Below the pieces are notes generated by a model. It was not told where the DNA came from. It did not search any database and saw only the letters and a program-made list of their open reading frames with translations. A DNA stretch of 64,000 nucleotides. It comes from Mesostigma viride (lineage: Eukaryota > Streptophyta > Mesostigmatophyceae > Mesostigmatales > Mesostigmataceae). The translations under genes and the position numbers were made by a program. Shown piece after piece: positions 1 to 64,000 of the stretch. The stretch spans positions 1,361,908 to 1,425,907 of the forward strand of contig RPFO01000080.1 in the NCBI GenBank assembly GCA_009746045.1, read 5' to 3'. Each line of letters begins with the position of its first letter. The first letter of the stretch is position 1.

Positions 1-1220
1 CTCCTTCTCAGCTCTGTTCCTCGACACAGGCTATACCAATCCCCATTCACGCCATCCTTGCCCTTGGTCCCAAACAGGGGAAACTGCTCCACCATGTGAG
101 CCAATTCTGGCCAGTTCCTGCTCAGCAGGAACTGCCGCACCATGCACGCCTCAGCAGCCCCTGCTGCCATCTGGGCAGCACAACGCAGGCATGTCCCTGG
201 GTAGGAGAGAAGCACCACAGACTGACCCTCAGGATCCATCACCCAAGTAGAGGACTGACGTCTTGTGCCTGCTCACCCATGACCTGTACGCCAACCAGAA
301 CTGGAGAAAGGTCTTGACCACTGACCACTTAGCACCTATCAGAGGCACCAACACCCTCAATGGGGTCAGACGAACCTTGAGCTCCATGGTGTACTTATTA
401 GGCAACCCTGGACTGCAGAAAAGGTTGGATGTCTCCAAAGGGAAACACCCCTTGACCGAGCTGGAGGAAGAAGGAGCCAAATCAAAGTCCCCCTGCTGGA
501 CTGAAAACTCCAACAACTCCATGTAGGAAGCCTCACCCATACTCACTGGCTTGAACTGAGTGAGTGCTCCCTTCAAAGCCTCAGGCAATGCTGCCAACAT
601 ATCCTGCCCCTCAGCAGGCCTCATGTCAATCTCAGGTCCTGGGGTCAAGGCAAACATCCTGTGCAGCAGGTGAGCCACAAAGGGAGAGCCAATCTCGTAC
701 AGGCTGGTGTGCAACTGAGACAAGACCTCCTCCACAAAACCCTCAGGGCTCACCTCCCCCTCCTCCCTGTTAAGGGCAGCCAACGCCTTGGCCAACGTCT
801 CACAGTGCTCACAGGGCCCCGTGCACTTCCTGTGATCCACATAGGCCACCACATTCTTGACAGGTACCACGTGACGAGGAATCTGAATGATGGGAGTGCT
901 GCTGGGGCTGAGGGCTATGTTAGAACCACTCCCCATCTGGGGCTGAGACAAGGACAACCCCTGAAGAAGCTCCTGTAGCTTATCCTGCTTGGAGATCACA
1001 GCATGCAAGAGCTTCCATCAGCTTTATCCATCTGTTGACCCCTCCTAAGGTCACGCCTGACAATAGTGTCAAACAGGGACTCCACATAACTCATGGGGTT
1101 GGAGGCCTCTGGATTCATACCCGTGACCCCTTCCTCCGTGGTGGCTCCCAAGGCCATGCAAGTTGGTGTACAGGGACTCCTCCTCCATCTGGGACCACAT
1201 AGCATGCACAAGGAAACCAT
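1..1220 (-). pseudogene. Gag-like ORF directly after the chromodomain
   Basis: The main open frame runs 1008 to 229 (about 259 codons). It continues in other frames up to 1220, where a stretch begins MNPEASNPMSYVESLFDT, and down to base 1. I do not recognise a catalytic domain. A Cys-rich motif (CTGPCEHC) lies near its N-terminus, and the rest is leucine-rich and helical-looking with a serine run, compatible with a retroelement gag or capsid region. It starts less than 50 bases after the chromodomain ORF ends, leaving no room for an LTR. It could be a post-integrase domain of the same polyprotein, or the start of gag from a second, head-to-tail copy. Frameshifts near 1008 and 229 make it non-functional as read. 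The gag identity is inference. Confidence 0.4.
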
Positions 1221-1289
1221 TCGTTAGTCCTGAGATATAGGAAGGGGAGCAGTGGTCCTCACCAACTCAGTATACCAAGAAGGAAGAGT

Positions 1290-2912
1290 GAGGCCCTTCT
1301 GTTGGCAATATACTCCTGGACCACCTCATGGCAGTGAGTCGAGTGACAGACAACCACAACCACGTGGCAGTAGACTCTAACTCTCCTTTCCAATGCACCT
1401 TGAACTGAAGCTGCTTGGTCCTACCCTTTCCTTTGACTCTGTGAGCCAAAAGCTGCTCCACTTCATATATCCTCTCCCCCTAAGGATCCAGCTCAAATGG
1501 TAAGGGAGCAGAGAGGCGTCCCTGCAAGGTGTTACGTTTGTACAACTTGAGCTGGGCCAGGTGAAACACATTGTTGGTCTTGAGCCGCCAGTGGGAAGGC
1601 ACCTGGACTTGAACCACAGTCCCATAGTGAAAGGTGTCCAGTACAGGGAAAGGTCCCAACCACAATCATTGGTTGAAGTTTCCTGCATTGCTCCTTTTCA
1701 GGTAGCACACGGTTAGCCTCCAGAAGCACCAAGTCACCAGGGGCCACAAAAGTGTGAGTAGCCAACATCTGTTGCCAAGCATTGTTCAAATACTTGTCTT
1801 GTGCATGCAGCATCTGAGCAGCAACCACACTGTGAGCTTCCTGGAAGGAATCATGCTATCAGCTGTTGGACTGAGGTTAAGCGTCTTCTGAAGGGGCCTT
1901 CAGCATATCCCTATCAGGCAGCTCCAGGTCAAATGGGGTCAAAGGGCACTGCATGGCCATGGCAAATGAAAAAGGGAGACATTTGGTGAGGAGCCAGGGG
2001 TGAGTTGTTGATAGCAAACTCTATGAAGGGAAGTTTCCTGTCCCATTCCTTGTTATCATGGGTACAGTAATGCTTCTGGCATTCCCGTACAATATGGTTC
2101 AGCCTCTCCACAGCCCCCGTGCTGGCACACCTGTACGCTACCCCAAAGGCCAGCTTGGTGTCCAGGATGTCAAAGAAAGACTTCCAGAACCCAGACATCC
2201 ACAAGGGATCCTGGTCAGTGATGATCACCCGTGGCATGCCATGCAACGTACCTGTACACCTCCTTCATGAAAAACTCTACACACTGGGCAGCAGTCAGAT
2301 GGGCATTGCAGGGGATGAGATGGCACATTCTAGAGAGCCTGTCCATCACCACCAATATCCTGTCATTACCAGCATCAGACACAGGCAAGCCACAGATGAA
2401 GTCCATGGTCACACTGATCCAGGGTCGCAAGGGAATAGGCATGGCCATAGGAAAAATGGGGACAGCCTGAGTCCTAACCTTATTCCTTTGGCAGGAGTCA
2501 CAGGAGGCCACATAGGCTCTGATGTCACGAAACATGCCAGGCCATCAAAACCTCTCTTGTACCTCATGCATGGAGAAGCTTGGCATACCCAGGATGACAC
2601 GCAGTCACGTCATCATGAAAGCAGTGCAACACAGTAGGGATGGCCATTTCTGGCACGTATACCTTCCTGGTCACTACATGATCAGTATCCTGGGTGTGGA
2701 CATAAAACGGGACTCCCTCCCAGTACTCCACAGGCCTGTTACCAAAACTTCCTTCCTGAATGGCCTTAGTGGCCAGGTCCTCAGTTTTAGTGAAAGCCTT
2801 GATCGATCACATCTAGCAGGGCAATACTCATAGGATTGGGCAAGACTAGCTTTTTGTCAGGCCCTAAGAAGGGCTGCAGCTGCAGCACCTCATCCTCCTG
2901 CAGGCACAACGG
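1290..2912 (-). pseudogene. Pol C-terminal part: integrase and chromodomain
   Basis: The zinc-binding N-terminus of integrase is spread over two frames: a His pair near 2610-2640, then CDSC at about 2500. The catalytic core is open at 2535-2215 and 2246-1929. The first Asp is in TMDFICGLP, the second in IITDQDPLW, and Glu in AVERLN lies exactly 35 residues after the second Asp, so the D,D(35)E triad is intact. A small frameshift near 2230 separates the first two acids. Next come the integrase C-terminal barrel (GDLVLLEAN..., from about 1740) and a chromodomain reading YEVEQLLAHRV...FKVHWKG at about 1470-1370. In chromoviruses such a domain targets integration to chromatin marks. The frame changes near 1640 and 1480. 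The upstream limit, about 2912, is where similarity to pol stops. Confidence 0.88.
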
Positions 2913-5900
2913 TCCGAGCCCCGCCAAAAACGACCATCTTACTCCGTCACCAAATTGGCGCGAGATCCCGAAAATCTGGTGGGCGGGAAGGTGACGACGA
3001 GGCAAAAAGTCACGCAGCACCCATGGCGGCCGTGAAAATCCTAGCGACCGTCCTGAGAACACATTACGGACAGCGAATTGATTTTGAGCCTTCATAACTC
3101 ATCTACTTCACGTAGATATTTTTTTATCCTAAAGAAATCGGTCCATTTTTTCAGGAAAACAGAAAAAGGGCGGGCATTTTCGCGAGGTCGGGTCAGGTCC
3201 GCTGCATTTTGCAGTGGACCCCCAAAAAGTCACACCGGAAACTTATCGAAAACGGCGACAGTGTAGTTCAAGGTAAGCCGCTCGCACGATTCTATGACTA
3301 ATTCAAAAAATTTTGACCGAAAAACTTTTTGTTAAAACGACTGCCATTGTAAATGCCTCGTTGCCGCAGCAGTTGGAACTGCCGGGAGGGTGCGTGCGGG
3401 GCTGATCATGGCAACGCACGTAAAAATATGCCACTCCCTCGTTTCTTTCATTTTTGTCATCCCATTTGCGCAGGGCGCTTCAACAACTTCTAGAGCGAAG
3501 CCCAGCCTGATTTTTTGCTGGCTCTGTAGTGTAGACCTGCGCTCATCACTGAATATCGCCTGCGATCGTTGCGAAATGAAGCATGAATACGCATTGCGCT
3601 GGTTGAGTCGACGCTGTACAGTGGAACCTGCTTTTTCGGCATCCGGATCCAAGGTAGGGTGAAGCCAGCCCCGTTCCCCTTCCAGATTTTCTGCCTGTCT
3701 CTTTCCCCGAGGCTCGTGAAAGCGCCTCGTTCATGTTACGCCGGACGCCTCGTCAAGCATCGCTGCTCGAGAGGGAGACGTAAGCCATGGCCAGCCTCCC
3801 CAAACAGCGTGATGTGCGTCTGTTCATTCTTCCAAGTGTAATTCATGGCGTAGGAAGCTGAGCCTGAAGGCAACAAACAGAAGGTACATGTCCTGTATTC
3901 AACAGTCAGCACATATAGGTGTGTTGATGTGCAACCCTGGAGCTTATCCAGCTTTCACAGGCCATACAACACGCTGCTGGGGCTCCACTTTAGCGGACCT
4001 GTTGGTAAGTATTTCAACCTCTTTCCTTGGCCAGATTATAATGCACCATGTTTATCAATGATGGGCGGCGTGTTCTGATCTGGGGCTGGGAGGCACGAAG
4101 AAACCAGGGGGGAGCCCAGGTATGTGAAGTGCGCAGATGTTGTTGCTGCCTTGGGAAACCCAGGATTCATTGCCCTTGTTACATTCAGATATGTTGAAGC
4201 AGGCTGAGAATTAAGTACTATACATGGAAGGGGGCTGATTTGTCTTTGATATGGTTGCTGCCTATGATGATGAATATTGTTGCGGGCACAACAGAGTGCA
4301 CAATGGGCTTACAGCATTGCGTAAGAGGCATGAATCTCACCAGGACACCTTCTACGGGCTCACAACAACATCACAATAACGATTACCAAAGTGCTTGCTG
4401 CCACACCACTGCCACATCACTCCCCACCACCCCAACACACCTACCACTGTTACGCCGTTGTTAGCAGTGCCACGATTGCATAGCAATACCAACATTCCTG
4501 TCGTTAGCATGGAGGACCACCAGGTGCATCGTGTGCGCATACCCATGTGACAGATATTATAGACTCCCACCAGGAGCAACGTCCACCACCATGAGTCTCG
4601 CCTGTTGGTGTAACTGCTGGCAGTGTCCCTACAACTCAGTATGGAATCTGCCATTAACGATAACGCCAGGCCCTGCACCATTGCTGCCACAATCTGCCAT
4701 ATTGACTTCGCCCATCGCAGCCTTGATCGTGATTGCAGCCACAAGTTCCTGCCGGCCCTCTTCATCTCTTCTATCGTAGCACCAGAAACTGGGGCCACAT
4801 TTAGCAGCATCGGCAGCTGACATAGCTGGCACCTGGCACAACAGATAATGCCAGTAGTATCAAAGAAGGCACCCTACTGCTCACCATTGCTATCAATCAC
4901 TGGCATGATCAATCTGTCACTACCACTTGCCAGCACCACAGAATATCATGACCTGGTGTGTTGCCACGGAAATCTGAATGGAGAGCTTTCACCACAAGCC
5001 CACCCCAATGAGTTGGTTTGCACACTACACCACTGTTGGCTGTACCGTGCCACCTGCCACATAAATTTCCCTTCCATCATGCAGCAGTAGCAACATAACC
5101 TCAAGGCTAGACCATAACGTCTATCTGCATAACGATAGCCTTCATGATCGCTGCCTCGTGCCACTGGCCATACTACTGCCATCTGCATTACTTTCTACCA
5201 CATGTGCCACTCTCTTCTGCATCACTAGATCCCACTACTGCTGCCTGACCTGCCTGCTGCCAGCACCTTCGCTGGCATCTGCTCATGGCATGCCCATGGC
5301 CACATCCTCCATCTGCCGTGCATAGCCCATGCTTCACTAGGATCCATGCTTCACTAGGATCCATGCTTCACTAGGATCCATGCTTCACTAGGATGTAGTC
5401 CAGGGTGCACGATGAACAACACATAAAAAAATGCCCATGCACCTTTAGAAGATTGTTTGGCATGCGAGCTAGCTGGCTAGTTAATGTGCTAGAGATGTTA
5501 GATAGCAACTGCAAGCAAATGTAGTGTGCAGCCATGTTTGCTTCGAACCACTATTTGACTTGCCAACTAGTTGCTCTCTCTCAACACGCCCCACCATTGG
5601 AATGTTGGTAGTTAATACTATTGATGTATCAAAGAGACAACTGTTCATGTATTTCCATGATGAAGTGCATGCCACATGTATGGGTGGAGATAACCAAGTT
5701 GGAGTTCAACCTTACCTCAGCTCGTACTGTTATGGGGTATGAACTTGTAAGGAAATATTATATGATGTTGGCTGCTGTCACGTGTCACTGTGACACATCG
5801 TCATCTGTGGTGTGACTGAGGTAATACTTGGCAATCATGTTCAGCATGCTCTATTTAAATTGCATTAAAAATTTCAGCTCTGTCTGAACTCATTTGCGCT

Positions 5901-6470
5901 ATACCTGTGGTGCATTATATATCCAAATTTTGCGCGAGAGTGACGCGTGACAGCAGAATCATGTAACTAGTTGGTGTTCAATCAAGGTGCAACTTTGCAG
6001 CCAGCCTGCAGATGTTGCAAGTGTTTGCTTACTTCCAGCTTAATCTGAGCTCATTTGCACTGTTGGGTGCATTTAATGATCCATAAAATGCTCCAAATGA
6101 CCGTATTTGTGACGGTTGACAGCATAATTTCTGGCCATCCCATCTCTATTTCGGGTGCAACTTAGTACTTGAGCTGCATATGTTATATTTAATGTGTCTG
6201 CCCATTTCCAGGTCAAAACGACATTAATTGTGTTGTTTGTGGAATTAATTATGAATAAAATTGGCAATTTTGGCGTTTTTTATGCTTTTGGACGTCACCA
6301 TTCTGTGAGCACCAAGTGGCCAACCAAGGTGTGACTTGGCACAGTAAATCTGGGTACCATGGAGAAGCCAGCCAACAAGTTTGACCATCATCCGAATATT
6401 AGTGCAGCTAGGAGGAGTAAGATGGGTGTTTTTTGGCACTTTCAGACCGTTGTGGGTGACTAGTGACTAG
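2913..6470. other. Non-pol sequence interrupting the gypsy element; no gene recognised
   Basis: Pol homology stops at about 2912 on the integrase side and at about 6523-6470 on the RNase H side. The 3.5 kb between has no long ORF with recognisable content. Near 3190-3215 there is an imperfect palindrome (GGTCCGCTGCA...TGCAGTGGACC) reminiscent of the palindromes in the 22-43 kb transposon. The 4350-5300 part is rich in CACCAC and TGCCAC-like triplets. A 17-bp tandem repeat lies at 5328-5394. It may be a nested insertion, or host DNA joined by rearrangement; I found no clear target duplication. Confidence 0.5.
5328..5394. repeat. 17-bp tandem repeat, about 4 copies
   Basis: Unit CATGCTTCACTAGGATC repeated in perfect register (5328, 5345, 5362, 5379; the last copy lacks its final base). 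Confidence 0.95.
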
Positions 6471-6522
6471 ATGCTTGGATGACAGAACATCAGCCACAGG
6501 CATACGTGACTTCCCCTTTATC

Positions 6523-8330
6523 TCAGCTGCCAATTCTCTGGACTTGGACCGGCATCCCTGGCTCCAGTATCCACTTCCTGGGCCTTCCCCTCCCCCCCCT
6601 GTGCTTCTCTGCTCTTGGCTGCGTTGTGGGAGTGGACTGGCTACCAACAGAACCCCCCCTAGGACTGCCTTGCAGTGACTGGCCACCCACCTGGACGCCT
6701 GTCAACCCTGGGACAGAGCCCTGGTCAATGAGCATCTCGTGACTAGAATTAGTCTCTACAGGGGGTGGACTCAGCTGGGAGGTTTGCTGACTAGCTGCCT
6801 GTGCCCTAGTGACAGCACCACACTCAACCACAGAAACCATGGCAGCACAAATATCCAGATCCTCGTGAAATGCTCCCATCAGATCCCTTCTCCTAGAGAG
6901 GGCGTCTGGCACCACATTCTGTGAGCCGGGGACATACTGCACAGAGAAAGGATAGAATCCACCTACTAGGTACTCCATCCACCCTGCCATCCTCTTACTC
7001 ATCCTACTCTGTTCTAGCACATGCACCAAGGGCCTGTGGTCAGTCATCAGTGTGATAGACTCTTGCCCTAGCCCATCTGTGGCACTGCTAGCAACAGAAA
7101 ACTGAGCTCCCTTCAACAGATGCTCCCACTTGTGACATGCCACCACTAAGCCCAACAACTCCTGCTCGTGCACAGGGTAGTTGCGTTCAGCTGAGCTCAT
7201 GGTTTTAGACATGTACTCTACTGGCTGCGGTCCATAACCATGGTCTTGCATCAGCACAGCACCTATGGCGCCTTGAGAGGCATCTGACCTAACCTGATAA
7301 GGTAGATCAGGATTGGGACCCACTAGCACAGGGGTAGAGGTGAGCTTCTGCTTCAACAGGTCAAAGGCCTGCTGGCACCTATCTGTCCACTCAAACTGAA
7401 CATCCTTCTTGATCAACTCAAGCAAGGGGGTGGAGATGGCAGCCATGTCAGGGATAAAACGCCTGTACCATCCCACCATGCCCAGGAAGGACTTGACATC
7501 ATGGGCAGACTGCAACACAGGCCACTCCAGGATGGCAGCAATCTTAGCATTGTCAGGTGTCATACCCAAGGAGCTCAACTTGTACCCTAGGAAACCCACT
7601 TCATGCCCCCACTCCACCTTAGACCTCTTGACGGACAAGTGGTACTGCTGGATGACCTTCAGGACCTCCTCCACGTTCTCCAGATGCTCCTTGAAGGTCC
7701 TTGAGTGCACCAGAATGTCGTCCATGTAGGCCACCACGCAGGTTCTGAACACAGGTCTTGCAGGATCACACAAATGGGCAATATCCTTGAACCTGGGATT
7801 CCTGAGATCAGGGGAGATTTGAGGCAGAGAGTTCCCTGTCAGATTGCCAAAGATAGCATTCACAAACATCTGCATGCATGGTAGCTGGGCTGTTAGAGGC
7901 CCCCATGGGCATCACAGTCCACTGAAACTGACCCCATGGTGTGGAGAATGCAGTTTTTGGAATGTCTTCAGTGGCTATCCTGATCTGCCAGAAAGCGTGC
8001 CTGAGGTCAAACTTGGTGAAGTAAGATGCTCCAGCTGTCCTCTCTAGCAGTTCATCAATCCTTGGCAGTGGGTACTTGGACTTCACAGTGACCTTGTTCA
8101 GGCCTCTCAGGTCAATACACAACCGCCATCCACCATCATGCTTGGGGACTAGCAAACACCCAGAACTGAAAGGACTATTGGCAGGAAGAATGAGTCCAGC
8201 TTCCAACAATCCTGTCAAAATCACCTTCAGCTCTGCCATCTCAGCTGGCCCCATCCTGTACATGGGAACAAAAGGGGGCCTGGCACCATCCATAAGCTTG
8301 ATGACACATGGGTGATTGGCCCTTCACGAG
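6523..8330 (-). pseudogene. Pol central part: reverse transcriptase and RNase H
   Basis: RT fingers and palm are open at 8293-7808: LCIDLRGLNKVTVKSKYPLPRI, then the first catalytic Asp in FTKFDLRHAFWQI, then the MGASNSPATM motif. The frame then shifts: a four-base CATG/ATGC duplication at about 7870-7880 breaks the MGASNSPATM / MQMFVNAIF junction. The second frame (7875-6523) has the catalytic YMDD (VVAYMDDILVHS), the thumb, and RNase H with Asp in RSDASQGAIGAV, Glu in HEQELLGLVVA and Asp in LMTDHRPLV. All catalytic acids of RT and RNase H are present. After RNase H a Pro/Gly/Ser-rich tether of about 100 residues precedes the break at 6523. Only the frameshift prevents a continuous polyprotein. 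Confidence 0.92.
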
Positions 8331-8458
8331 GGTACTGTGGCATCTTGTCCTCAAAAATGGCAGCAAACCTGTCCAAAAGGGCCTCATGCAGCTTCTGCTC
8401 CTCCTCCGTGACAGCTGGTACTGGGTTCACAGCATTCACCGTGTGGCCATGAGTCTCA

Positions 8459-9202
8459 TCAGAGGGTGAGTTGGGAACCAGATGTAAGAGGAAGACGTGG
8501 TCCACTGCCCAGGTAAGTAGCCAGATAAGACAGGGTGTGCTTGGCAGACCATACATGCTTAAGTAATGCAGCACGTTTCTCTTCCAGTGAAGGCACCCTG
8601 ACGTCTTCCTTGGCACCTGCAACCCCTCTCCCATCATTGACAGCCTCATTAGTAGAACAGCACTCTGTGACTGGTCTTTCTCCCCCCTTAACCACGGTGG
8701 TGGCGTCCCACACTGACCCATCCTGAAACTGCACCACCTTCTCAGACCACAAGATGGCAGGATTAGCAGACTCCAAACATGGCATCCCCAGAATCACATC
8801 AGCAGCAGTGAGTGGAATGACGCCTGCTGTGACTGACAAGGTTTGACGTGAGCACACTTGGAAAAGCAGTTGCACATAGCCAGGTGAGTTACTCTGCCTA
8901 CCATCAGAATATTGGACCTTGACAGGCACAGGATGAGGAAGCACTGGTAAATGCATCTCCTGCACCAAGGAAGTGGAAATGTAGTTACTCCCTGCACCAG
9001 AGTCAATCATGGAGAGACATAAAGGCTGAGCCAAAGGGACTGGCACGTTCAACAGCCTAGCCTGAAACTTCAAGAGCTGACTGGGAATAGGAGGGCCCAA
9101 TGGGGTGGCAGAATCAGAGGCAGACAAGTTGTTCACAGGACGGACATGCACAGCAGGCAAACCAGTTAACTCCACCGCTGGACGTAGTCCTGGGGGCTCC
9201 AC
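8459..9202 (-). CDS. Retroviral-type aspartic protease segment of the gypsy polyprotein
   Basis: This 247-codon open frame carries the protease active-site signature DSGAGSNYIS (near 9005-8975), preceded by the hydrophobic LCLSMI strand. About 70 residues later comes the flap/C-terminal signature DVILGMPCLE. Retroviral-type proteases act as homodimers and cut the Gag-Pol precursor. Downstream the frame runs into an acidic linker before RT, where a shift (about 8460-8300) separates it from the RT frame. It would be an internal part of the polyprotein, so its first Met is not a real start. Confidence 0.85.
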   Translation of the reverse strand: MEPPGLRPAVELTGLPAVHVRPVNNLSASDSATPLGPPIPSQLLKFQARLLNVPVPLAQPLCLSMIDSGAGSNYISTSLVQEMHLPVLPHPVPVKVQYSDGRQSNSPGYVQLLFQVCSRQTLSVTAGVIPLTAADVILGMPCLESANPAILWSEKVVQFQDGSVWDATTVVKGGERPVTECCSTNEAVNDGRGVAGAKEDVRVPSLEEKRAALLKHVWSAKHTLSYLATYLGSGPRLPLTSGSQLTL

Positions 9203-9225
9203 TAGTTTTTTGGCAGCTCAGGGGG

Positions 9226-9637
9226 TTAATGGTCTGAAGACGAGCTTCCTGCTGAAGGCTGCACCTGCTGCTCCTCTAGGCTGTCCTCCTCCCCTTCTCC
9301 CTCCTCCTCCTCTGCTAGAAGGTGCCACAGGGCGTTGACCATCCTCCGCCTGTCTTGTCTGCTGAAACCCTTGGGCTGGAATGGTCCCCTGCCCGAAGCC
9401 TGGAAGTTGGGTCTGAACCCAGGCTGTGCTCTAATAATGGTCGCTCTGGTTCGGCACCCCAGGAGGGAAGATGGATGGCCTGGTGAACGGAAGCACCCCT
9501 TGGGGACCCTTGGTGTCTGCAGGAAACTGGTCTCTCTTGGGGCAATCCCTTGCAAAGTGCCCTAACTGGCCACATGTGAAACAGGCTCCCTTGGACTGCT
9601 CCTCATTGAGCTCCTCCATCACAGCGTTCAGCTGCAC
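9226..9637 (-). pseudogene. Gag C-terminal fragment with CCHC zinc knuckle
   Basis: The frame 9637-9431 contains CFTCGQLGHFARDC, a perfect C-x2-C-x4-H-x4-C knuckle of retroelement nucleocapsid type, which binds the element RNA. A second frame (9555-9226) continues with a basic stretch (RQDRRRMVNALW) and an acidic/serine tail, so a frameshift lies between. No gag matrix or capsid region is visible above 9637: the sequence there changes character and the frame is closed. This copy therefore appears 5' truncated, unless the gag-like ORF at 1-1220 represents the missing part. Confidence 0.8.
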
Positions 9638-9831
9638 TAGGATGGTTCAGGGGCTTCTTGACAGCAGACGCGTGGTTGCCTGCAGTGGGCTCCCACTTGA
9701 GGGAAAAGTCGGGTACACGGCACAGCGTAAGGGCATTGCAGCAACAAGCCGGCCGCCAGCAAGAAGCCGGCTGCAAAGCGAAAGCTTCCTAGTGGTCCCA
9801 TGGACTTGGGCTTAAGGGGACGGGACATGCC

Positions 9832-9857
9832 CGAATTTTTTGGCGCCAAAAAATTCG
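9832..9857. repeat. 26-bp perfect palindrome
   Basis: The sequence reads the same on both strands, with CGAATTTTTTGG meeting CCAAAAAATTCG about a GC centre. It lies about 200 bases upstream of the truncated gag end. Confidence 0.9.
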
Positions 9858-11221
9858 CGCCGGAACCGAAGGTCATAAATTTCACGTGCACGGTGCGCGC
9901 ACCCCTTGCGGAAGTGGCCATGGCGACTGCGTTCAGGCGAAACTACCACACTAGGGCAGGCGAAATGCAAAAATTTTACTCGAATCTAAAAGACGATGAG
10001 TTTATGATGTTAGTTTGTGGCGGAAATCAGCTGGTTTATAATATCGCTGTTGTTTTTTTATGCCATCGGCATGGGGGGTAATCTGAATGTTTTGGTCGCG
10101 CGGAATAAAATAGAATTCATGATAGCGGCAGTAAAATCGCGGTTTTTAGGGTTGTTTTGACCGTGAAGCAGGCGTTAATACCCTTTGCATCGAATTCTAA
10201 ACCGAGCTGGTGCCTTTTGCCAGATTTTCGGCCATTATCGGTAAGTAATTGTTCAGACCTGCGCAGTGCGTGTCTGACCTGTCCATAGAAGAACGGCGGT
10301 TGTTGCGCGCCTGGGCGAGGGATTTACGAGGGCGAGGTACAGATTTGTCGCGAATGTTATCTGCTATCAGTGCTGTCTTCTATGAGCTCATCGTTCGAGG
10401 TTTTTTGCGTTCTTTTTGGGCAGTTTCCGCCAGCTATCTCGCCGTCGCTTGCCGTTGTGTTGTCGAATACCTGGCAGCTTTAGATTGTTTTCGTTGATGT
10501 CGTGATCAGGGCCGCTTCAGTCGCAGCCTATAGCTCTTCGGGAAGGTATAAGGCATTTCATAAAACGTGTTCCGGCAAGGATGTTGTGCGTATGGACGCT
10601 TCTTGTTGTGTGAGAGTGACGCACCCTCTCTTCGCAGCGGCATCACAGCGCTCATGCGCTGAAGGGCCGCCAATGGTTTCTTTGCATTTTATCGTGCAGG
10701 GATGGAAGTGTTTTAGTGATGATGATGTTGGAGATATTGCATTTGTGTGACTGCATGTAGATAGCTGGCACCAATGGTTGTTTGAGCTTTCTTTTGTTAT
10801 GATGATGTGACAAGACTACAATGTGCTGAGCCAACCATGGTTGACATGCATGACTGCATGCAAGCTATATATACCATGTTCCTACTTGGTTCCTTGCCCT
10901 CCATAGTCCCAGTTTGTCATCCATGCCGGGGAGGACAGTTTAGGAGGTGATGTTGAGTTGATTAGCTTGGTTGTCATCAACCTTACACTCTAACCTAGGA
11001 GAAACATAGGAAATGCTGCTTAGGCATATTAGGGCTACCATCGTCAAGGCTATGAACATATTTACAAGGCTGGCCATGCTGGAGGGATGATGAAGACATA
11101 TGAGGTGCGTGGCCACCCCTTCGTACATTGTAAACATACTCAGCATGGTTTTGGTGCATGTTGGATGGCATATGAAGTGGCACTGTGGGGTTACTAACTT
11201 ACTGAGTGGTCCTTAGCGCCT

Positions 11222-11830
11222 TGTCAGGTGGTCATATAGGAAACCCATCAACTTGAGTAGTTCTTGTCACAATGACCCCCCACGTTGAGCATGCGTTGCC
11301 GTCAGCGTGCAAGAGTTAATTATGTTTGCTTTGGTCAGTTTGCAGATGTCCTTGATGAAGAAGGAGGTGCTAGTGTGGCTGAATGGTTACTCTAATTTCC
11401 TTGTAGAGTCTACATGGGTGGCCGTCTTGGAATGGTTGTAACTTGGGCAGTTCTTGTCAGAATGGCGTCAAACCTTGAACATAGGAGGTACCGTATGTGC
11501 AGAGGTTGGCAGCATGTGGTTTGGCCAGTTTTTGCATGGTTTGGATGGATAAAGGGGTGTTTATGGTGTAAGATACACTAAAAAACCTCCGTTAGCTTCG
11601 TCACAGGTGGCTACCTAGGAAATCCATCAACTAGAGCTGCGCTCGTCAGAATGACCTGAAAATTTGGGGCTGCATGTCCCCCACCTGTAATATTTGGGAA
11701 TATATGGTGGAGCATGATATGATGTGTTAATGATTTGATTTTTTTTTTTTGGATTAAAAAAGTACCTGTTTTGCGGGAAATCCATCAACGTGAGTAAACA
11801 TTCTTATTTCTTGGTCCCAATTAGGTAGAA
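11222..11830. repeat. Degenerate tandem repeat, period about 180-190 bp, four recognisable copies
   Basis: A core of the form GGAAA(C/T)CCATCAACTTGAGT...CTTGTCA.AATGACC recurs at about 11240, 11425, 11612 and 11780. The copies are strongly diverged, with identity mostly limited to the 40-60-bp core. No ORF follows the period. Confidence 0.55.
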
Positions 11831-12117
11831 TTTCTCAAAAGTGGGGGAACTATGCGGGAATATATGATTTGGTCCCAATATGTTTGCCCATTGTCCTAGG
11901 GAAAATGTGACTAAAACAGCGTCTTTTTCTATTTTTAGCGCGTTACCGGTGTATGGTGGGGGCTAGTACCCCCCCCAAGTGGCTGGAAAATTTTTTTAAA
12001 ATCATATTTATGGTCCCCAATCATCATTGGATTTTTTGCACATGCATAGGTATGGTTTCCAGAAAAGTGCCCTTTAGGCATGTCCCCTCCCCTTAAGCGC
12101 ACTATCTGAGCACCTTA

Positions 12118-13011
12118 CTGCCAACCGCGGTGGTTCAAGAGCGACCGGGCCCTGGTGGTTTCGGAGAAGCACTGCACGGGGCCTTTGTGGCACAAAGGTA
12201 CAAGTACGAGCGCGATGGGGCACAGCCGGCTGCGTATGTTTGCATGGGAGCCTGGCAAAGTGGTGGAGGTGAAGCCAAAGCTCAAGAGCCCTTAAAGCAC
12301 GCGGTTTGTTGTGGAGCGCGATGGGGGCTCGCAAATGTTGTATGTTGACTTTGCCACGATGCATTACGGTGACTCCGAGGGCAACGAGAATGCGTGGGTC
12401 CTTCTGGGCAACGTCACTGACGACGACCTTCGAAGCGCACGTGCCAAATTGAAGGAGAGTTGGGGGCCAGCAGAGGAGAAGGAGGAGGTGTCGGATGAGT
12501 ATATGTACCGGCCAAGCGCGCGCGGGCGCCACCCAAGGAGAAGGCGTCTGCCGGTGCTCCCTCCGCGCCAGCGATCCCGCCTGCCTCTAGCTCTTCGACC
12601 GCAAAGGCGTCTGCCGGTGCTCCCTCCGCGCCAGCGATCCCGCCTGCCTCTAGCTCTCCGGCCGCAATAGCGTCTGCCGGTGCTCCCTCCGCGCCAGCGA
12701 TCCCGCCTGCCTCTAGCTCTCCGGCCGCAACAGCGTCTGCCGGTGCTCCCTCCGCGCCAGCGATCCCGCCTGCCTCTAGCCCTTCGCCCGCAACGGCGTC
12801 TGCCGATGCTCCCTCCGCGCCAGCAATCCCGCCTGCCTCTAGTCCTTCACCCGCAACGGCGTCTGCCGATGCTCCCTCCGCGCCAGATCTCACCGAGGCG
12901 GAACTGGAGCTTGCCGCGATCATGGCCATGATGGCAAAAGCGCAGCGGAAAGTTGAGCTGGAGCGGCAAGCAAAGGAGTCCCAGAGTCAGACTCCTGATC
13001 CGGTAATTTAG
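12118..13011 (+). pseudogene. Decayed ORF with Ala/Pro-rich 20-residue repeats
   Basis: One frame, with two lesions, gives a coherent protein. An N-terminal globular part reads RALVVSEKHCTGPLWHKG and later MLYVDFATMHYGDSEGN. A basic patch PAKRARAPPKEK follows, then six repeats of about 20 residues (ASAGAPSAPAIPPASSSP type), and a C-terminal charged helix (DLTEAELELAAIMAMM...) ending at the stop near 13011. There is one in-frame stop near 12294. An apparent two-base AT insertion near 12500 shifts the frame just before PAKRAR. I do not recognise the family; a retroelement gag-like or host protein are both possible. The opposite-strand ORFs here are shadows of the repeat. Confidence 0.5.
12535..12890 (+). 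repeat. 60-bp minisatellite, about 6 copies
   Basis: The unit contains GCGTCTGCCGGTGCTCCCTC and CAGCGATCCCGCCTGCC. Its length is a multiple of three, which fits selection or origin within a coding frame. Confidence 0.9.
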
Positions 13012-13570
13012 TTGATGTTTTTTCTGAAGCACGTTTTAGCTATGTAGTGATGTGGTGTTGTCACACCCAATTGCCATGTGCGTATATTTTTGTTACTCAT
13101 GTATGTATCACTCTCATGCTAGGTCATGCATCATACCCACAGGCATAACCCATTTCACCATAGGATGTTTTGCTGGGCAACAACTATCTGCCGTGCCTGA
13201 CTGCCCCCCCCCCTGCCTTGCTGCCCTTGTGTCCTCTTCAATGGTGGTGCTCTGTGTGCCTGCAGGCCTCCAGAGCATGAGACATGAGTGCTGGCAACTG
13301 TGTGGCTTTGTTCATGCAAAGAAGCATCATATTGATCATGATGACACCTGAAGAAGAAGTAAATTAATTGGCTGGGCTTGATGCGGCCTGTGTTATTTCA
13401 CAATGGTGTAGTAAACGTATCGATGAGTCGCCCAATGTGGGGCTAAATCCTCATTGTAAATCAAGAGAGACAACTGTAAATGGGATGTATTATTATTTCT
13501 AATAAAGAAACCATTTGGAATGATGGCCTGTTAAGCTGTTCTTAACAGTGCTTGTGTTGTAATGCTGGCA
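13012..13570. other. Intergenic, no feature seen
   Basis: No ORF with recognisable content and no strong repeat in this stretch. Confidence 0.5.
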
Positions 13571-13574
13571 AACT

Positions 13575-13800
13575 CTGCATTTTCCCCTTTTTTATCACTG
13601 TCATTTTTACCACTTTGTGGTATTTTTTCACCACCCTCATTTTTACCACTTTGTGGCGTGTTTTTACCACCCTCACTTTTACCACTTTGTGGCGTGTTTT
13701 TACCACCCTCACTTTTACCACTTTGTAGTATTTTTTACCACTTTGACAGTAAAAGAGGTGGTAAAAGGTGGTAAAAGGTGGTAAAACGATTTGACCACCT
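13575..13800. repeat. Degenerate repeat of TTTTACCACTTTGTGG-type units
   Basis: Units of about 33-37 bp (TTTTTACCACCCTCA.. joined to CTTTTACCACTTTGTGG) repeat four times and then run into inverted GGTGGTAAAA copies at 13755-13790. It is built from the same ACCACTTTT core as the simpler array that follows. Confidence 0.75.
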
Positions 13801-13851
13801 GCTTTGCTCCTAGCGTTTTCCCACCGTTTTATCACTTTTCCCCCACTTTTT

Positions 13852-14002
13852 ACCACTTTTTACCACTTTTTACCACTTTTTACCACTTTTTACCACTTTT
13901 TACCACTTTTTACCACTTTTTACCACTTTTTACCACTTTTTACCACTTTTTACCACTTTTTACCACTTTTTACCACGTTTTACCACGTTTTACCACGTTT
14001 TA
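13852..14002. repeat. 10-bp minisatellite TACCACTTTT, left part
   Basis: Eleven exact TACCACTTTT units from 13861, then three TACCACGTTT variant units immediately before the LINE fragment at 14003. The same variant units restart after the LINE, so this array and 14697-14879 were one array. Confidence 0.97.
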
Positions 14003-14700
14003 CTGGCGCTCCAAGGGCCTGGACGAGCACCGCAAGCGCATGCTCTTCAAGGTCCTCGTCCTCACGGTGCTCACGTATGGCGCCGAGGCATGGACACTCA
14101 CGGCAACACTGGCAGCCAAGCTAGACGGCACGGTAACCCGGATGCTCCGACAGGTCCTGAATGTCGGGTTTTCTCAGCGTAGGTCCTTAGAGTCTTTGTA
14201 TCACGGTATGCCGCGTATTTCGGACGAGATTAGACAGCGTAGGATAGCATTTGTAGGACATCTTGCTCGCACCAGCCAGGTCGACACCGCCCTTGGTCTG
14301 GCCGGTCCCCAGCGGCTCGGCCAACCGGGGCGGCACATTTTGACCTGGCCTGGCCCCAAGAACATTCCTAAAAAGGTAGGGAAACATGCCATGACCTATA
14401 CCCAGATGTTGCTGGACGACCTAGTGGTCCCAGCCCAGTTTGAGTACCGCATCCACTCTCTCTCCCGTCTTTGGACTGCCATGCAGGACAAGGAGCGGTG
14501 GAAGAAGATTGTCAAGGCACACACGCCCGACCCTGTGGGCAAGCCACCTCCCCCCAAGCGGAGGAGGCGTTTTGATGAGTAGTGTAGTTAGGCTTTTCTA
14601 GATAGAGTTAGGATAGTTCGATCACGCGGCTTCCTCCACCCCATCCATCATGAAATATGTGCTACATGACCTCCCCACGGAGGCATGTTATAATTTAATT
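14003..14700 (+). mobile_element. 5'-truncated LINE inserted into the TACCACTTTT minisatellite
   Basis: The open frame from about 14003 to 14582 (about 190 codons) resembles the region after RT in LINE ORF2 proteins: a TYGAEAWTLT motif, a conserved LRQVLNV segment, RRIAFVGHLAR, and a basic tail ending KRRRRFDE. A short 3' region with a (TAATT)-like tail ends at about 14697, followed at once by the minisatellite. RT itself is missing, as is usual for truncated reverse transcription. Both flanks carry the same TACCACGTTT variant units, showing insertion into the array. The family name is uncertain; it differs from the LINE fragments at 14880-21382. Confidence 0.75.
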
Positions 14701-14879
14701 TAATTTACCACGTTTTACCACGTTTTACCACGTTTTACCACGTTTTACCACTTTTTACCACTTTTTACCACTTTTTACCACTTTTTACCACTTTGTACCA
14801 CTTTGTACCACTTTTTACCACTTTTTACCACTTTTTACCACTTTTTACCACCTACTTTTACCACTTTTACCACTTTTAC
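14697..14879. repeat. 10-bp minisatellite TACCACTTTT, right part
   Basis: Starts with four ACCACGTTTT units, then about 13 ACCACTTTTT units with a few TTTGT variants. It abuts the end of the minus-strand LINE at 14880. Confidence 0.95.
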
Positions 14880-15099
14880 GGTTCCTGAGTTCCTAGTGGA
14901 GGCGGGCGGCGCGGGTGAGCCCACACCCGCCCATGCGGCAGGGGAGGGTGGCCAAGAGCATGGAGTGAGCTGGCAGGCTAGGGCCGGGGAGTCCTGAGCG
15001 TGCACCTGCAAGGCGGCCTGAATGCGCTCGTCATGGCCTTCCGCGGCAAGCTGCACCAAGTGGGGGGGAGCGCCACGGAGCCAGTGAACCACCCGCGGG

Positions 15100-15950
15100 T
15101 GGGCGCAAAACCACAGGAGGAGCCCTTTGGTCGATCGATCTGGGGGTCCTTGAGGCGCGCCCAAGTCTCGAGGACATGGGTGCGCTGTTCCACGGTGGCC
15201 CGGAGCTCCTCTTCGACGTAGTCAGGGTCACCCACAGGGACGCCCAGGCACGAGAAACCACGCGCCCGCGCCAATGCCCCTGGGATAGCCGCGGGGAAGC
15301 CAGAGCAGTCCCCCTGGGGCGAAAAGACTGCACACTTGGGGATCGAGGGTGAGCCGAAGGTTGATGGCCGCCATGGCCACTTCAAGGGCAGCCGGCCAGG
15401 GCGGCAACCACAGCGTCGGCCGGGCCAAGGGCATGGATATCGTCCATATATAGGCGATGAGCACGACATCCGGGTGCGCAGCGTGGACACCTTGGAGAGC
15501 CTTGTGCAGCGGGGCAGACAGGTAAAAGGGGCCGAGGGGGTCACCTTGCTGGGTTCCCGTGCGGGAAGCGACGTACGTCGGCGAACGTCCCATCCTCCAT
15601 GAGGAAGGAGAGTTGAGTGGGTTCGCCGTAGCGGGCTGCTGTCCACGCAAGAAGGTCAGGGAACGCCTCGCCGACGGCCTCAAAGATGCTAGCCTTGGTG
15701 ACAGCATTGAACGCATTGTGGCAATCCACCTTCAGCGCCACATGGGTCGGATGCGTCTCTATAGGTAGGCCTGAACTGTGTGCACGATGATGTCGCTGCC
15801 CCCTTTGGTGGCGACGCCAAGCTGCATGGGCCGCGACGGACTCCTCAGTATCACTCCGGTTGGGGCAGAAGTAGGCGCGAAACTCGGGGGCCTTTTGGCG
15901 ACAAATGACCTTACTCACCAGCTTGCGTAGGACCTCGCCGGCAAGCAATG
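15100..15950 (-). pseudogene. LINE reverse transcriptase domain
   Basis: Frame 15948-15541 gives the fingers and motif A (KVDCHNAFN, with the catalytic Asp). Frame 15716-15228 gives GTQQGDPLGPF, a classic non-LTR RT motif, followed by AYIWTISM at the position of the catalytic F/YxDD. This may be a damaged or misread DD pair. Frame 15646-14978 continues with the thumb-like CLGVPVGD motif seen after RT in LINEs. At least two frame changes make it inactive as read. Confidence 0.85.
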
Positions 15951-17439
15951 GGACGAACGCGGCCAGCAGGCGGGGGGACGTCGTCTTTCAGGAGGGCATG
16001 CAATGAGGCGTGCCCCAGCCAGCCAAGGGCGCGCCGCGGGCCGGGGGCCAGGGACCCCGCGGCCAATTAAGTCGGCGGCAGCCTCAAAGAGTGCGGTTGC
16101 CCCGCCATGGCCCGCCATCACGGAGAGGTGCTCGTAGCGCCAGCCTGATCGAGGGGCCGGTGGAGGAGGCGTGCGGCAGATCCTTCAGCACAGCCGTGAA
16201 GATGTCCAGCCGGTCCAGGACAATAGGCGCGGGGGGCGGGGGGGTGGCCGGGGCGGGCACCGTTAAGGCAGGTTCGTCGGGGTGAAGGTCGCGCAAAGCC
16301 TGCAGGGTCGCCGGGTGGAGTGGAGGGAGCCAACGCGGTCAGTTCAAGCTTTTGCATGGCCCGGCTCAATTCACCTACCTTCACCAACCGCATGACGTCA
16401 GCTTCCACCCGGGCAAAGGAGGCGGCCCCCGACACCCGGGTGGAGGCCGGAGGCTGCAGCGCCCACAGCCCTTCCCAATCCCCGAGGATAAAGCGCCGGC
16501 GGCGAGCGATGACCGCACCTTGTACGCCACGCACGCCCCGCTCCAACGGCGCTAAGAGGAGCCGGGGGGTGACGAGAAACAGCTTGTGGCCGAGTTCGTC
16601 GAGGGGGTGACTGTGCATCCGGGCCAGGGAAAGCAAGGCGCAGCGCGTAAACAAGCTCCGGGCGCGGTGAGGGACGTCCGGGAGCGTCATGCAAGGGTTG
16701 CGCGCACAGGCGGCAAAAGGGAGCGTGGCCAGGAATGCCCAGCCTGCCGAGAGGTCCCCCGGATCGCTCGTACCCTGCAATATGCCGGAGGAGTGGCGGG
16801 GGCCGACCGAGGGGCCGCCCCTGACCGGGAGGCCGGTGCGGCCGCCGGGCCGCCGGGCAGGCCGTTCTGGAAGGTTTGGCGGCGGCACTGCCGCTCATGC
16901 TGGTACCGCCCGTGGATCGAAAAAATCCGCTGGCAATGGGCTGCCGGGCAGCGGTAGCAGTCCATGGCGCGCATGGCTGCCTCCGTGATGTGGGGGTGGG
17001 AAGCCCGAATGTGCACCAGCAACGAATTCCGGTTGGGCAGGCGCGCGCCACACGGGTCACCAAGGGGACCATCGACTTGGCAATAATGGAAGCCATCTGA
17101 GGGGGTGCGCCCACCCGGTTGGGCCGCCCCGGGTCGAGAGGGGGAGGGGTCGGGAGCACCCTCAGCCAGAGGAACTACAGCTGCAGCGGAACCCAGGGCG
17201 GGGCCGGCCGCCGGGCGGTCAGCAGGGCTCGTGGCAGCCGAGGACAAGACCCGGGCGCGGGGACGGCCCCCACGGCCGGGAGGGGGGCGCTGGAGGAGGC
17301 AGCCAAGCCGGCGCGCGACCCACGACCACGCACAGGGGAGGCAGGTGTCGGGGCAGGCGCGTGGGACTGGCGGCGCACGGACACGGGCAAGGACCCCAGC
17401 GGGAGAACGCCAGGAGGCAAGGGGGAAAGGACCGCGGCC

Positions 17440-17558
17440 CGGCAAAGGGGGCAGGTGGCGGAGGTCGCGTGCAAACTCGTGGCGATGCAAGCTTGATGAA
17501 AGACGTGGCCGCAAGCAGGGAGGCGGCAGAGACCGTCACCAGGGCGATCACGAGACAT
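17440..17558 (-). pseudogene. Partial RING-H2 finger at the LINE N-terminus
   Basis: The frame reads CGHVFHQACIATS...TCPLCR, giving ligands C-x-H-x2-H-x2-C and C-x2-C of a RING-H2 finger. RING-H2 domains usually recruit E2 ubiquitin-conjugating enzymes. The first Cys pair would lie just upstream but is cut off by the TTAA microsatellite at 17556. It is in a different frame from the C2H2 fingers 350 bases downstream. It could belong to the LINE polyprotein or be a host exon fused by insertion. Confidence 0.55.
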
Positions 17559-17617
17559 TAATTAATTAATTAATTAATTAATTAATTAATTAATTAATTA
17601 ATTAATTAATTAATTAG
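17556..17617. repeat. (TTAA)n microsatellite
   Basis: About 15 perfect ATTA/TTAA tetranucleotide units, adjoining the truncated 5' end of the minus-strand LINE. Confidence 0.97.
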
Positions 17618-18040
17618 AAACATAACTCCGTTGGGAGTACATGTAGCACATATCCCTGAGAAGGGCATATGGCTTTTAATACATTCTGGGCTACTTCCTG
17701 CAAGGGTGGGAATGTAAGCAACCCTTGCTCTAGGTGCACCAGGGCACCTGCACCCTCATGATCTTCACACTATGCCCATCTAAGGGGGAGTATGTCATGT
17801 GGGGGAAGATCATCATGGCTATACAAGAGCGAGGGCATGGCTTCTCGACAGAGAGCATCTCTCTGCATGGCCGGCATAGCATGGCTAAATTCTTAATGCG
17901 ACATCCATGGGGTTCCCATTATAGGCGGGGCGTGGCTAAATTCTGAAGGCATCATCCATGGCGGCCATTATGGGCGCACATGCGCGTGGGCCACATGCTA
18001 GGCTAAGCCTGACTAATCTACACTACTGGTATATATATAT
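17618..18040. other. Spacer with an imperfect direct duplication; no gene
   Basis: GTGGCTAAATTCTGAAGGC..CATCCATGGCGGCCATTATGGGC (from about 17931) repeats the preceding ATGGCTAAATTCT..CATCCATGG..CCCATTATAGGC (from about 17880). No ORF is recognised. Confidence 0.5.
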
Positions 18041-18991
18041 TAAAAATTCTGCACACGGCTGATTGGATTGCTCTTTTCGCGGACCTCAACGCCCAGGGAC
18101 GTGCGTGGCTGTTCTCGCTTTCCTTGCGGAGTGTGGGCTCGGCGTACCTTCGTGCTCTTCCCATGGCCCCCCCATTCGCCTTGGCTCCCAGCCACTACTC
18201 GGTGGCGCTCCGGCACCAGCTATTTGCCCCGCAGCCTCTTGTTCCGGCCGGGCGGCCTTGTGGTAGCTGTGGGCAGCCGCTGGATCCCACGGGGACTCAC
18301 TACCTTGCCTGCATGGGGGGCCAACAGAATCAGAATTGGTATTTGTATTTGCACACTGTCCTCCTGACGGTGGTGCTCGCCATGATCCGGTCGGTTTTCC
18401 CCCACGCGAACATCCGGTCCGAGGATGCGGATGGCGCTGCCTTCTATTCCCCAACCACCGGCCTGACATCGTGGTGCTGGACTTTGAGGGGGGTGGCCGG
18501 CATCTGCTTATTGACGTTTCGGTGGCGCGGCCCTTGGCTCTTAGCCACGTGGCTGGGGCCTCCCTCACGGCAGGTTACACGGCGGACCGGGCGGAGCGGG
18601 CCAAGCTCCTGGCCTACGGCGACGTCGGGCACCATCGTGTGGTGCCCTTTGTCCTGGAGGAGTTTGGGGCCATGGGGCCCCTGACCTCCGCCTTCTTCAA
18701 GGAGTGTTGCCGGCTCCGGGAGGACCGGCTGGACCTGGAGGGCCAGCGGGCCCCATGGTCGGCGCGGACCTGGACGTCATATTGGCGTCAGCGCTTGTCG
18801 GTGGCGCTGACTCGGGCCATGGCTGACATCATGCTCCGCCGTACGCGGGCTGATTTTGCGGTGCAGCAGGGCTATTAGGTTCCTCCCGTTAGGCGTTTCC
18901 ATTGGTCTTATCGTAGTATAGAGCTTTGACATGGCTCTGTATATAGGTTCATAGCTGGGCGTTTGCTTTGGTTTGAGTGATTTCACTCTGC
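18041..18991 (+). mobile_element. LINE 3' fragment: CCHC finger and restriction-like endonuclease (copy C)
   Basis: Coding runs from about 18060 to the stop at 18878. A CGSCGQPLDPTGTHYLAC zinc finger is followed by RPDIVVLD...HLLIDVSVARP, which fits the PD-(D/E)xK signature of the restriction-like endonuclease in early-branching LINEs. A conserved C-terminal region (EEFGAMGPLTSAFFKE) follows. A one-base loss in a C run near 18448 (four C instead of the five seen in the 19294 copy) shifts the frame between the finger and the nuclease motif. The 3' UTR ends ACTCTGCTGTAAGTAATTAT at the palindrome. The 5' end follows a CTACTGGTATATAT motif. Confidence 0.85.
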
Positions 18992-19039
18992 TGTAAGTAA
19001 TTATATTTTTAATATATATTAAAAATATAATTACTTACA
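18992..19039. repeat. 48-bp perfect palindrome at the LINE tail
   Basis: The LINE terminus TGTAAGTAATTATATTTTTA is followed at once by its reverse complement, with the centre at AATATATATT. The right arm joins directly to another LINE fragment starting at 19040. Confidence 0.97.
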
Positions 19040-19440
19040 ACACTACTCGGTGGCGCTCCGGCACCAGCTATTTGCCCCGCAGCCTCTTGTTCCGGCCGGG
19101 CGGCCTTGTGGTAGCTGTGGGCAGCCGCTGGATCCCACGGGGACTCACTACCTTGCCTGCATGGGGGGCCAACAGAATCAGAATTGGTATTTGTATTTGC
19201 ACACTGTCCTCCTGACGGTGGTGCTCGCCATGATTCGGTCGGTCTTCCCCCACGCGAACATCCGGTCCGAGGATGCGGATGGCGCTGCCTTCTATTCCCC
19301 CAACCACCGGCCTGACATCGTGGTGCTGGACTTTGAGGGGGGTGGCCGGCATCTGCTAATTGACGTTTCGGTGGCGCGGCCCTTGGCTCTTAGCCACGTG
19401 GCTGGGGCCTCCCTCACGGTAGGTTACTGGGCGGACCGGC
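19040..19440 (+). mobile_element. LINE internal fragment (copy E), same family as copy C
   Basis: Nearly identical to copy C from the SVALRHQLFAPQPL motif through CGSCGQPLD and the RPDIVVLD nuclease motif. Here the C run near 19294 has five bases and the frame is open across finger and nuclease. It ends abruptly at GCACTGGTATATAT, the same junction motif found at 18023 and 20025. Confidence 0.85.
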
Positions 19441-19459
19441 ACTGGTATATATATTAAAA

Positions 19460-19594
19460 TTTGCTTTGGTTTGAGTGATTTCACTCTGCTGTAAGTAATT
19501 ATATTATTAAATATATATTAAAATTATATATTTTTAATATATATTAAAAATATAATTACTTACAGCAGAGTGAAATCACTCAAACCAAAGCAAA
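19460..19594. repeat. Inverted repeat of two LINE tails (44-bp arms)
   Basis: Arms 19460-19503 and 19551-19594 are perfect reverse complements (TTTGCTTTGGTTTGAG... against ...CTCAAACCAAAGCAAA). They flank a 47-base AT-only loop. Two 3' ends of the same LINE family are joined tail to tail. Confidence 0.95.
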
Positions 19595-20024
19595 CGCCCA
19601 GCTATAAACCTATATACAGAGCCATGTCAAAGCTCTATACTACGATAAGACAAATGGAAACGCCTAACGGGAGGAACCTAATACGGCCCTGCTGCACCTC
19701 AAAATCAGCCCGCGTACGGCGGAGCATGATGTCAGCCATGGCCCGAGTCAGCGCCACCGACAAGCGTTGACGCCAATATGACGTCCAGGTCCGCGCCGAC
19801 CATGGGGCCCGCTGGCCCTCCAGGTTCAGCCGGTCCTCCCGGAGCCGGCAACACTCCTTGAAGAAGGCGGAGGTCAGGGGCCCCATGGCCCCAAACTCCT
19901 CCAGGACAAAGGGCACCACACGATGGTGCCCGACGTGGCCGTAGGCCAGGAGCTTGGCCCGCTCCGCCCGGTCCGCCGTGTAACCTGCCGTGAGGGAGGC
20001 CCCAGCCACGTGGCCGACGCGCGA
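19551..20024 (-). mobile_element. LINE 3' fragment (copy D), minus strand
   Basis: The frame 20009-19635 matches the C-terminus of copy C almost exactly (GAMGPLTSAFFKECCRL, RTWTSYWRQRLS, ADIMLRRTRADF). It is followed by the same 3' UTR. At 20025-20038 it is joined to ORF1 sequence through a CTACTGGTATATAT junction, so most of ORF2 has been lost between. Confidence 0.85.
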
Positions 20025-20081
20025 CTACTGGTATATATCCCCTAGTCTGAGGTGGCAGGGGGGGGCTGCCAGGGCTTGTGG

Positions 20082-21382
20082 TCAACGTGGATGACCGCCC
20101 CCCTCCAGTATACCGGCTTCCCCCTTGCGCTCTGCCGGAGCTGAAGGTACTAAGGTCGGCCATAGCTCGCGTCGCCGCTGTTGCTGGGCCAGGGTCAAGT
20201 CGTCGTCCAGCGTGAAGCGAGTCTCCGAGAGCTTCTGGCGGGAACGACAGCTTGTCCGCCATGTACTTGAAAGGTGAGGAGCACGGGTGCCGGGCCAGCC
20301 TTCCCCCGCGCGCGCGGGGGAGGCGGACAGCCGACATGTCCAGCTCACCAGTGAGTAGCATGGGGGCAAAAATGTCGCGCTTAAATGCCGCAAGAAGGCT
20401 CGTGGAGGTCTCACCTGCCGGCTGGTCGAAGTGCTTGACGATGACATTGTGGCTGCGCCGGGCGATGTCGGCTTCCTCGCGAAGGTCGAGGGCCGGGCTT
20501 GTTGCTTGAGTTGTGCCGAGATATGGTGGAGGTGGTGGAGGTGGTGTGCTGCTTAAGCAAGTCCGCCCAGGTGGAGGGAGCATCGCCGGCCGGGCCAGCA
20601 GGCGCCGGCTGGGCGGCAATGTCCTTCACCGCTTGGGCGGTGAGGCCGGCGGTGTCATGCAAGCTCTCAAGGGCGTTGGCGGTGGCATGAAGGCGTTGGT
20701 CGAGGTCGAGGAGCTGGGCTTTGATGTCGGCAGTGGAGGCGGAAATGGCAGTGGAGGTGGCGGTGAGGTGAGGAAGTTCAGCAGCCAGCGGGCCACCCAT
20801 TGCTGCGACGTCAGCAGCAAGGGGGGTCACGTGCTGCTGGAAGGCTTCCGTGAGGATGGAACGGAGGGTGGGGGCGGAGATGGATGGAGCCCAGATCTCG
20901 CCGTCAGAGCGCTGGAGAAGGGAGTTGAGGATGGCACGCTGGAGGTGGGGGCGGGAGGAGCCGAAAACCATGCTGACATTGTGCCAGCGACGGCCGTCGG
21001 AGACGAGGAGGCGTCCGGTGGCGTGGAGATGGATGCACAGGTCGTAAAGCGAGGCGTAGTCCCCGTAGAAGATGCAGTCCAGAGCTTCGGACGGAGACAT
21101 GTTGGTCCAGTCGTGATCATCGACCTGGAAAGATTTGAGCCGAAAGCGCGGCTCCGAGGGGCGTGAAGACCCTCCTGTTTTGTCGGCTGAGCGGGCGCGT
21201 TTAGGGTCTGGCGATGCCGATGGCGAGGCATGGAGGCCGGGAGGTTGCTGGGTGGCCACCAGTGCAAGACTAGGGTCACTGCTGCCTGCCGGGTCTGGCG
21301 AAGCGGCAGCCTCAGCTGCCGCATTGTTAAAGGCGAGCGCATCCGCCAAACTGCGTTGCGTCGACAGGCGTTTGCTTGTCAT
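20082..21382 (-). CDS. LINE ORF1-like protein
   Basis: A long frame from 21382 to about 20500 begins MTSKRLSTQRSLADALAF. It contains Ser/Pro-rich sequence, a basic PKRARS patch, a compact segment (MSPSEALDCIFYGDYASLYD), and a helical, coiled-coil-like Ala/Leu region (TADIKAQLLDLDQRLHATAN). After frame changes near 20500 and 20300 the C-terminus reads RSHNVIVKHF and LDDDLTLAQQQRRRELWPTL. The latter is typical of LINE ORF1 C-termini, where the protein chaperones element RNA. Same-strand copy D lies immediately downstream, so both are probably one internally deleted LINE. The frameshifts could be decay or sequence errors. Confidence 0.7.
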
Positions 21383-22017
21383 ATATTGCGTTTTAGATGC
21401 AGAAAATTATACCAGCATGAGCGTCTTAGAAAGACGAAGCGATAGTGATATTCACGGCTAAATTCGGTGCTCAAACGTAAAAGTTATGAGCTCCGCCGTC
21501 AGCCATGGCTACCTCGTGGCTCGTGGCTCCACCACATGCATGGATCACGCGACATATGATCAGGTATATATAGGCATATCAGATCGGTCGATCAGACTAG
21601 CTGGCACCATGCAATTCAAGCTTGCGCAGCCATGGCACTTTGTCCTCACATGTCGGCCCCCTGCATGGCGCATTCGCCATGCAAGAGTCCTGATCATGAA
21701 AGGAATTAAGGAGGTTGTGAAGGACACCAACCCAGTAGGGGTAACTACTGGTAAGTAAGTAAATAATTGCGTGTCATGCGCATAGGCATGCCGCGGAGTT
21801 CTGTGCTGATCTCACTCCAAAATCACTACACAAAAGTTAAACAAACAGACAAAGATCGGTGGGTTTAGCTACGTGCGTGACCGAATTCAATCGACATAGT
21901 GATGAGGGGCCCCGTGCAGCACCCGCAAACCTGCACCTAGAGGCTAGATGGACACCCATCCCATCAAGGATTTATGCTCGCGTAACACAGTCTACATGTA
22001 AGTTGATATAACTGTAG
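21383..22017. other. Spacer between LINE nest and giant transposon; no gene recognised
   Basis: A 90-codon plus-strand ORF (21486-21758) has no recognisable domain. Nothing else is supported. Confidence 0.5.
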
Positions 22018-22021
22018 ACAA
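22018..22021. other. Target-site duplication ACAA, left
   Basis: ACAA directly precedes the left terminal inverted repeat. The same ACAA follows the right one at 42948-42951. Confidence 0.75.
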
Positions 22022-22046
22022 GGCCGGGCCCACTTCGAATGTTCCG
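22022..22046 (+). repeat. Left terminal inverted repeat, 25 bp
   Basis: Begins GGCCGGGCCC and ends AATGTTCCG. It is perfectly complementary to 42923-42947. The first ten bases GGCCGGGCCC are nearly self-complementary. Confidence 0.95.
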
Positions 22047-22050
22047 AAAA

Positions 22051-22172
22051 GTGTGACACTTTTCGTCGTTTTTTTAACTTCGTAACAAACTACTCTTTCC
22101 CGCCGGGCCGCGTGTGACACTTTTTGTCGTTTTTTTAATTTCGTGACTAACTACTCTTTCCCGTCGGTCCGC
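22051..22172. repeat. Subterminal 61-bp direct repeat, two copies
   Basis: Units start GTGTGACACTTTT at 22051 and 22112 and share the T-run, CTACTCTTTCCCG and GG(G/T)CCGC blocks with only a few substitutions. The GTGTGACACTTTT core also occurs inverted near the right end (42895-42907). This layout fits transposase-binding sites, which is inference. Confidence 0.85.
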
Positions 22173-22462
22173 GTGCGCTTTTTGATTGCCTGCAGGTGGC
22201 ACGAAATTTTCGACCGGAGTGTTTCGGCATAACAAGTTTCTCGATACCCTGATGGATTGGTACAATCCTAGTCGACTAGAGGACCATGTTGAGAAGAGTT
22301 AATCGACGAAGCTAGTAGTACTTTCAACCATCAAATGGTGGGTATACCCACCCCCATAATTTTATTGAATCGATGAATAATGCAAATTTACACATTTGAC
22401 CAACGCAAAATGTTGCATGGAATTAATCATCGATTATATTTGCCAAATGGGACCGGCATTCA

Positions 22463-22933
22463 CTTTTCCTGGAGAAATGACCCCCATCCATCGATCTCAA
22501 TGTCACGAAACTTGTACGCTCCCTTGTACAAGTCCCCCACGAAATTTGGAGGCTCGTTGGAAAATTGTTTGGGGGCCCATACGGCCCCACCTATTTCCGC
22601 CGCATTCAAGAACTCATGCTGGGCCTCAGCCCGGAGGCGCACAGCCGAGACATTGGGCGAAATTTCCGTGCCCTCATTCTGGAGGCATTGCACCACCCTG
22701 GCCTTACCCGGAACACGGGGGGCAGGCGCCAAATCTGAATCTGGGGGCATCAGGTCGATCATCCCGTTTCCGAACGCAATGACACCTGAACCCCAACCTC
22801 CAAACGGTCCCCGCAGGGAGCGTGGGAAGTCGTGGGGGGGGGAGTCGATTTCAACATACATGTTGGCCGCATGCTCCTTTTTATCGACATGCACATATGT
22901 ATGCTGCGAACCAAAAACATCGGCGCGCTCCAT
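22463..22933 (-). CDS. Small unrecognised protein within the transposon (157 aa)
   Basis: The ORF starts MERADVFGSQHTYVHVDKKE at 22933. The middle is Gly/Pro-rich (PRSLRGPFGGWGSGV), then a hydrophilic helix with AVRLRAEAQHEFLNAAE, ending WGSFLQEK. I do not recognise the family and see no signal peptide or membrane segment. It lies between the left TIR and the transposase, in the same orientation. That makes it a candidate accessory gene of the transposon, or a terminal exon of a longer transcript. Coding status rests on length and position only. Confidence 0.5.
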
Positions 22934-23529
22934 CGTAAAAGTGAGTTTGATGGCTAAGTTGCGAGTGAGAAAATTATTTCAGCAAAGCCCGGTCCGGACT
23001 GTCGTATGGGTGGCGCTGCGGAGCGTCCCCTCTATTCCTTGTGGTTGTAGGGGACAACCTTCCAATCACAATTCGTAACTAGTCCGGTTACAAGCAAGGT
23101 ACTTTGGCACTTCCGGAGCGAATTTGTGTTTTAAGACATCTACCAAACAGGCCTTAGTACAGTAACATTGTTGTGACATTCGAAATTAGTACGAACCAAT
23201 TTGCAGACGGAAAGTCCTACACAGCAACTACTATATTTGAGTGACGACATGATTTTTAGGTCAAACCAAATTATAAATTTGTAATTCGAAATAATTATTG
23301 TACAAGTTAAATAAAATACTCGCCATTTCGACACGGAAATATACTAAAATTTGTCACTACCGAGGCTAACAATGTTCCCAGCCACTTGTCATCTAATGTA
23401 ACATATGAAAAAACAAAAAAATGTTCTCCAAAAATATATAAACACGAATAAACACTGTCCCAACCGTAGGCGAATAAAGCCCAGGCTTAAAGATCCGTAG
23501 GGGTGGCGCTGCGGAGCGTCCCCGAAAGT

Positions 23530-26500
23530 TTAAGCCGGTGGCAGCCCCTCCGGGGCTTGCTGGTTGCGTACAAGAGCGGTTAGCCACGCGTCAAGCTCCT
23601 TGCTCATATCAACGTAGGCTTGCCTTTGGTTGCCAAGGACCATGCACTGGAGCGGAAGAGCAGCGGAGATGCACAGATAGCAATCGACCAGGTCGGCTGG
23701 GCGGGACTCCGGCCAATCAGCCAAATCCAGAGTAAAATGCAGGGGGTCATGCATATCTCGCTTCCACAGCCGAACCGCCAGAACGGCGTGGCCGGGCAAG
23801 AAAATCTCCTTCTGCCGTCCGTTTTGTCCCTCAACCCACCTAACCTCCTCCTTCTCCAGCACTGAGGCCTCCCTCACCACCTGCATCACCCAAAAAGGGT
23901 GGGCGGAATTGTGGTTCACGTCCTCTCTGTCTGACGGAACTGCGATGTAATCATACATGCGCATCTGCCTGCCAATGGCATCCCTTTGATCCTTCAGCAG
24001 TTCCGCCCGCGTCAGCTGGCGAACCGGAGGTATGGGCTGCGTTGGCGGCATCAGGCGGAAAGTTTTCATCGTTTGGCCCTCATCGTTAAATTCCTCGATA
24101 TGTGTCCACTCGGTCCGGCACTCCTCCCACCTGTTAGCTAGGCAGGCTGGGCAGTAGCACGAAAAACGCCTCATCATCAGGAGCCCCGGGTCAGACTTGT
24201 CCAGGCGCCACCAGTGCGCTTGCTTGATGGCCTCGACACGCGTCGGTATCATACGGGCGCCGGAGTCGAGGTCCTGCAATGAGGGAGAATGTCAGAAACG
24301 GAAAGTTGGTATGTGTCAATAGATCAAGTACACATGAAGGGTCACTCTGCAGAGATACCCCTTTGAAAGTGCTTTGCATGCATTTTTCACTATATAAGAC
24401 GCTAATTCATACCAGTTCTTTTAGCATTATCAAATAATAAAATGCAAATGGGCAAAAGGTCACTCTGCAGAGATACCTCAATCAAGTTCAAGAAAAATTG
24501 AGTTTCGCACCTCAGGAAAATGAAAGAAATGACGGTGGACGCCCTCTGCCCGAGCGCGGGCCGACTCCCTGCTCGTGGTTTTGCCTCCTTCCCAGCTGTC
24601 CCGCATGTACTTGACGATCTGGCGCCCTGTAACGATGCCCTGGTTCTCAGGAATGCATTGCATGTTCCTCACAATGCACTTGAACTTCGCTCCCTGACCA
24701 TCCACCTCCCCCTTCCCGTGCTGCTCACCCAAGTAGTGGTACTCGAAGGATTCCAAGTCGGGATCCTGCATGAGGAGGCGGAAGACGGCGTTAACCACGT
24801 ACTTGGACTTGAACTGGGATGAGCAGTTGTCAGAGCACATGAACATCCTCTTCACCCCCACACCAAGTCCGCGCAGGGTTTCCATGATTGTCCTCAGCGC
24901 GTAGACGAGCGCCCGCTCTCCCCGCTTCATCTTGGCTTCCCCGAGAAAAAAGAACGTTCGCTTTGCCATCGCACCATTGTGCAAATATCGCACGATCATG
25001 GGCATGAGGACAAAGCTCGTCTTGTGAAAGTACTGCGACTGCAGTTGGACGTAGTTGTTGTTCTCGTAATTCTCGGCCCAATCTCCATGCACGAGCACAT
25101 CCCCCTCAGTCATGTTCCTCTCCCGGTCCTTGATCGTTGCCGACTGCCACCATGACGTAAAGCAGTGGTTGGTAAAGTCCTCCCAACTCTCGATAATCGC
25201 CAGCCTCAGCTGCGCGGGCGTTGACCTCATCGTTTCCTGTACGGGCCGCTTGACCTTCTCCGGGACCCGCCGATCGGTCGCGTCCTGTTTTAACCAAGGG
25301 ATGAAGTAAATTTGCAAGTAACATATTCATAAAGTATCAGAAAAGCCTTTAAATTAACATCGCGCTGCAGAATGACGCTGCGAAATAATTGCGTCACAAA
25401 ATCCAAACACGCTTACCTCCCCTGCCGGTCGGGAAACCACTACCTCCTTCTTCACGTATCTGAACCAATTTAGTAGTTCTGTTGAATTCTTGTCCCGGTC
25501 ACACAACACCCAGTCTTTGATGCCACACCGGGACTCGGGACACGAGTTCTCCATACATGCCCTCTTCAGAATGCGAAAGACAGACCCCTCCTCCATGGAT
25601 GGGTCCCCTACCCTTGGCACCCCTTCCTCATCCTCCACGATCCTCTCATTTATTTCAAGATCGTCAAGGTCTTGCCCCTGCCATTCATCTTCCGTCACAT
25701 TATTGTCCCCTTCCTCCTCTTCGTTTCTCGCCGAGTTTGCCCCACCCCCCAGCTCACTTCCCCCATCCGCCTCCGCCACACGGCAATGGAAGTGCTTCAC
25801 CCATTCGGTCGTGTGCAGGCTTTCGAACATCCCGCACGTGCCGTCAGGCAATCTCGCCCTTAAACATCCCTCACACTCGTCGCCGCACTTGCAGTTCTTG
25901 CCGTGCTTCGCCTTGCAGTACCTAGTCCATGCCGCTACCTTCGACTGCATGACCGTATGCGTCTCACAGGCGCACACGTTTCTCTCCTTCCACTTCCCCT
26001 TGACGGTTTTGGGGGCGTACTTGCAGAAAGTCGTATATCCGACATGGATGCCGACATCCTTCTCATACTGCGGACTTTTCTTGTCCCAGTACGTGTGCTC
26101 CGCTAAAAACTTGAGATATATGTCCTCCTTCGAGGTGAGGTAGAAGTAGGCCCCTTGGACACCAACCAAAATCGCACGATTGCCAACTCGTTCGTGCGTC
26201 TTTATGGTATCCCTCTCTTGGGGCGAAGCGCGCGAGTTCTCCTCATCAGTCCAAGCCTGCGCGATCGACTCGATTACAAATTGGGGCAACTTCCTCTTCT
26301 TTCGCGCCAGCGCACGCGTCAGGAACTCCATCTTCTGTTGCTTTCTGATCGCCCGAACTTTGAGAATGGTCTTCGCGGGGACACCCGTCATTCTCTCCAA
26401 CTCTGCCGCCGAAAACTCCTTCTCGATGTCGTCCCCACAAAAAAGAGTTGACACCAAAATGATCTTGACGTCTCTGTCATGGTCGGATTTCGACAGGTCG

Positions 26501-27213
26501 TCAAAAAGGGCGATCAGCCGAGCCACCCAAGACCTCGACAGTTGTGCAAGCCGCTGCTCATCAAAAAGCTTGGCCACCGGAATGTCAAAATGCTCCGCCT
26601 TGAGCTCGTCAGCCCTCTTATTGAAGCCATCAACAATCTCCTCAAAAGAGGCCCGCTTGGTAGATTCATTCCTCATGTGATGAACTACGTTGTACGCCTC
26701 ATCAGCAAGATGAGTCCCCACAACAGACTTCTTCTCGGCGTACTGGCCAGGCCTTTTCGCTGGCTTCCTGAAGGCGGGCGAGGTGCTGCGGTTCTCATTC
26801 CCGAAATTTCGTTTCGAGCTGTTTTTCAGATCCGCTGCAAGGGGCGTCGGTGTCCCGATGCTCAAGTTGTGGGCATTGAGTCGATTAGCAAAGCCGCCAC
26901 GCAAGGAGGAGGAGGTTGGCGAAAGAAACACCCGTTCCCGTGCTGCAGAAACAAAAAGAAATTCACGGAAAAATTTACATATTAGCAGGGTCACTCCGCG
27001 AAATGACCCCACCTTCTTCGCAGATACAAAAGAATCTCAATTGCGAAGCAAATATAGAGAAAGTCAAACTTCATGAAATTTTTGGTAGCTCTGCAGCGCG
27101 ACCCTTGCGAAGTTACACACAAGTTTTAAGGCCTTTTCGTATGGAACTGAGAAGAGGTCGCGCTGCAGCGCGACCAAGATTTGCATCATTGGAAACACAC
27201 CTTCCCGGCTCAT
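23530..27213 (-). CDS. Four-exon DDE-like transposase, about 1,018 aa
   Basis: Proposed exons: 27213-27201, 26942-25417, 25284-24511 and 24273-23530, all with GT-AG borders. The splices keep the frame: the 13-nt first exon encodes MSRE plus one base, and the others join at codon borders. Residues about 50-300 are helical and charged. A Cys-rich cluster (CKCGDECEGC) lies near 375-385, then an acidic linker. The likely catalytic core is in exon 3: Asp581 in HGDWAENY, Asp665 in CSDNCSSQF, and Asp708 or Glu706 in HGKGEVDGQGA. Exon 4 adds a CYCPACL motif and a C-terminal domain. From memory, the DWAENY / SD.C.SQFKS / HGKG..DG.G set marks an uncharacterised DDE-like family seen in animals and algae; I cannot name the superfamily. 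Start ATG at 27213 is chosen because splicing makes it continuous. Confidence 0.8.
24511..25284 (-). CDS. Transposase exon 3 with candidate catalytic residues
   Basis: Phase-0 exon of 258 codons flanked by introns of 132 bp (25285-25416) and 237 bp (24274-24510). It holds all three candidate catalytic acidic motifs. The 237-bp intron contains two copies of a GGTCACTCTGCAGAGATACC element, members of the dispersed palindrome family. Confidence 0.75.
25417..26942 (-). CDS. Transposase exon 2 (N-terminal region, zinc cluster)
   Basis: A 1,526-nt exon. Its acceptor is TTTCTGCAG before CACGGGAACG and its donor is GAG before GTAAGC. It carries helical segments (SWVARLIALFDDLSK, ERMTGVPAKTILKV), the YWDKKSPQYEKDVGIHVGY block, CACETH, and the Cys cluster. 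The 258-bp intron upstream (26943-27200) contains three palindrome copies. Confidence 0.75.
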
Positions 27214-28595
27214 TTTTCAGGCGTGTCGTGTCGTTGCCGATCGAGGTACCTGGATGATCACACCAAGACAGGAAAATACGTGAATTAATTCATGGAATTA
27301 TTTAAGATTCTACTAAATGAAATTGAATATTGAACATAATTGTTTTAATCATTATTGTTTAATTATGTAGCAGAAATATGGAAAGTATTTATTGGTATTT
27401 ATATAGTTTTAATTAGTATTTAGTACTATTTCTATTACAATCATTATTGTTTAGATAGAAGAAATATGAACTGGACAGACTAGCTATCTCTAATACTAAA
27501 TATTTTCTACTTATTGTATGAAAAAAAGAGTGATGTCCATAAATATATGTAATATTGTCATAAAATTTAATCAATATTTTAAATTTGTATTCATGGCATT
27601 AATCTATCTAGTACTAGTCATTTATATAAAAAACTAGTACAGTAAGTTAGCAGTAAATAGGAAAATATATTTAACAAATATTAGAAAGAACATATATCAT
27701 ATTCATAACAATAATCATAATAATAAGCATATGGACAGCAGAAAGTATAAATATATTGGCTAGCATGTTAGTATATATCCCCATACATTTACTATACCCG
27801 ATTCATGAATATATTTATTTGTATACCCCAAAAGTTCTGCATTCGAAATTTTTGCCATACCACGTGGCAGTAGGCACGTCGCTTTGCAGAGTGACGACTG
27901 GTGGTAATATGACAGATGATCTCTCAGACGACGTGCAAAAAAGCACCGGGCTCACGCTAGAATCGAACCGCGGACGTCGTTATCCACGGCAGCATGGTGA
28001 CGCCCGAATCCAAACATCCCGATTGTAGCGTCAAATTGGCTGCGTGTTGTTCCTTTTTATACCTGCGGGACCGTGAAGACCGACGCTTGGATTACGTCAC
28101 ATTGTGAGTCGTCCAATCCGCATGCGCGGTTTGTCAATAAGAATAATCTAGCGCCGCGTTTCGCCTCGTTGGCCGAATGGCGAGCATGCCACGTTTTCCG
28201 TCCTGAACGCCGGTTACGCTGGGCCGTTGACAGGGGTCGCTCCACGGACGATCGGTCACAACAGCTGTTGGGTTTCGAAAACCGCACCACCACTGCTGCC
28301 GCCATAGCTGTTTTCTGTAATAATCATCGCTGCCTGAAGATGGTGAGACAAATGCCGCCTCAACTCGCCGCCATAATGAAAAAGGTGCATCAACAGCGCA
28401 GTCTTTTTTGATGTCGAGCGTGATGTTTGTTGCTATGCCTTCAAATGGTCCGGTTAGTTTATAGCTAGCCCAATTCTAATCGTGGTCCTGTTCAATGCCG
28501 TTTTTCCCCCTTCCTGATTTATGCGTGCAGGTAAATGTGCAACGAACCCCTACTTACTCGCGCGAGCAGGGTGGCGTCTATGATGCCCTTTTGTA
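27214..28595. other. Divergent intergenic region of the transposon
   Basis: Lies between the start of the minus-strand transposase and the plus-strand gene. 27290-27760 is strikingly AT-rich. A palindrome copy sits at 27877-27896. It may hold promoters for both genes, but I could not pick out specific sites. A short plus-strand exon candidate lies at about 28339-28383. Confidence 0.5.
28339..28383 (+). CDS. Candidate first coding exon of the giant plus-strand gene
   Basis: ATG at 28339 begins MVRQMPPQLAAIMKK and is followed by a possible donor (AAG before GTGCATC). Joined in phase 0 to the acceptor at 33365 it would continue KEQEKEREVQ. That would place all tandem repeats of 28596-33230 in a first intron of about 5 kb. 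The link is speculative. Confidence 0.25.
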
Positions 28596-29093
28596 GTCCT
28601 CAGCCAGCGATATGGCTTGTTTTTTCGTGTTGGTCCTCAGCCAGCGACATGACTTCTTTTTTCTGGTTGGTTCTCGGCCAGCGATATGCCTTCTTTTTAA
28701 GGGTTGGTCCTCAGCCAGCGACATGGCTTCTTTTTTCGTGTTGGTCCTCAGCCAGCGATATGCCTTCTTTTTTAGGGTTGGTCCTCAGCCAGCAATATGT
28801 TTTCTTTTTTCGTGTTGGTCCTCAGCCAGCGACACGGCTTCTTTTTAAGGGTTGGTCCTCAGCGAGCGACCAGAGTATTTTTTCGTATTGGTCCTCTGCC
28901 AGCTAAATGTTTTCTTTTTTCGTGTTGGTCCTAAGCCAGCTAAATGTTTTCTTTTTTCGTGTTGGTCGTCAGCCAGCGATATGTTTTCTTTTTTCGTGTT
29001 GGTCGTCAGCCAGCGATATGTTTTCTTTTTTCGTGTTGGTCCTCAGCCAGCGATATGGCTTCTTTTTTCGTGTTGGTCCTCAGCCAGCGATAT
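28596..29093. repeat. 37-bp tandem repeat, about 13 copies
   Basis: The unit begins GTCCTCAGCCAGCGATATGG and ends in a T-run with CGTGTTG. A 37-bp period is not a multiple of three, so the long ORFs crossing it shift frame unit by unit and are unlikely to be coding. Confidence 0.95.
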
Positions 29094-32000
29094 GTCCACC
29101 ACCACCATCCATGCATGCCAGCACCCCACCACCATCATCCATGCGTGCCAGCCACCCACCACCACCATCCATGCGTGCCAGCCACCCACCACCACCATCC
29201 ATGCATGCCAGCACCCCACCACCATCATCCATGCATGCCAGCACCCCACCACCACCATCCATGCGTGCCAGCCACCCACCACCACCATCCATGCGTGCCA
29301 GCCACCCACCACCACCATCCATGCATGCCAGCACCCCACCACCACCATCCATGCGTGCCAGCACCCCACCACCACCATCCATGCATGCCAGCCACCCACC
29401 ACCATCATCCATGCGTGCCAGCCACCCACCACCACCATCCATGCATGCCAGCACCCCACCACCACCATCCATGCGTGCCAGCCACCCACCACCACCATCC
29501 ATGCATGCCAGCACCCACCACCACCATCCATGCATGCCAGCACCCCACCACCACCATCCATGCGTGCCAGCCACCCACCACCACCATCCATGCATGCCAG
29601 CACCCCACCACCACCATCCATGCATGCCAGCACCCCACCACCATCATCCATGCATGCCAGCACCCACCACCACCATCCATGCGTGCCAGCACCCCACCAC
29701 CACCATCCATGCGTGCCAGCCACCCACCACCACCATCCATGCATGCCAGCACCCCACCACCACCATCCATGCATGCCAGCACCCCACCACCACCATCCAT
29801 GCGTGCCAGCCACCCACCACCACCATCCATGCATGCCAGCACCCACCACCACCATCCATGCATGCCAGCACCCCACCACCATCATCCATGCGTGCCAGCC
29901 ACCCACCACCACCATCCATGCGTGCCAGCCACCCACCACCACCATCCATGCCTGCCAGCCACCCACCACCACCATCCATGCGTGCCAGCCACCCACCACC
30001 ACCATCCATGCGTGCCAGCCACCCACCACCACCATCCATGCATGCCAGCACCCCACCACCACCATCCATGCGTGCCAGCCACCCACCACCACCATCCATG
30101 CATGCCAGCACCCCACCACCACCATCCATGCATGCCAGCACCCCACCACCATCATCCATGCATGCCAGCACCCCACCACCACCATCCATGCGTGCCAGCA
30201 CCCACCACCACCATCCATGCGTGCCAGCCACCCACCACCACCATCCATGCATGCCAGCACCCCACCACCACCATGCATGCCAGCACCCCACCACCACCAT
30301 CCATGCGTGCCAGCCACCCACCACCACCATCCATGCCTGCCAGCCACCCACCACCACCATCCATGCGTGCCAGCCACCCACCACCACCATCCATGCGTGC
30401 CAGCCACCCACCACCACCATCCATGCATGCCAGCACCCACCACCACCATCCATGCGTGCCAGCCACCCACCACCACCATCCATGCATGCCAGCACCCACC
30501 ACCACCATCCATGCATGCCAGCACCCCACCACCATCATCCATGCATGCCAGCACCCACCACCACCATCCATGCGTGCCAGCACCCCACCACCACCATCCA
30601 TGCGTGCCAGCCACCCACCACCACCATCCATGCATGCCAGCACCCCACCACCACCATCCATGCATGCCAGCACCCCACCACCACCATCCATGCGTGCCAG
30701 CCACCCACCACCACCATCCATGCATGCCAGCACCCCACCACCACCATCCATGCATGCCAGCACCCCACCACCATCATCCATGCGTGCCAGCCACCCACCA
30801 CCACCATCCATGCGTGCCAGCCACCCACCACCACCATCCATGCCTGCCAGCCACCCACCACCACCATCCATGCGTGCCAGCCACCCACCACCACCATCCA
30901 TGCGTGCCAGCCACCCACCACCACCATCCATGCATGCCAGCACCCACCACCACCATCCATGCGTGCCAGCCACCCACCACCACCATCCATGCATGCCAGC
31001 ACCCCACCACCACCATCCATGCATGCCAGCACCCCACCACCATCATCCATGCATGCCAGCACCCACCACCACCATCCATGCGTGCCAGCACCCCACCACC
31101 ACCATCCATGCATGCCAGCCACCCACCACCATCATCCATGCGTGCCAGCCACCCACCACCACCATCCATGCGTGCCAGCACCCCACCACCATCATCCATG
31201 CGTGCCAGCCACCCACCACCACCATCCATGCGTGCCAGCCACCCACCACCACCATCCATGCGTGCCAGCCACCCACCACCACCATCCATGCGTGCCAGCC
31301 ACCCACCACCACCATCCATGCGTGCCAGCCACCCACCACCATCATCCATGCGTGCCAGCACCCCACCACCACCATCCATGCATGCCAGCCACCCACCACC
31401 ATCATCCATGCATGCCAGCCACCCACCACCACCATCCATGCGTGCCAGCACCCCACCACCATCATCCATGCATGCCAGCCACCCACCACCACCATCCATG
31501 CATGCCAGCACCCCACCACCATCATCCATGCATGCCAGCACCCCACCACCACCATCCATGCGTGCCAGCACCCCACCACCACCATCCATGCATGCCAGCC
31601 ACCCACCACCATCATCCATGCGTGCCAGCCACCCACCACCACCATCCATGCATGCCAGCACCCCACCACCACCATCCATGCGTGCCAGCCACCCACCACC
31701 ACCATCCATGCATGCCAGCACCCCACCACCATCATCCATGCATGCCAGCACCCCACCACCACCATCCATGCGTGCCAGCCACCCACCACCACCATCCATG
31801 CGTGCCAGCCACCCACCACCACCATCCATGCATGCCAGCACCCCACCACCACCATCCATGCGTGCCAGCCACCCACCACCACCATCCATGCGTGCCAGCC
31901 ACCCACCACCATCATCCATGCATGCCAGCCACCCACCACCACCATCCATGCATGCCAGCACCCCACCACCATCATCCATGCATGCCAGCCACCCACCACC

Positions 32001-32673
32001 ACCATCCATGCATGCCAGCACCCCACCACCATCATCCATGCATGCCAGCACCCCACCACCACCATCCATGCGTGCCAGCACCCCACCACCACCATCCATG
32101 CATGCCAGCCACCCACCACCATCATCCATGCATGCCAGCCACCCACCACCACCATCCATGCATGCCAGCACCCCACCACCATCATCCATGCATGCCAGCC
32201 ACCCACCACCACCATCCATGCATGCCAGCACCCCACCACCATCATCCATGCATGCCAGCACCCCACCACCACCATCCATGCGTGCCAGCACCCCACCACC
32301 ACCATCCATGCATGCCAGCCACCCACCACCATCATCCATGCGTGCCAGCCACCCACCACCACCATCCATGCATGCCAGCACCCCACCACCACCATCCATG
32401 CGTGCCAGCCACCCACCACCACCATCCATGCATGCCAGCACCCCACCACCATCATCCATGCATGCCAGCACCCCACCACCACCATCCATGCGTGCCAGCC
32501 ACCCACCACCACCATCCATGCGTGCCAGCCACCCACCACCACCATCCATGCATGCCAGCACCCCACCACCACCATCCATGCGTGCCAGCCACCCACCACC
32601 ACCATCCATGCGTGCCAGCCACCCACCACCACCATCCATGCCTGCCAGCCACCCACCACCACCATCCATGCGT
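29094..32673. repeat. 30-bp minisatellite, about 119 copies (3.6 kb)
   Basis: The unit is a CACCACCATCCATGC(A/G)TGCC core followed by AGC(C/A)ACCC. Variation is limited to a few switch positions: CATGCATG or CATGCGTG or CATGCCTG, GCCACCC or GCACCCC, CCACCATCC or CATCATCC, plus occasional 29-bp units lacking one C. Blocks of the same variant order recur (about 29100 onward and 30700 onward; 31450-31750 and 31970-32300), showing higher-order duplication. All six frames stay open because the unit is a multiple of three without stops. Confidence 0.97.
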
Positions 32674-32710
32674 GATTTTTTTGGGGAGTGGTTAGTATTG
32701 TTTTTGGGTA

Positions 32711-33228
32711 GGGTCGCTCTGCAGAGTGACCCCTACCCTTGCGCAATGTCGCAGTCTTTGTTTGTAAGGTCGCGCTGCAGAGTGACCCCCTCACAATGCA
32801 AACTTCCATTCAGTGTTTGTAGGGTCGCGCTGCAGAGTCACCTTTCCAAGATGCGTTATTCAATAACATTTTGTTGGTAGGGTCGCGCTGCAGAGTCACC
32901 TTTCCAAGATACGTTATTCAATAACATTTTGTTTGTAGGGTAGCGCTGCAGAGTCACCTTTCCAAGATACGTTATTCAATCACATTTTGGTTGTAGGGTC
33001 GCGTTGCAGAGTCACCCTTTCCAGATACGTTATTCAATAACATTTTGTTTGTAGGGTAGTGCTGCAGAGTCACCCTTTCCAGATACGTTATTCAATAACA
33101 TTTTGTTTGTAGGGTAGCGCGTCCGAGTGACCTTTCCAAGATACGTTATTCAATCACATTTGTGTTGTAAGGTCGCGCTGCCGAGTCACCCTTTCCAGAT
33201 ACGTTTATAAAAGTTACATCTTCGATTT
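32711..33228. repeat. 56-59-bp tandem repeat, nine copies, each carrying the palindrome
   Basis: Units start at 32711, 32767, 32822, 32880, 32938, 32996, 33054, 33112 and 33170. Each begins with GGGTCGCGCTGCAGAGT-type sequence followed by a CCAAGATACGTTATTCAATA segment. It is a satellite built around the same palindrome that is scattered through the element. Confidence 0.93.
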
Positions 33229-33364
33229 TTTTTTCCCAAACCTGAATGGGATTTCATCCTTGTTTCTTCTTAGGGTAGCGCTGCAGCGCCACCCCTCACG
33301 CTGATGCGAATTTACACTTTCTTCATCCGACATTGGTCTATTTGTTTTTCCTTATTTGCCGCAG

Positions 33365-34837
33365 AAGGAACAAGAGAAGGAGAGGGAAGTTCAGCTTCAG
33401 AAGGAAAAGGAGGAGCAGGAGAGGGCCTCCTTGCTTCAGAAGGGAAAAGAGGTGGAGAGGGCCACCTATGTCGACAAGGTCAAGTCGACGAGCGAGTCTC
33501 CTAAGTATAGTACGCCACCCGCCTCTCCGCCCAAGGGCGTAGAGGAGTTTCCTCCTCTGTCAACAATGCTTGCTGCCGGGGCTGGGCCAAGCTCCGTGGA
33601 GGCGTCGGCCTCCAAATCTCCCAAGCGGCCCGCACCTGAGGCACAGGCTGCCGGGGCTGGGTCCAGCTCCGTTGTGTCTCCACAGTCTCCTCAGCGGCCC
33701 GCACCTGAGGCACAGGCTGCCGGGGCTGGGTCCAGCTCCGTTGTGTCTCCACAGTCTCCCCAGCGGCCCGCCATCAACAAGGAGTCCCCCGTCCTCGGGA
33801 AGTCGACCTCAAACTCGCCGAGGTCCGCCCCCGTCGAGGTGGTTACCTCGAAGCCCAGCTCGCCGCCCAAGTCTTCTCCAAGGGCCCACCACGAGGCGTC
33901 TGAGCAGGGCAGCCCGCCGCCCAAGTCACCTCTAAGGTCCCACCACGAGGCTTCGACCTCGAAGGTCAGCACGTCGCCCAGGTCTCCTTCAAGGTCCCTA
34001 CCCGAGGCCTCGACCTCACAGCCCAGCTCGCAGCCCGCGTCTCCCCAAAGCTCCCCTCCAAAGAAGGGGGCGACCTCCAAGTCCCGATCACCGCCCAAGT
34101 CGCCTGCAAAGTCTCACGGTCGGAAGTCTCCGCCCAAGCGCCGGTCGCCACCCAAGCGCCGGTCGTCAAACTCACCTCCGAGGAGCCGCTCCCCACAGGC
34201 AAGAAAGAAAGCAAGAGCGGAATGGGAGGAGAAGGAGGATGACCATGAGCGGTTCCTGCGTGATCTGCAGAAGAACATTGACCTCCTGATCAGCATGGAG
34301 GACAGGGACAAGGCAGACCCAAGGCCACTGGAGGATCTTCCGGAGGAGGAAAGAAAGAGAAGGAATGACCGCATGGCACTTCTGACTTCTTATCTGGATC
34401 AGGCAACGCAGCACGCCGAAGATCTGGTGAATCTGGAGAAAAAGGACAAGGAACGGAAGGCCGCCCAGGAGCTCCTGGAAAGGGAGCAGAGGGAATGGGT
34501 GAAGAAGGAAAGGGCAGAGCGAGAGGCGAAGCAGGCAGAAATGGAAGCTGCGGAGATGGAGGAGGCGGAGCGCAGGAAGAGGAGGGCGTCGTGGGAGCGG
34601 GACGAAAAGGAGAGAAAGGCGAATGAGGAAAGGAAAAAGAAGGACGAGGAGGCAAAGGCGAAGAGGAAGGTGCAGGAGGAGGGGAAGAGGATGATGGAGG
34701 CGGGTGTGGCGGCACGCCTGAAATACCAAGCCAAACTTGAGGAGGAGCGCAGGAAGGCGCAGGCTGCAGAAAAGTCGACGGAGGTGGATGGGAAGACCGC
34801 GGGGGTCTCGGAGAAGGAGGGTACGGAGCCGTCTCAG
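33365..34837 (+). CDS. Giant gene, N-terminal exon: SR/SP-rich and coiled-coil region
   Basis: 491 codons. It begins with a Lys/Glu/Gln-rich helix (KEQEKEREVQLQKEKEEQ). Next come tandem PAPEAQAAGAGSSSVVSPQ repeats and SPPKSP / RRSPPKRRS motifs resembling nuclear SR-type tracts. About 180 residues of highly charged predicted coiled coil follow (AEREAKQAEMEAAEMEEAER). The donor is CAG before GTGAGAAAC. A nuclear location is likely from the basic SR tracts, by inference. Confidence 0.7.
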
Positions 34838-37800
34838 GTGAGAAACAGTTTTTACCCCCATTAGTGTGCGTGTTTTTTTTAACGGTTTCGTTATTCCTTA
34901 TCTCTGCTAAGCTCGTCTGACCATGAATGGGTCATTTCGCAGAGTGACCCTAACCTGAACCAACAAGTATGCTTTTCCCTGTTGTTTTGATTTCAGAGGA
35001 AGCGGGGGGCAGACGAAAAGAAGTCAGAGGATCCCAAGAAGAGCGGGACAACAACGGAGGTGAGCGATAAGTAATCCTGTGTTTTTCGCCTTTGTTCTTT
35101 GTTCATTTGTCCATCATTTCTGAGTTGCCGTTTCCTTTGCATGTGTGATTAATTTATGGAGGGTCATTTCGCAGAGTGACCCTAAACTTTTTCAACGAGT
35201 ATGCTTTCCTCTGTCTTGCTGCATCCAGAGGAAGAAAGGGGGAGATGAGACAGAGTCTCAGGGGAACGCCGAGGTTGGGAGTGGGGAGGAGAAATTGCGG
35301 GTGAGCTAATAATTTTTTCGCCGCTTCATAGTGCATGTCAGTTAGTCGTTCGTTCTGTTTGAGATTTTTTTATGAAGGGTCACTTCGCAGAGTGACCCTA
35401 AACTTTTTTTCCGATTATGCTTTTGTTTCGTTTTGTGGACCTGTGTGCAGCCGATCCAGTTGAGGGGCTTGGAAATATGGAAGTCATGGTTGACGACTTA
35501 CGAAAAACATCTGAACGATGACGCCAAGTCGTTCTTGAGCACCTTTGTGTCGAAGGAGATCGAAGTTGCGATCGATGACGGTGTCTGGCATGAGAGGTTG
35601 TCAGTCGGGTCTGATGAGAAGATGAACCCTTGGAGTGATCCAACACTTCGTGATCTTTTGTTCGAAGTCATGGGGCGGAGCCTTCGAGGCAAAAGGTTAA
35701 AGGGGAAAGAAATTGCATCTCTTTTCGACACCTTCGAGTTGCTTGTTACCGAGTGCGGGTCGAATATACCCGACGCAGTGGATGTTACAGCTTATGTTCC
35801 TCGAAGCCTGCTCGTCTGGATCAAGCTGTCTTGTGCGACCAAACAGTACTGCAAGGACACGAGACAGCACCCATTGTCACACGAGTATTTTGACATCATC
35901 ATATCTGTCTGCAGGTGGGAAATGTACCAGGTCCTAGAGCAGGGGAAGACAGGTGAGGATTGGGACACCTCCCCGCTGACGGAAACGGATGTCAATCTGC
36001 TCTTGAAGAAAGGGTTCAAGGCTGCACAGTTCGACTGGGATGTCTTCGGCGACTTTCTGATCGCCATGGACCACTCGGTATCTCCCGAGTTGTTCAGGGC
36101 TGGTTCGGAAGTGATTGAAGATTTGGATGGGGTTAGATCGCACTTCCTTTCGTCGTATTCAGTGTGGATGGCGCAGTTTAGGGTGAACCCAGACCCTATT
36201 CTTCCGAGTCGAGCTGTTGAATTGTTTCTTCAGTTGTGCGAGGATGAGATCCTGCGTTTTCGTCAGAGTGGGGAGTTCGACATGGCCGGACAGTATGAGC
36301 CCCCACGAAAGGAGGTTGTCGCATGGCTTGAGTACAAGGGGATCGACGACTGCCTGTCGTTAGTGACGGCGAACATAAACGAGAAATCATGGAGTCAGGA
36401 CATGCTATCTCACTTGTTTTTTCTTCGGACGTTTTTCGAAAACGAACTGAGCCACACAACTCCATCTGAGATGTGGCCGATCGGACAAGTGTTGCGGGAG
36501 TGGAGATTTGACATTGAGGTAATTATTGACATTTGTGTACATTTTTATTCAGTCCGTTTAGATTAGTGTTGTGTATTTCTTTTGTTGAAAATTGTTACTA
36601 ACGATGAACGCATTTCTTGCTCTACTTCCCGCCAGGAGGGTGACATTCCATGTTTTGAGGGACAAAGTCCTTCAGCGTGGAACCGGAGGTAAGCAAATGC
36701 CGCTAAAGGTTCGGGTCGATTTGTGAAGATAGGATATTCAAGAAATAGTTCCTGTTTTGACTGACTTTGTATATTTATCTGAACGCACGTTTCGTCTTGC
36801 AGGATGACGATCAACCTTTCGAAGAGGTCGAAGGGATGGGGACGGAGAACGTAGAGGTAGGAAATTTGTTTCATTTTACTGTTCAAGCTTAGGGTTGGGG
36901 TCGCTCCGCAGAGCAACGTTAAAACAAAATTAATGCTCGTTTTTTTTATGTCATCGTCTGAATTATTATTATTTTTTTTTCATGCAGGAGGTGGACGAGA
37001 AGGAAGAGGAGGAGAAGGAGCAGGAGGTGGACGAGGAGGAAGAGGAGGAGGAGCACGAGGAGGAGGAGGAGGAGGAAGAAAATGAGCCCGAGCCAACTCC
37101 GAAGGGGAAGGGGAAGGCAAAGGTTTGTGCAATGTTTTTTAAGTTTTAACGCTGAAGGTCGCGCTGCAGAGCTAGGATGCCAGAGTTCAGATTATTCTTC
37201 TTAATACATTTCGCTTCATGTGTATGTTGTGTGTTGTTGGTATACCTTCCAGCAGGCTAAAAAAAGGCGACGACGACACTCCAAGCAGCTTACCTAAAGC
37301 TTATTGCAGAAGGAAGAAGGTGCAGACTGCTGTGATATTGGCGAACTCATCCTAGGCAATCCCCCTAAGGATGTTACGATGGGTGCCGGGGAGTTTCGCA
37401 AGTATCTCACCCAACTACGCGTTGAGGCGGCGGCCGATTTCGCAATGCAAGGCGCCGACACCTTCAACGGTGACCTGGCCTATGATTTTGTCAACCAAGT
37501 CAAGTCCAAGGGCACCGAAAAGTTCAAGTGGAAACCAAAGGCGTACACGGAGGCGAAGGTGGACAAGGTCATCAAGTTCATGAAGTGGGATCTCAAGAGA
37601 AGGGATCGTGAACGGGCGAAGCTGCTTGAGGGTCAGGCAAAAGCGTCCAAAAAGAAGAGGGATGCGGATAAAAAGGAGAAGGGGAAGGATAAGGGGGAGG
37701 ATGACGCGGCCGGGGGGAGAAGGGCGGGAAGGGAAAGAAGGGGAAGAAGGCGGGAGAAAAGGAAGAGGTGCGTTTTTTGCGGAATTTAGATTTAGAGGGG

Positions 37801-40800
37801 TAGCTCTGTGGAGTGAACCTTTTTACCTTCTCCGTGCTTTGCACCCTATTCGGTATTTTTTGTCTGCACGCCGACTATTTGCAAACGTTAAACTATTTAT
37901 TGTTTTCCTGTCTCATCTTGTCAATGCCTTCCTCCAGGGTGGCGAGGGGGAGAAAGGCGGAAAAGGAAAGAAGGGGAAGAAGGCGGGAGAAAAGGAAGCG
38001 GTGCGTTTTTGGTGATTTAGATTCAGAGGGGTAGCTCCGTGGAGTGACCCTTTTTACCTTCTGTGTTCTTAGCACCCTACTCTGAGATTTTCCTACGCTC
38101 GCGGACTATATGCATACGTTAACTATTTATTGCTTTCTTGTCTCATGTTCGTCAATGCCTTCGTTCAGGGTGCCGAGGGGGAAGGAGACGGTGACGGAAG
38201 GTTGGCCGGCAATGATGCCGTTTTTGCACTCGTCAAGGAGATGCTTAACTACGTCGAAGCCAGGGGCAAGGCGCCGGCGTCGGATATATTAAAGTGGCCT
38301 ACCTTCTCCCCTTTTCTTGAGCTTCTGAAAGCACTTTCAAAGCTCTTCAAGGAGGGGATCCTGACGAGTAGTGGAAAGGTGGACAAGGAGCCGATCATCA
38401 AAGATTGGAAGATGGCAACGACCGTGGACTCCGAGAAGGAGATCAGGGACAAAGCCATTCGGGACGCGAATGCTGTGCGGGAATCCCGTTGGATTCGACC
38501 GAGTGACTTCATCGATACCGGTTGCAATAGCATGCGCATTCACACCGTCAACGGGCTGATTTTGCCTGACAACATGAGGCAGCGGTTGCTAAGCGATGAG
38601 GTGTTCAGGGAGAACGGGCGCATCTTGCTGAATGCAAAGACAAACAGTTTGCATTTTAAGGTGTGCATCCCTGTGTGGCAGTTCGCCTTTCAAGCGCTTG
38701 CGGAAACCAAGCCAAGCCTCTTCGCCAAACACATCACGTCCACCGGCCCTTACCGGGATTGGCTGAAAAAATGCCATGGCGCTAGGACTGACGCGGAGTT
38801 CGTGGGCTCGCGTTACTTTCGCCCCTTGTCCGACAAGGAGATTGAGAAGTATCTTGGAACCAAGTCCACCGCTTCTTTCCTCAAGAGAGGTGTTGAGTTC
38901 CGGACCTATGCACGAGTCGGGGAACAAGACGACGTTCTGCCCTTTGATTTTCAACCAAGGGAGGTCTTCAGCCTAATAAGCCAGGCCTCCTTAAAGGCAT
39001 TCGACCCAAGATTTCACGAAGAACATCCTGATGGCGAATATCTCGTTCTTCGATATGCGGTGGTCGACGGAAACCACTATTTCAAGGGTTTAAAGTCTTT
39101 CAAGCAATTGGAGGGGGAATGGACGCCCGGTGTGACACATGTTAAGAAACTAATGTGTGAAGGGGGGGCAGCGTCTGAGAACGCGAAGGACAGTGCCGCG
39201 GCGGCTAAACTTTTCTCATCCCTTATGGAACAATTCCATACTGGGTACGGGGGAACGAACGTCATTCTGCTTCGGGGGGCCGACCTTCTTCCAAATTGGG
39301 ACGAGTGTAAAAAGTTCCCGGAAATATCTGTAAGTGGTAGTTCTATCTATGGCAATGGTGACGCTGCAGTTCCACCACTTCGTCGTGTTATGTCGAGTAA
39401 GGGTCGCACTGTGGAGTGACCATGTCAAAAGTCTTCCTTTATCATGCATTATAAATGCGGGAAGTCGCACACAGAAACGACAATGGCAGTCAAACTCTCA
39501 TCCCGACATATTTCTGGGGTGGTTTCGCAGAGTGACCCTAACTTACCGATTTCGGCGCTGAAGACCATTTTTCGCGCTCCCGTGCGTTCATAACGTCACG
39601 CTGCAAGTCGACCCTTGAATTGTTCTTGTGTGTCAATTTTTCGTTCCTCTGTTCGTGACAGGAGGTTGGGAAGAAGAAGCTGGATCGCCTATTCGAAATC
39701 TCCAAGGGCGCCAATGCCGAAGATCAGGCGGTAGCGGATCGGACGCTTGGGCAGGCGCTTCTGGATGTTTGGAATTACAACAGGCTGTACTTGCACGGCG
39801 TCGTGAAGCAGGGCAAAGGGCATTTTATTCCCGATGGCCATTACACGAACCTGCTGGCGTACATCCTGCCGGCCACCAAACAATCAGTCGGGAGGGAAGG
39901 GAGTTTGGAGGGGAGTAAGGAGGATAAGGGGGAGTTGAGGGAGGAAGAAGGCGAGCGGAAAAAAAACAAGGCCCAACCTTCCCAAATTTCAAATTACAAT
40001 CGAGTTCTGGCGAACACCTTCCTGCGCCTCACAAAGGCCAGGCCGGATGATGAGAATTCAGTCACACCAGCTTCTGAGGAGACTATGACTCTCAGATGCC
40101 GGTTCGCTAACGCCGAGGGCACCAAGAAGGGGCAAAAGGTGTCCTGGACGTCTGTAAGGAACCTGGCGTCGTTTCCGATGATGGACGCTGTGTGTGAATG
40201 CATCATGAGTGGGGAGGTTGGGCCCGAAAAGCTGTCAAAGTTGGTGGAGTTGGCCAAGGACGTACTTGAGTGCGTTCGCCAATTCATCCTTATTAAGTTT
40301 CAGGAAAAGCCCGACTTGGATGGCGAATGTAAGGGGGGGGCTGATATGGAGTACAAGGCTTCTCGCTTATTTGAAGAGGTGTTCGGCTGTCGACTACTTG
40401 GGCGGATGCCAAGGAACAAGGACGTCGTCGATCGATTCCTTGCATTTTGGGAGAAGGCCGTCATCATCACGCGCAATGTCGCCTACCTCTTAAAGTCCGA
40501 AGGTCTTGCCAATCACCTAAGGATTCCGAGAAAGGATCTGATGGATAGCAAAATCGATCTAGTGGATCTCCTCGACAAAACCGCTCCGAACTTCAGCATG
40601 AAGGGTTCGCACGGCCTTCTGGACAAGGACTTGTATCTCCACTATCAAAAAAAGATGGAAGGAGGGGAAGGGAAGAAGGAGGCGGTTGTTGAGGCGAAGG
40701 AGAAAGTTGCAGGGAAAGGGGGGGAGAAGGTGGAAGAGAAAAGTGCTGAGCCGATTGAGTATAACTGGCGCAGCATTTCCTGGGATAAGATGACCGTCTG

Positions 40801-42657
40801 GTATTCTTCTCATAGTCTCCCTAAAGGCGGCCCTGACAGGAAGAAGGCATTTGTGAGGAGGGTGGCGGCGGAGGTGGCGGTGGGCGACGGTGAGGGCTTC
40901 CCATCCACTTTCGCGAGGCAAGACGATGGCCTGACGCCACTACCGTGCTGTAGAATCCTGAATTTGGATGGTGAGTTCGGCCGCAAGTGGACGTCCTTCA
41001 AGGACTTCTGGTGGGGTGACCATGACCTCTTTATGGTTCCTCCAAAAAAGACAACTGTCGAACGAGCTTCCGGTTACCACAGGAAGCTTATCGAGCTAGC
41101 GACGCAGTTTTTCTGGGAGTTGCGTCCCATCGTGGTCGTTTTTGGCGGAAAGAAGTCATTGGATGGCTTCGAAGACTTACTGGTTCGGATGGGGAAGATG
41201 CCTGACGTCTCGTGGACGTCATTGGCGAAGAAGAGGAAGGCTGAGGATGACGCGGAAGGAGATTCGGATGGGGACGAGGGAGGCGAGGGACAGGGAAAGG
41301 AAGGAGGGTCGACTCGCAGAGCGACGTCTACGGGGGGAGAGAAGTCGTCACCGCAGAAGACGTCTAAGGGGGGAGAGAAGTCGTCACCGCAGAAGACGCG
41401 GGACAAAGGGAAGGGTGGGCAGCGGCCGTCTGTCCAGCCGCAGCCGGAGTCACACCCTTCCAAAAAGCTTCGAAAGGCAGTTGTTCAAATCTCGGACGAC
41501 GAAGATGAAGCTGAGCCTGGCGCTTCTGCCCGGCCTGTCGCTCCTTCCGCGCCTACGCGCGTTTCAAAGTATCCCAAGAAAGAGCTTCGAAGGCAGCCAG
41601 TCGAGTCATCATCATCCTCCTCCGAGGAGGAGGAGGAGGAGGAGGGGGAGGAGGGGGAGGAGGGGGAGGAGGGGAGGAGGGGAGGAGGGGAGGAGGGGGG
41701 AGGAGGAGGAGGAGGAGGAGGAGGAGGAGGCGGAGGAGGAGGAGGAGGAGGAGGAGGAGGAGGAGGAGAGGAGGAGGAGGAGGAGGAGGAGGAGGAGGAG
41801 GGGGAGGAGGAGGAGGACGGGGATGACGACGAGGAGGAGGAAGATGGAGGGAGGCGAAGGGGTGATGGAAGGGCAAGGGGTGGAGGGGCAGGAGGGTCAA
41901 CTCGCAGAGCGACGTCTGAGGGGAGGAAGAAGCCTGCCGCGCCCTCCAAGTCTTCCGGCTCGTCTCGACCCAAGACAGCTGCTACTCGAGCTCCGAAAGG
42001 AATAACAAAGGGTGAGGAAATCGCTGTTTTGGTCGTGGCATGTATCCTGAATTTTTTTTTTAATTCGTTTGCAATCTATCTACGTTGACTTTAGTCCGTC
42101 GTTGATGTGCCGATTGGTTACGCGCAGGTAATGATGTGGTGCGGGCGAACGCTGCGGTGGGCTTCGGTCCTGCAGCTAAACTTACTGCTCAGTCTGAAGG
42201 GGTGGAAGCGAATGCGCAGAGCCAAGAGCCTTATGAGAAGCCTACGCTGTGGATGAGACTTATGGACGGGGAACAGAAACACGGAGCACCGGAGTGCTTC
42301 TGGATTGATGGGTGGGCCGAGAACACCATGAGAAGGGCCAATGCGAGTAGGGAAAAGCAAAAGTATACCAAGTTACAGGAGGTGAAGTTGTACGGGCAGG
42401 TAGGTGGATACGATCGGAAATGGAGGGACGTTTGCATGAAGTTTTTTCCAGAAGAGACAGAGGGCGGAAAGTTGCATCGGGGCAAGTTCTGGATGCCTTT
42501 GGACTATGTGAAGAAGGTGGTGACTCTGATGGACGGAAAGAGTTGGAATGATGTGGCAAAGTGGGCACCTGCGATGTCCATCGATCCAAAGAGGAAGAAG
42601 TCCAAAACAGAAGAGCAGAAATTGGAAGCAGAAGCAAGGAGCAAGAATAAGAAGTGA
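33365..42657 (+). CDS. Giant multi-exon gene of the transposon, about 2,480 aa, function unknown
   Basis: Proposed exons: 33365-34837, 34997-35059, 35229-35300, 35451-36518, (36636-36688), 36803-36856, 36988-37122, 37310-37767, 37938-38000, 38169-39329, 39662-42011 and 42128-42657. All have GT-AG borders and nearly all are phase 0; the last junction is phase 1. Two spots do not fit: 36636-36688 is 53 nt and can be skipped without loss of frame, and 37310-37767 is one base short, apparently in a G run near 37715. The protein alternates Ser/Pro- and Lys/Glu-rich low-complexity tracts with three globular blocks (35451-36518, 38169-39329, 39662-41240). I recognise no family. It could be two genes. 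The start lies upstream of the acceptor at 33365. Confidence 0.65.
34997..35300 (+). CDS. Giant gene, two duplicated mini-exons
   Basis: Exons 34997-35059 (RKRGADEKKSED...) and 35229-35300 (RKKGGDETESQG...) are similar to each other. Their introns are also similar: GTGAGC at the start, then a palindrome followed by a CCCTAA(AC)...TATGCTTT stretch. The exon-intron unit has been tandemly duplicated, and the following intron (35301-35450) shows the same pattern. Confidence 0.7.
35451..36518 (+). CDS. Giant gene, globular exon 1
   Basis: 356 codons, phase 0 at both ends. It is a well-mixed, globular-looking sequence starting PIQLRGLEIWKSWLTTYEKH with several Trp-rich helices (EVMGRSLRGKRLKGKE, WEMYQVLEQGKTGEDW, QVLREWRFDIE). 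It ends GAG before GTAATT. No known domain was recognised. Confidence 0.7.
36803..37122 (+). CDS. Giant gene, acidic linker exons
   Basis: Exon 36803-36856 (DDDQPFEEVEGMG...) and exon 36988-37122 (long Glu-rich run, ending TPKGKGKAK) are both phase 0. The intron between contains a palindrome at 36898. Confidence 0.6.
37310..38000 (+). CDS. Giant gene, exon with Lys/Gly-rich tail and its small duplicate
   Basis: Exon 37310-37767 encodes KEEGADCCDIGELILG, a folded stretch and a basic tail. The short exon 37938-38000 repeats the tail (GEGEKGGKGKKGKKAGEK) with its donor and flanking intron: 37761-37937 and 37994-38168 are similar over about 170 bases. The first copy lacks one G in a run near 37713-37718 relative to the reading frame implied by the second. 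Confidence 0.65.
38169..39329 (+). CDS. Giant gene, globular exon 2
   Basis: 387 codons, phase 0. It begins GAEGEGDGDGRLAGND and continues as a globular protein with conserved-looking segments (WIRPSDFIDTGCNSMRIHTV, VCIPVWQFAFQALAETK, LVLRYAVVDGNHYFKGLKSF). The last segment looks like a beta-rich binding motif. No family was recognised. The donor is TCT before GTAAGT. The downstream intron (39330-39661) contains two palindrome copies. Confidence 0.7.
39662..42011 (+). CDS. Giant gene, largest exon: globular domain and Glu/Gly-rich tail
   Basis: 783 codons plus one base. The first 500 residues look globular (KKKLDRLFEISKGANAED, RLYLHGVVKQGKGHFIPDGH, EYNWRSISWDKMTVWYSS, SFKDFWWGDHDLFMVPP). Two GGEKSSPQKTSK-type repeats follow, then a very long Glu/Gly tract from a GGA/GAG purine repeat (41623-41870), and a basic STRRAT...SGSSRPKTA tail. 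The domain order suggests a nuclear protein, but no function can be assigned. Confidence 0.7.
41623..41870 (+). repeat. GGA/GAG purine-only microsatellite within coding exon
   Basis: Nearly uninterrupted AGG/GAG/GGG triplets encode poly-Glu and poly-Gly. Strict purine/pyrimidine strand asymmetry makes it prone to triplex or quadruplex folding and to polymerase slippage. Confidence 0.95.
42128..42657 (+). CDS. Giant gene, terminal exon
   Basis: The acceptor GCGCAG precedes GTAATGATG. The junction codon is split G|GT, and the frame runs to TGA at 42655-42657. It encodes about 175 residues with a compact core (KPTLWMRLMDGEQKHGAPECF, WIDGWAENTMRRAN, GGYDRKWRDVCMKFFPEE, GKFWMPLDYVKKVVTLMDG) and a Lys/Glu tail. 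It may be a separate domain or, if the junction is wrong, a separate small protein. Confidence 0.65.
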
Positions 42658-42922
42658 CGTTCGAAGACTTTATTTTATGTTGGACGAGTCTTTAGTAAAT
42701 TCAGTCGACTCCGTCTCAAGTGCGACGAATGTATCCATGATATTCTTCAATGAAACAATGCAATTTCACGCTAATGTAAAGTTTTTATGTCACACGAGAC
42801 TTACAATGAGATAAATACCCACAAATTGTAATATTTACGTGAAATTTATACGTTCGCAAGCCAAAATTCAAGATTTTTACATCAAAATTGAAGGAAAAGT
42901 GTCACACACTTGGCTTGGACCG
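42658..42922. other. 3' region and subterminal motif of the transposon
   Basis: Non-coding. It includes AAAAGTGTCACAC at 42895-42907, the inverted counterpart of the left subterminal repeats, and a partial copy near 42787-42795. Confidence 0.7.
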
Positions 42923-42947
42923 CGGAACATTCGAAGTGGGCCCGGCC
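42923..42947 (-). repeat. Right terminal inverted repeat, 25 bp
   Basis: Begins CGGAACATT and ends GGGCCCGGCC, the exact reverse complement of 22022-22046. It is followed by ACAA (42948-42951), which matches the four bases before the left end. Confidence 0.95.
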
Positions 42948-43187
42948 ACAAATGCTACAAGACACCAAGTCATATAATTTTTAAATATCTAGCCTCAAAC
43001 ATTCCTGCCCTGCAATTCACAGTCGTTTCCTGGATCTGCGCTGGCCATCAGTTCTCGCTAATGCATCGATTCTTCGAGAGCTTTGAACATCCTACTCGCA
43101 TTCTTGAGTGACCCCGCTCCCGGGGTCACCCTATGATTTATCCAACAACATGGTCATGCAAACAATCCAAGAACAACCAACCCACAA

Positions 43188-44276
43188 TCATTCAACGCTG
43201 CTCGCTCCACTTTCCTCGGACACATTCTCGGCTTCACAGCTTCTGCTTAGTGGCTGAACAGGACATTGCCCATCGAGCAGGCCTGAGATGCGCTCCTTGT
43301 TCGTAATCTTCCAGTCTTTGAACTCATTTGATGCATATAAGTTATTGAGCTGCCGTTTCGTCTCCATCTCACCCTGGCGCTCAAACTCTTCTTGTGTGAG
43401 GAACCTGCCCTCGACAAAGGCCGCAACGCCGGGTGCCAGCTCAAGCTTGGATGCTGACTGCTCTGCTGGCGAGCCAGTTGCTTCCATCTTCGACGAGTCA
43501 TCACTGGAATATAAGGAATCACCTGGTTCTGTTGTTTCCCTGTTTGTTGAGTCATCACTGGAAGAGGAAGAAGACCATTGGTAGGTGCGTTTACTAATGG
43601 CTAGCACGGGGGCACCAGGCAACCCCAGGAAATCTGCTGTTGTGATATAAAGAGCCTTGCACAGCATCCTGCAGTCGATGGCCAGGCAGCGGTGACGGGG
43701 GCACACATATGTCAGTGTTAAGAAATGATTGTGACATACACTGGGCAGTTGGGTCACGTGAGGCGCTAGCTGAAGAAACCCCATTTGGGGCTAGCTTGCG
43801 AAAGCAGAGGCATTCAAATGCGTAAGTCCTTCGTATACAACCACCACACCCAAGACAATTTAGTGGACTACGTATGGCTTGAAACATTTGCAACCAGAGC
43901 ACAAAGGAAGCAGCCGAGAAGCCACACCATCCTGACAAAGGATAATCCATTCGCGTTTCAAAGCTGTAGAACCAACTCTTCACAGTATCAGTAGTAAACG
44001 TGGGTTAGTAAACACTAATGTGACCACCTGGCGGGACATGGCAAGCCAACCAACATGTCTGGCATATGCAAGATCAGGCCCGCTGGCTCTGCATATCAGC
44101 TGGCATATCCGTAAACTGCCCTTTGCTTCTACACTAAAGCAAAACAGTATGACTCCATAAACTCTCCCTGGTAAAGCCGTCCCGTTCGTATGGAAAGTTC
44201 CTTACCATACACAGCGACTGAAGAAGTACAGGATGACACCAGCGATGACAAGCAGCAGAGGCTGCAACATGATGCC
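43188..44276 (-). CDS. Probable membrane-protein gene, partial exon set (minus)
   Basis: The terminal frame (open from 43784 to the stop at 43188) has a coherent C-terminus. It contains LGLPGAPVLAISKRTYQW, a Ser/Asp/Glu-rich acidic stretch, then LELAPGVAAFVEGRFLTQEE, an ETKRQLNNLYASNEFKDW helix, and ends EESGASSVE. About 430 bases upstream a 71-nt exon candidate (44276-44206, CAG acceptor and GTAAGG donor) encodes LQPLLLVIAGVILYFFSR, a good single transmembrane segment. The exon borders between are not clear. I do not recognise the family. It lies just outside the right transposon end, so it may be the host gene beside the insertion. Confidence 0.5.
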
Positions 44277-44663
44277 CTGCCGGCAAACAGGCCAGAACAG
44301 GTGAGGTTCAAATCACCGAAAGATAAACATCATGGCTAAGATGAGACATGGGAAAAGGAAGAATGTCACATTGCGTAACGACCACAGGGCCACCCAACCA
44401 TTCGCATTCCTTGACTTGCCATTCCCGGGCTGGATAACAGTTTTAAAATGTGAATGGCATCGTATAGCATGGGACAGGGGGGAAAGCATCGTATGGTTAA
44501 TATAGCATGGGATGAGGGTTGTTTTGACACGCTCTCATTCAAAGTGCTAAGTGTTTCCGGGGTACCGGTGGCGTTGAGAATGGACGCATGACAAATGCAG
44601 AGTCGGTTTTTGGAGCTTTGCAAATATATATTTCTGCCGAACGTTTTGCACCTAGCCATGGTT
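44277..44663. other. No gene recognised
   Basis: Short ORFs only. This stretch may include further exons of the minus-strand gene at 43188-44276, but none could be supported. Confidence 0.4.
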
Positions 44664-44860
44664 AGAAGAAGAAGAAGAAGAAGAAGAAGAAGAAGAAGAA
44701 GAAGAAGAAGAAGAAGAAGAAGAAGAAGAAGAAGAAGAAGAAGAAGAAGAAGAAGAAGAAGAAGAAGAAGAAGAAGAAGAAGAAGAAGAAGAAGAAGAAG
44801 AAGAAGAAGAAGAAGAAGAAGAAGAAGAAGAAGAAGAAGAAGAAGAAGAAGAAGAAGAAA
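44664..44860. repeat. (AGA)n triplet microsatellite, about 65 units
   Basis: An uninterrupted GAA/TTC repeat of about 197 bases. The poly-Arg and poly-Ser ORFs across it are artefacts. Long GAA/TTC tracts form triplexes. Confidence 0.98.
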
Positions 44861-46765
44861 TTTTTATCCCTTCTTCCTGATTGGCTATGGTTGAACTAAC
44901 ATACAAAGAATGAAAACATAACTAAACTATTGGTAGGTCTCACATAAGCGTTTTGATTGGCTGGGCAACCCGATCCACCGCACAAACAAAACTCAACAAA
45001 CAAACTGGCTTCAATGGATATAGTTTAGCAAAAAAAAAAAACAAACAATTACGCTAATCAAGAAACTAAGCCCCTGGGTTACTGGCTGGCAAACAAAGCC
45101 AATCCAGCCAATCCAATACTGGCCCCTTGGTTAAAACTGCCAATGCAGCCACTATACTCTTCCCCATAAAAATTATGCGCATTTCACAGCACTGTACATC
45201 CCGCGTACCCTGCGTAAAGCAAACCTTCGTTCCTGTGCGACCCATTCATTCCTTGTTTCGTCCTACCGCAAAACCCTTAATGACTCAGTTCCCATCAGAA
45301 AACATGGGGCGACTCGGCACAGGGGGACTGTGGTGTCCAGGTAGACCCTGTAGGCTGTATGCCCCTAACAGAGGCTAACAGCTCAGTGCCTGGGGCACAT
45401 AAGCCCCAGGGTTAGGCACCCACTGGCAGACATCCACAGAGGGTGGGTTGCACGCACAGGTGTCGTACTTGCCCGTAACGGGCATCTCCAGGAACTTCCT
45501 GGAGATGGCCCAACCATAGCCGTCTACTTTTCGTCTTGCAAGCATGCAGGAGGGCACAACATTTCTTAGCCATGCATGCCGGTGCTGCTGGCAGCGCGGC
45601 CAGGGCCACAATGTGTGCGCATGCATGCGTGGGGTTGTATGTCTCTGGACATAGGGGCAGGGCGAGTAGGATACAAGCAAATAGGGGGAGGAAGGCCACC
45701 ACATCACTTACGGAGAAAAGTGGGGGAAGTCAAGGTGTGGGGAAGGCTGAATGGTAAATGATGAGGTGCGACGCCAAGGAAGCGACCGTCAGGCCATCAG
45801 GGTGGTTTCCCAGTCAATGCATCATGCCAGTCACCCCAGCATCCCAAGGTTCGTTGCATTACCTGCCAGCATAATGCAACCAAGTTACCGGACCCGATAT
45901 GCCAGGCCCGAACTTGGCGCATTGAAATAGCACGTGGAGAAAAAAGCCCTTAAGAAGCATTTAATTGATACGTGGCGGTTTTGCAGCCACGTCAAAGCTA
46001 AAAAATGCTTACCCTAGGCCTGAAAGGAGCACGCCGATAAACCGCAATACGGTAATGGCCAAGGTGGTACGGAGGCGGTTGCAGTAAACGCCAACCTAGG
46101 GTGTCTCGTTAACCAGAAGGTAACGAGGACGCTAAGGCCGTCAATATGAAGATCGCCTGCGGCTTCCAACGCCAACCACGTGGCAATTTAGAAGCCATGG
46201 AGAGTGCGCCCAGGCGAGAACCAGAGTACAAGAAAGAATTGAAAAGTGGTTACAATCATTTCCCTCGGTCCACGCCATGGCTTTTCAAGACATCATAGAT
46301 ATTTTCGGAAAAAGCTTCCGGGCGAAGTGAGCTTTGAGGCTGACAAGAAAGCAAAAGCCACTTATTTGAAACCTACCGATGTGGATCTTACTGGAGTACC
46401 TAAAGGTTACAAGGGCTGGCGCGCGTGGCAATGCAAAAGAGCAGGGCAGACAACGTAGATCGTATCAGGAGGTACTTATTGTGCTACAGATGTATGTAAA
46501 ATTGCATAAATATGGCCATATCTGTATTTTGCTGGACACCGCCGGCGCATGAAGAGCACTTGAGGACGCTGAAAGCTGAGTTTGCAAGTCGAATTGCACA
46601 AGTCGGATAATGTCATTACATATGCAATTACCCCGAAATGCTATTGCTTGTTGCCCGGATAAATCATATAAAAATATCCGGTTAGGTTCCGAAGGAAACG
46701 TTGCGTACGGAAAGTTGCATTAGATACAGTATTACAGTATCTAACTGGCGTGGGATATACGAATT
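44861..46765. other. Intergenic, no gene recognised
   Basis: Contains a poly-A run near 45031 and scattered short ORFs. A 70-codon ORF at 46246-46458 reads naturally (KLPGEVSFEADKKAKATYLK) but has no recognisable family. Confidence 0.5.
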
Positions 46766-49700
46766 GCCCTTTATACTACTTTTTGGCTGCGCCATTTGTT
46801 CCGCAAACTCTTCCGGCAAACGTTGTCCGTACCCGAGTAGCGCGAAAATCCGAACGCCAAATTTGTTTACGCAAAATCTTTACGCAGATCGCGGCCGTAG
46901 GCTTTCTAGCGGCCTGTCACCGCGTAGCGTCTGGCGCCGAAACTTTTCTCAACACGGAACTCAAACAAATACCTGCCAACCGTCAATCAGTAAAAGCGTT
47001 TCTTGTTGAAACTGCCGTAACCTCCGCATAACGGTCTTATTTTCCAAGTAGCTAAGCGCCAAAGCCTTGCGTTCCGAGTGGAGCTTGAAATTGGCCTAGG
47101 CGTTTGGAACGGACGAGGGAAATTGGCAAGGAAAACGGCGAGGAGAGGACCGATTCAAGGGTATTTGGCGGTTGCTGGCAAAAAGCGAGAAAGCTGACGG
47201 ACGGACCAGACCTACTGACAGACCAGGTTTAGTTGCGGTTCGGTTCAGCCACCGGCTTCCCAAAATAGGCCAGCAAACCGTCCGGCACCATGAGTTTGCA
47301 TGGAATCGTGGCGTAATCCATGGAATCACAGGCTGTGGCCGGCCGTACAGGTTCGGCTGTCTTGCTAGTGGGCGGGCTGTGTAAGCGGGAGTGTACGGCT
47401 GTGCTGGTACTCGCCGTTGAGGCACAAAAAGCCGTTGAGGCACAGAATCTGCCAAGTAGCGGGGGTTCGGGGGCGGAGCCCCCGATCTTGTTGCCCTTTA
47501 TACTACGATTATGGTCCGCCAATTGTTCCGCAAACTCTTCCGGCAAACGTTGTCCGTACCCTAGTAGCGCAAAAATCCGAACGCACAATTTGTTTCCACA
47601 AAATCTTTCAGCAGATCGCGTCCGTAGGCTTTCTAGCGGCCTGTCACCGCGTAGCGTCCGGCACCCAAACTCTTCTAAGACGGGAACTCAAACAAATACC
47701 CCGTGACGACAGTAGTAGTCAGTAAAACAGACTAAAACGGCCGTTACCTGCGCGTAACGGTCCAGAACTCCGAGTTTCTAAGCTCCGTAGCTATCGACGA
47801 CGATGCGTGCCAAGTTCAGCTTGAAATTGGCCTAGGCGTTTGGGCCGGACGAGGGAAATTGGCGAGGAAAACGGCGAGGAGAGGACCGATTCAAGTGGTA
47901 TTTGGCGGTTGCTGGCAAAAAGTGAGGAATCTGACGGACGGACCTGACGTGCTGACATACCAGGTTTAGTTGCGGTTCGGTTCAGCCACCGGCTTCCCAA
48001 AATAGGCCAGCAACCCGTCCGGCACCATGAGTTTGCATGGAATCGTGGCGTAATCCATGGAATCACAGGCTGTGGCCGGCCGTACAGGTTCGGCTGTCTT
48101 GCTAGTGGGCGGGCTGTGTAAGCGGGAGTGTACGGCTGTGCTGGTACTCGCCGTTGAGGCACAAAAAGCCGTTGAGGCACAGAATCTGCCAAGTAGCGGG
48201 GGTTCGGGGGCGGAGCCCCCGATCTTGTTGCCCTTTATACTACGATTATGGTCCGCCAATTGTTCCGCAAACTCTTCCGGCAAACGTTGTCCGTACCCTA
48301 GTAGCGCAAAAATCCGAACGCACAATTTGTTTCCACAAAATCTTTCAGCAGATCGCGTCCGTAGGCTTTCTAGCGGCCTGTCACCGCGTAGCGTCCGGCA
48401 CCCAAACTCTTCTAAGACGGGAACTCAAACAAATACCCCGTGACGACAGTAGTAGTCAGTAAAACAGACTAAAACGGCCGTTACCTGCGCGTAACGGTCC
48501 AGAACTCCGAGTTTCTAAGCTCCGTAGCTATCGACGACGATGCGTGCCAAGTTCAGCTTGAAATTGGCCTAGGCGTTTGGGCCGGACGAGGGAAATTGGC
48601 GAGGAAAACGGCGAGGAGAGGACCGATTCAAGTGGTATTTGGCGGTTGCTGGCAAAAAGTGAGGAATCTGACGGACGGACCTGACGTGCTGACATACCAG
48701 GTTTAGTTGCGGTTCGGTTCAGCCACCGGCTTCCCAAAATAGGCCAGCAACCCGTCCGGCACCATGAGTTTGCATGGAATCGTGGCGTAATCCATGGAAT
48801 CACAGGCTGTGGCCGGCCGTACAGGTTCGGCTGTCTTGCTAGTGGGCGGGCTGTGTAAGCGGGAGTGTACGGCTGTGCTGGTACTCGCCGTTGAGGCACA
48901 AAAAGCCGTTGAGGCACAGAATCTGCCAAGTAGCGGGGGTTCGGGGGCGGAGCCCCCGATCTTGTTGCCCTTTATACTACGATTATGGTCCGCCAATTGT
49001 TCCGCAAACTCTTCCGGCAAACGTTGTCCGTACCCTAGTAGCGCAAAAATCCGAACGCACAATTTGTTTCCACAAAATCTTTCAGCAGATCGCGTCCGTA
49101 GGCTTTCTAGCGGCCTGTCACCGCGTAGCGTCCGGCACCCAAACTCTTCTAAGACGGGAACTCAAACAAATACCCCGTGACGACAGTAGTAGTCAGTAAA
49201 ACAGACTAAAACGGCCGTTACCTGCGCGTAACGGTCCAGAACTCCGAGTTTCTAAGCTCCGTAGCTATCGACGACGATGCGTGCCAAGTTCAGCTTGAAA
49301 TTGGCCTAGGCGTTTGGGCCGGACGAGGGAAATTGGCGAGGAAAACGGCGAGGAGAGGACCGATTCAAGTGGTATTTGGCGGTTGCTGGCAAAAAGTGAG
49401 GAATCTGACGGACGGACCTGACGTGCTGACATACCAGGTTTAGTTGCGGTTCGGTTCAGCCACCGGCTTCCCAAAATAGGCCAGCAACCCGTCCGGCACC
49501 ATGAGTTTGCATGGAATCGTGGCGTAATCCATGGAATCACAGGCTGTGGCCGGCCGTACAGGTTCGGCTGTCTTGCTAGTGGGCGGGCTGTGTAAGCGGG
49601 AGTGTACGGCTGTGCTGGTACTCGCCGTTGAGGCACAAAAAGCCGTTGAGGCACAGAATCTGCCAAGTAGCGGGGGTTCGGGGGCGGAGCCCCCGATCTT

Positions 49701-51910
49701 GTTGCCCTTTATACTACGATTATGGTCCGCCAATTGTTCCGCAAACTCTTCCGGCAAACGTTGTCCGTACCCTAGTAGCGCAAAAATCCGAACGCACAAT
49801 TTGTTTCCACAAAATCTTTCAGCAGATCGCGTCCGTAGGCTTTCTAGCGGCCTGTCACCGCGTAGCGTCCGGCACCCAAACTCTTCTAAGACGGGAACTC
49901 AAACAAATACCCCGTGACGACAGTAGTAGTCAGTAAAACAGACTAAAACGGCCGTTACCTGCGCGTAACGGTCCAGAACTCCGAGTTTCTAAGCTCCGTA
50001 GCTATCGACGACGATGCGTGCCAAGTTCAGCTTGAAATTGGCCTAGGCGTTTGGGCCGGACGAGGGAAATTGGCGAGGAAAACGGCGAGGAGAGGACCGA
50101 TTCAAGTGGTATTTGGCGGTTGCTGGCAAAAAGTGAGGAATCTGACGGACGGACCTGACGTGCTGACATACCAGGTTTAGTTGCGGTTCGGTTCAGCCAC
50201 CGGCTTCCCAAAATAGGCCAGCAACCCGTCCGGCACCATGAGTTTGCATGGAATCGTGGCGTAATCCATGGAATCACAGGCTGTGGCCGGCCGTACAGGT
50301 TCGGCTGTCTTGCTAGTGGGCGGGCTGTGTAAGCGGGAGTGTACGGCTGTGCTGGTACTCGCCGTTGAGGCACAAAAAGCCGTTGAGGCACAGAATCTGC
50401 CAAGTAGCGGGGGTTCGGGGGCGGAGCCCCCGATCTTGTTGCCCTTTATACTACGATTATGGTCCGCCAATTGTTCCGCAAACTCTTCCGGCAAACGTTG
50501 TCCGTACCTAGTAGCGCAAAAATCCGAACGCACAATTTGTTTCCACAAAATCTTTCAGCAGATCGCGTCCGTAGGCTTTCTAGCGGCCTGTCACCGCGTA
50601 GCGTCCGGCACCCAAACTCTTCTAAGACGGGAACTCAAACAAATACCCCGTGACGACAGTAGTAGTCAGTAAAACAGACTAAAACGGCCGTTACCTGCGC
50701 GTAACGGTCCAGAACTCCGAGTTTCTAAGCTCCGTAGCTATCGACGACGATGCGTGCCAAGTTCAGCTTGAAATTGGCCTAGGCGTTTGGGCCGGACGAG
50801 GGAAATTGGCGAGGAAAACGGCGAGGAGAGGACCGATTCAAGTGGTATTTGGCGGTTGCTGGCAAAAAGTGAGGAATCTGACGGACGGACCTGACGTGCT
50901 GACATACCAGGTTTAGTTGCGGTTCGGTTCAGCCACCGGCTTCCCAAAATAGGCCAGCAACCCGTCCGGCACCATGAGTTTGCATGGAATCGTGGCGTAA
51001 TCCATGGAATCACAGGCTGTGGCCGGCCGTACAGGTTCGGCTGTCTTGCTAGTGGGCGGGCTGTGTAAGCGGGAGTGTACGGCTGTGCTGGTACTCGCCG
51101 TTGAGGCACAAAAAGCCGTTGAGGCACAGAATCTGCCAAGTAGCGGGGGTTCGGGGGCGGAGCCCCCGATCTTGTTGCCCTTTATACTACGATTATGGTC
51201 CGCCAATTGTTCCGCAAACTCTTCCGGCAAACGTTGTCCGTACACGAGTAGCGCAAAAATCCGAACGCACAATTTGTTTCCACAAAATCTTTCAGCAGAT
51301 CGCGTCCGTAGGCTTTCTAGCGGCCTGTCACCGCGTAGCGTCCGGCACCCAAACTCTTCTAAGACGGGAACTCAAACAAATACCCCGTGACGACAGTAGT
51401 AGTCAGTAAAACAGACTAAAACGGCCGTTACCTGCGCGTAACGGTCCAGAACTCCGAGTTTCTAAGCTCCGTAGCTATCGACGACGATGCGTGCCAAGTT
51501 CAGCTTGAAATTGGCCTAGGCGTTTGGGCCGGACGAGGGAAATTGGCGAGGAAAACGGCGAGGAGAGGACCGATTCAAGTGGTATTTGGCGGTTGCTGGC
51601 AAAAAGTGAGGAATCTGACGGACGGACCTGACGTGCTGACATACCAGGTTTAGTTGCGGTTCGGTTCAGCCACCGGCTTCCCAAAATAGGCCAGCAACCC
51701 GTCCGGCACCATGAGTTTGCATGGAATCGTGGCGTAATCCATGGAATCACAGGCTGTGGCCGGCCGTACAGGTTCGGCTGTCTTGCTAGTGGGCGGGCTG
51801 TGTAAGCGGGAGTGTACGGCTGTGCTGGTACTCGCCGTTGAGGCACAAAAAGCCGTTGAGGCACAGAATCTGCCAAGTAGCGGGGGTTCGGGGGCGGAGC
51901 CCCCGATCTT
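46766..51910. repeat. 737-bp satellite, first array, seven copies
   Basis: Units start with GCCCTTTATACTAC at about 46766, 47493, 48230, 48967, 49704, 50441 and 51177. The first (46766-47493, about 727 bp) is a diverged subtype A, with GCGCCGAAACTTTTCTC and CAACCGTCAATCAG in place of the B forms. The other six are near-identical subtype B. Each unit holds a GGGGGTTCGGGGGCGGAGCC self-complementary stretch near its end. ORFs of about 102-133 codons repeat in each unit and are probably incidental. Confidence 0.97.
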
Positions 51911-52079
51911 GCACAACAATGCACACAATAACGAGAATAAGTTAGTCAAGAAGGCAAAGAAATAGATATATGTTGGTCGTCTCCTTGAGATAGTGATGCA
52001 CAAGCTGTATATGAAGAACAAGGAATGCGATTTGGGATTGCTACCTACCCAGAAGCACTCCAAGTACATGGTGTCCGCG

Positions 52080-52313
52080 TGTTGGTCACAAACTGAGCAT
52101 GCTGGCCCACGGGGAAGGTCTCCTTGCCAACGTCCAGCCCGTTCTGGCGACGAAAGTCATCCACGTTGGCAATGACGGTGTGGGCCTTCCCGTTTTTGTC
52201 CACAACGATGATGTGGTATGCGTGCAAGTTGCGGCCTGAGGGGGGAGTATACATGCCGACGTGCATGATCTTGCCAGCGAGCCGGTAGATCTGCGATGCC
52301 GGTGTCGCCATGG
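52080..52313 (-). CDS. Small coding-like exon in the satellite insertion
   Basis: Starts MATPASQIYRLAGKIMHVGM after a possible acceptor and continues with IIVVDKNGKAHTVIANVDDF. It reads like a small beta-rich domain, possibly an OB-fold-type or pol-associated fragment. It is short and I cannot name it. The frame beyond about 52100 becomes unclear (a donor or frameshift near the CACGCGGACACC). Confidence 0.4.
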
Positions 52314-52977
52314 GACCTGTGAAACAAGAATATTGATGCAACCAAAACAAACACAACAAAAGGCAAACAAGTTAGTTAAGCACACATCAAAATGCAAAAT
52401 GTAAAAGCGGATGATGTAGGAAATACACCTGTCCACCGGCCTACAAATGGAATATGAATAAGGCATGCGACTTGGAAGTAATACCTTGGGGTACTTGGAA
52501 TCGGGGTGGAGGTGGTGATTGTTGGTGGGGTACTTGGAATCGGTTGTTGTTGGTGGGGTGCTTGGAATGCGGGTACTTGGAATGAAAAGTTGGGCTGCTT
52601 TTATAGTTTGTTGAAGAATCTAAGATTCGAGGGTCAGTTTCACACGCAAACACACGACCTCCAAGTGGCAATCGCACACTTGTCCGTGTTTGGGAATGTA
52701 GACCCAAAATGTTTAGCAAGTGCCACTTGGCGAAGACAATCGAATATATATTAGCAACATTCATGGTTTGCCATCTGGCGCGCAGTCTGGGAAGATCCCT
52801 ACAAATCATACGTCATGCTGAAGTTATTTCCCTGCACGTGGTTTATGGGCAGCCGCCACGTGCATTTCAGAGCACGGAATCTGTCAACAAACCGTCCGGC
52901 ACAATGAATATGCATGGAATCGTGTCGTAATCACAGGCTGTGGCCGGCCGGACAGGTTCGGGTGAAGTTATTCCCCT

Positions 52978-53049
52978 GCACGTGGCGGCTGCCCATGGAC
53001 CAACCTACGACGATCGTCGTAGGTTGGTATATGGGCAGCCGCCACGTGC
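52978..53049. repeat. 72-bp near-perfect hairpin
   Basis: Arms GCACGTGGCGGCTGCCCAT and ATGGGCAGCCGCCACGTGC continue through ACCAACCTACGACGA / TCGTCGTAGGTTGGT to a zero-length loop. Only two base pairs mismatch. It contains two CACGTG sites. Confidence 0.95.
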
Positions 53050-53070
53050 ATTTCAGTGCACGGAATCTGT

Positions 53071-56000
53071 CAACAAACCGTCCGGCACCATGAGTTTGCA
53101 TGGAATCGTGGCGTAATCCAGGGGATCACAGGCTGTGGCCGGCCGTACAGGTTCGGCTGTCTTGCTAGTGGGCGGGCTGTGTAAGCGGGAGTGTACTGCT
53201 GTGCTGGTACTCGCCGTTGAGGCACAAAAAGCCGTTGAGGCACAGAATCTGCCAAGTAGCGGGGGTTCGGGGCGGAGCCCCCGATCTTGTTGCCCTTTAT
53301 ACTACGATTATGGTCCGCCAATTGTTCCGCAAACTCTTCCGGCAAACGTTGTCCGTACCCTAGTAGCGCAAAAATCCGAACGCACAATTTGTTTCCACAA
53401 AATCTTTCAGCAGATCGCGTCCGTAGGCTTTCTAGCGGCCTGTCACCGCGTAGCGTCCGGCACCCAAACTCTTCTAAGACGGGAACTCAAACAAATACCC
53501 CGTGACGACAGTAGTAGTCAGTAAAACAGACTAAAACGGCCGTTACCTGCGCGTAACGGTCCAGAACTCCGAGTTTCTAAGCTCCGTAGCTATCGACGAC
53601 GATGCGTGCCAAGTTCAGCTTGAAATTGGCCTAGGCGTTTGGGCCGGACGAGGGAAATTGGCGAGGAAAACGGCGAGGAGAGGACCGATTCAAGTGGTAT
53701 TTGGCGGTTGCTGGCAAAAAGTGAGGAATCTGACGGACGGACCTGACGTGCTGACATACCAGGTTTAGTTGCGGTTCGGTTCAGCCACCGGCTTCCCAAA
53801 ATAGGCCAGCAACCCGTCCGGCACCATGAGTTTGCATGGAATCGTGGCGTAATCCATGGAATCACAGGCTGTGGCCGGCCGTACAGGTTCGGCTGTCTTG
53901 CTAGTGGGCGGGCTGTGTAAGCGGGAGTGTACGGCTGTGCTGGTACTCGCCGTTGAGGCACAAAAAGCCGTTGAGGCACAGAATCTGCCAAGTAGCGGGG
54001 GTTCGGGGGCGGAGCCCCCGATCTTGTTGCCCTTTATACTACGATTATGGTCCGCCAATTGTTCCGCAAACTCTTCCGGCAAACGTTGTCCGTACCCTAG
54101 TAGCGCAAAAATCCGAACGCACAATTTGTTTCCACAAAATCTTTCAGCAGATCGCGTCCGTAGGCTTTCTAGCGGCCTGTCACCGCGTAGCGTCCGGCAC
54201 CCAAACTCTTCTAAGACGGGAACTCAAACAAATACCCCGTGACGACAGTAGTAGTCAGTAAAACAGACTAAAACGGCCGTTACCTGCGCGTAACGGTCCA
54301 GAACTCCGAGTTTCTAAGCTCCGTAGCTATCGACGACGATGCGTGCCAAGTTCAGCTTGAAATTGGCCTAGGCGTTTGGGCCGGACGAGGGAAATTGGCG
54401 AGGAAAACGGCGAGGAGAGGACCGATTCAAGTGGTATTTGGCGGTTGCTGGCAAAAAGTGAGGAATCTGACGGACGGACCTGACGTGCTGACATACCAGG
54501 TTTAGTTGCGGTTCGGTTCAGCCACCGGCTTCCCAAAATAGGCCAGCAACCCGTCCGGCACCATGAGTTTGCATGGAATCGTGGCGTAATCCATGGAATC
54601 ACAGGCTGTGGCCGGCCGTACAGGTTCGGCTGTCTTGCTAGTGGGCGGGCTGTGTAAGCGGGAGTGTACGGCTGTGCTGGTACTCGCCGTTGAGGCACAA
54701 AAAGCCGTTGAGGCACAGAATCTGCCAAGTAGCGGGGGTTCGGGGGCGGAGCCCCCGATCTTGTTGCCCTTTATACTACGATTATGGTCCGCCAATTGTT
54801 CCGCAAACTCTTCCGGCAAACGTTGTCCGTACCCTAGTAGCGCAAAAATCCGAACGCACAATTTGTTTCCACAAAATCTTTCAGCAGATCGCGTCCGTAG
54901 GCTTTCTAGCGGCCTGTCACCGCGTAGCGTCCGGCACCCAAACTCTTCTAAGACGGGAACTCAAACAAATACCCCGTGACGACAGTAGTAGTCAGTAAAA
55001 CAGACTAAAACGGCCGTTACCTGCGCGTAACGGTCCAGAACTCCGAGTTTCTAAGCTCCGTAGCTATCGACGACGATGCGTGCCAAGTTCAGCTTGAAAT
55101 TGGCCTAGGCGTTTGGGCCGGACGAGGGAAATTGGCGAGGAAAACGGCGAGGAGAGGACCGATTCAAGTGGTATTTGGCGGTTGCTGGCAAAAAGTGAGG
55201 AATCTGACGGACGGACCTGACGTGCTGACATACCAGGTTTAGTTGCGGTTCGGTTCAGCCACCGGCTTCCCAAAATAGGCCAGCAACCCGTCCGGCACCA
55301 TGAGTTTGCATGGAATCGTGGCGTAATCCATGGAATCACAGGCTGTGGCCGGCCGTACAGGTTCGGCTGTCTTGCTAGTGGGCGGGCTGTGTAAGCGGGA
55401 GTGTACGGCTGTGCTGGTACTCGCCGTTGAGGCACAAAAAGCCGTTGAGGCACAGAATCTGCCAAGTAGCGGGGGTTCGGGGGCGGAGCCCCCGATCTTG
55501 TTGCCCTTTATACTACTTTTGGTGCGCCAATTGTTCCGCAAACTCTTCCGGCAAACGTTGTCCGTACCGAGTAGCGAAAATCCGAACGCCAAATTTGTTT
55601 ACGCAAAATCTTTCGCAGATCGCGCCGTAGGCTTTCTAGCGGCCTGTCACCGCGTAGCGTCTGGCGCCAAACTTTCTCAACACGGAACTCAAACAAATAC
55701 CTGCCAACCGTCAATCAGTAAAAGCGTTTCTTGTTGAAACTGCCGTAACCTCCGCATAACGGTCTTATTTTCCAAGTAGCTAAGCGCCAAAGCCTTGCGT
55801 TCCGAGTGGAGCTTGAAATTGGCCTAGGCGTTTGGAACGGACGAGGGAAATTGGCGAGGAAAACGGCGAGGAGAGGACCGATTCAAGTGGTATTTGGCGG
55901 TTGCTGGCAAAAAGTGAGGAAAGCTGACGGACGGACCAGACCTACTGACAGACCAGGTTTAGTTGCGGTTCGGTTCAGCCACCGGCTTCCCAAAATAGGC

Positions 56001-58430
56001 CAGCAACCGTCCGGCACCATGAGTTTGCATGGAATCGTGGCGTAATCCATGGAATCACAGGCTGTGGCCGGCCGTACAGGTTCGGCTGTCTTGCTAGTGG
56101 GCGGGCTGTGTAAGCGGGAGTGTACGGCTGTGCTGGTACTCGCCGTTGAGGCACAAAAAGCCGTTGAGGCACAGAATCTGCCAAGTAGCGGGGGTTCGGG
56201 GGCGGAGCCCCCGATCTTGTTGCCCTTTATACTACGATTATGGTCCGCCAATTGTTCCGCAAACTCTTCCGGCAAACGTTGTCCGTACACGAGTAGCGCA
56301 AAAATCCGAACGCACAATTTGTTTCCACAAAATCTTTCAGCAGATCGCGTCCGTAGGCTTTCTAGCGGCCTGTCACCGCGTAGCGTCCGGCACCCAAACT
56401 CTTCTAAGACGGGAACTCAAACAAATACCCCGTGACGACAGTAGTAGTCAGTAAAACAGACTAAAACGGCCGTTACCTGCGCGTAACGGTCCAGAACTCC
56501 GAGTTTCTAAGCTCCGTAGCTATCGACGACGATGCGTGCCAAGTTCAGCTTGAAATTGGCCTAGGCGTTTGGGCCGGACGAGGGAAATTGGCGAGGAAAA
56601 CGGCGAGGAGAGGACCGATTCAAGTGGTATTTGGCGGTTGCTGGCAAAAAGTGAGGAATCTGACGGACGGACCTGACGTGCTGACATACCAGGTTTAGTT
56701 GCGGTTCGGTTCAGCCACCGGCTTCCCAAAATAGGCCAGCAACCCGTCCGGCACCATGAGTTTGCATGGAATCGTGGCGTAATCCATGGAATCACAGGCT
56801 GTGGCCGGCCGTACAGGTTCGGCTGTCTTGCTAGTGGGCGGGCTGTGTAAGCGGGAGTGTACGGCTGTGCTGGTACTCGCCGTTGAGGCACAAAAAGCCG
56901 TTGAGGCACAGAATCTGCCAAGTAGCGGGGGTTCGGGGGCGGAGCCCCCGATCTTGTTGCCCTTTATACTACGATTATGGTCCGCCAATTGTTCCGCAAA
57001 CTCTTCCGGCAAACGTTGTCCGTACCCTAGTAGCGCAAAAATCCGAACGCACAATTTGTTTCCACAAAATCTTTCAGCAGATCGCGTCCGTAGGCTTTCT
57101 AGCGGCCTGTCACCGCGTAGCGTCCGGCACCCAAACTCTTCTAAGACGGGAACTCAAACAAATACCCCGTGACGACAGTAGTAGTCAGTAAAACAGACTA
57201 AAACGGCCGTTACCTGCGCGTAACGGTCCAGAACTCCGAGTTTCTAAGCTCCGTAGCTATCGACGACGATGCGTGCCAAGTTCAGCTTGAAATTGGCCTA
57301 GGCGTTTGGGCCGGACGAGGGAAATTGGCGAGGAAAACGGCGAGGAGAGGACCGATTCAAGTGGTATTTGGCGGTTGCTGGCAAAAAGTGAGGAATCTGA
57401 CGGACGGACCTGACGTGCTGACATACCAGGTTTAGTTGCGGTTCGGTTCAGCCACCGGCTTCCCAAAATAGGCCAGCAACCCGTCCGGCACCATGAGTTT
57501 GCATGGAATCGTGGCGTAATCCATGGAATCACAGGCTGTGGCCGGCCGTACAGGTTCGGCTGTCTTGCTAGTGGGCGGGCTGTGTAAGCGGGAGTGTACG
57601 GCTGTGCTGGTACTCGCCGTTGAGGCACAAAAAGCCGTTGAGGCACAGAATCTGCCAAGTAGCGGGGGTTCGGGGGCGGAGCCCCCGATCTTGTTGCCCT
57701 TATATACTACTTTTAGGTCGGCCCAATTGTTCCGCAAACTCTTCCGGCAAACGTTGTCCGTACACGAGTAGCGCAAAAATCCGAACGCACAATTTGTTTC
57801 CACAAAATCTTTCAGCAGATCGCGTCCGTAGGCTTTCTAGCGGCCTGTCACCGCGTAGCGTCCGGCACCCAAACTCTTCTAAGACGGGAACTCAAACAAA
57901 TACCCCGTGACGACAGTAGTAGTCAGTAAAACAGACTAAAACGGCCGTTACCTGCGCGTAACGGTCCAGAACTCCGAGTTTCTAAGCTCCGTAGCTATCG
58001 ACGACGATGCGTGCCAAGTTCAGCTTGAAATTGGCCTAGGCGTTTGGGCCGGACGAGGGAAATTGGCGAGGAAAACGGCGAGGAGAGGACCGATTCAAGT
58101 GGTATTTGGCGGTTGCTGGCAAAAAGTGAGGAATCTGACGGACGGACCTGACGTGCTGACATACCAGGTTTAGTTGCGGTTCGGTTCAGCCACCGGCTTC
58201 CCAAAATAGGCCAGCAACCCGTCCGGCACCATGAGTTTGCATGGAATCGTGGCGTAATCCATGGAATCACAGGCTGTGGCCGGCCGTACAGGTTCGGCTG
58301 TCTTGCTAGTGGGCGGGCTGTGTAAGCGGGAGTGTACGGCTGTGCTGGTACTCGCCGTTGAGGCACAAAAAGCCGTTGAGGCACAGAATCTGCCAAGTAG
58401 CGGGGGTTCGGGGGCGGAGCCCCGATCTTG
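53071..58430. repeat. 737-bp satellite, second array, about seven copies
   Basis: A partial unit (to 53291) is followed by units starting at about 53292, 54029, 54766, 55503, 56220, 56957 and 57694. The unit at 55503-56220 is subtype A again; the rest are subtype B. The array ends at 58430, where GATCTTGTCCCC replaces GATCTTGTTGCCC and the duplicated segment begins. Confidence 0.97.
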
Positions 58431-60110
58431 TCCCCTACTAGTAACTACGATTTATGAAGCCCGAAAACTTTGGCCGAGGCCGTAGGCCGAAGGTGGGGCC
58501 GTCCCCCGCGCCCCCTAGCGCGGGAGCGGACGACGTCCAGGACCGTAGCGAGATGGCCAATCGCCGTAGTACAAAGAAAATCCCCAAACCTTGGAGATCG
58601 AGTCTCAGGAAGTCTGAACGGGTGCTGAAACGCTGAACATGTTCAGACTTTTGCGGGCAGGTGGGGCGTCTCGCCAATCCGCGCGGCCTCAGGAATTACG
58701 GCGCGTTGACTCTTTTAAACGTCAAACAAATTCTTGGCGAATGGATCTCTCCTCAAACTTTTCCCAGTTTCCCGTTGCACCACTTTGGACAAGGGGACCA
58801 ACCGGTGCACGCCGTTTCGAATAACGCGCTCGAGGTTAGGGCCACAACGTGAATGGAATGCGATTTTCTGAACGGATGGATCAAATTTGCAGGACGGGTG
58901 GAAGGTTCAGAGCCGAACTGGCGTTCAGTCAGGGTGGGGTGAAATAGTTCAGGCCGAAATTTGGCACATTTTCAATGGAAATACGAACGTAACGAAATTT
59001 CCAAGTATCTTCCACCGAAATATCTCTAAAGTATATCGCATGGTATAATCGCATGGAAAAAAGTCTTGCTGGGCAGTGGGAACTGGGAATTATTGGCAAA
59101 GCGTGCGGCATGCTCGGGGCGAAAAACAAAGTGACGTGCTGCGCGAGCAATTTTCCTTGTGCTGGCTGGCGATGGCAGGCAACGTAGGCTAGAAAATTGG
59201 GATGGGGAATGCGCAGCCATGGTTTTATACGTCAAAATTTTATGTTTGAAGAGCAAGTGCGAAGTTTTATGAGATGGAGGTGCGTCAACGGAGTGATACC
59301 TGCGTGGGAGAGGTCCGTGTCGCTATGGCGACCTGGAAATGGAATGTCGTTGTAGATTTAGGTATTGTAGTATCATGCTTAACTGCTTTACGTATTGGGT
59401 GCCTAGTGAAATCAGTTTGCTGTTCGTGGAAGGCTTGGGGTGTGGCCAACGAGCTTCTGCTGTCGCCACATCATATTGGAAAGAACGCTGGATTTTTTGC
59501 CACGGGACGTAAGCGGCGGTGCCGATGGTGAGGCGTTTGTTTCGATGAGCGGGGTAGTACCTGCTCTCTTTCTGATGCATTTTCATGGTTGCGTTCTTTC
59601 CATTTCGCCGAATCCACCTAGTCGCAGCAAAGACATAGCGTAGCAAGGGTCTGCGTTTTATTTTCTTAGCCGTGCAGGACGCCATCTTCATGGTCCTTCG
59701 CATGTCCTGTGCGAACGTCCGTTGCCCAAGGATCTGTGATGCTTTTTTCTGGAATATACTGGGCGGTGAAAGCCCCTCTGGATGCTTGCCTGGTCACGGG
59801 TTTGGGGCGTCATTTACTGCTGTACTGGCTGACATTCATGGTGCTTTCTGCGTAAGCTGACTTGCTTCGCACGTGGATTTTGACTGGACTGAAGAGCGCG
59901 TCTGGTAGCATGTTTACGTGGTGTATAAGGTGATCAATCAACCATTTGTTTATAGAAGGTGTGACAATAGAAGGTGTGTTATATATTTCTTCATCAAGCA
60001 TGTCAAAAGTAATCTCCACTCGCTTACAACCTGAATTTTGCTTTGCTGGGTCTGCTGTGTTTGTGTCTCACTGTGCAGGCTATCCCCTTGGTTGATCAAC
60101 CAGGTGATTT
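58430..60110. repeat. Long duplicated segment, copy 1
   Basis: From TCTTGTCCCCTACTAGTAAC to the GATCAACC near 60100 it matches 62334-64000. Only five one-base length differences (offset 3905 falling to 3900) and no substitution were noticed. It contains short ORFs without recognisable domains, including a 60-codon basic ORF at 58454-58636. Confidence 0.93.
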
Positions 60111-60157
60111 TTGGTGGCAGCGGGGCCATATACTCTTCTTGGCGTTTTTCATCCATG

Positions 60158-61310
60158 GCATGTCAACCAACGCATGCATGGCAGCCCCTCCCACACCCAC
60201 GCACACATGTTAGCTATACCCCACAAACCCACGCATGGATTCCAGCCACCCCCCACATGCCCGCATGCATGCCAGCCACCCCACCAATCCACGCACGCAT
60301 GCCAGCCACCCCCACACCCACGCACGCATGCCAGCCACCCCACAACCCACTTATGCATTCCAGCAACCCCCACAGCCACTTACGCATGCCAGCCACCCCC
60401 ACCCCCACGCACGCATGGCAGCCACCCCACGAACCCACGCACGCGTGCCAGCCCCCCCTTAAAACCACGCATGCATGGCAGCTCCCCACCACACCCACGC
60501 ATGCATGCCACTCCCCCGCCAACCACCCACGCATGCCAGCCCCCCGACACACGCATGGCAGCCCCCCCCACACCCACGCACGCATGCCAGCCCTACCCCA
60601 CATGCAGGCATGCAGCCACCCCCCACACCCACGCATGCATGCCAGCCCCTCCCACACCCACGCCCGCATGCCAGCTACCCCACAAACCCACGCATGCATG
60701 CCAGCGACCCCCACATGCACGCATGCATGCCAGCCACCCCACCAACCCACACACGCGTGCCAGCCCCCCCTAACCCCACGCATGCATGGCAGCCCCCCAC
60801 CACACCCACGCATGCATGCCACTCCCCCCCCACACCCACGCACGCATGCGAGCCCCCCCCACACCCACGCACGCATGCCAGCCCCACCCCACATGCAGGC
60901 ATGCATGCCAGCCACCCCCCACACCCACGCATGCATGCCAGCCCCTCCCACACCCACGCCTGCATGCCAGCTACCCCACAAACCCACGCATGCATGCCAG
61001 CGACCCCCCACATGCACGCATGCATGCCAGCCACCCCACCAACCCACGCACGCATGCCAGCCCATCACAAACCCACTTATGCATGCCAGCCACCCCCCAC
61101 ACCCACGTACGCATGCCAGCCACCCCACACACCCACGCACGCATGGCAGCCACCCCACGAACCCTCACACGCGTGCCAGCCCCCCCCTAACCCCACGCAT
61201 GCATGGCCCCCCCACCACACCCACGCATGCATGCCACTCCCCCCCACACCCACGCACGCATGCGAGGCCCCCCACATCCACGCAAGCATGCCAGCCCCCC
61301 CCCATGAAGT
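60158..61310. repeat. GCATGCCAGCC minisatellite, 30-31-bp imperfect units
   Basis: About 37 units of the type CCCACGCATGCATGCCAGCCACCC, with CC/AC variants. A higher-order block of about 300 bp recurs (60593-60835 and 60891 onward: CCCCACATGCAGGCATGC... through ...CACGCATGCATGGCAGCC). It shares the GCATGCCAGCCACC core with the 29094-32673 array. The ORFs on both strands are repeat artefacts. Confidence 0.93.
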
Positions 61311-61319
61311 CATAGTGGG

Positions 61320-62333
61320 CACCACGGAGTCATGCTATGATTTAATTTTTTCAATTTAATAATGGGAATGACGGATGGTGCATGTGTGAACAAAGGAATG
61401 AAAGGATTGCCACTCAATGAATATTAATTAATGATGAAAATGGGAGTTTGCATGGGAGTGTTTGGTCCTTATGGCTGGCTTGCAAAAAGCAGTACCCAAA
61501 TTTCGAAGTATTTGACAGCGAAATATCTGTAAAGTATATCGCATGGTATAATTAATTAATGAATGGTACGCTGAAATTCATTGTGCGGGCTCTCTCTGCA
61601 TGTGATAAACAATTTTAGCTTTGAGGGCATGCAACAAGACATGCTAGCATTAAAATGAAATTAGATTATAACATGACTAGTTGGGAGATCATGTACGACA
61701 TGTAGCATAATTACGTACATGGCCACAATTGTGCCAATCAGGGCCCTCCTCTAGGTAGACTGTGCTAGGCAATTACAATTAGACAAATAAGGTCATTCAA
61801 AAAGGTTTAATTCTTCACCTACCTCCATCCATCCAGCAAGGGAATATGTTAGCCAGTGCTACATGATGATCTCCCATCGGAGTCATGTTATGATGCGAAA
61901 TAGTTCAGGATAAAATTTGTCAGAATTTCACTGGCGATACGAACGTAACGAAATTTCCAAGTATCCGACGCCGAAATATCATTGTTGTATCGAATGGTAT
62001 GCTGAAATTCATTGTGGTTCTGTCCGAGCTCACAAATTTGTCAGAAATTTCATTTTCGATACGAACGTGACGAAATTTCCAAGTATCTCACGCTCGGAGA
62101 GCTTCCACGGTGTTGACGGGGAAGGGTCCGTTGCGCGTGGCGCACGGCGGCGGTTCGTCCCGGTCGGAATCGTCCGCCCGCGCGTCCTCCGTGGAAGGGT
62201 CTTGGCGCGTCGCGCGTGCCGGTGCGGTTGGCGCCCAGAAGGTCGACTATCGGCCTCTGGGCCGCTAGCGGCGAGTCACGTCCTCTCAAGTCGGGGAGGG
62301 GGGGCGATAGCCCCCCCTCCCCCATTTTTTTCT
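61320..62333. other. Spacer with dispersed 100-bp repeats; no gene recognised
   Basis: Contains copies of a diverged element with the core ATACGAACGTAACGAAATTT and CCAAGTATC..CCGAAATATC at about 61495-61600, 61895-62010 and 62030-62095. The same core occurs in both long duplicates (58940-59060 and 62844-62964). 62090-62330 is GC-rich and ends in a run of C and T before copy 2. Confidence 0.7.
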
Positions 62334-64000
62334 TGTCCCCTACTAGTAACTACGATTTATGAAGCCCGAAAACTTTGGCCGAGGCCGTAGGCCGAAGGTG
62401 GGGCCGTCCCCCGCGCCCCCTAGCGCGGGAGCGGACGACGTCCAGGACCGTAGCGAGATGGCCAATCGCCGTAGTACAAAGAAAATCCCCAAACCTTGGA
62501 GATCGAGTCTCAGGAAGTCTGAACGGGTGCTGAAACGCTGAACATGTTCAGACTTTTGCGGGCAGGTGGGGCGTCTCGCCAATCCGCGCGGCCTCAGGAA
62601 TTACGGCGCGTTGACTCTTTTAAACGTCAAACAATTCTTGGCGAATGGATCTCTCCTCAAACTTTTCCCAGTTTCCCGTTGCACCACTTTGGACAAGGGG
62701 ACCAACCGGTGCACGCCGTTTCGAATAACGCGCTCGAGGTTAGGGCCACAACGTGAATGGAATGCGATTTTCTGAACGGATGGATCAAATTTGCAGGACG
62801 GGTGGAAGGTTCAGAGCCGAACTGGCGTTCAGTCAGGGTGGGGTGAAATAGTTCAGGCCGAAATTTGGCACATTTTCAATGGAAATACGAACGTAACGAA
62901 ATTTCCAAGTATCTTCCACCGAAATATCTCTAAAGTATATCGCATGGTATAATCGCATGGAAAAAAGTCTTGCTGGGCAGTGGGAACTGGGAATTATTGG
63001 CAAAGCGTGCGGCATGCTCGGGGCGAAAAACAAAGTGACGTGCTGCGCGAGCAATTTTCCTTGTGCTGGCTGGCGATGGCAGGCAACGTAGGCTAGAAAA
63101 TTGGGATGGGGAATGCGCAGCCATGGTTTTATACGTCAAAATTTTATGTTTGAAGAGCAAGTGCGAAGTTTTATGAGATGGAGGTGCGTCAACGGAGTGA
63201 TACCTGCGTGGGAGAGGTCCGTGTCGCTATGGCGACCTGGAAATGGAATGTCGTTGTAGATTTAGGTATTGTAGTATCATGCTTAACTGCTTTACGTATT
63301 GGGTGCCTAGTGAAATCAGTTTGCTGTTCGTGGAAGGCTTGGGTGTGGCCAACGAGCTTCTGCTGTCGCACATCATATTGGAAAGAACGCTGGATTTTTT
63401 GCCACGGGACGTAAGCGGCGTGCCGATGGTGAGGCGTTTGTTTCGATGAGCGGGGTAGTACCTGCTCTCTTTCTGATGCATTTTCATGGTTGCGTTCTTT
63501 CCATTTCGCCGAATCCACCTAGTCGCAGCAAAGACATAGCGTAGCAAGGGTCTGCGTTTTATTTTCTTAGCCGTGCAGGACGCCATCTTCATGGTCCTTC
63601 GCATGTCCTGTGCGAACGTCCGTTGCCCAAGGATCTGTGATGCTTTTTCTGGAATATACTGGGCGGTGAAAGCCCCTCTGGATGCTTGCCTGGTCACGGG
63701 TTTGGGGCGTCATTTACTGCTGTACTGGCTGACATTCATGGTGCTTTCTGCGTAAGCTGACTTGCTTCGCACGTGGATTTTGACTGGACTGAAGAGCGCG
63801 TCTGGTAGCATGTTTACGTGGTGTATAAGGTGATCAATCAACCATTTGTTTATAGAAGGTGTGACAATAGAAGGTGTGTTATATATTTCTTCATCAAGCA
63901 TGTCAAAAGTAATCTCCACTCGCTTACAACCTGAATTTTGCTTTGCTGGGTCTGCTGTGTTTGTGTCTCACTGTGCAGGCTATCCCCTTGGTTTGATCAA
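62334..64000. repeat. Long duplicated segment, copy 2 (runs off the window)
   Basis: Matches 58430-60110. Relative to copy 1 it has single-base losses in an A run (near 62632), two G runs (near 63342 and 63420), a C pair (near 63369) and a T run (near 63646), and one extra T at 63993. Confidence 0.93.

Follow-up and report, generated by a model that had tools for sequence, protein, structure and literature searches.

Evidence for a giant cut-and-paste transposon in Mesostigma viride with a transposase gene and a giant gene retained across two transposon families

A 64,000-nucleotide stretch of the Mesostigma viride genome (GCA_009746045.1, contig RPFO01000080.1, positions 1,361,908 to 1,425,907; referred to here as the window) contains two distant inverted repeats enclosing a predicted transposase gene and a predicted gene for a protein of about 2,475 amino acids, which raises the question whether this segment is a single mobile element and what a gene of that size does within it. 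The terminal inverted repeats (TIRs) at 22022-22046 (plus strand) and 42923-42947 (minus strand) are exact 25-bp reverse complements that diverge at base 26; they start GGCCGGGCC, bound a span of 20,926 bp (22022-42947), and are flanked immediately on their outer sides by ACAA (22018-22021 and 42948-42951). Within the window, an exact 25-bp inverted pair is expected by chance about 2e-6 times, and the 25-mer has no further site at up to 7 mismatches. GTGTGACACTTTT repeats lie just inside both ends, as a 61-bp tandem pair on the left (22051-22175, plus strand, with GTGTGACACTTTT at 22051 and 22112) and as a minus-strand copy on the right (42895-42907). The transposase gene (23530-27213, minus strand) and the giant gene (28340-42657, plus strand) are divergent. 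An earlier sequence-only reading had described the exact arms with ACAA outside both, the subterminal repeats and the divergent gene pair, all of which we reproduced. The element also contains a small ORF of 157 amino acids (22463-22933, minus strand), for which a Pfam search gave no match.

The sequence-only reading expected the TIR to recur in the genome, together with a second copy of the same ends and gene order, and regarded a unique TIR, or TIRs that were not the ends of one insertion, as fatal to its proposal. We found 758 TIR matches (374 + 384) genome-wide at up to 3 mismatches, against 0 for a reversed-pattern control, and further copies share both the ends and the order of the genes, so that neither fatal outcome was observed. 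The left and right kilobases of the element each gave 40 scored copies of 541 candidates at 99-100% identity; the left copies start at 22022 or within the 4 bases preceding it, and the right copies stop at 42947 or within the 4 bases following it. A perfect 4-bp target-site duplication (TSD) of variable sequence was present in 13 of 16 end pairs, and the base composition of these 13 TSDs is mixed rather than AT-rich (T17 A15 C12 G8). The remaining three end pairs (C1, C2001 and C442) have no TSD. For C442 and C2001, an uninserted relative of the left flank does not extend into the right flank, and these end pairs may therefore join two elements or be rearranged. Sequence spanning the junction, with the target present once, exists in fetched loci or the window for 8 of the 16 joined flanks, five of them at 91-99% identity (C1613 99.4, C1580 97.8, C87 97.0, C1557 93.8 and C1215 91.5); these empty sites are paralogous target repeats, not proven excisions. 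The anticipated empty sites were thus found for other copies, while a search for one matching the window's own ACAA insertion found none. Our data indicate that the TIRs bound a mobile unit, as in DDD/E cut-and-paste elements (class II, TIR order), and the fixed 4-bp TSD and the empty sites of other copies likewise agree with this order.

The transposase gene has four exons (27213-27201, 26942-25417, 25284-24511 and 24273-23530) encoding 1,018 amino acids, and the product is identical to a predicted protein in an M. viride protein set. Structure prediction and conservation place a predicted RNase H-like core in the catalytic exon (24511-25284, minus strand), and D581, D665 and D708 (protein numbering) are invariant across three aligned transposase families. 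The top Foldseek match of the core fold is RNase HI (E 2.6e-4, probability 0.99), with low TM-scores (0.22-0.34 by query length) and weak models (mean pLDDT 55.6 for the catalytic exon and 37.4 for the whole protein). These predictions are consistent with an RNase H-fold transposase carrying a catalytic triad, as in class II elements. At 45 scored loci, the exon-1 stretch of the transposase is 97-100% identical and has no stop there. Pfam gave sub-threshold matches of the window transposase to DUF7869 (E 0.12, or 0.026 with the catalytic exon alone) and TniQ (0.11), which were the sole matches at E up to 10 for the three transposase families; the KDZ domain was absent among them, and a literature search on DUF7869 found nothing. 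Sola2 is a tentative superfamily lead for this transposase, which may resemble animal proteins with an HGKG...D motif.

The exon model of the giant gene comprises exons at 33365-34837, 34997-35059, 35229-35300, 35451-36518, 36803-36856, 36988-37122, 37310-37768, 37938-38000, 38169-39329, 39662-42011 and 42128-42657, which together give 2,460 residues, and a putative first exon of 15 residues, our guess for which lies near 28340-28384. This total agrees with the protein of about 2,480 residues proposed from the sequence alone. The longest stop-free run is 809 codons, compared with a maximum of 603 in 300 resamplings, and the window copy carries one frame slip at a G-run near 37.7 kb. Neither a Pfam search nor one database search of the giant protein gave a recognised domain or a relative, respectively. 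A 4.1-kb tandem block of minisatellites (37-bp x 13.5 and 30-bp x 119.6; 28596-32671, plus strand) probably lies inside intron 1.

Extra genes of large DNA transposons are commonly read as cargo, and the giant gene had been described as such from this locus. Genome-wide, one giant-gene exon gave 107 scored places of 976 candidates, with 70 copies from the element's own family at 88-100% identity (stops in 6 of 70) and 37 homologues at 58-59%. Among these 37 homologue loci, 16 lie within 40 kb of a transposase 61% identical to that of the window, with the two genes divergent in all 16, and none lies within 40 kb of a transposase of a third family (42% identity); for the other 21, the listed matches include no scored transposase that close. 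For 7 of the 16 paired loci (C644, C817, C25, C224, C881, C745 and C557) the listed transposase matches cover the N-terminal half alone, and at several others (e.g., C1424, C1, C2054 and C446) the transposase exons contain stops, so that many copies of this second family look defective. Between the window and the 58% homologue, identity over this one exon is 69, 74 and 43% at the three codon positions, with pN 0.28, pS 0.72 and a dN/dS of about 0.15, dS being near saturation. The comparison of this exon shows purifying selection on the giant gene between the two families and indicates that the gene has long belonged to this transposon lineage and is not recent cargo. The cargo view thus gives way to a gene on which selection has acted and whose homologue accompanies a second transposase family in a matching arrangement. 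Since evolution has apparently kept the giant gene, it probably serves the element rather than riding as a passenger, and its protein probably works for the element.

We consider it very probable that the locus is, taken as a whole, a complete, recently mobile giant cut-and-paste transposon with a transposase and a long-retained giant gene, which probably serves the element. Directly observed are precise ends with a 4-bp duplication, a large number of near-identical copies, empty sites for several of these, and a gene that has conserved transposase features. By analogy with DDD/E transposases, the transposase would bind the TIRs, and perhaps also the subterminal GTGTGACACTTTT repeats, excise the element and join it to its target with a 4-bp stagger, which repair would fill to leave the TSD. 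The giant protein may act for the element, perhaps through DNA binding.

We reasoned that the giant protein might have a structural or assembly role in transposition, perhaps needed for a large element, and we regard this as quite possible, if short of probable. In two families the giant gene and a transposase form a divergent pair of the same layout, one exon of the giant gene is under purifying selection, and En/Spm offers the example of a two-gene transposon with a DNA-binding second protein. Against this, the giant protein has no Pfam-recognised domain, and the 42% family is abundant (63 scored loci of 1,485 candidates), yet 17.5 kb of sequence surrounding one copy, which has a different end (TGGGCGTCCCC), contained no giant-gene homologue and no second end. 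A transposase of this type may therefore not need the giant protein.

A possible but rather doubtful role is that of an anti-silencing factor like VANC, binding repeated noncoding motifs and keeping host methylation off the element. A 20-bp palindrome like GGTCACTCTGCAGAGTGACC occurs 22 times at up to 5 mismatches between 24340 and 39537, every copy in noncoding DNA of the element; the remaining 43 kb of the window contain none. When 6 mismatches are allowed, 12 of 14 modelled introns have one, and the palindrome is also borne by the units of 55- and 58-bp tandem repeats (32708-33205, plus strand). These intronic and intergenic palindromes are possible candidate binding sites for the giant protein. 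Related-looking motifs also occur outside element-like sequence, although at low density (10 in 157 kb of fetched loci), and the motif comparison is confined to the first family, the second family's giant gene having been read for one exon only. VANDALs belong to the Mutator group, and VANC is much smaller than the giant protein. For the giant protein, such a function is inferred. As described, VANDAL/VANC systems share with this element an element-encoded accessory protein and repeated, partly tandem noncoding motifs; VANC targets are reported to be tandem repeats in many cases, and VANC21 was placed in noncoding regions (PMC5735166, PMC10398659). An unlikely extension is a new superfamily-level lineage of giant two-gene elements, in an early-diverging streptophyte alga, whose DDD-type transposase would have as its partner a conserved protein of roughly 2,475 residues; this giant VANC analogue would recognise the palindrome present in almost all introns and shield or license the element.

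It is improbable that one element captured the giant gene from a host or a virus and carries it as a useless passenger. The gene does occupy half of the transposon, several copies carry kilobase insertions within it, and our data show no constraint among recent copies, which differ from the window at 29 synonymous, 110 nonsynonymous and 2 stop positions (shared differences being counted repeatedly). However, the gene is common to two transposon families and was selected between them, and the 107 scored places of 976 candidates contain no third set of homologues.

In CACTA elements both the ends (CACTA-type) and the TSDs differ from those seen here, where the TIRs start GGCCGGGCC, the duplication is 4 bp long and one of the genes is giant. 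Teratorn (180 kb) and the Polintons are related to viruses, and Starships rely on a tyrosine recombinase, in contrast to the predicted DDD-type transposase, one giant gene and small ORF found here. All three have been described as giant eukaryotic mobile elements (PMC6431247, PMC10175614). The likeness to CACTA is that of a large algal DNA transposon, since the enlarged En/Spm (CACTA) elements found in Chondrus crispus are 16-20 kb long and have 4-5 ORFs (PMC6431247). KDZ elements (Zisupton and Dileera) similarly have an accessory gene adjoining the transposase, but their TSD is 8 bp, compared with 4 bp here (PMC12730594). Sola2 families have, by description, a 4-bp AT-rich TSD and short TIRs, their transposase is of comparable length (888 amino acids in one Dictyostelium family), and chimeric families carry the extra protein Fanzor1; our element resembles them in TSD length, short TIRs, transposase size and possession of an extra protein, and differs from the families described there in its mixed TSDs and in an extra protein of about 2,475 amino acids that is not Fanzor1 (PMC3627910). 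The element is not named in the literature searched, and it may have been described in a subscription journal or in Repbase or Dfam; the M. viride genome paper reports repeats as classes (PMC6947507). DNA transposons of at least 20 kb are unusual, and limits on their size have been discussed (PMC6431247). The present element, 20-37 kb long and precisely delimited on both sides, is widespread in near-identical form, and selection on a giant-gene exon across two families makes the needs of a large transposon beyond its transposase directly testable.

TIR spacing was assessed among 100 listed of the 758 places, which include 27 convergent neighbouring pairs; none is closer than 15 kb, and the solo-TIR derivatives (MITEs) anticipated by the sequence-only reading did not appear there. 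We give almost no credence to the two TIRs being the ends of two shorter elements that flank a host segment by chance. In its favour, 4 of the 27 pairs are 52-136 kb apart, indicating that nesting or chance pairing occurs, and 3 of the 16 end pairs are without a TSD. Against it, several copies are single insertions, as their empty sites and matching TSDs show, which refutes this reading for those copies, the interior recurs across copies (the window's own copy rests on its matching ACAA and this shared interior), and 23 of the 27 pairs are spaced 19.6-37.1 kb apart.

The giant element (22022-42947, 20,926 bp) is bounded by two 25-bp arms that form an exact inverted match with ACAA adjoining both, as the sequence-only reading had described, and no further copy of the arm within 7 mismatches lies in the window. 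Across the whole genome, the terminal inverted repeat (TIR) at up to 3 mismatches has 374 + 384 occurrences, compared to 0 for a reversed control. At two ends each, this gives about 380 copies at most, an upper estimate since several small contigs duplicate flanking sequence found on other contigs. The first kilobase of the element is matched at 99-100% identity at 40 scored of 541 candidate places, and these copies start at 22022 or at most 4 bases to its left. The last kilobase gives the same figures, its scored copies stopping at 42947 or at most 4 bases to its right. Among the first 100 TIR places listed we found 27 neighbouring convergent pairs, 23 spaced at 19.6-37.1 kb and 4 at 52-136 kb, with none below 15 kb. 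Differences in copy length include 1-8 kb inserts within the giant gene, and we infer that minisatellite change also contributes.

Target site duplications (TSDs) were compared for 15 right ends, each paired with a left end on the same contig, plus the window (16 pairs); in one fetched batch of flanks the right end was present in 6 of 20 stretches. A perfect 4-bp TSD was found in 13 pairs (ACAA, TGCT, TATT, TAAA, TCTC, CTCA, CCCT, TTTT, ATGG, GTAA, AGCA, AGCG and TCAG), while the pairs on contigs C1, C2001 and C442 (3 of 16) are without one. For 8 of the 16 joined flanks, a junction-spanning sequence exists in the window or at a fetched locus. Five of these 8 match at 91-99%, and here the 4-bp target is present once. 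Among these five, the C1557 copy has two junction relatives, one with a single target base changed; this copy sits in a repeat common to loci L069 and L071. The C1413 relative (90%, one target base changed) lies within the window itself at 6497-6996. The C1413 copy is inserted in a relative of the retrotransposon remains at 6523-9202 (minus strand), which match Pfam reverse transcriptase, RNase H and aspartyl protease. The C1424 relative is gapped at 87%, and that of C1446 reaches only about 72%. No empty relative of the window's own insertion was found in the genome.

Genomes of Mesostigma viride have been published for strains NIES-296 (PMC6947507) and CCAC 1140 (PMC7027972). The spliced minus-strand transposase model equals a predicted M. 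viride protein (eukprot, jgi/Mesvir1; a set probably from CCAC 1140) across all 1,018 residues. The element is a DDD-type TIR transposon by its TIRs, its TSD and its predicted RNase H-like core, and by the empty sites of other copies. The KDZ superfamily is disfavoured by TSD length. Sola2 is a candidate: as described in PMC3627910, it shares with the element the length of the TSD and the presence of extra proteins. A third, small ORF near the left end (22463-22933, minus strand, 157 aa) has no Pfam match.

The giant gene was modelled as 11 exons with GT-AG borders (33365-42657, 2,460 residues). Its frame slips once, within a run of G near 37.7 kb, and the length of this run differs in one of the compared copies. 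Its longest stop-free run is 809 codons, while 300 second-order resamplings gave at most 603. In the copies at L029, L031, L032, L044 and L046, inserts of about 1-8 kb break up this gene, and several matching pieces share 4-5-base overlaps, as if these were duplications made by other transposons.

A genome search with exon 38169-39329 gave 976 candidates, of which 107 were scored. The element's own family accounts for 70 (88-100% identity), 6 of which contain stops; the remaining 37, all stop-free, make up a second set at 58-59% identity. At 16 of these 37 loci, a transposase of the 61%-identical second family lies within 40 kb, always in the divergent layout seen in the window (16/16), at 9-12 kb in 11 pairs and 23-31 kb in 5. 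Among the matches listed, the catalytic exon is present at 9 of the 16 loci and only the N-terminal half at the other 7, and at several of the 16 the transposase exons hold stops; many second-family copies therefore look defective. For the other 21 loci, no such transposase within 40 kb is among the scored matches; as only some of the candidates in either list were scored, this carries little weight. Matches listed for the 42%-identical transposase family lie near none of the 37. The second transposase family also includes many near-identical loci with a 585-aa frame and only the N-terminal half listed (e.g., C644:9389-10864), possibly a derivative without the catalytic exon that is still near a giant-gene homologue.

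Between the two families, we compared one second-family exon (C644, 1,128 bases) with that of the window. They differ at 425 of 1,125 bases, while 57.9% of residues are identical; the same number of randomly placed changes left 34% residue identity (maximum 38%, 200 trials). Identity by codon position was 69, 74 and 43%, and pN and pS were 0.28 and 0.72, giving a dN/dS of about 0.15 with dS near saturation. On these figures, the compared exon evolved under selection between the two families. Among copies of the young family, constraint on the giant gene is not visible (29 synonymous and 110 nonsynonymous changes, 2 stops), as expected if selection does not act on single copies.

The element also contains a repeated 20-bp palindrome similar to GGTCACTCTGCAGAGTGACC. 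Allowing up to 4 mismatches gives 17 copies in the element, and allowing up to 5 gives 22; all are noncoding, and the other 43 kb of the window has none at either threshold. At up to 6 mismatches there are 31 in the element (30 noncoding) and 2 in the other 43 kb, while 20 shuffles of the element gave 0-4. Across 24 fetched loci, at up to 5 mismatches, element-like sequence holds 70 palindromes in 68.5 kb, and the remaining 157 kb holds 10. At least one (up to 6 mismatches) occurs in 12 of 14 modelled introns, one of which depends on a guessed first exon. We hypothesize that an element-encoded protein that binds DNA as a dimer could use this repeated noncoding dyad; alternatively, the palindrome may act in splicing or RNA structure. 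Targets of VANC, the anti-silencing protein of Arabidopsis VANDAL elements, are reported often to form tandem repeats, and VANC21 is reported to be located in noncoding regions (PMC5735166). The palindromes are similar in noncoding location and in tandem repetition, being partly repeated as a 58-bp tandem array.

Elsewhere in the window, tandem repeats with a period of 737 bp and recurring ORFs form a long array at 47320-58396; it has a 70% self-match at offset 737 across 47,400-57,000 and no Rfam match. A 30-bp minisatellite outside the element, ACCCACGCATGCATGCCAGCCACCCCACAC (60164-61302), resembles the 30-bp array within it (29096-32671). Just right of the element, at 43188-43784, a match to the NEMP family is weak (E 0.00095) and falls short of the Pfam cut-off. 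The 42%-identical transposase family (L069, L070 and L071) is very abundant, with 1,485 first-look candidates; its end is TGGGCGTCCCC, with a right end at L069:6941.
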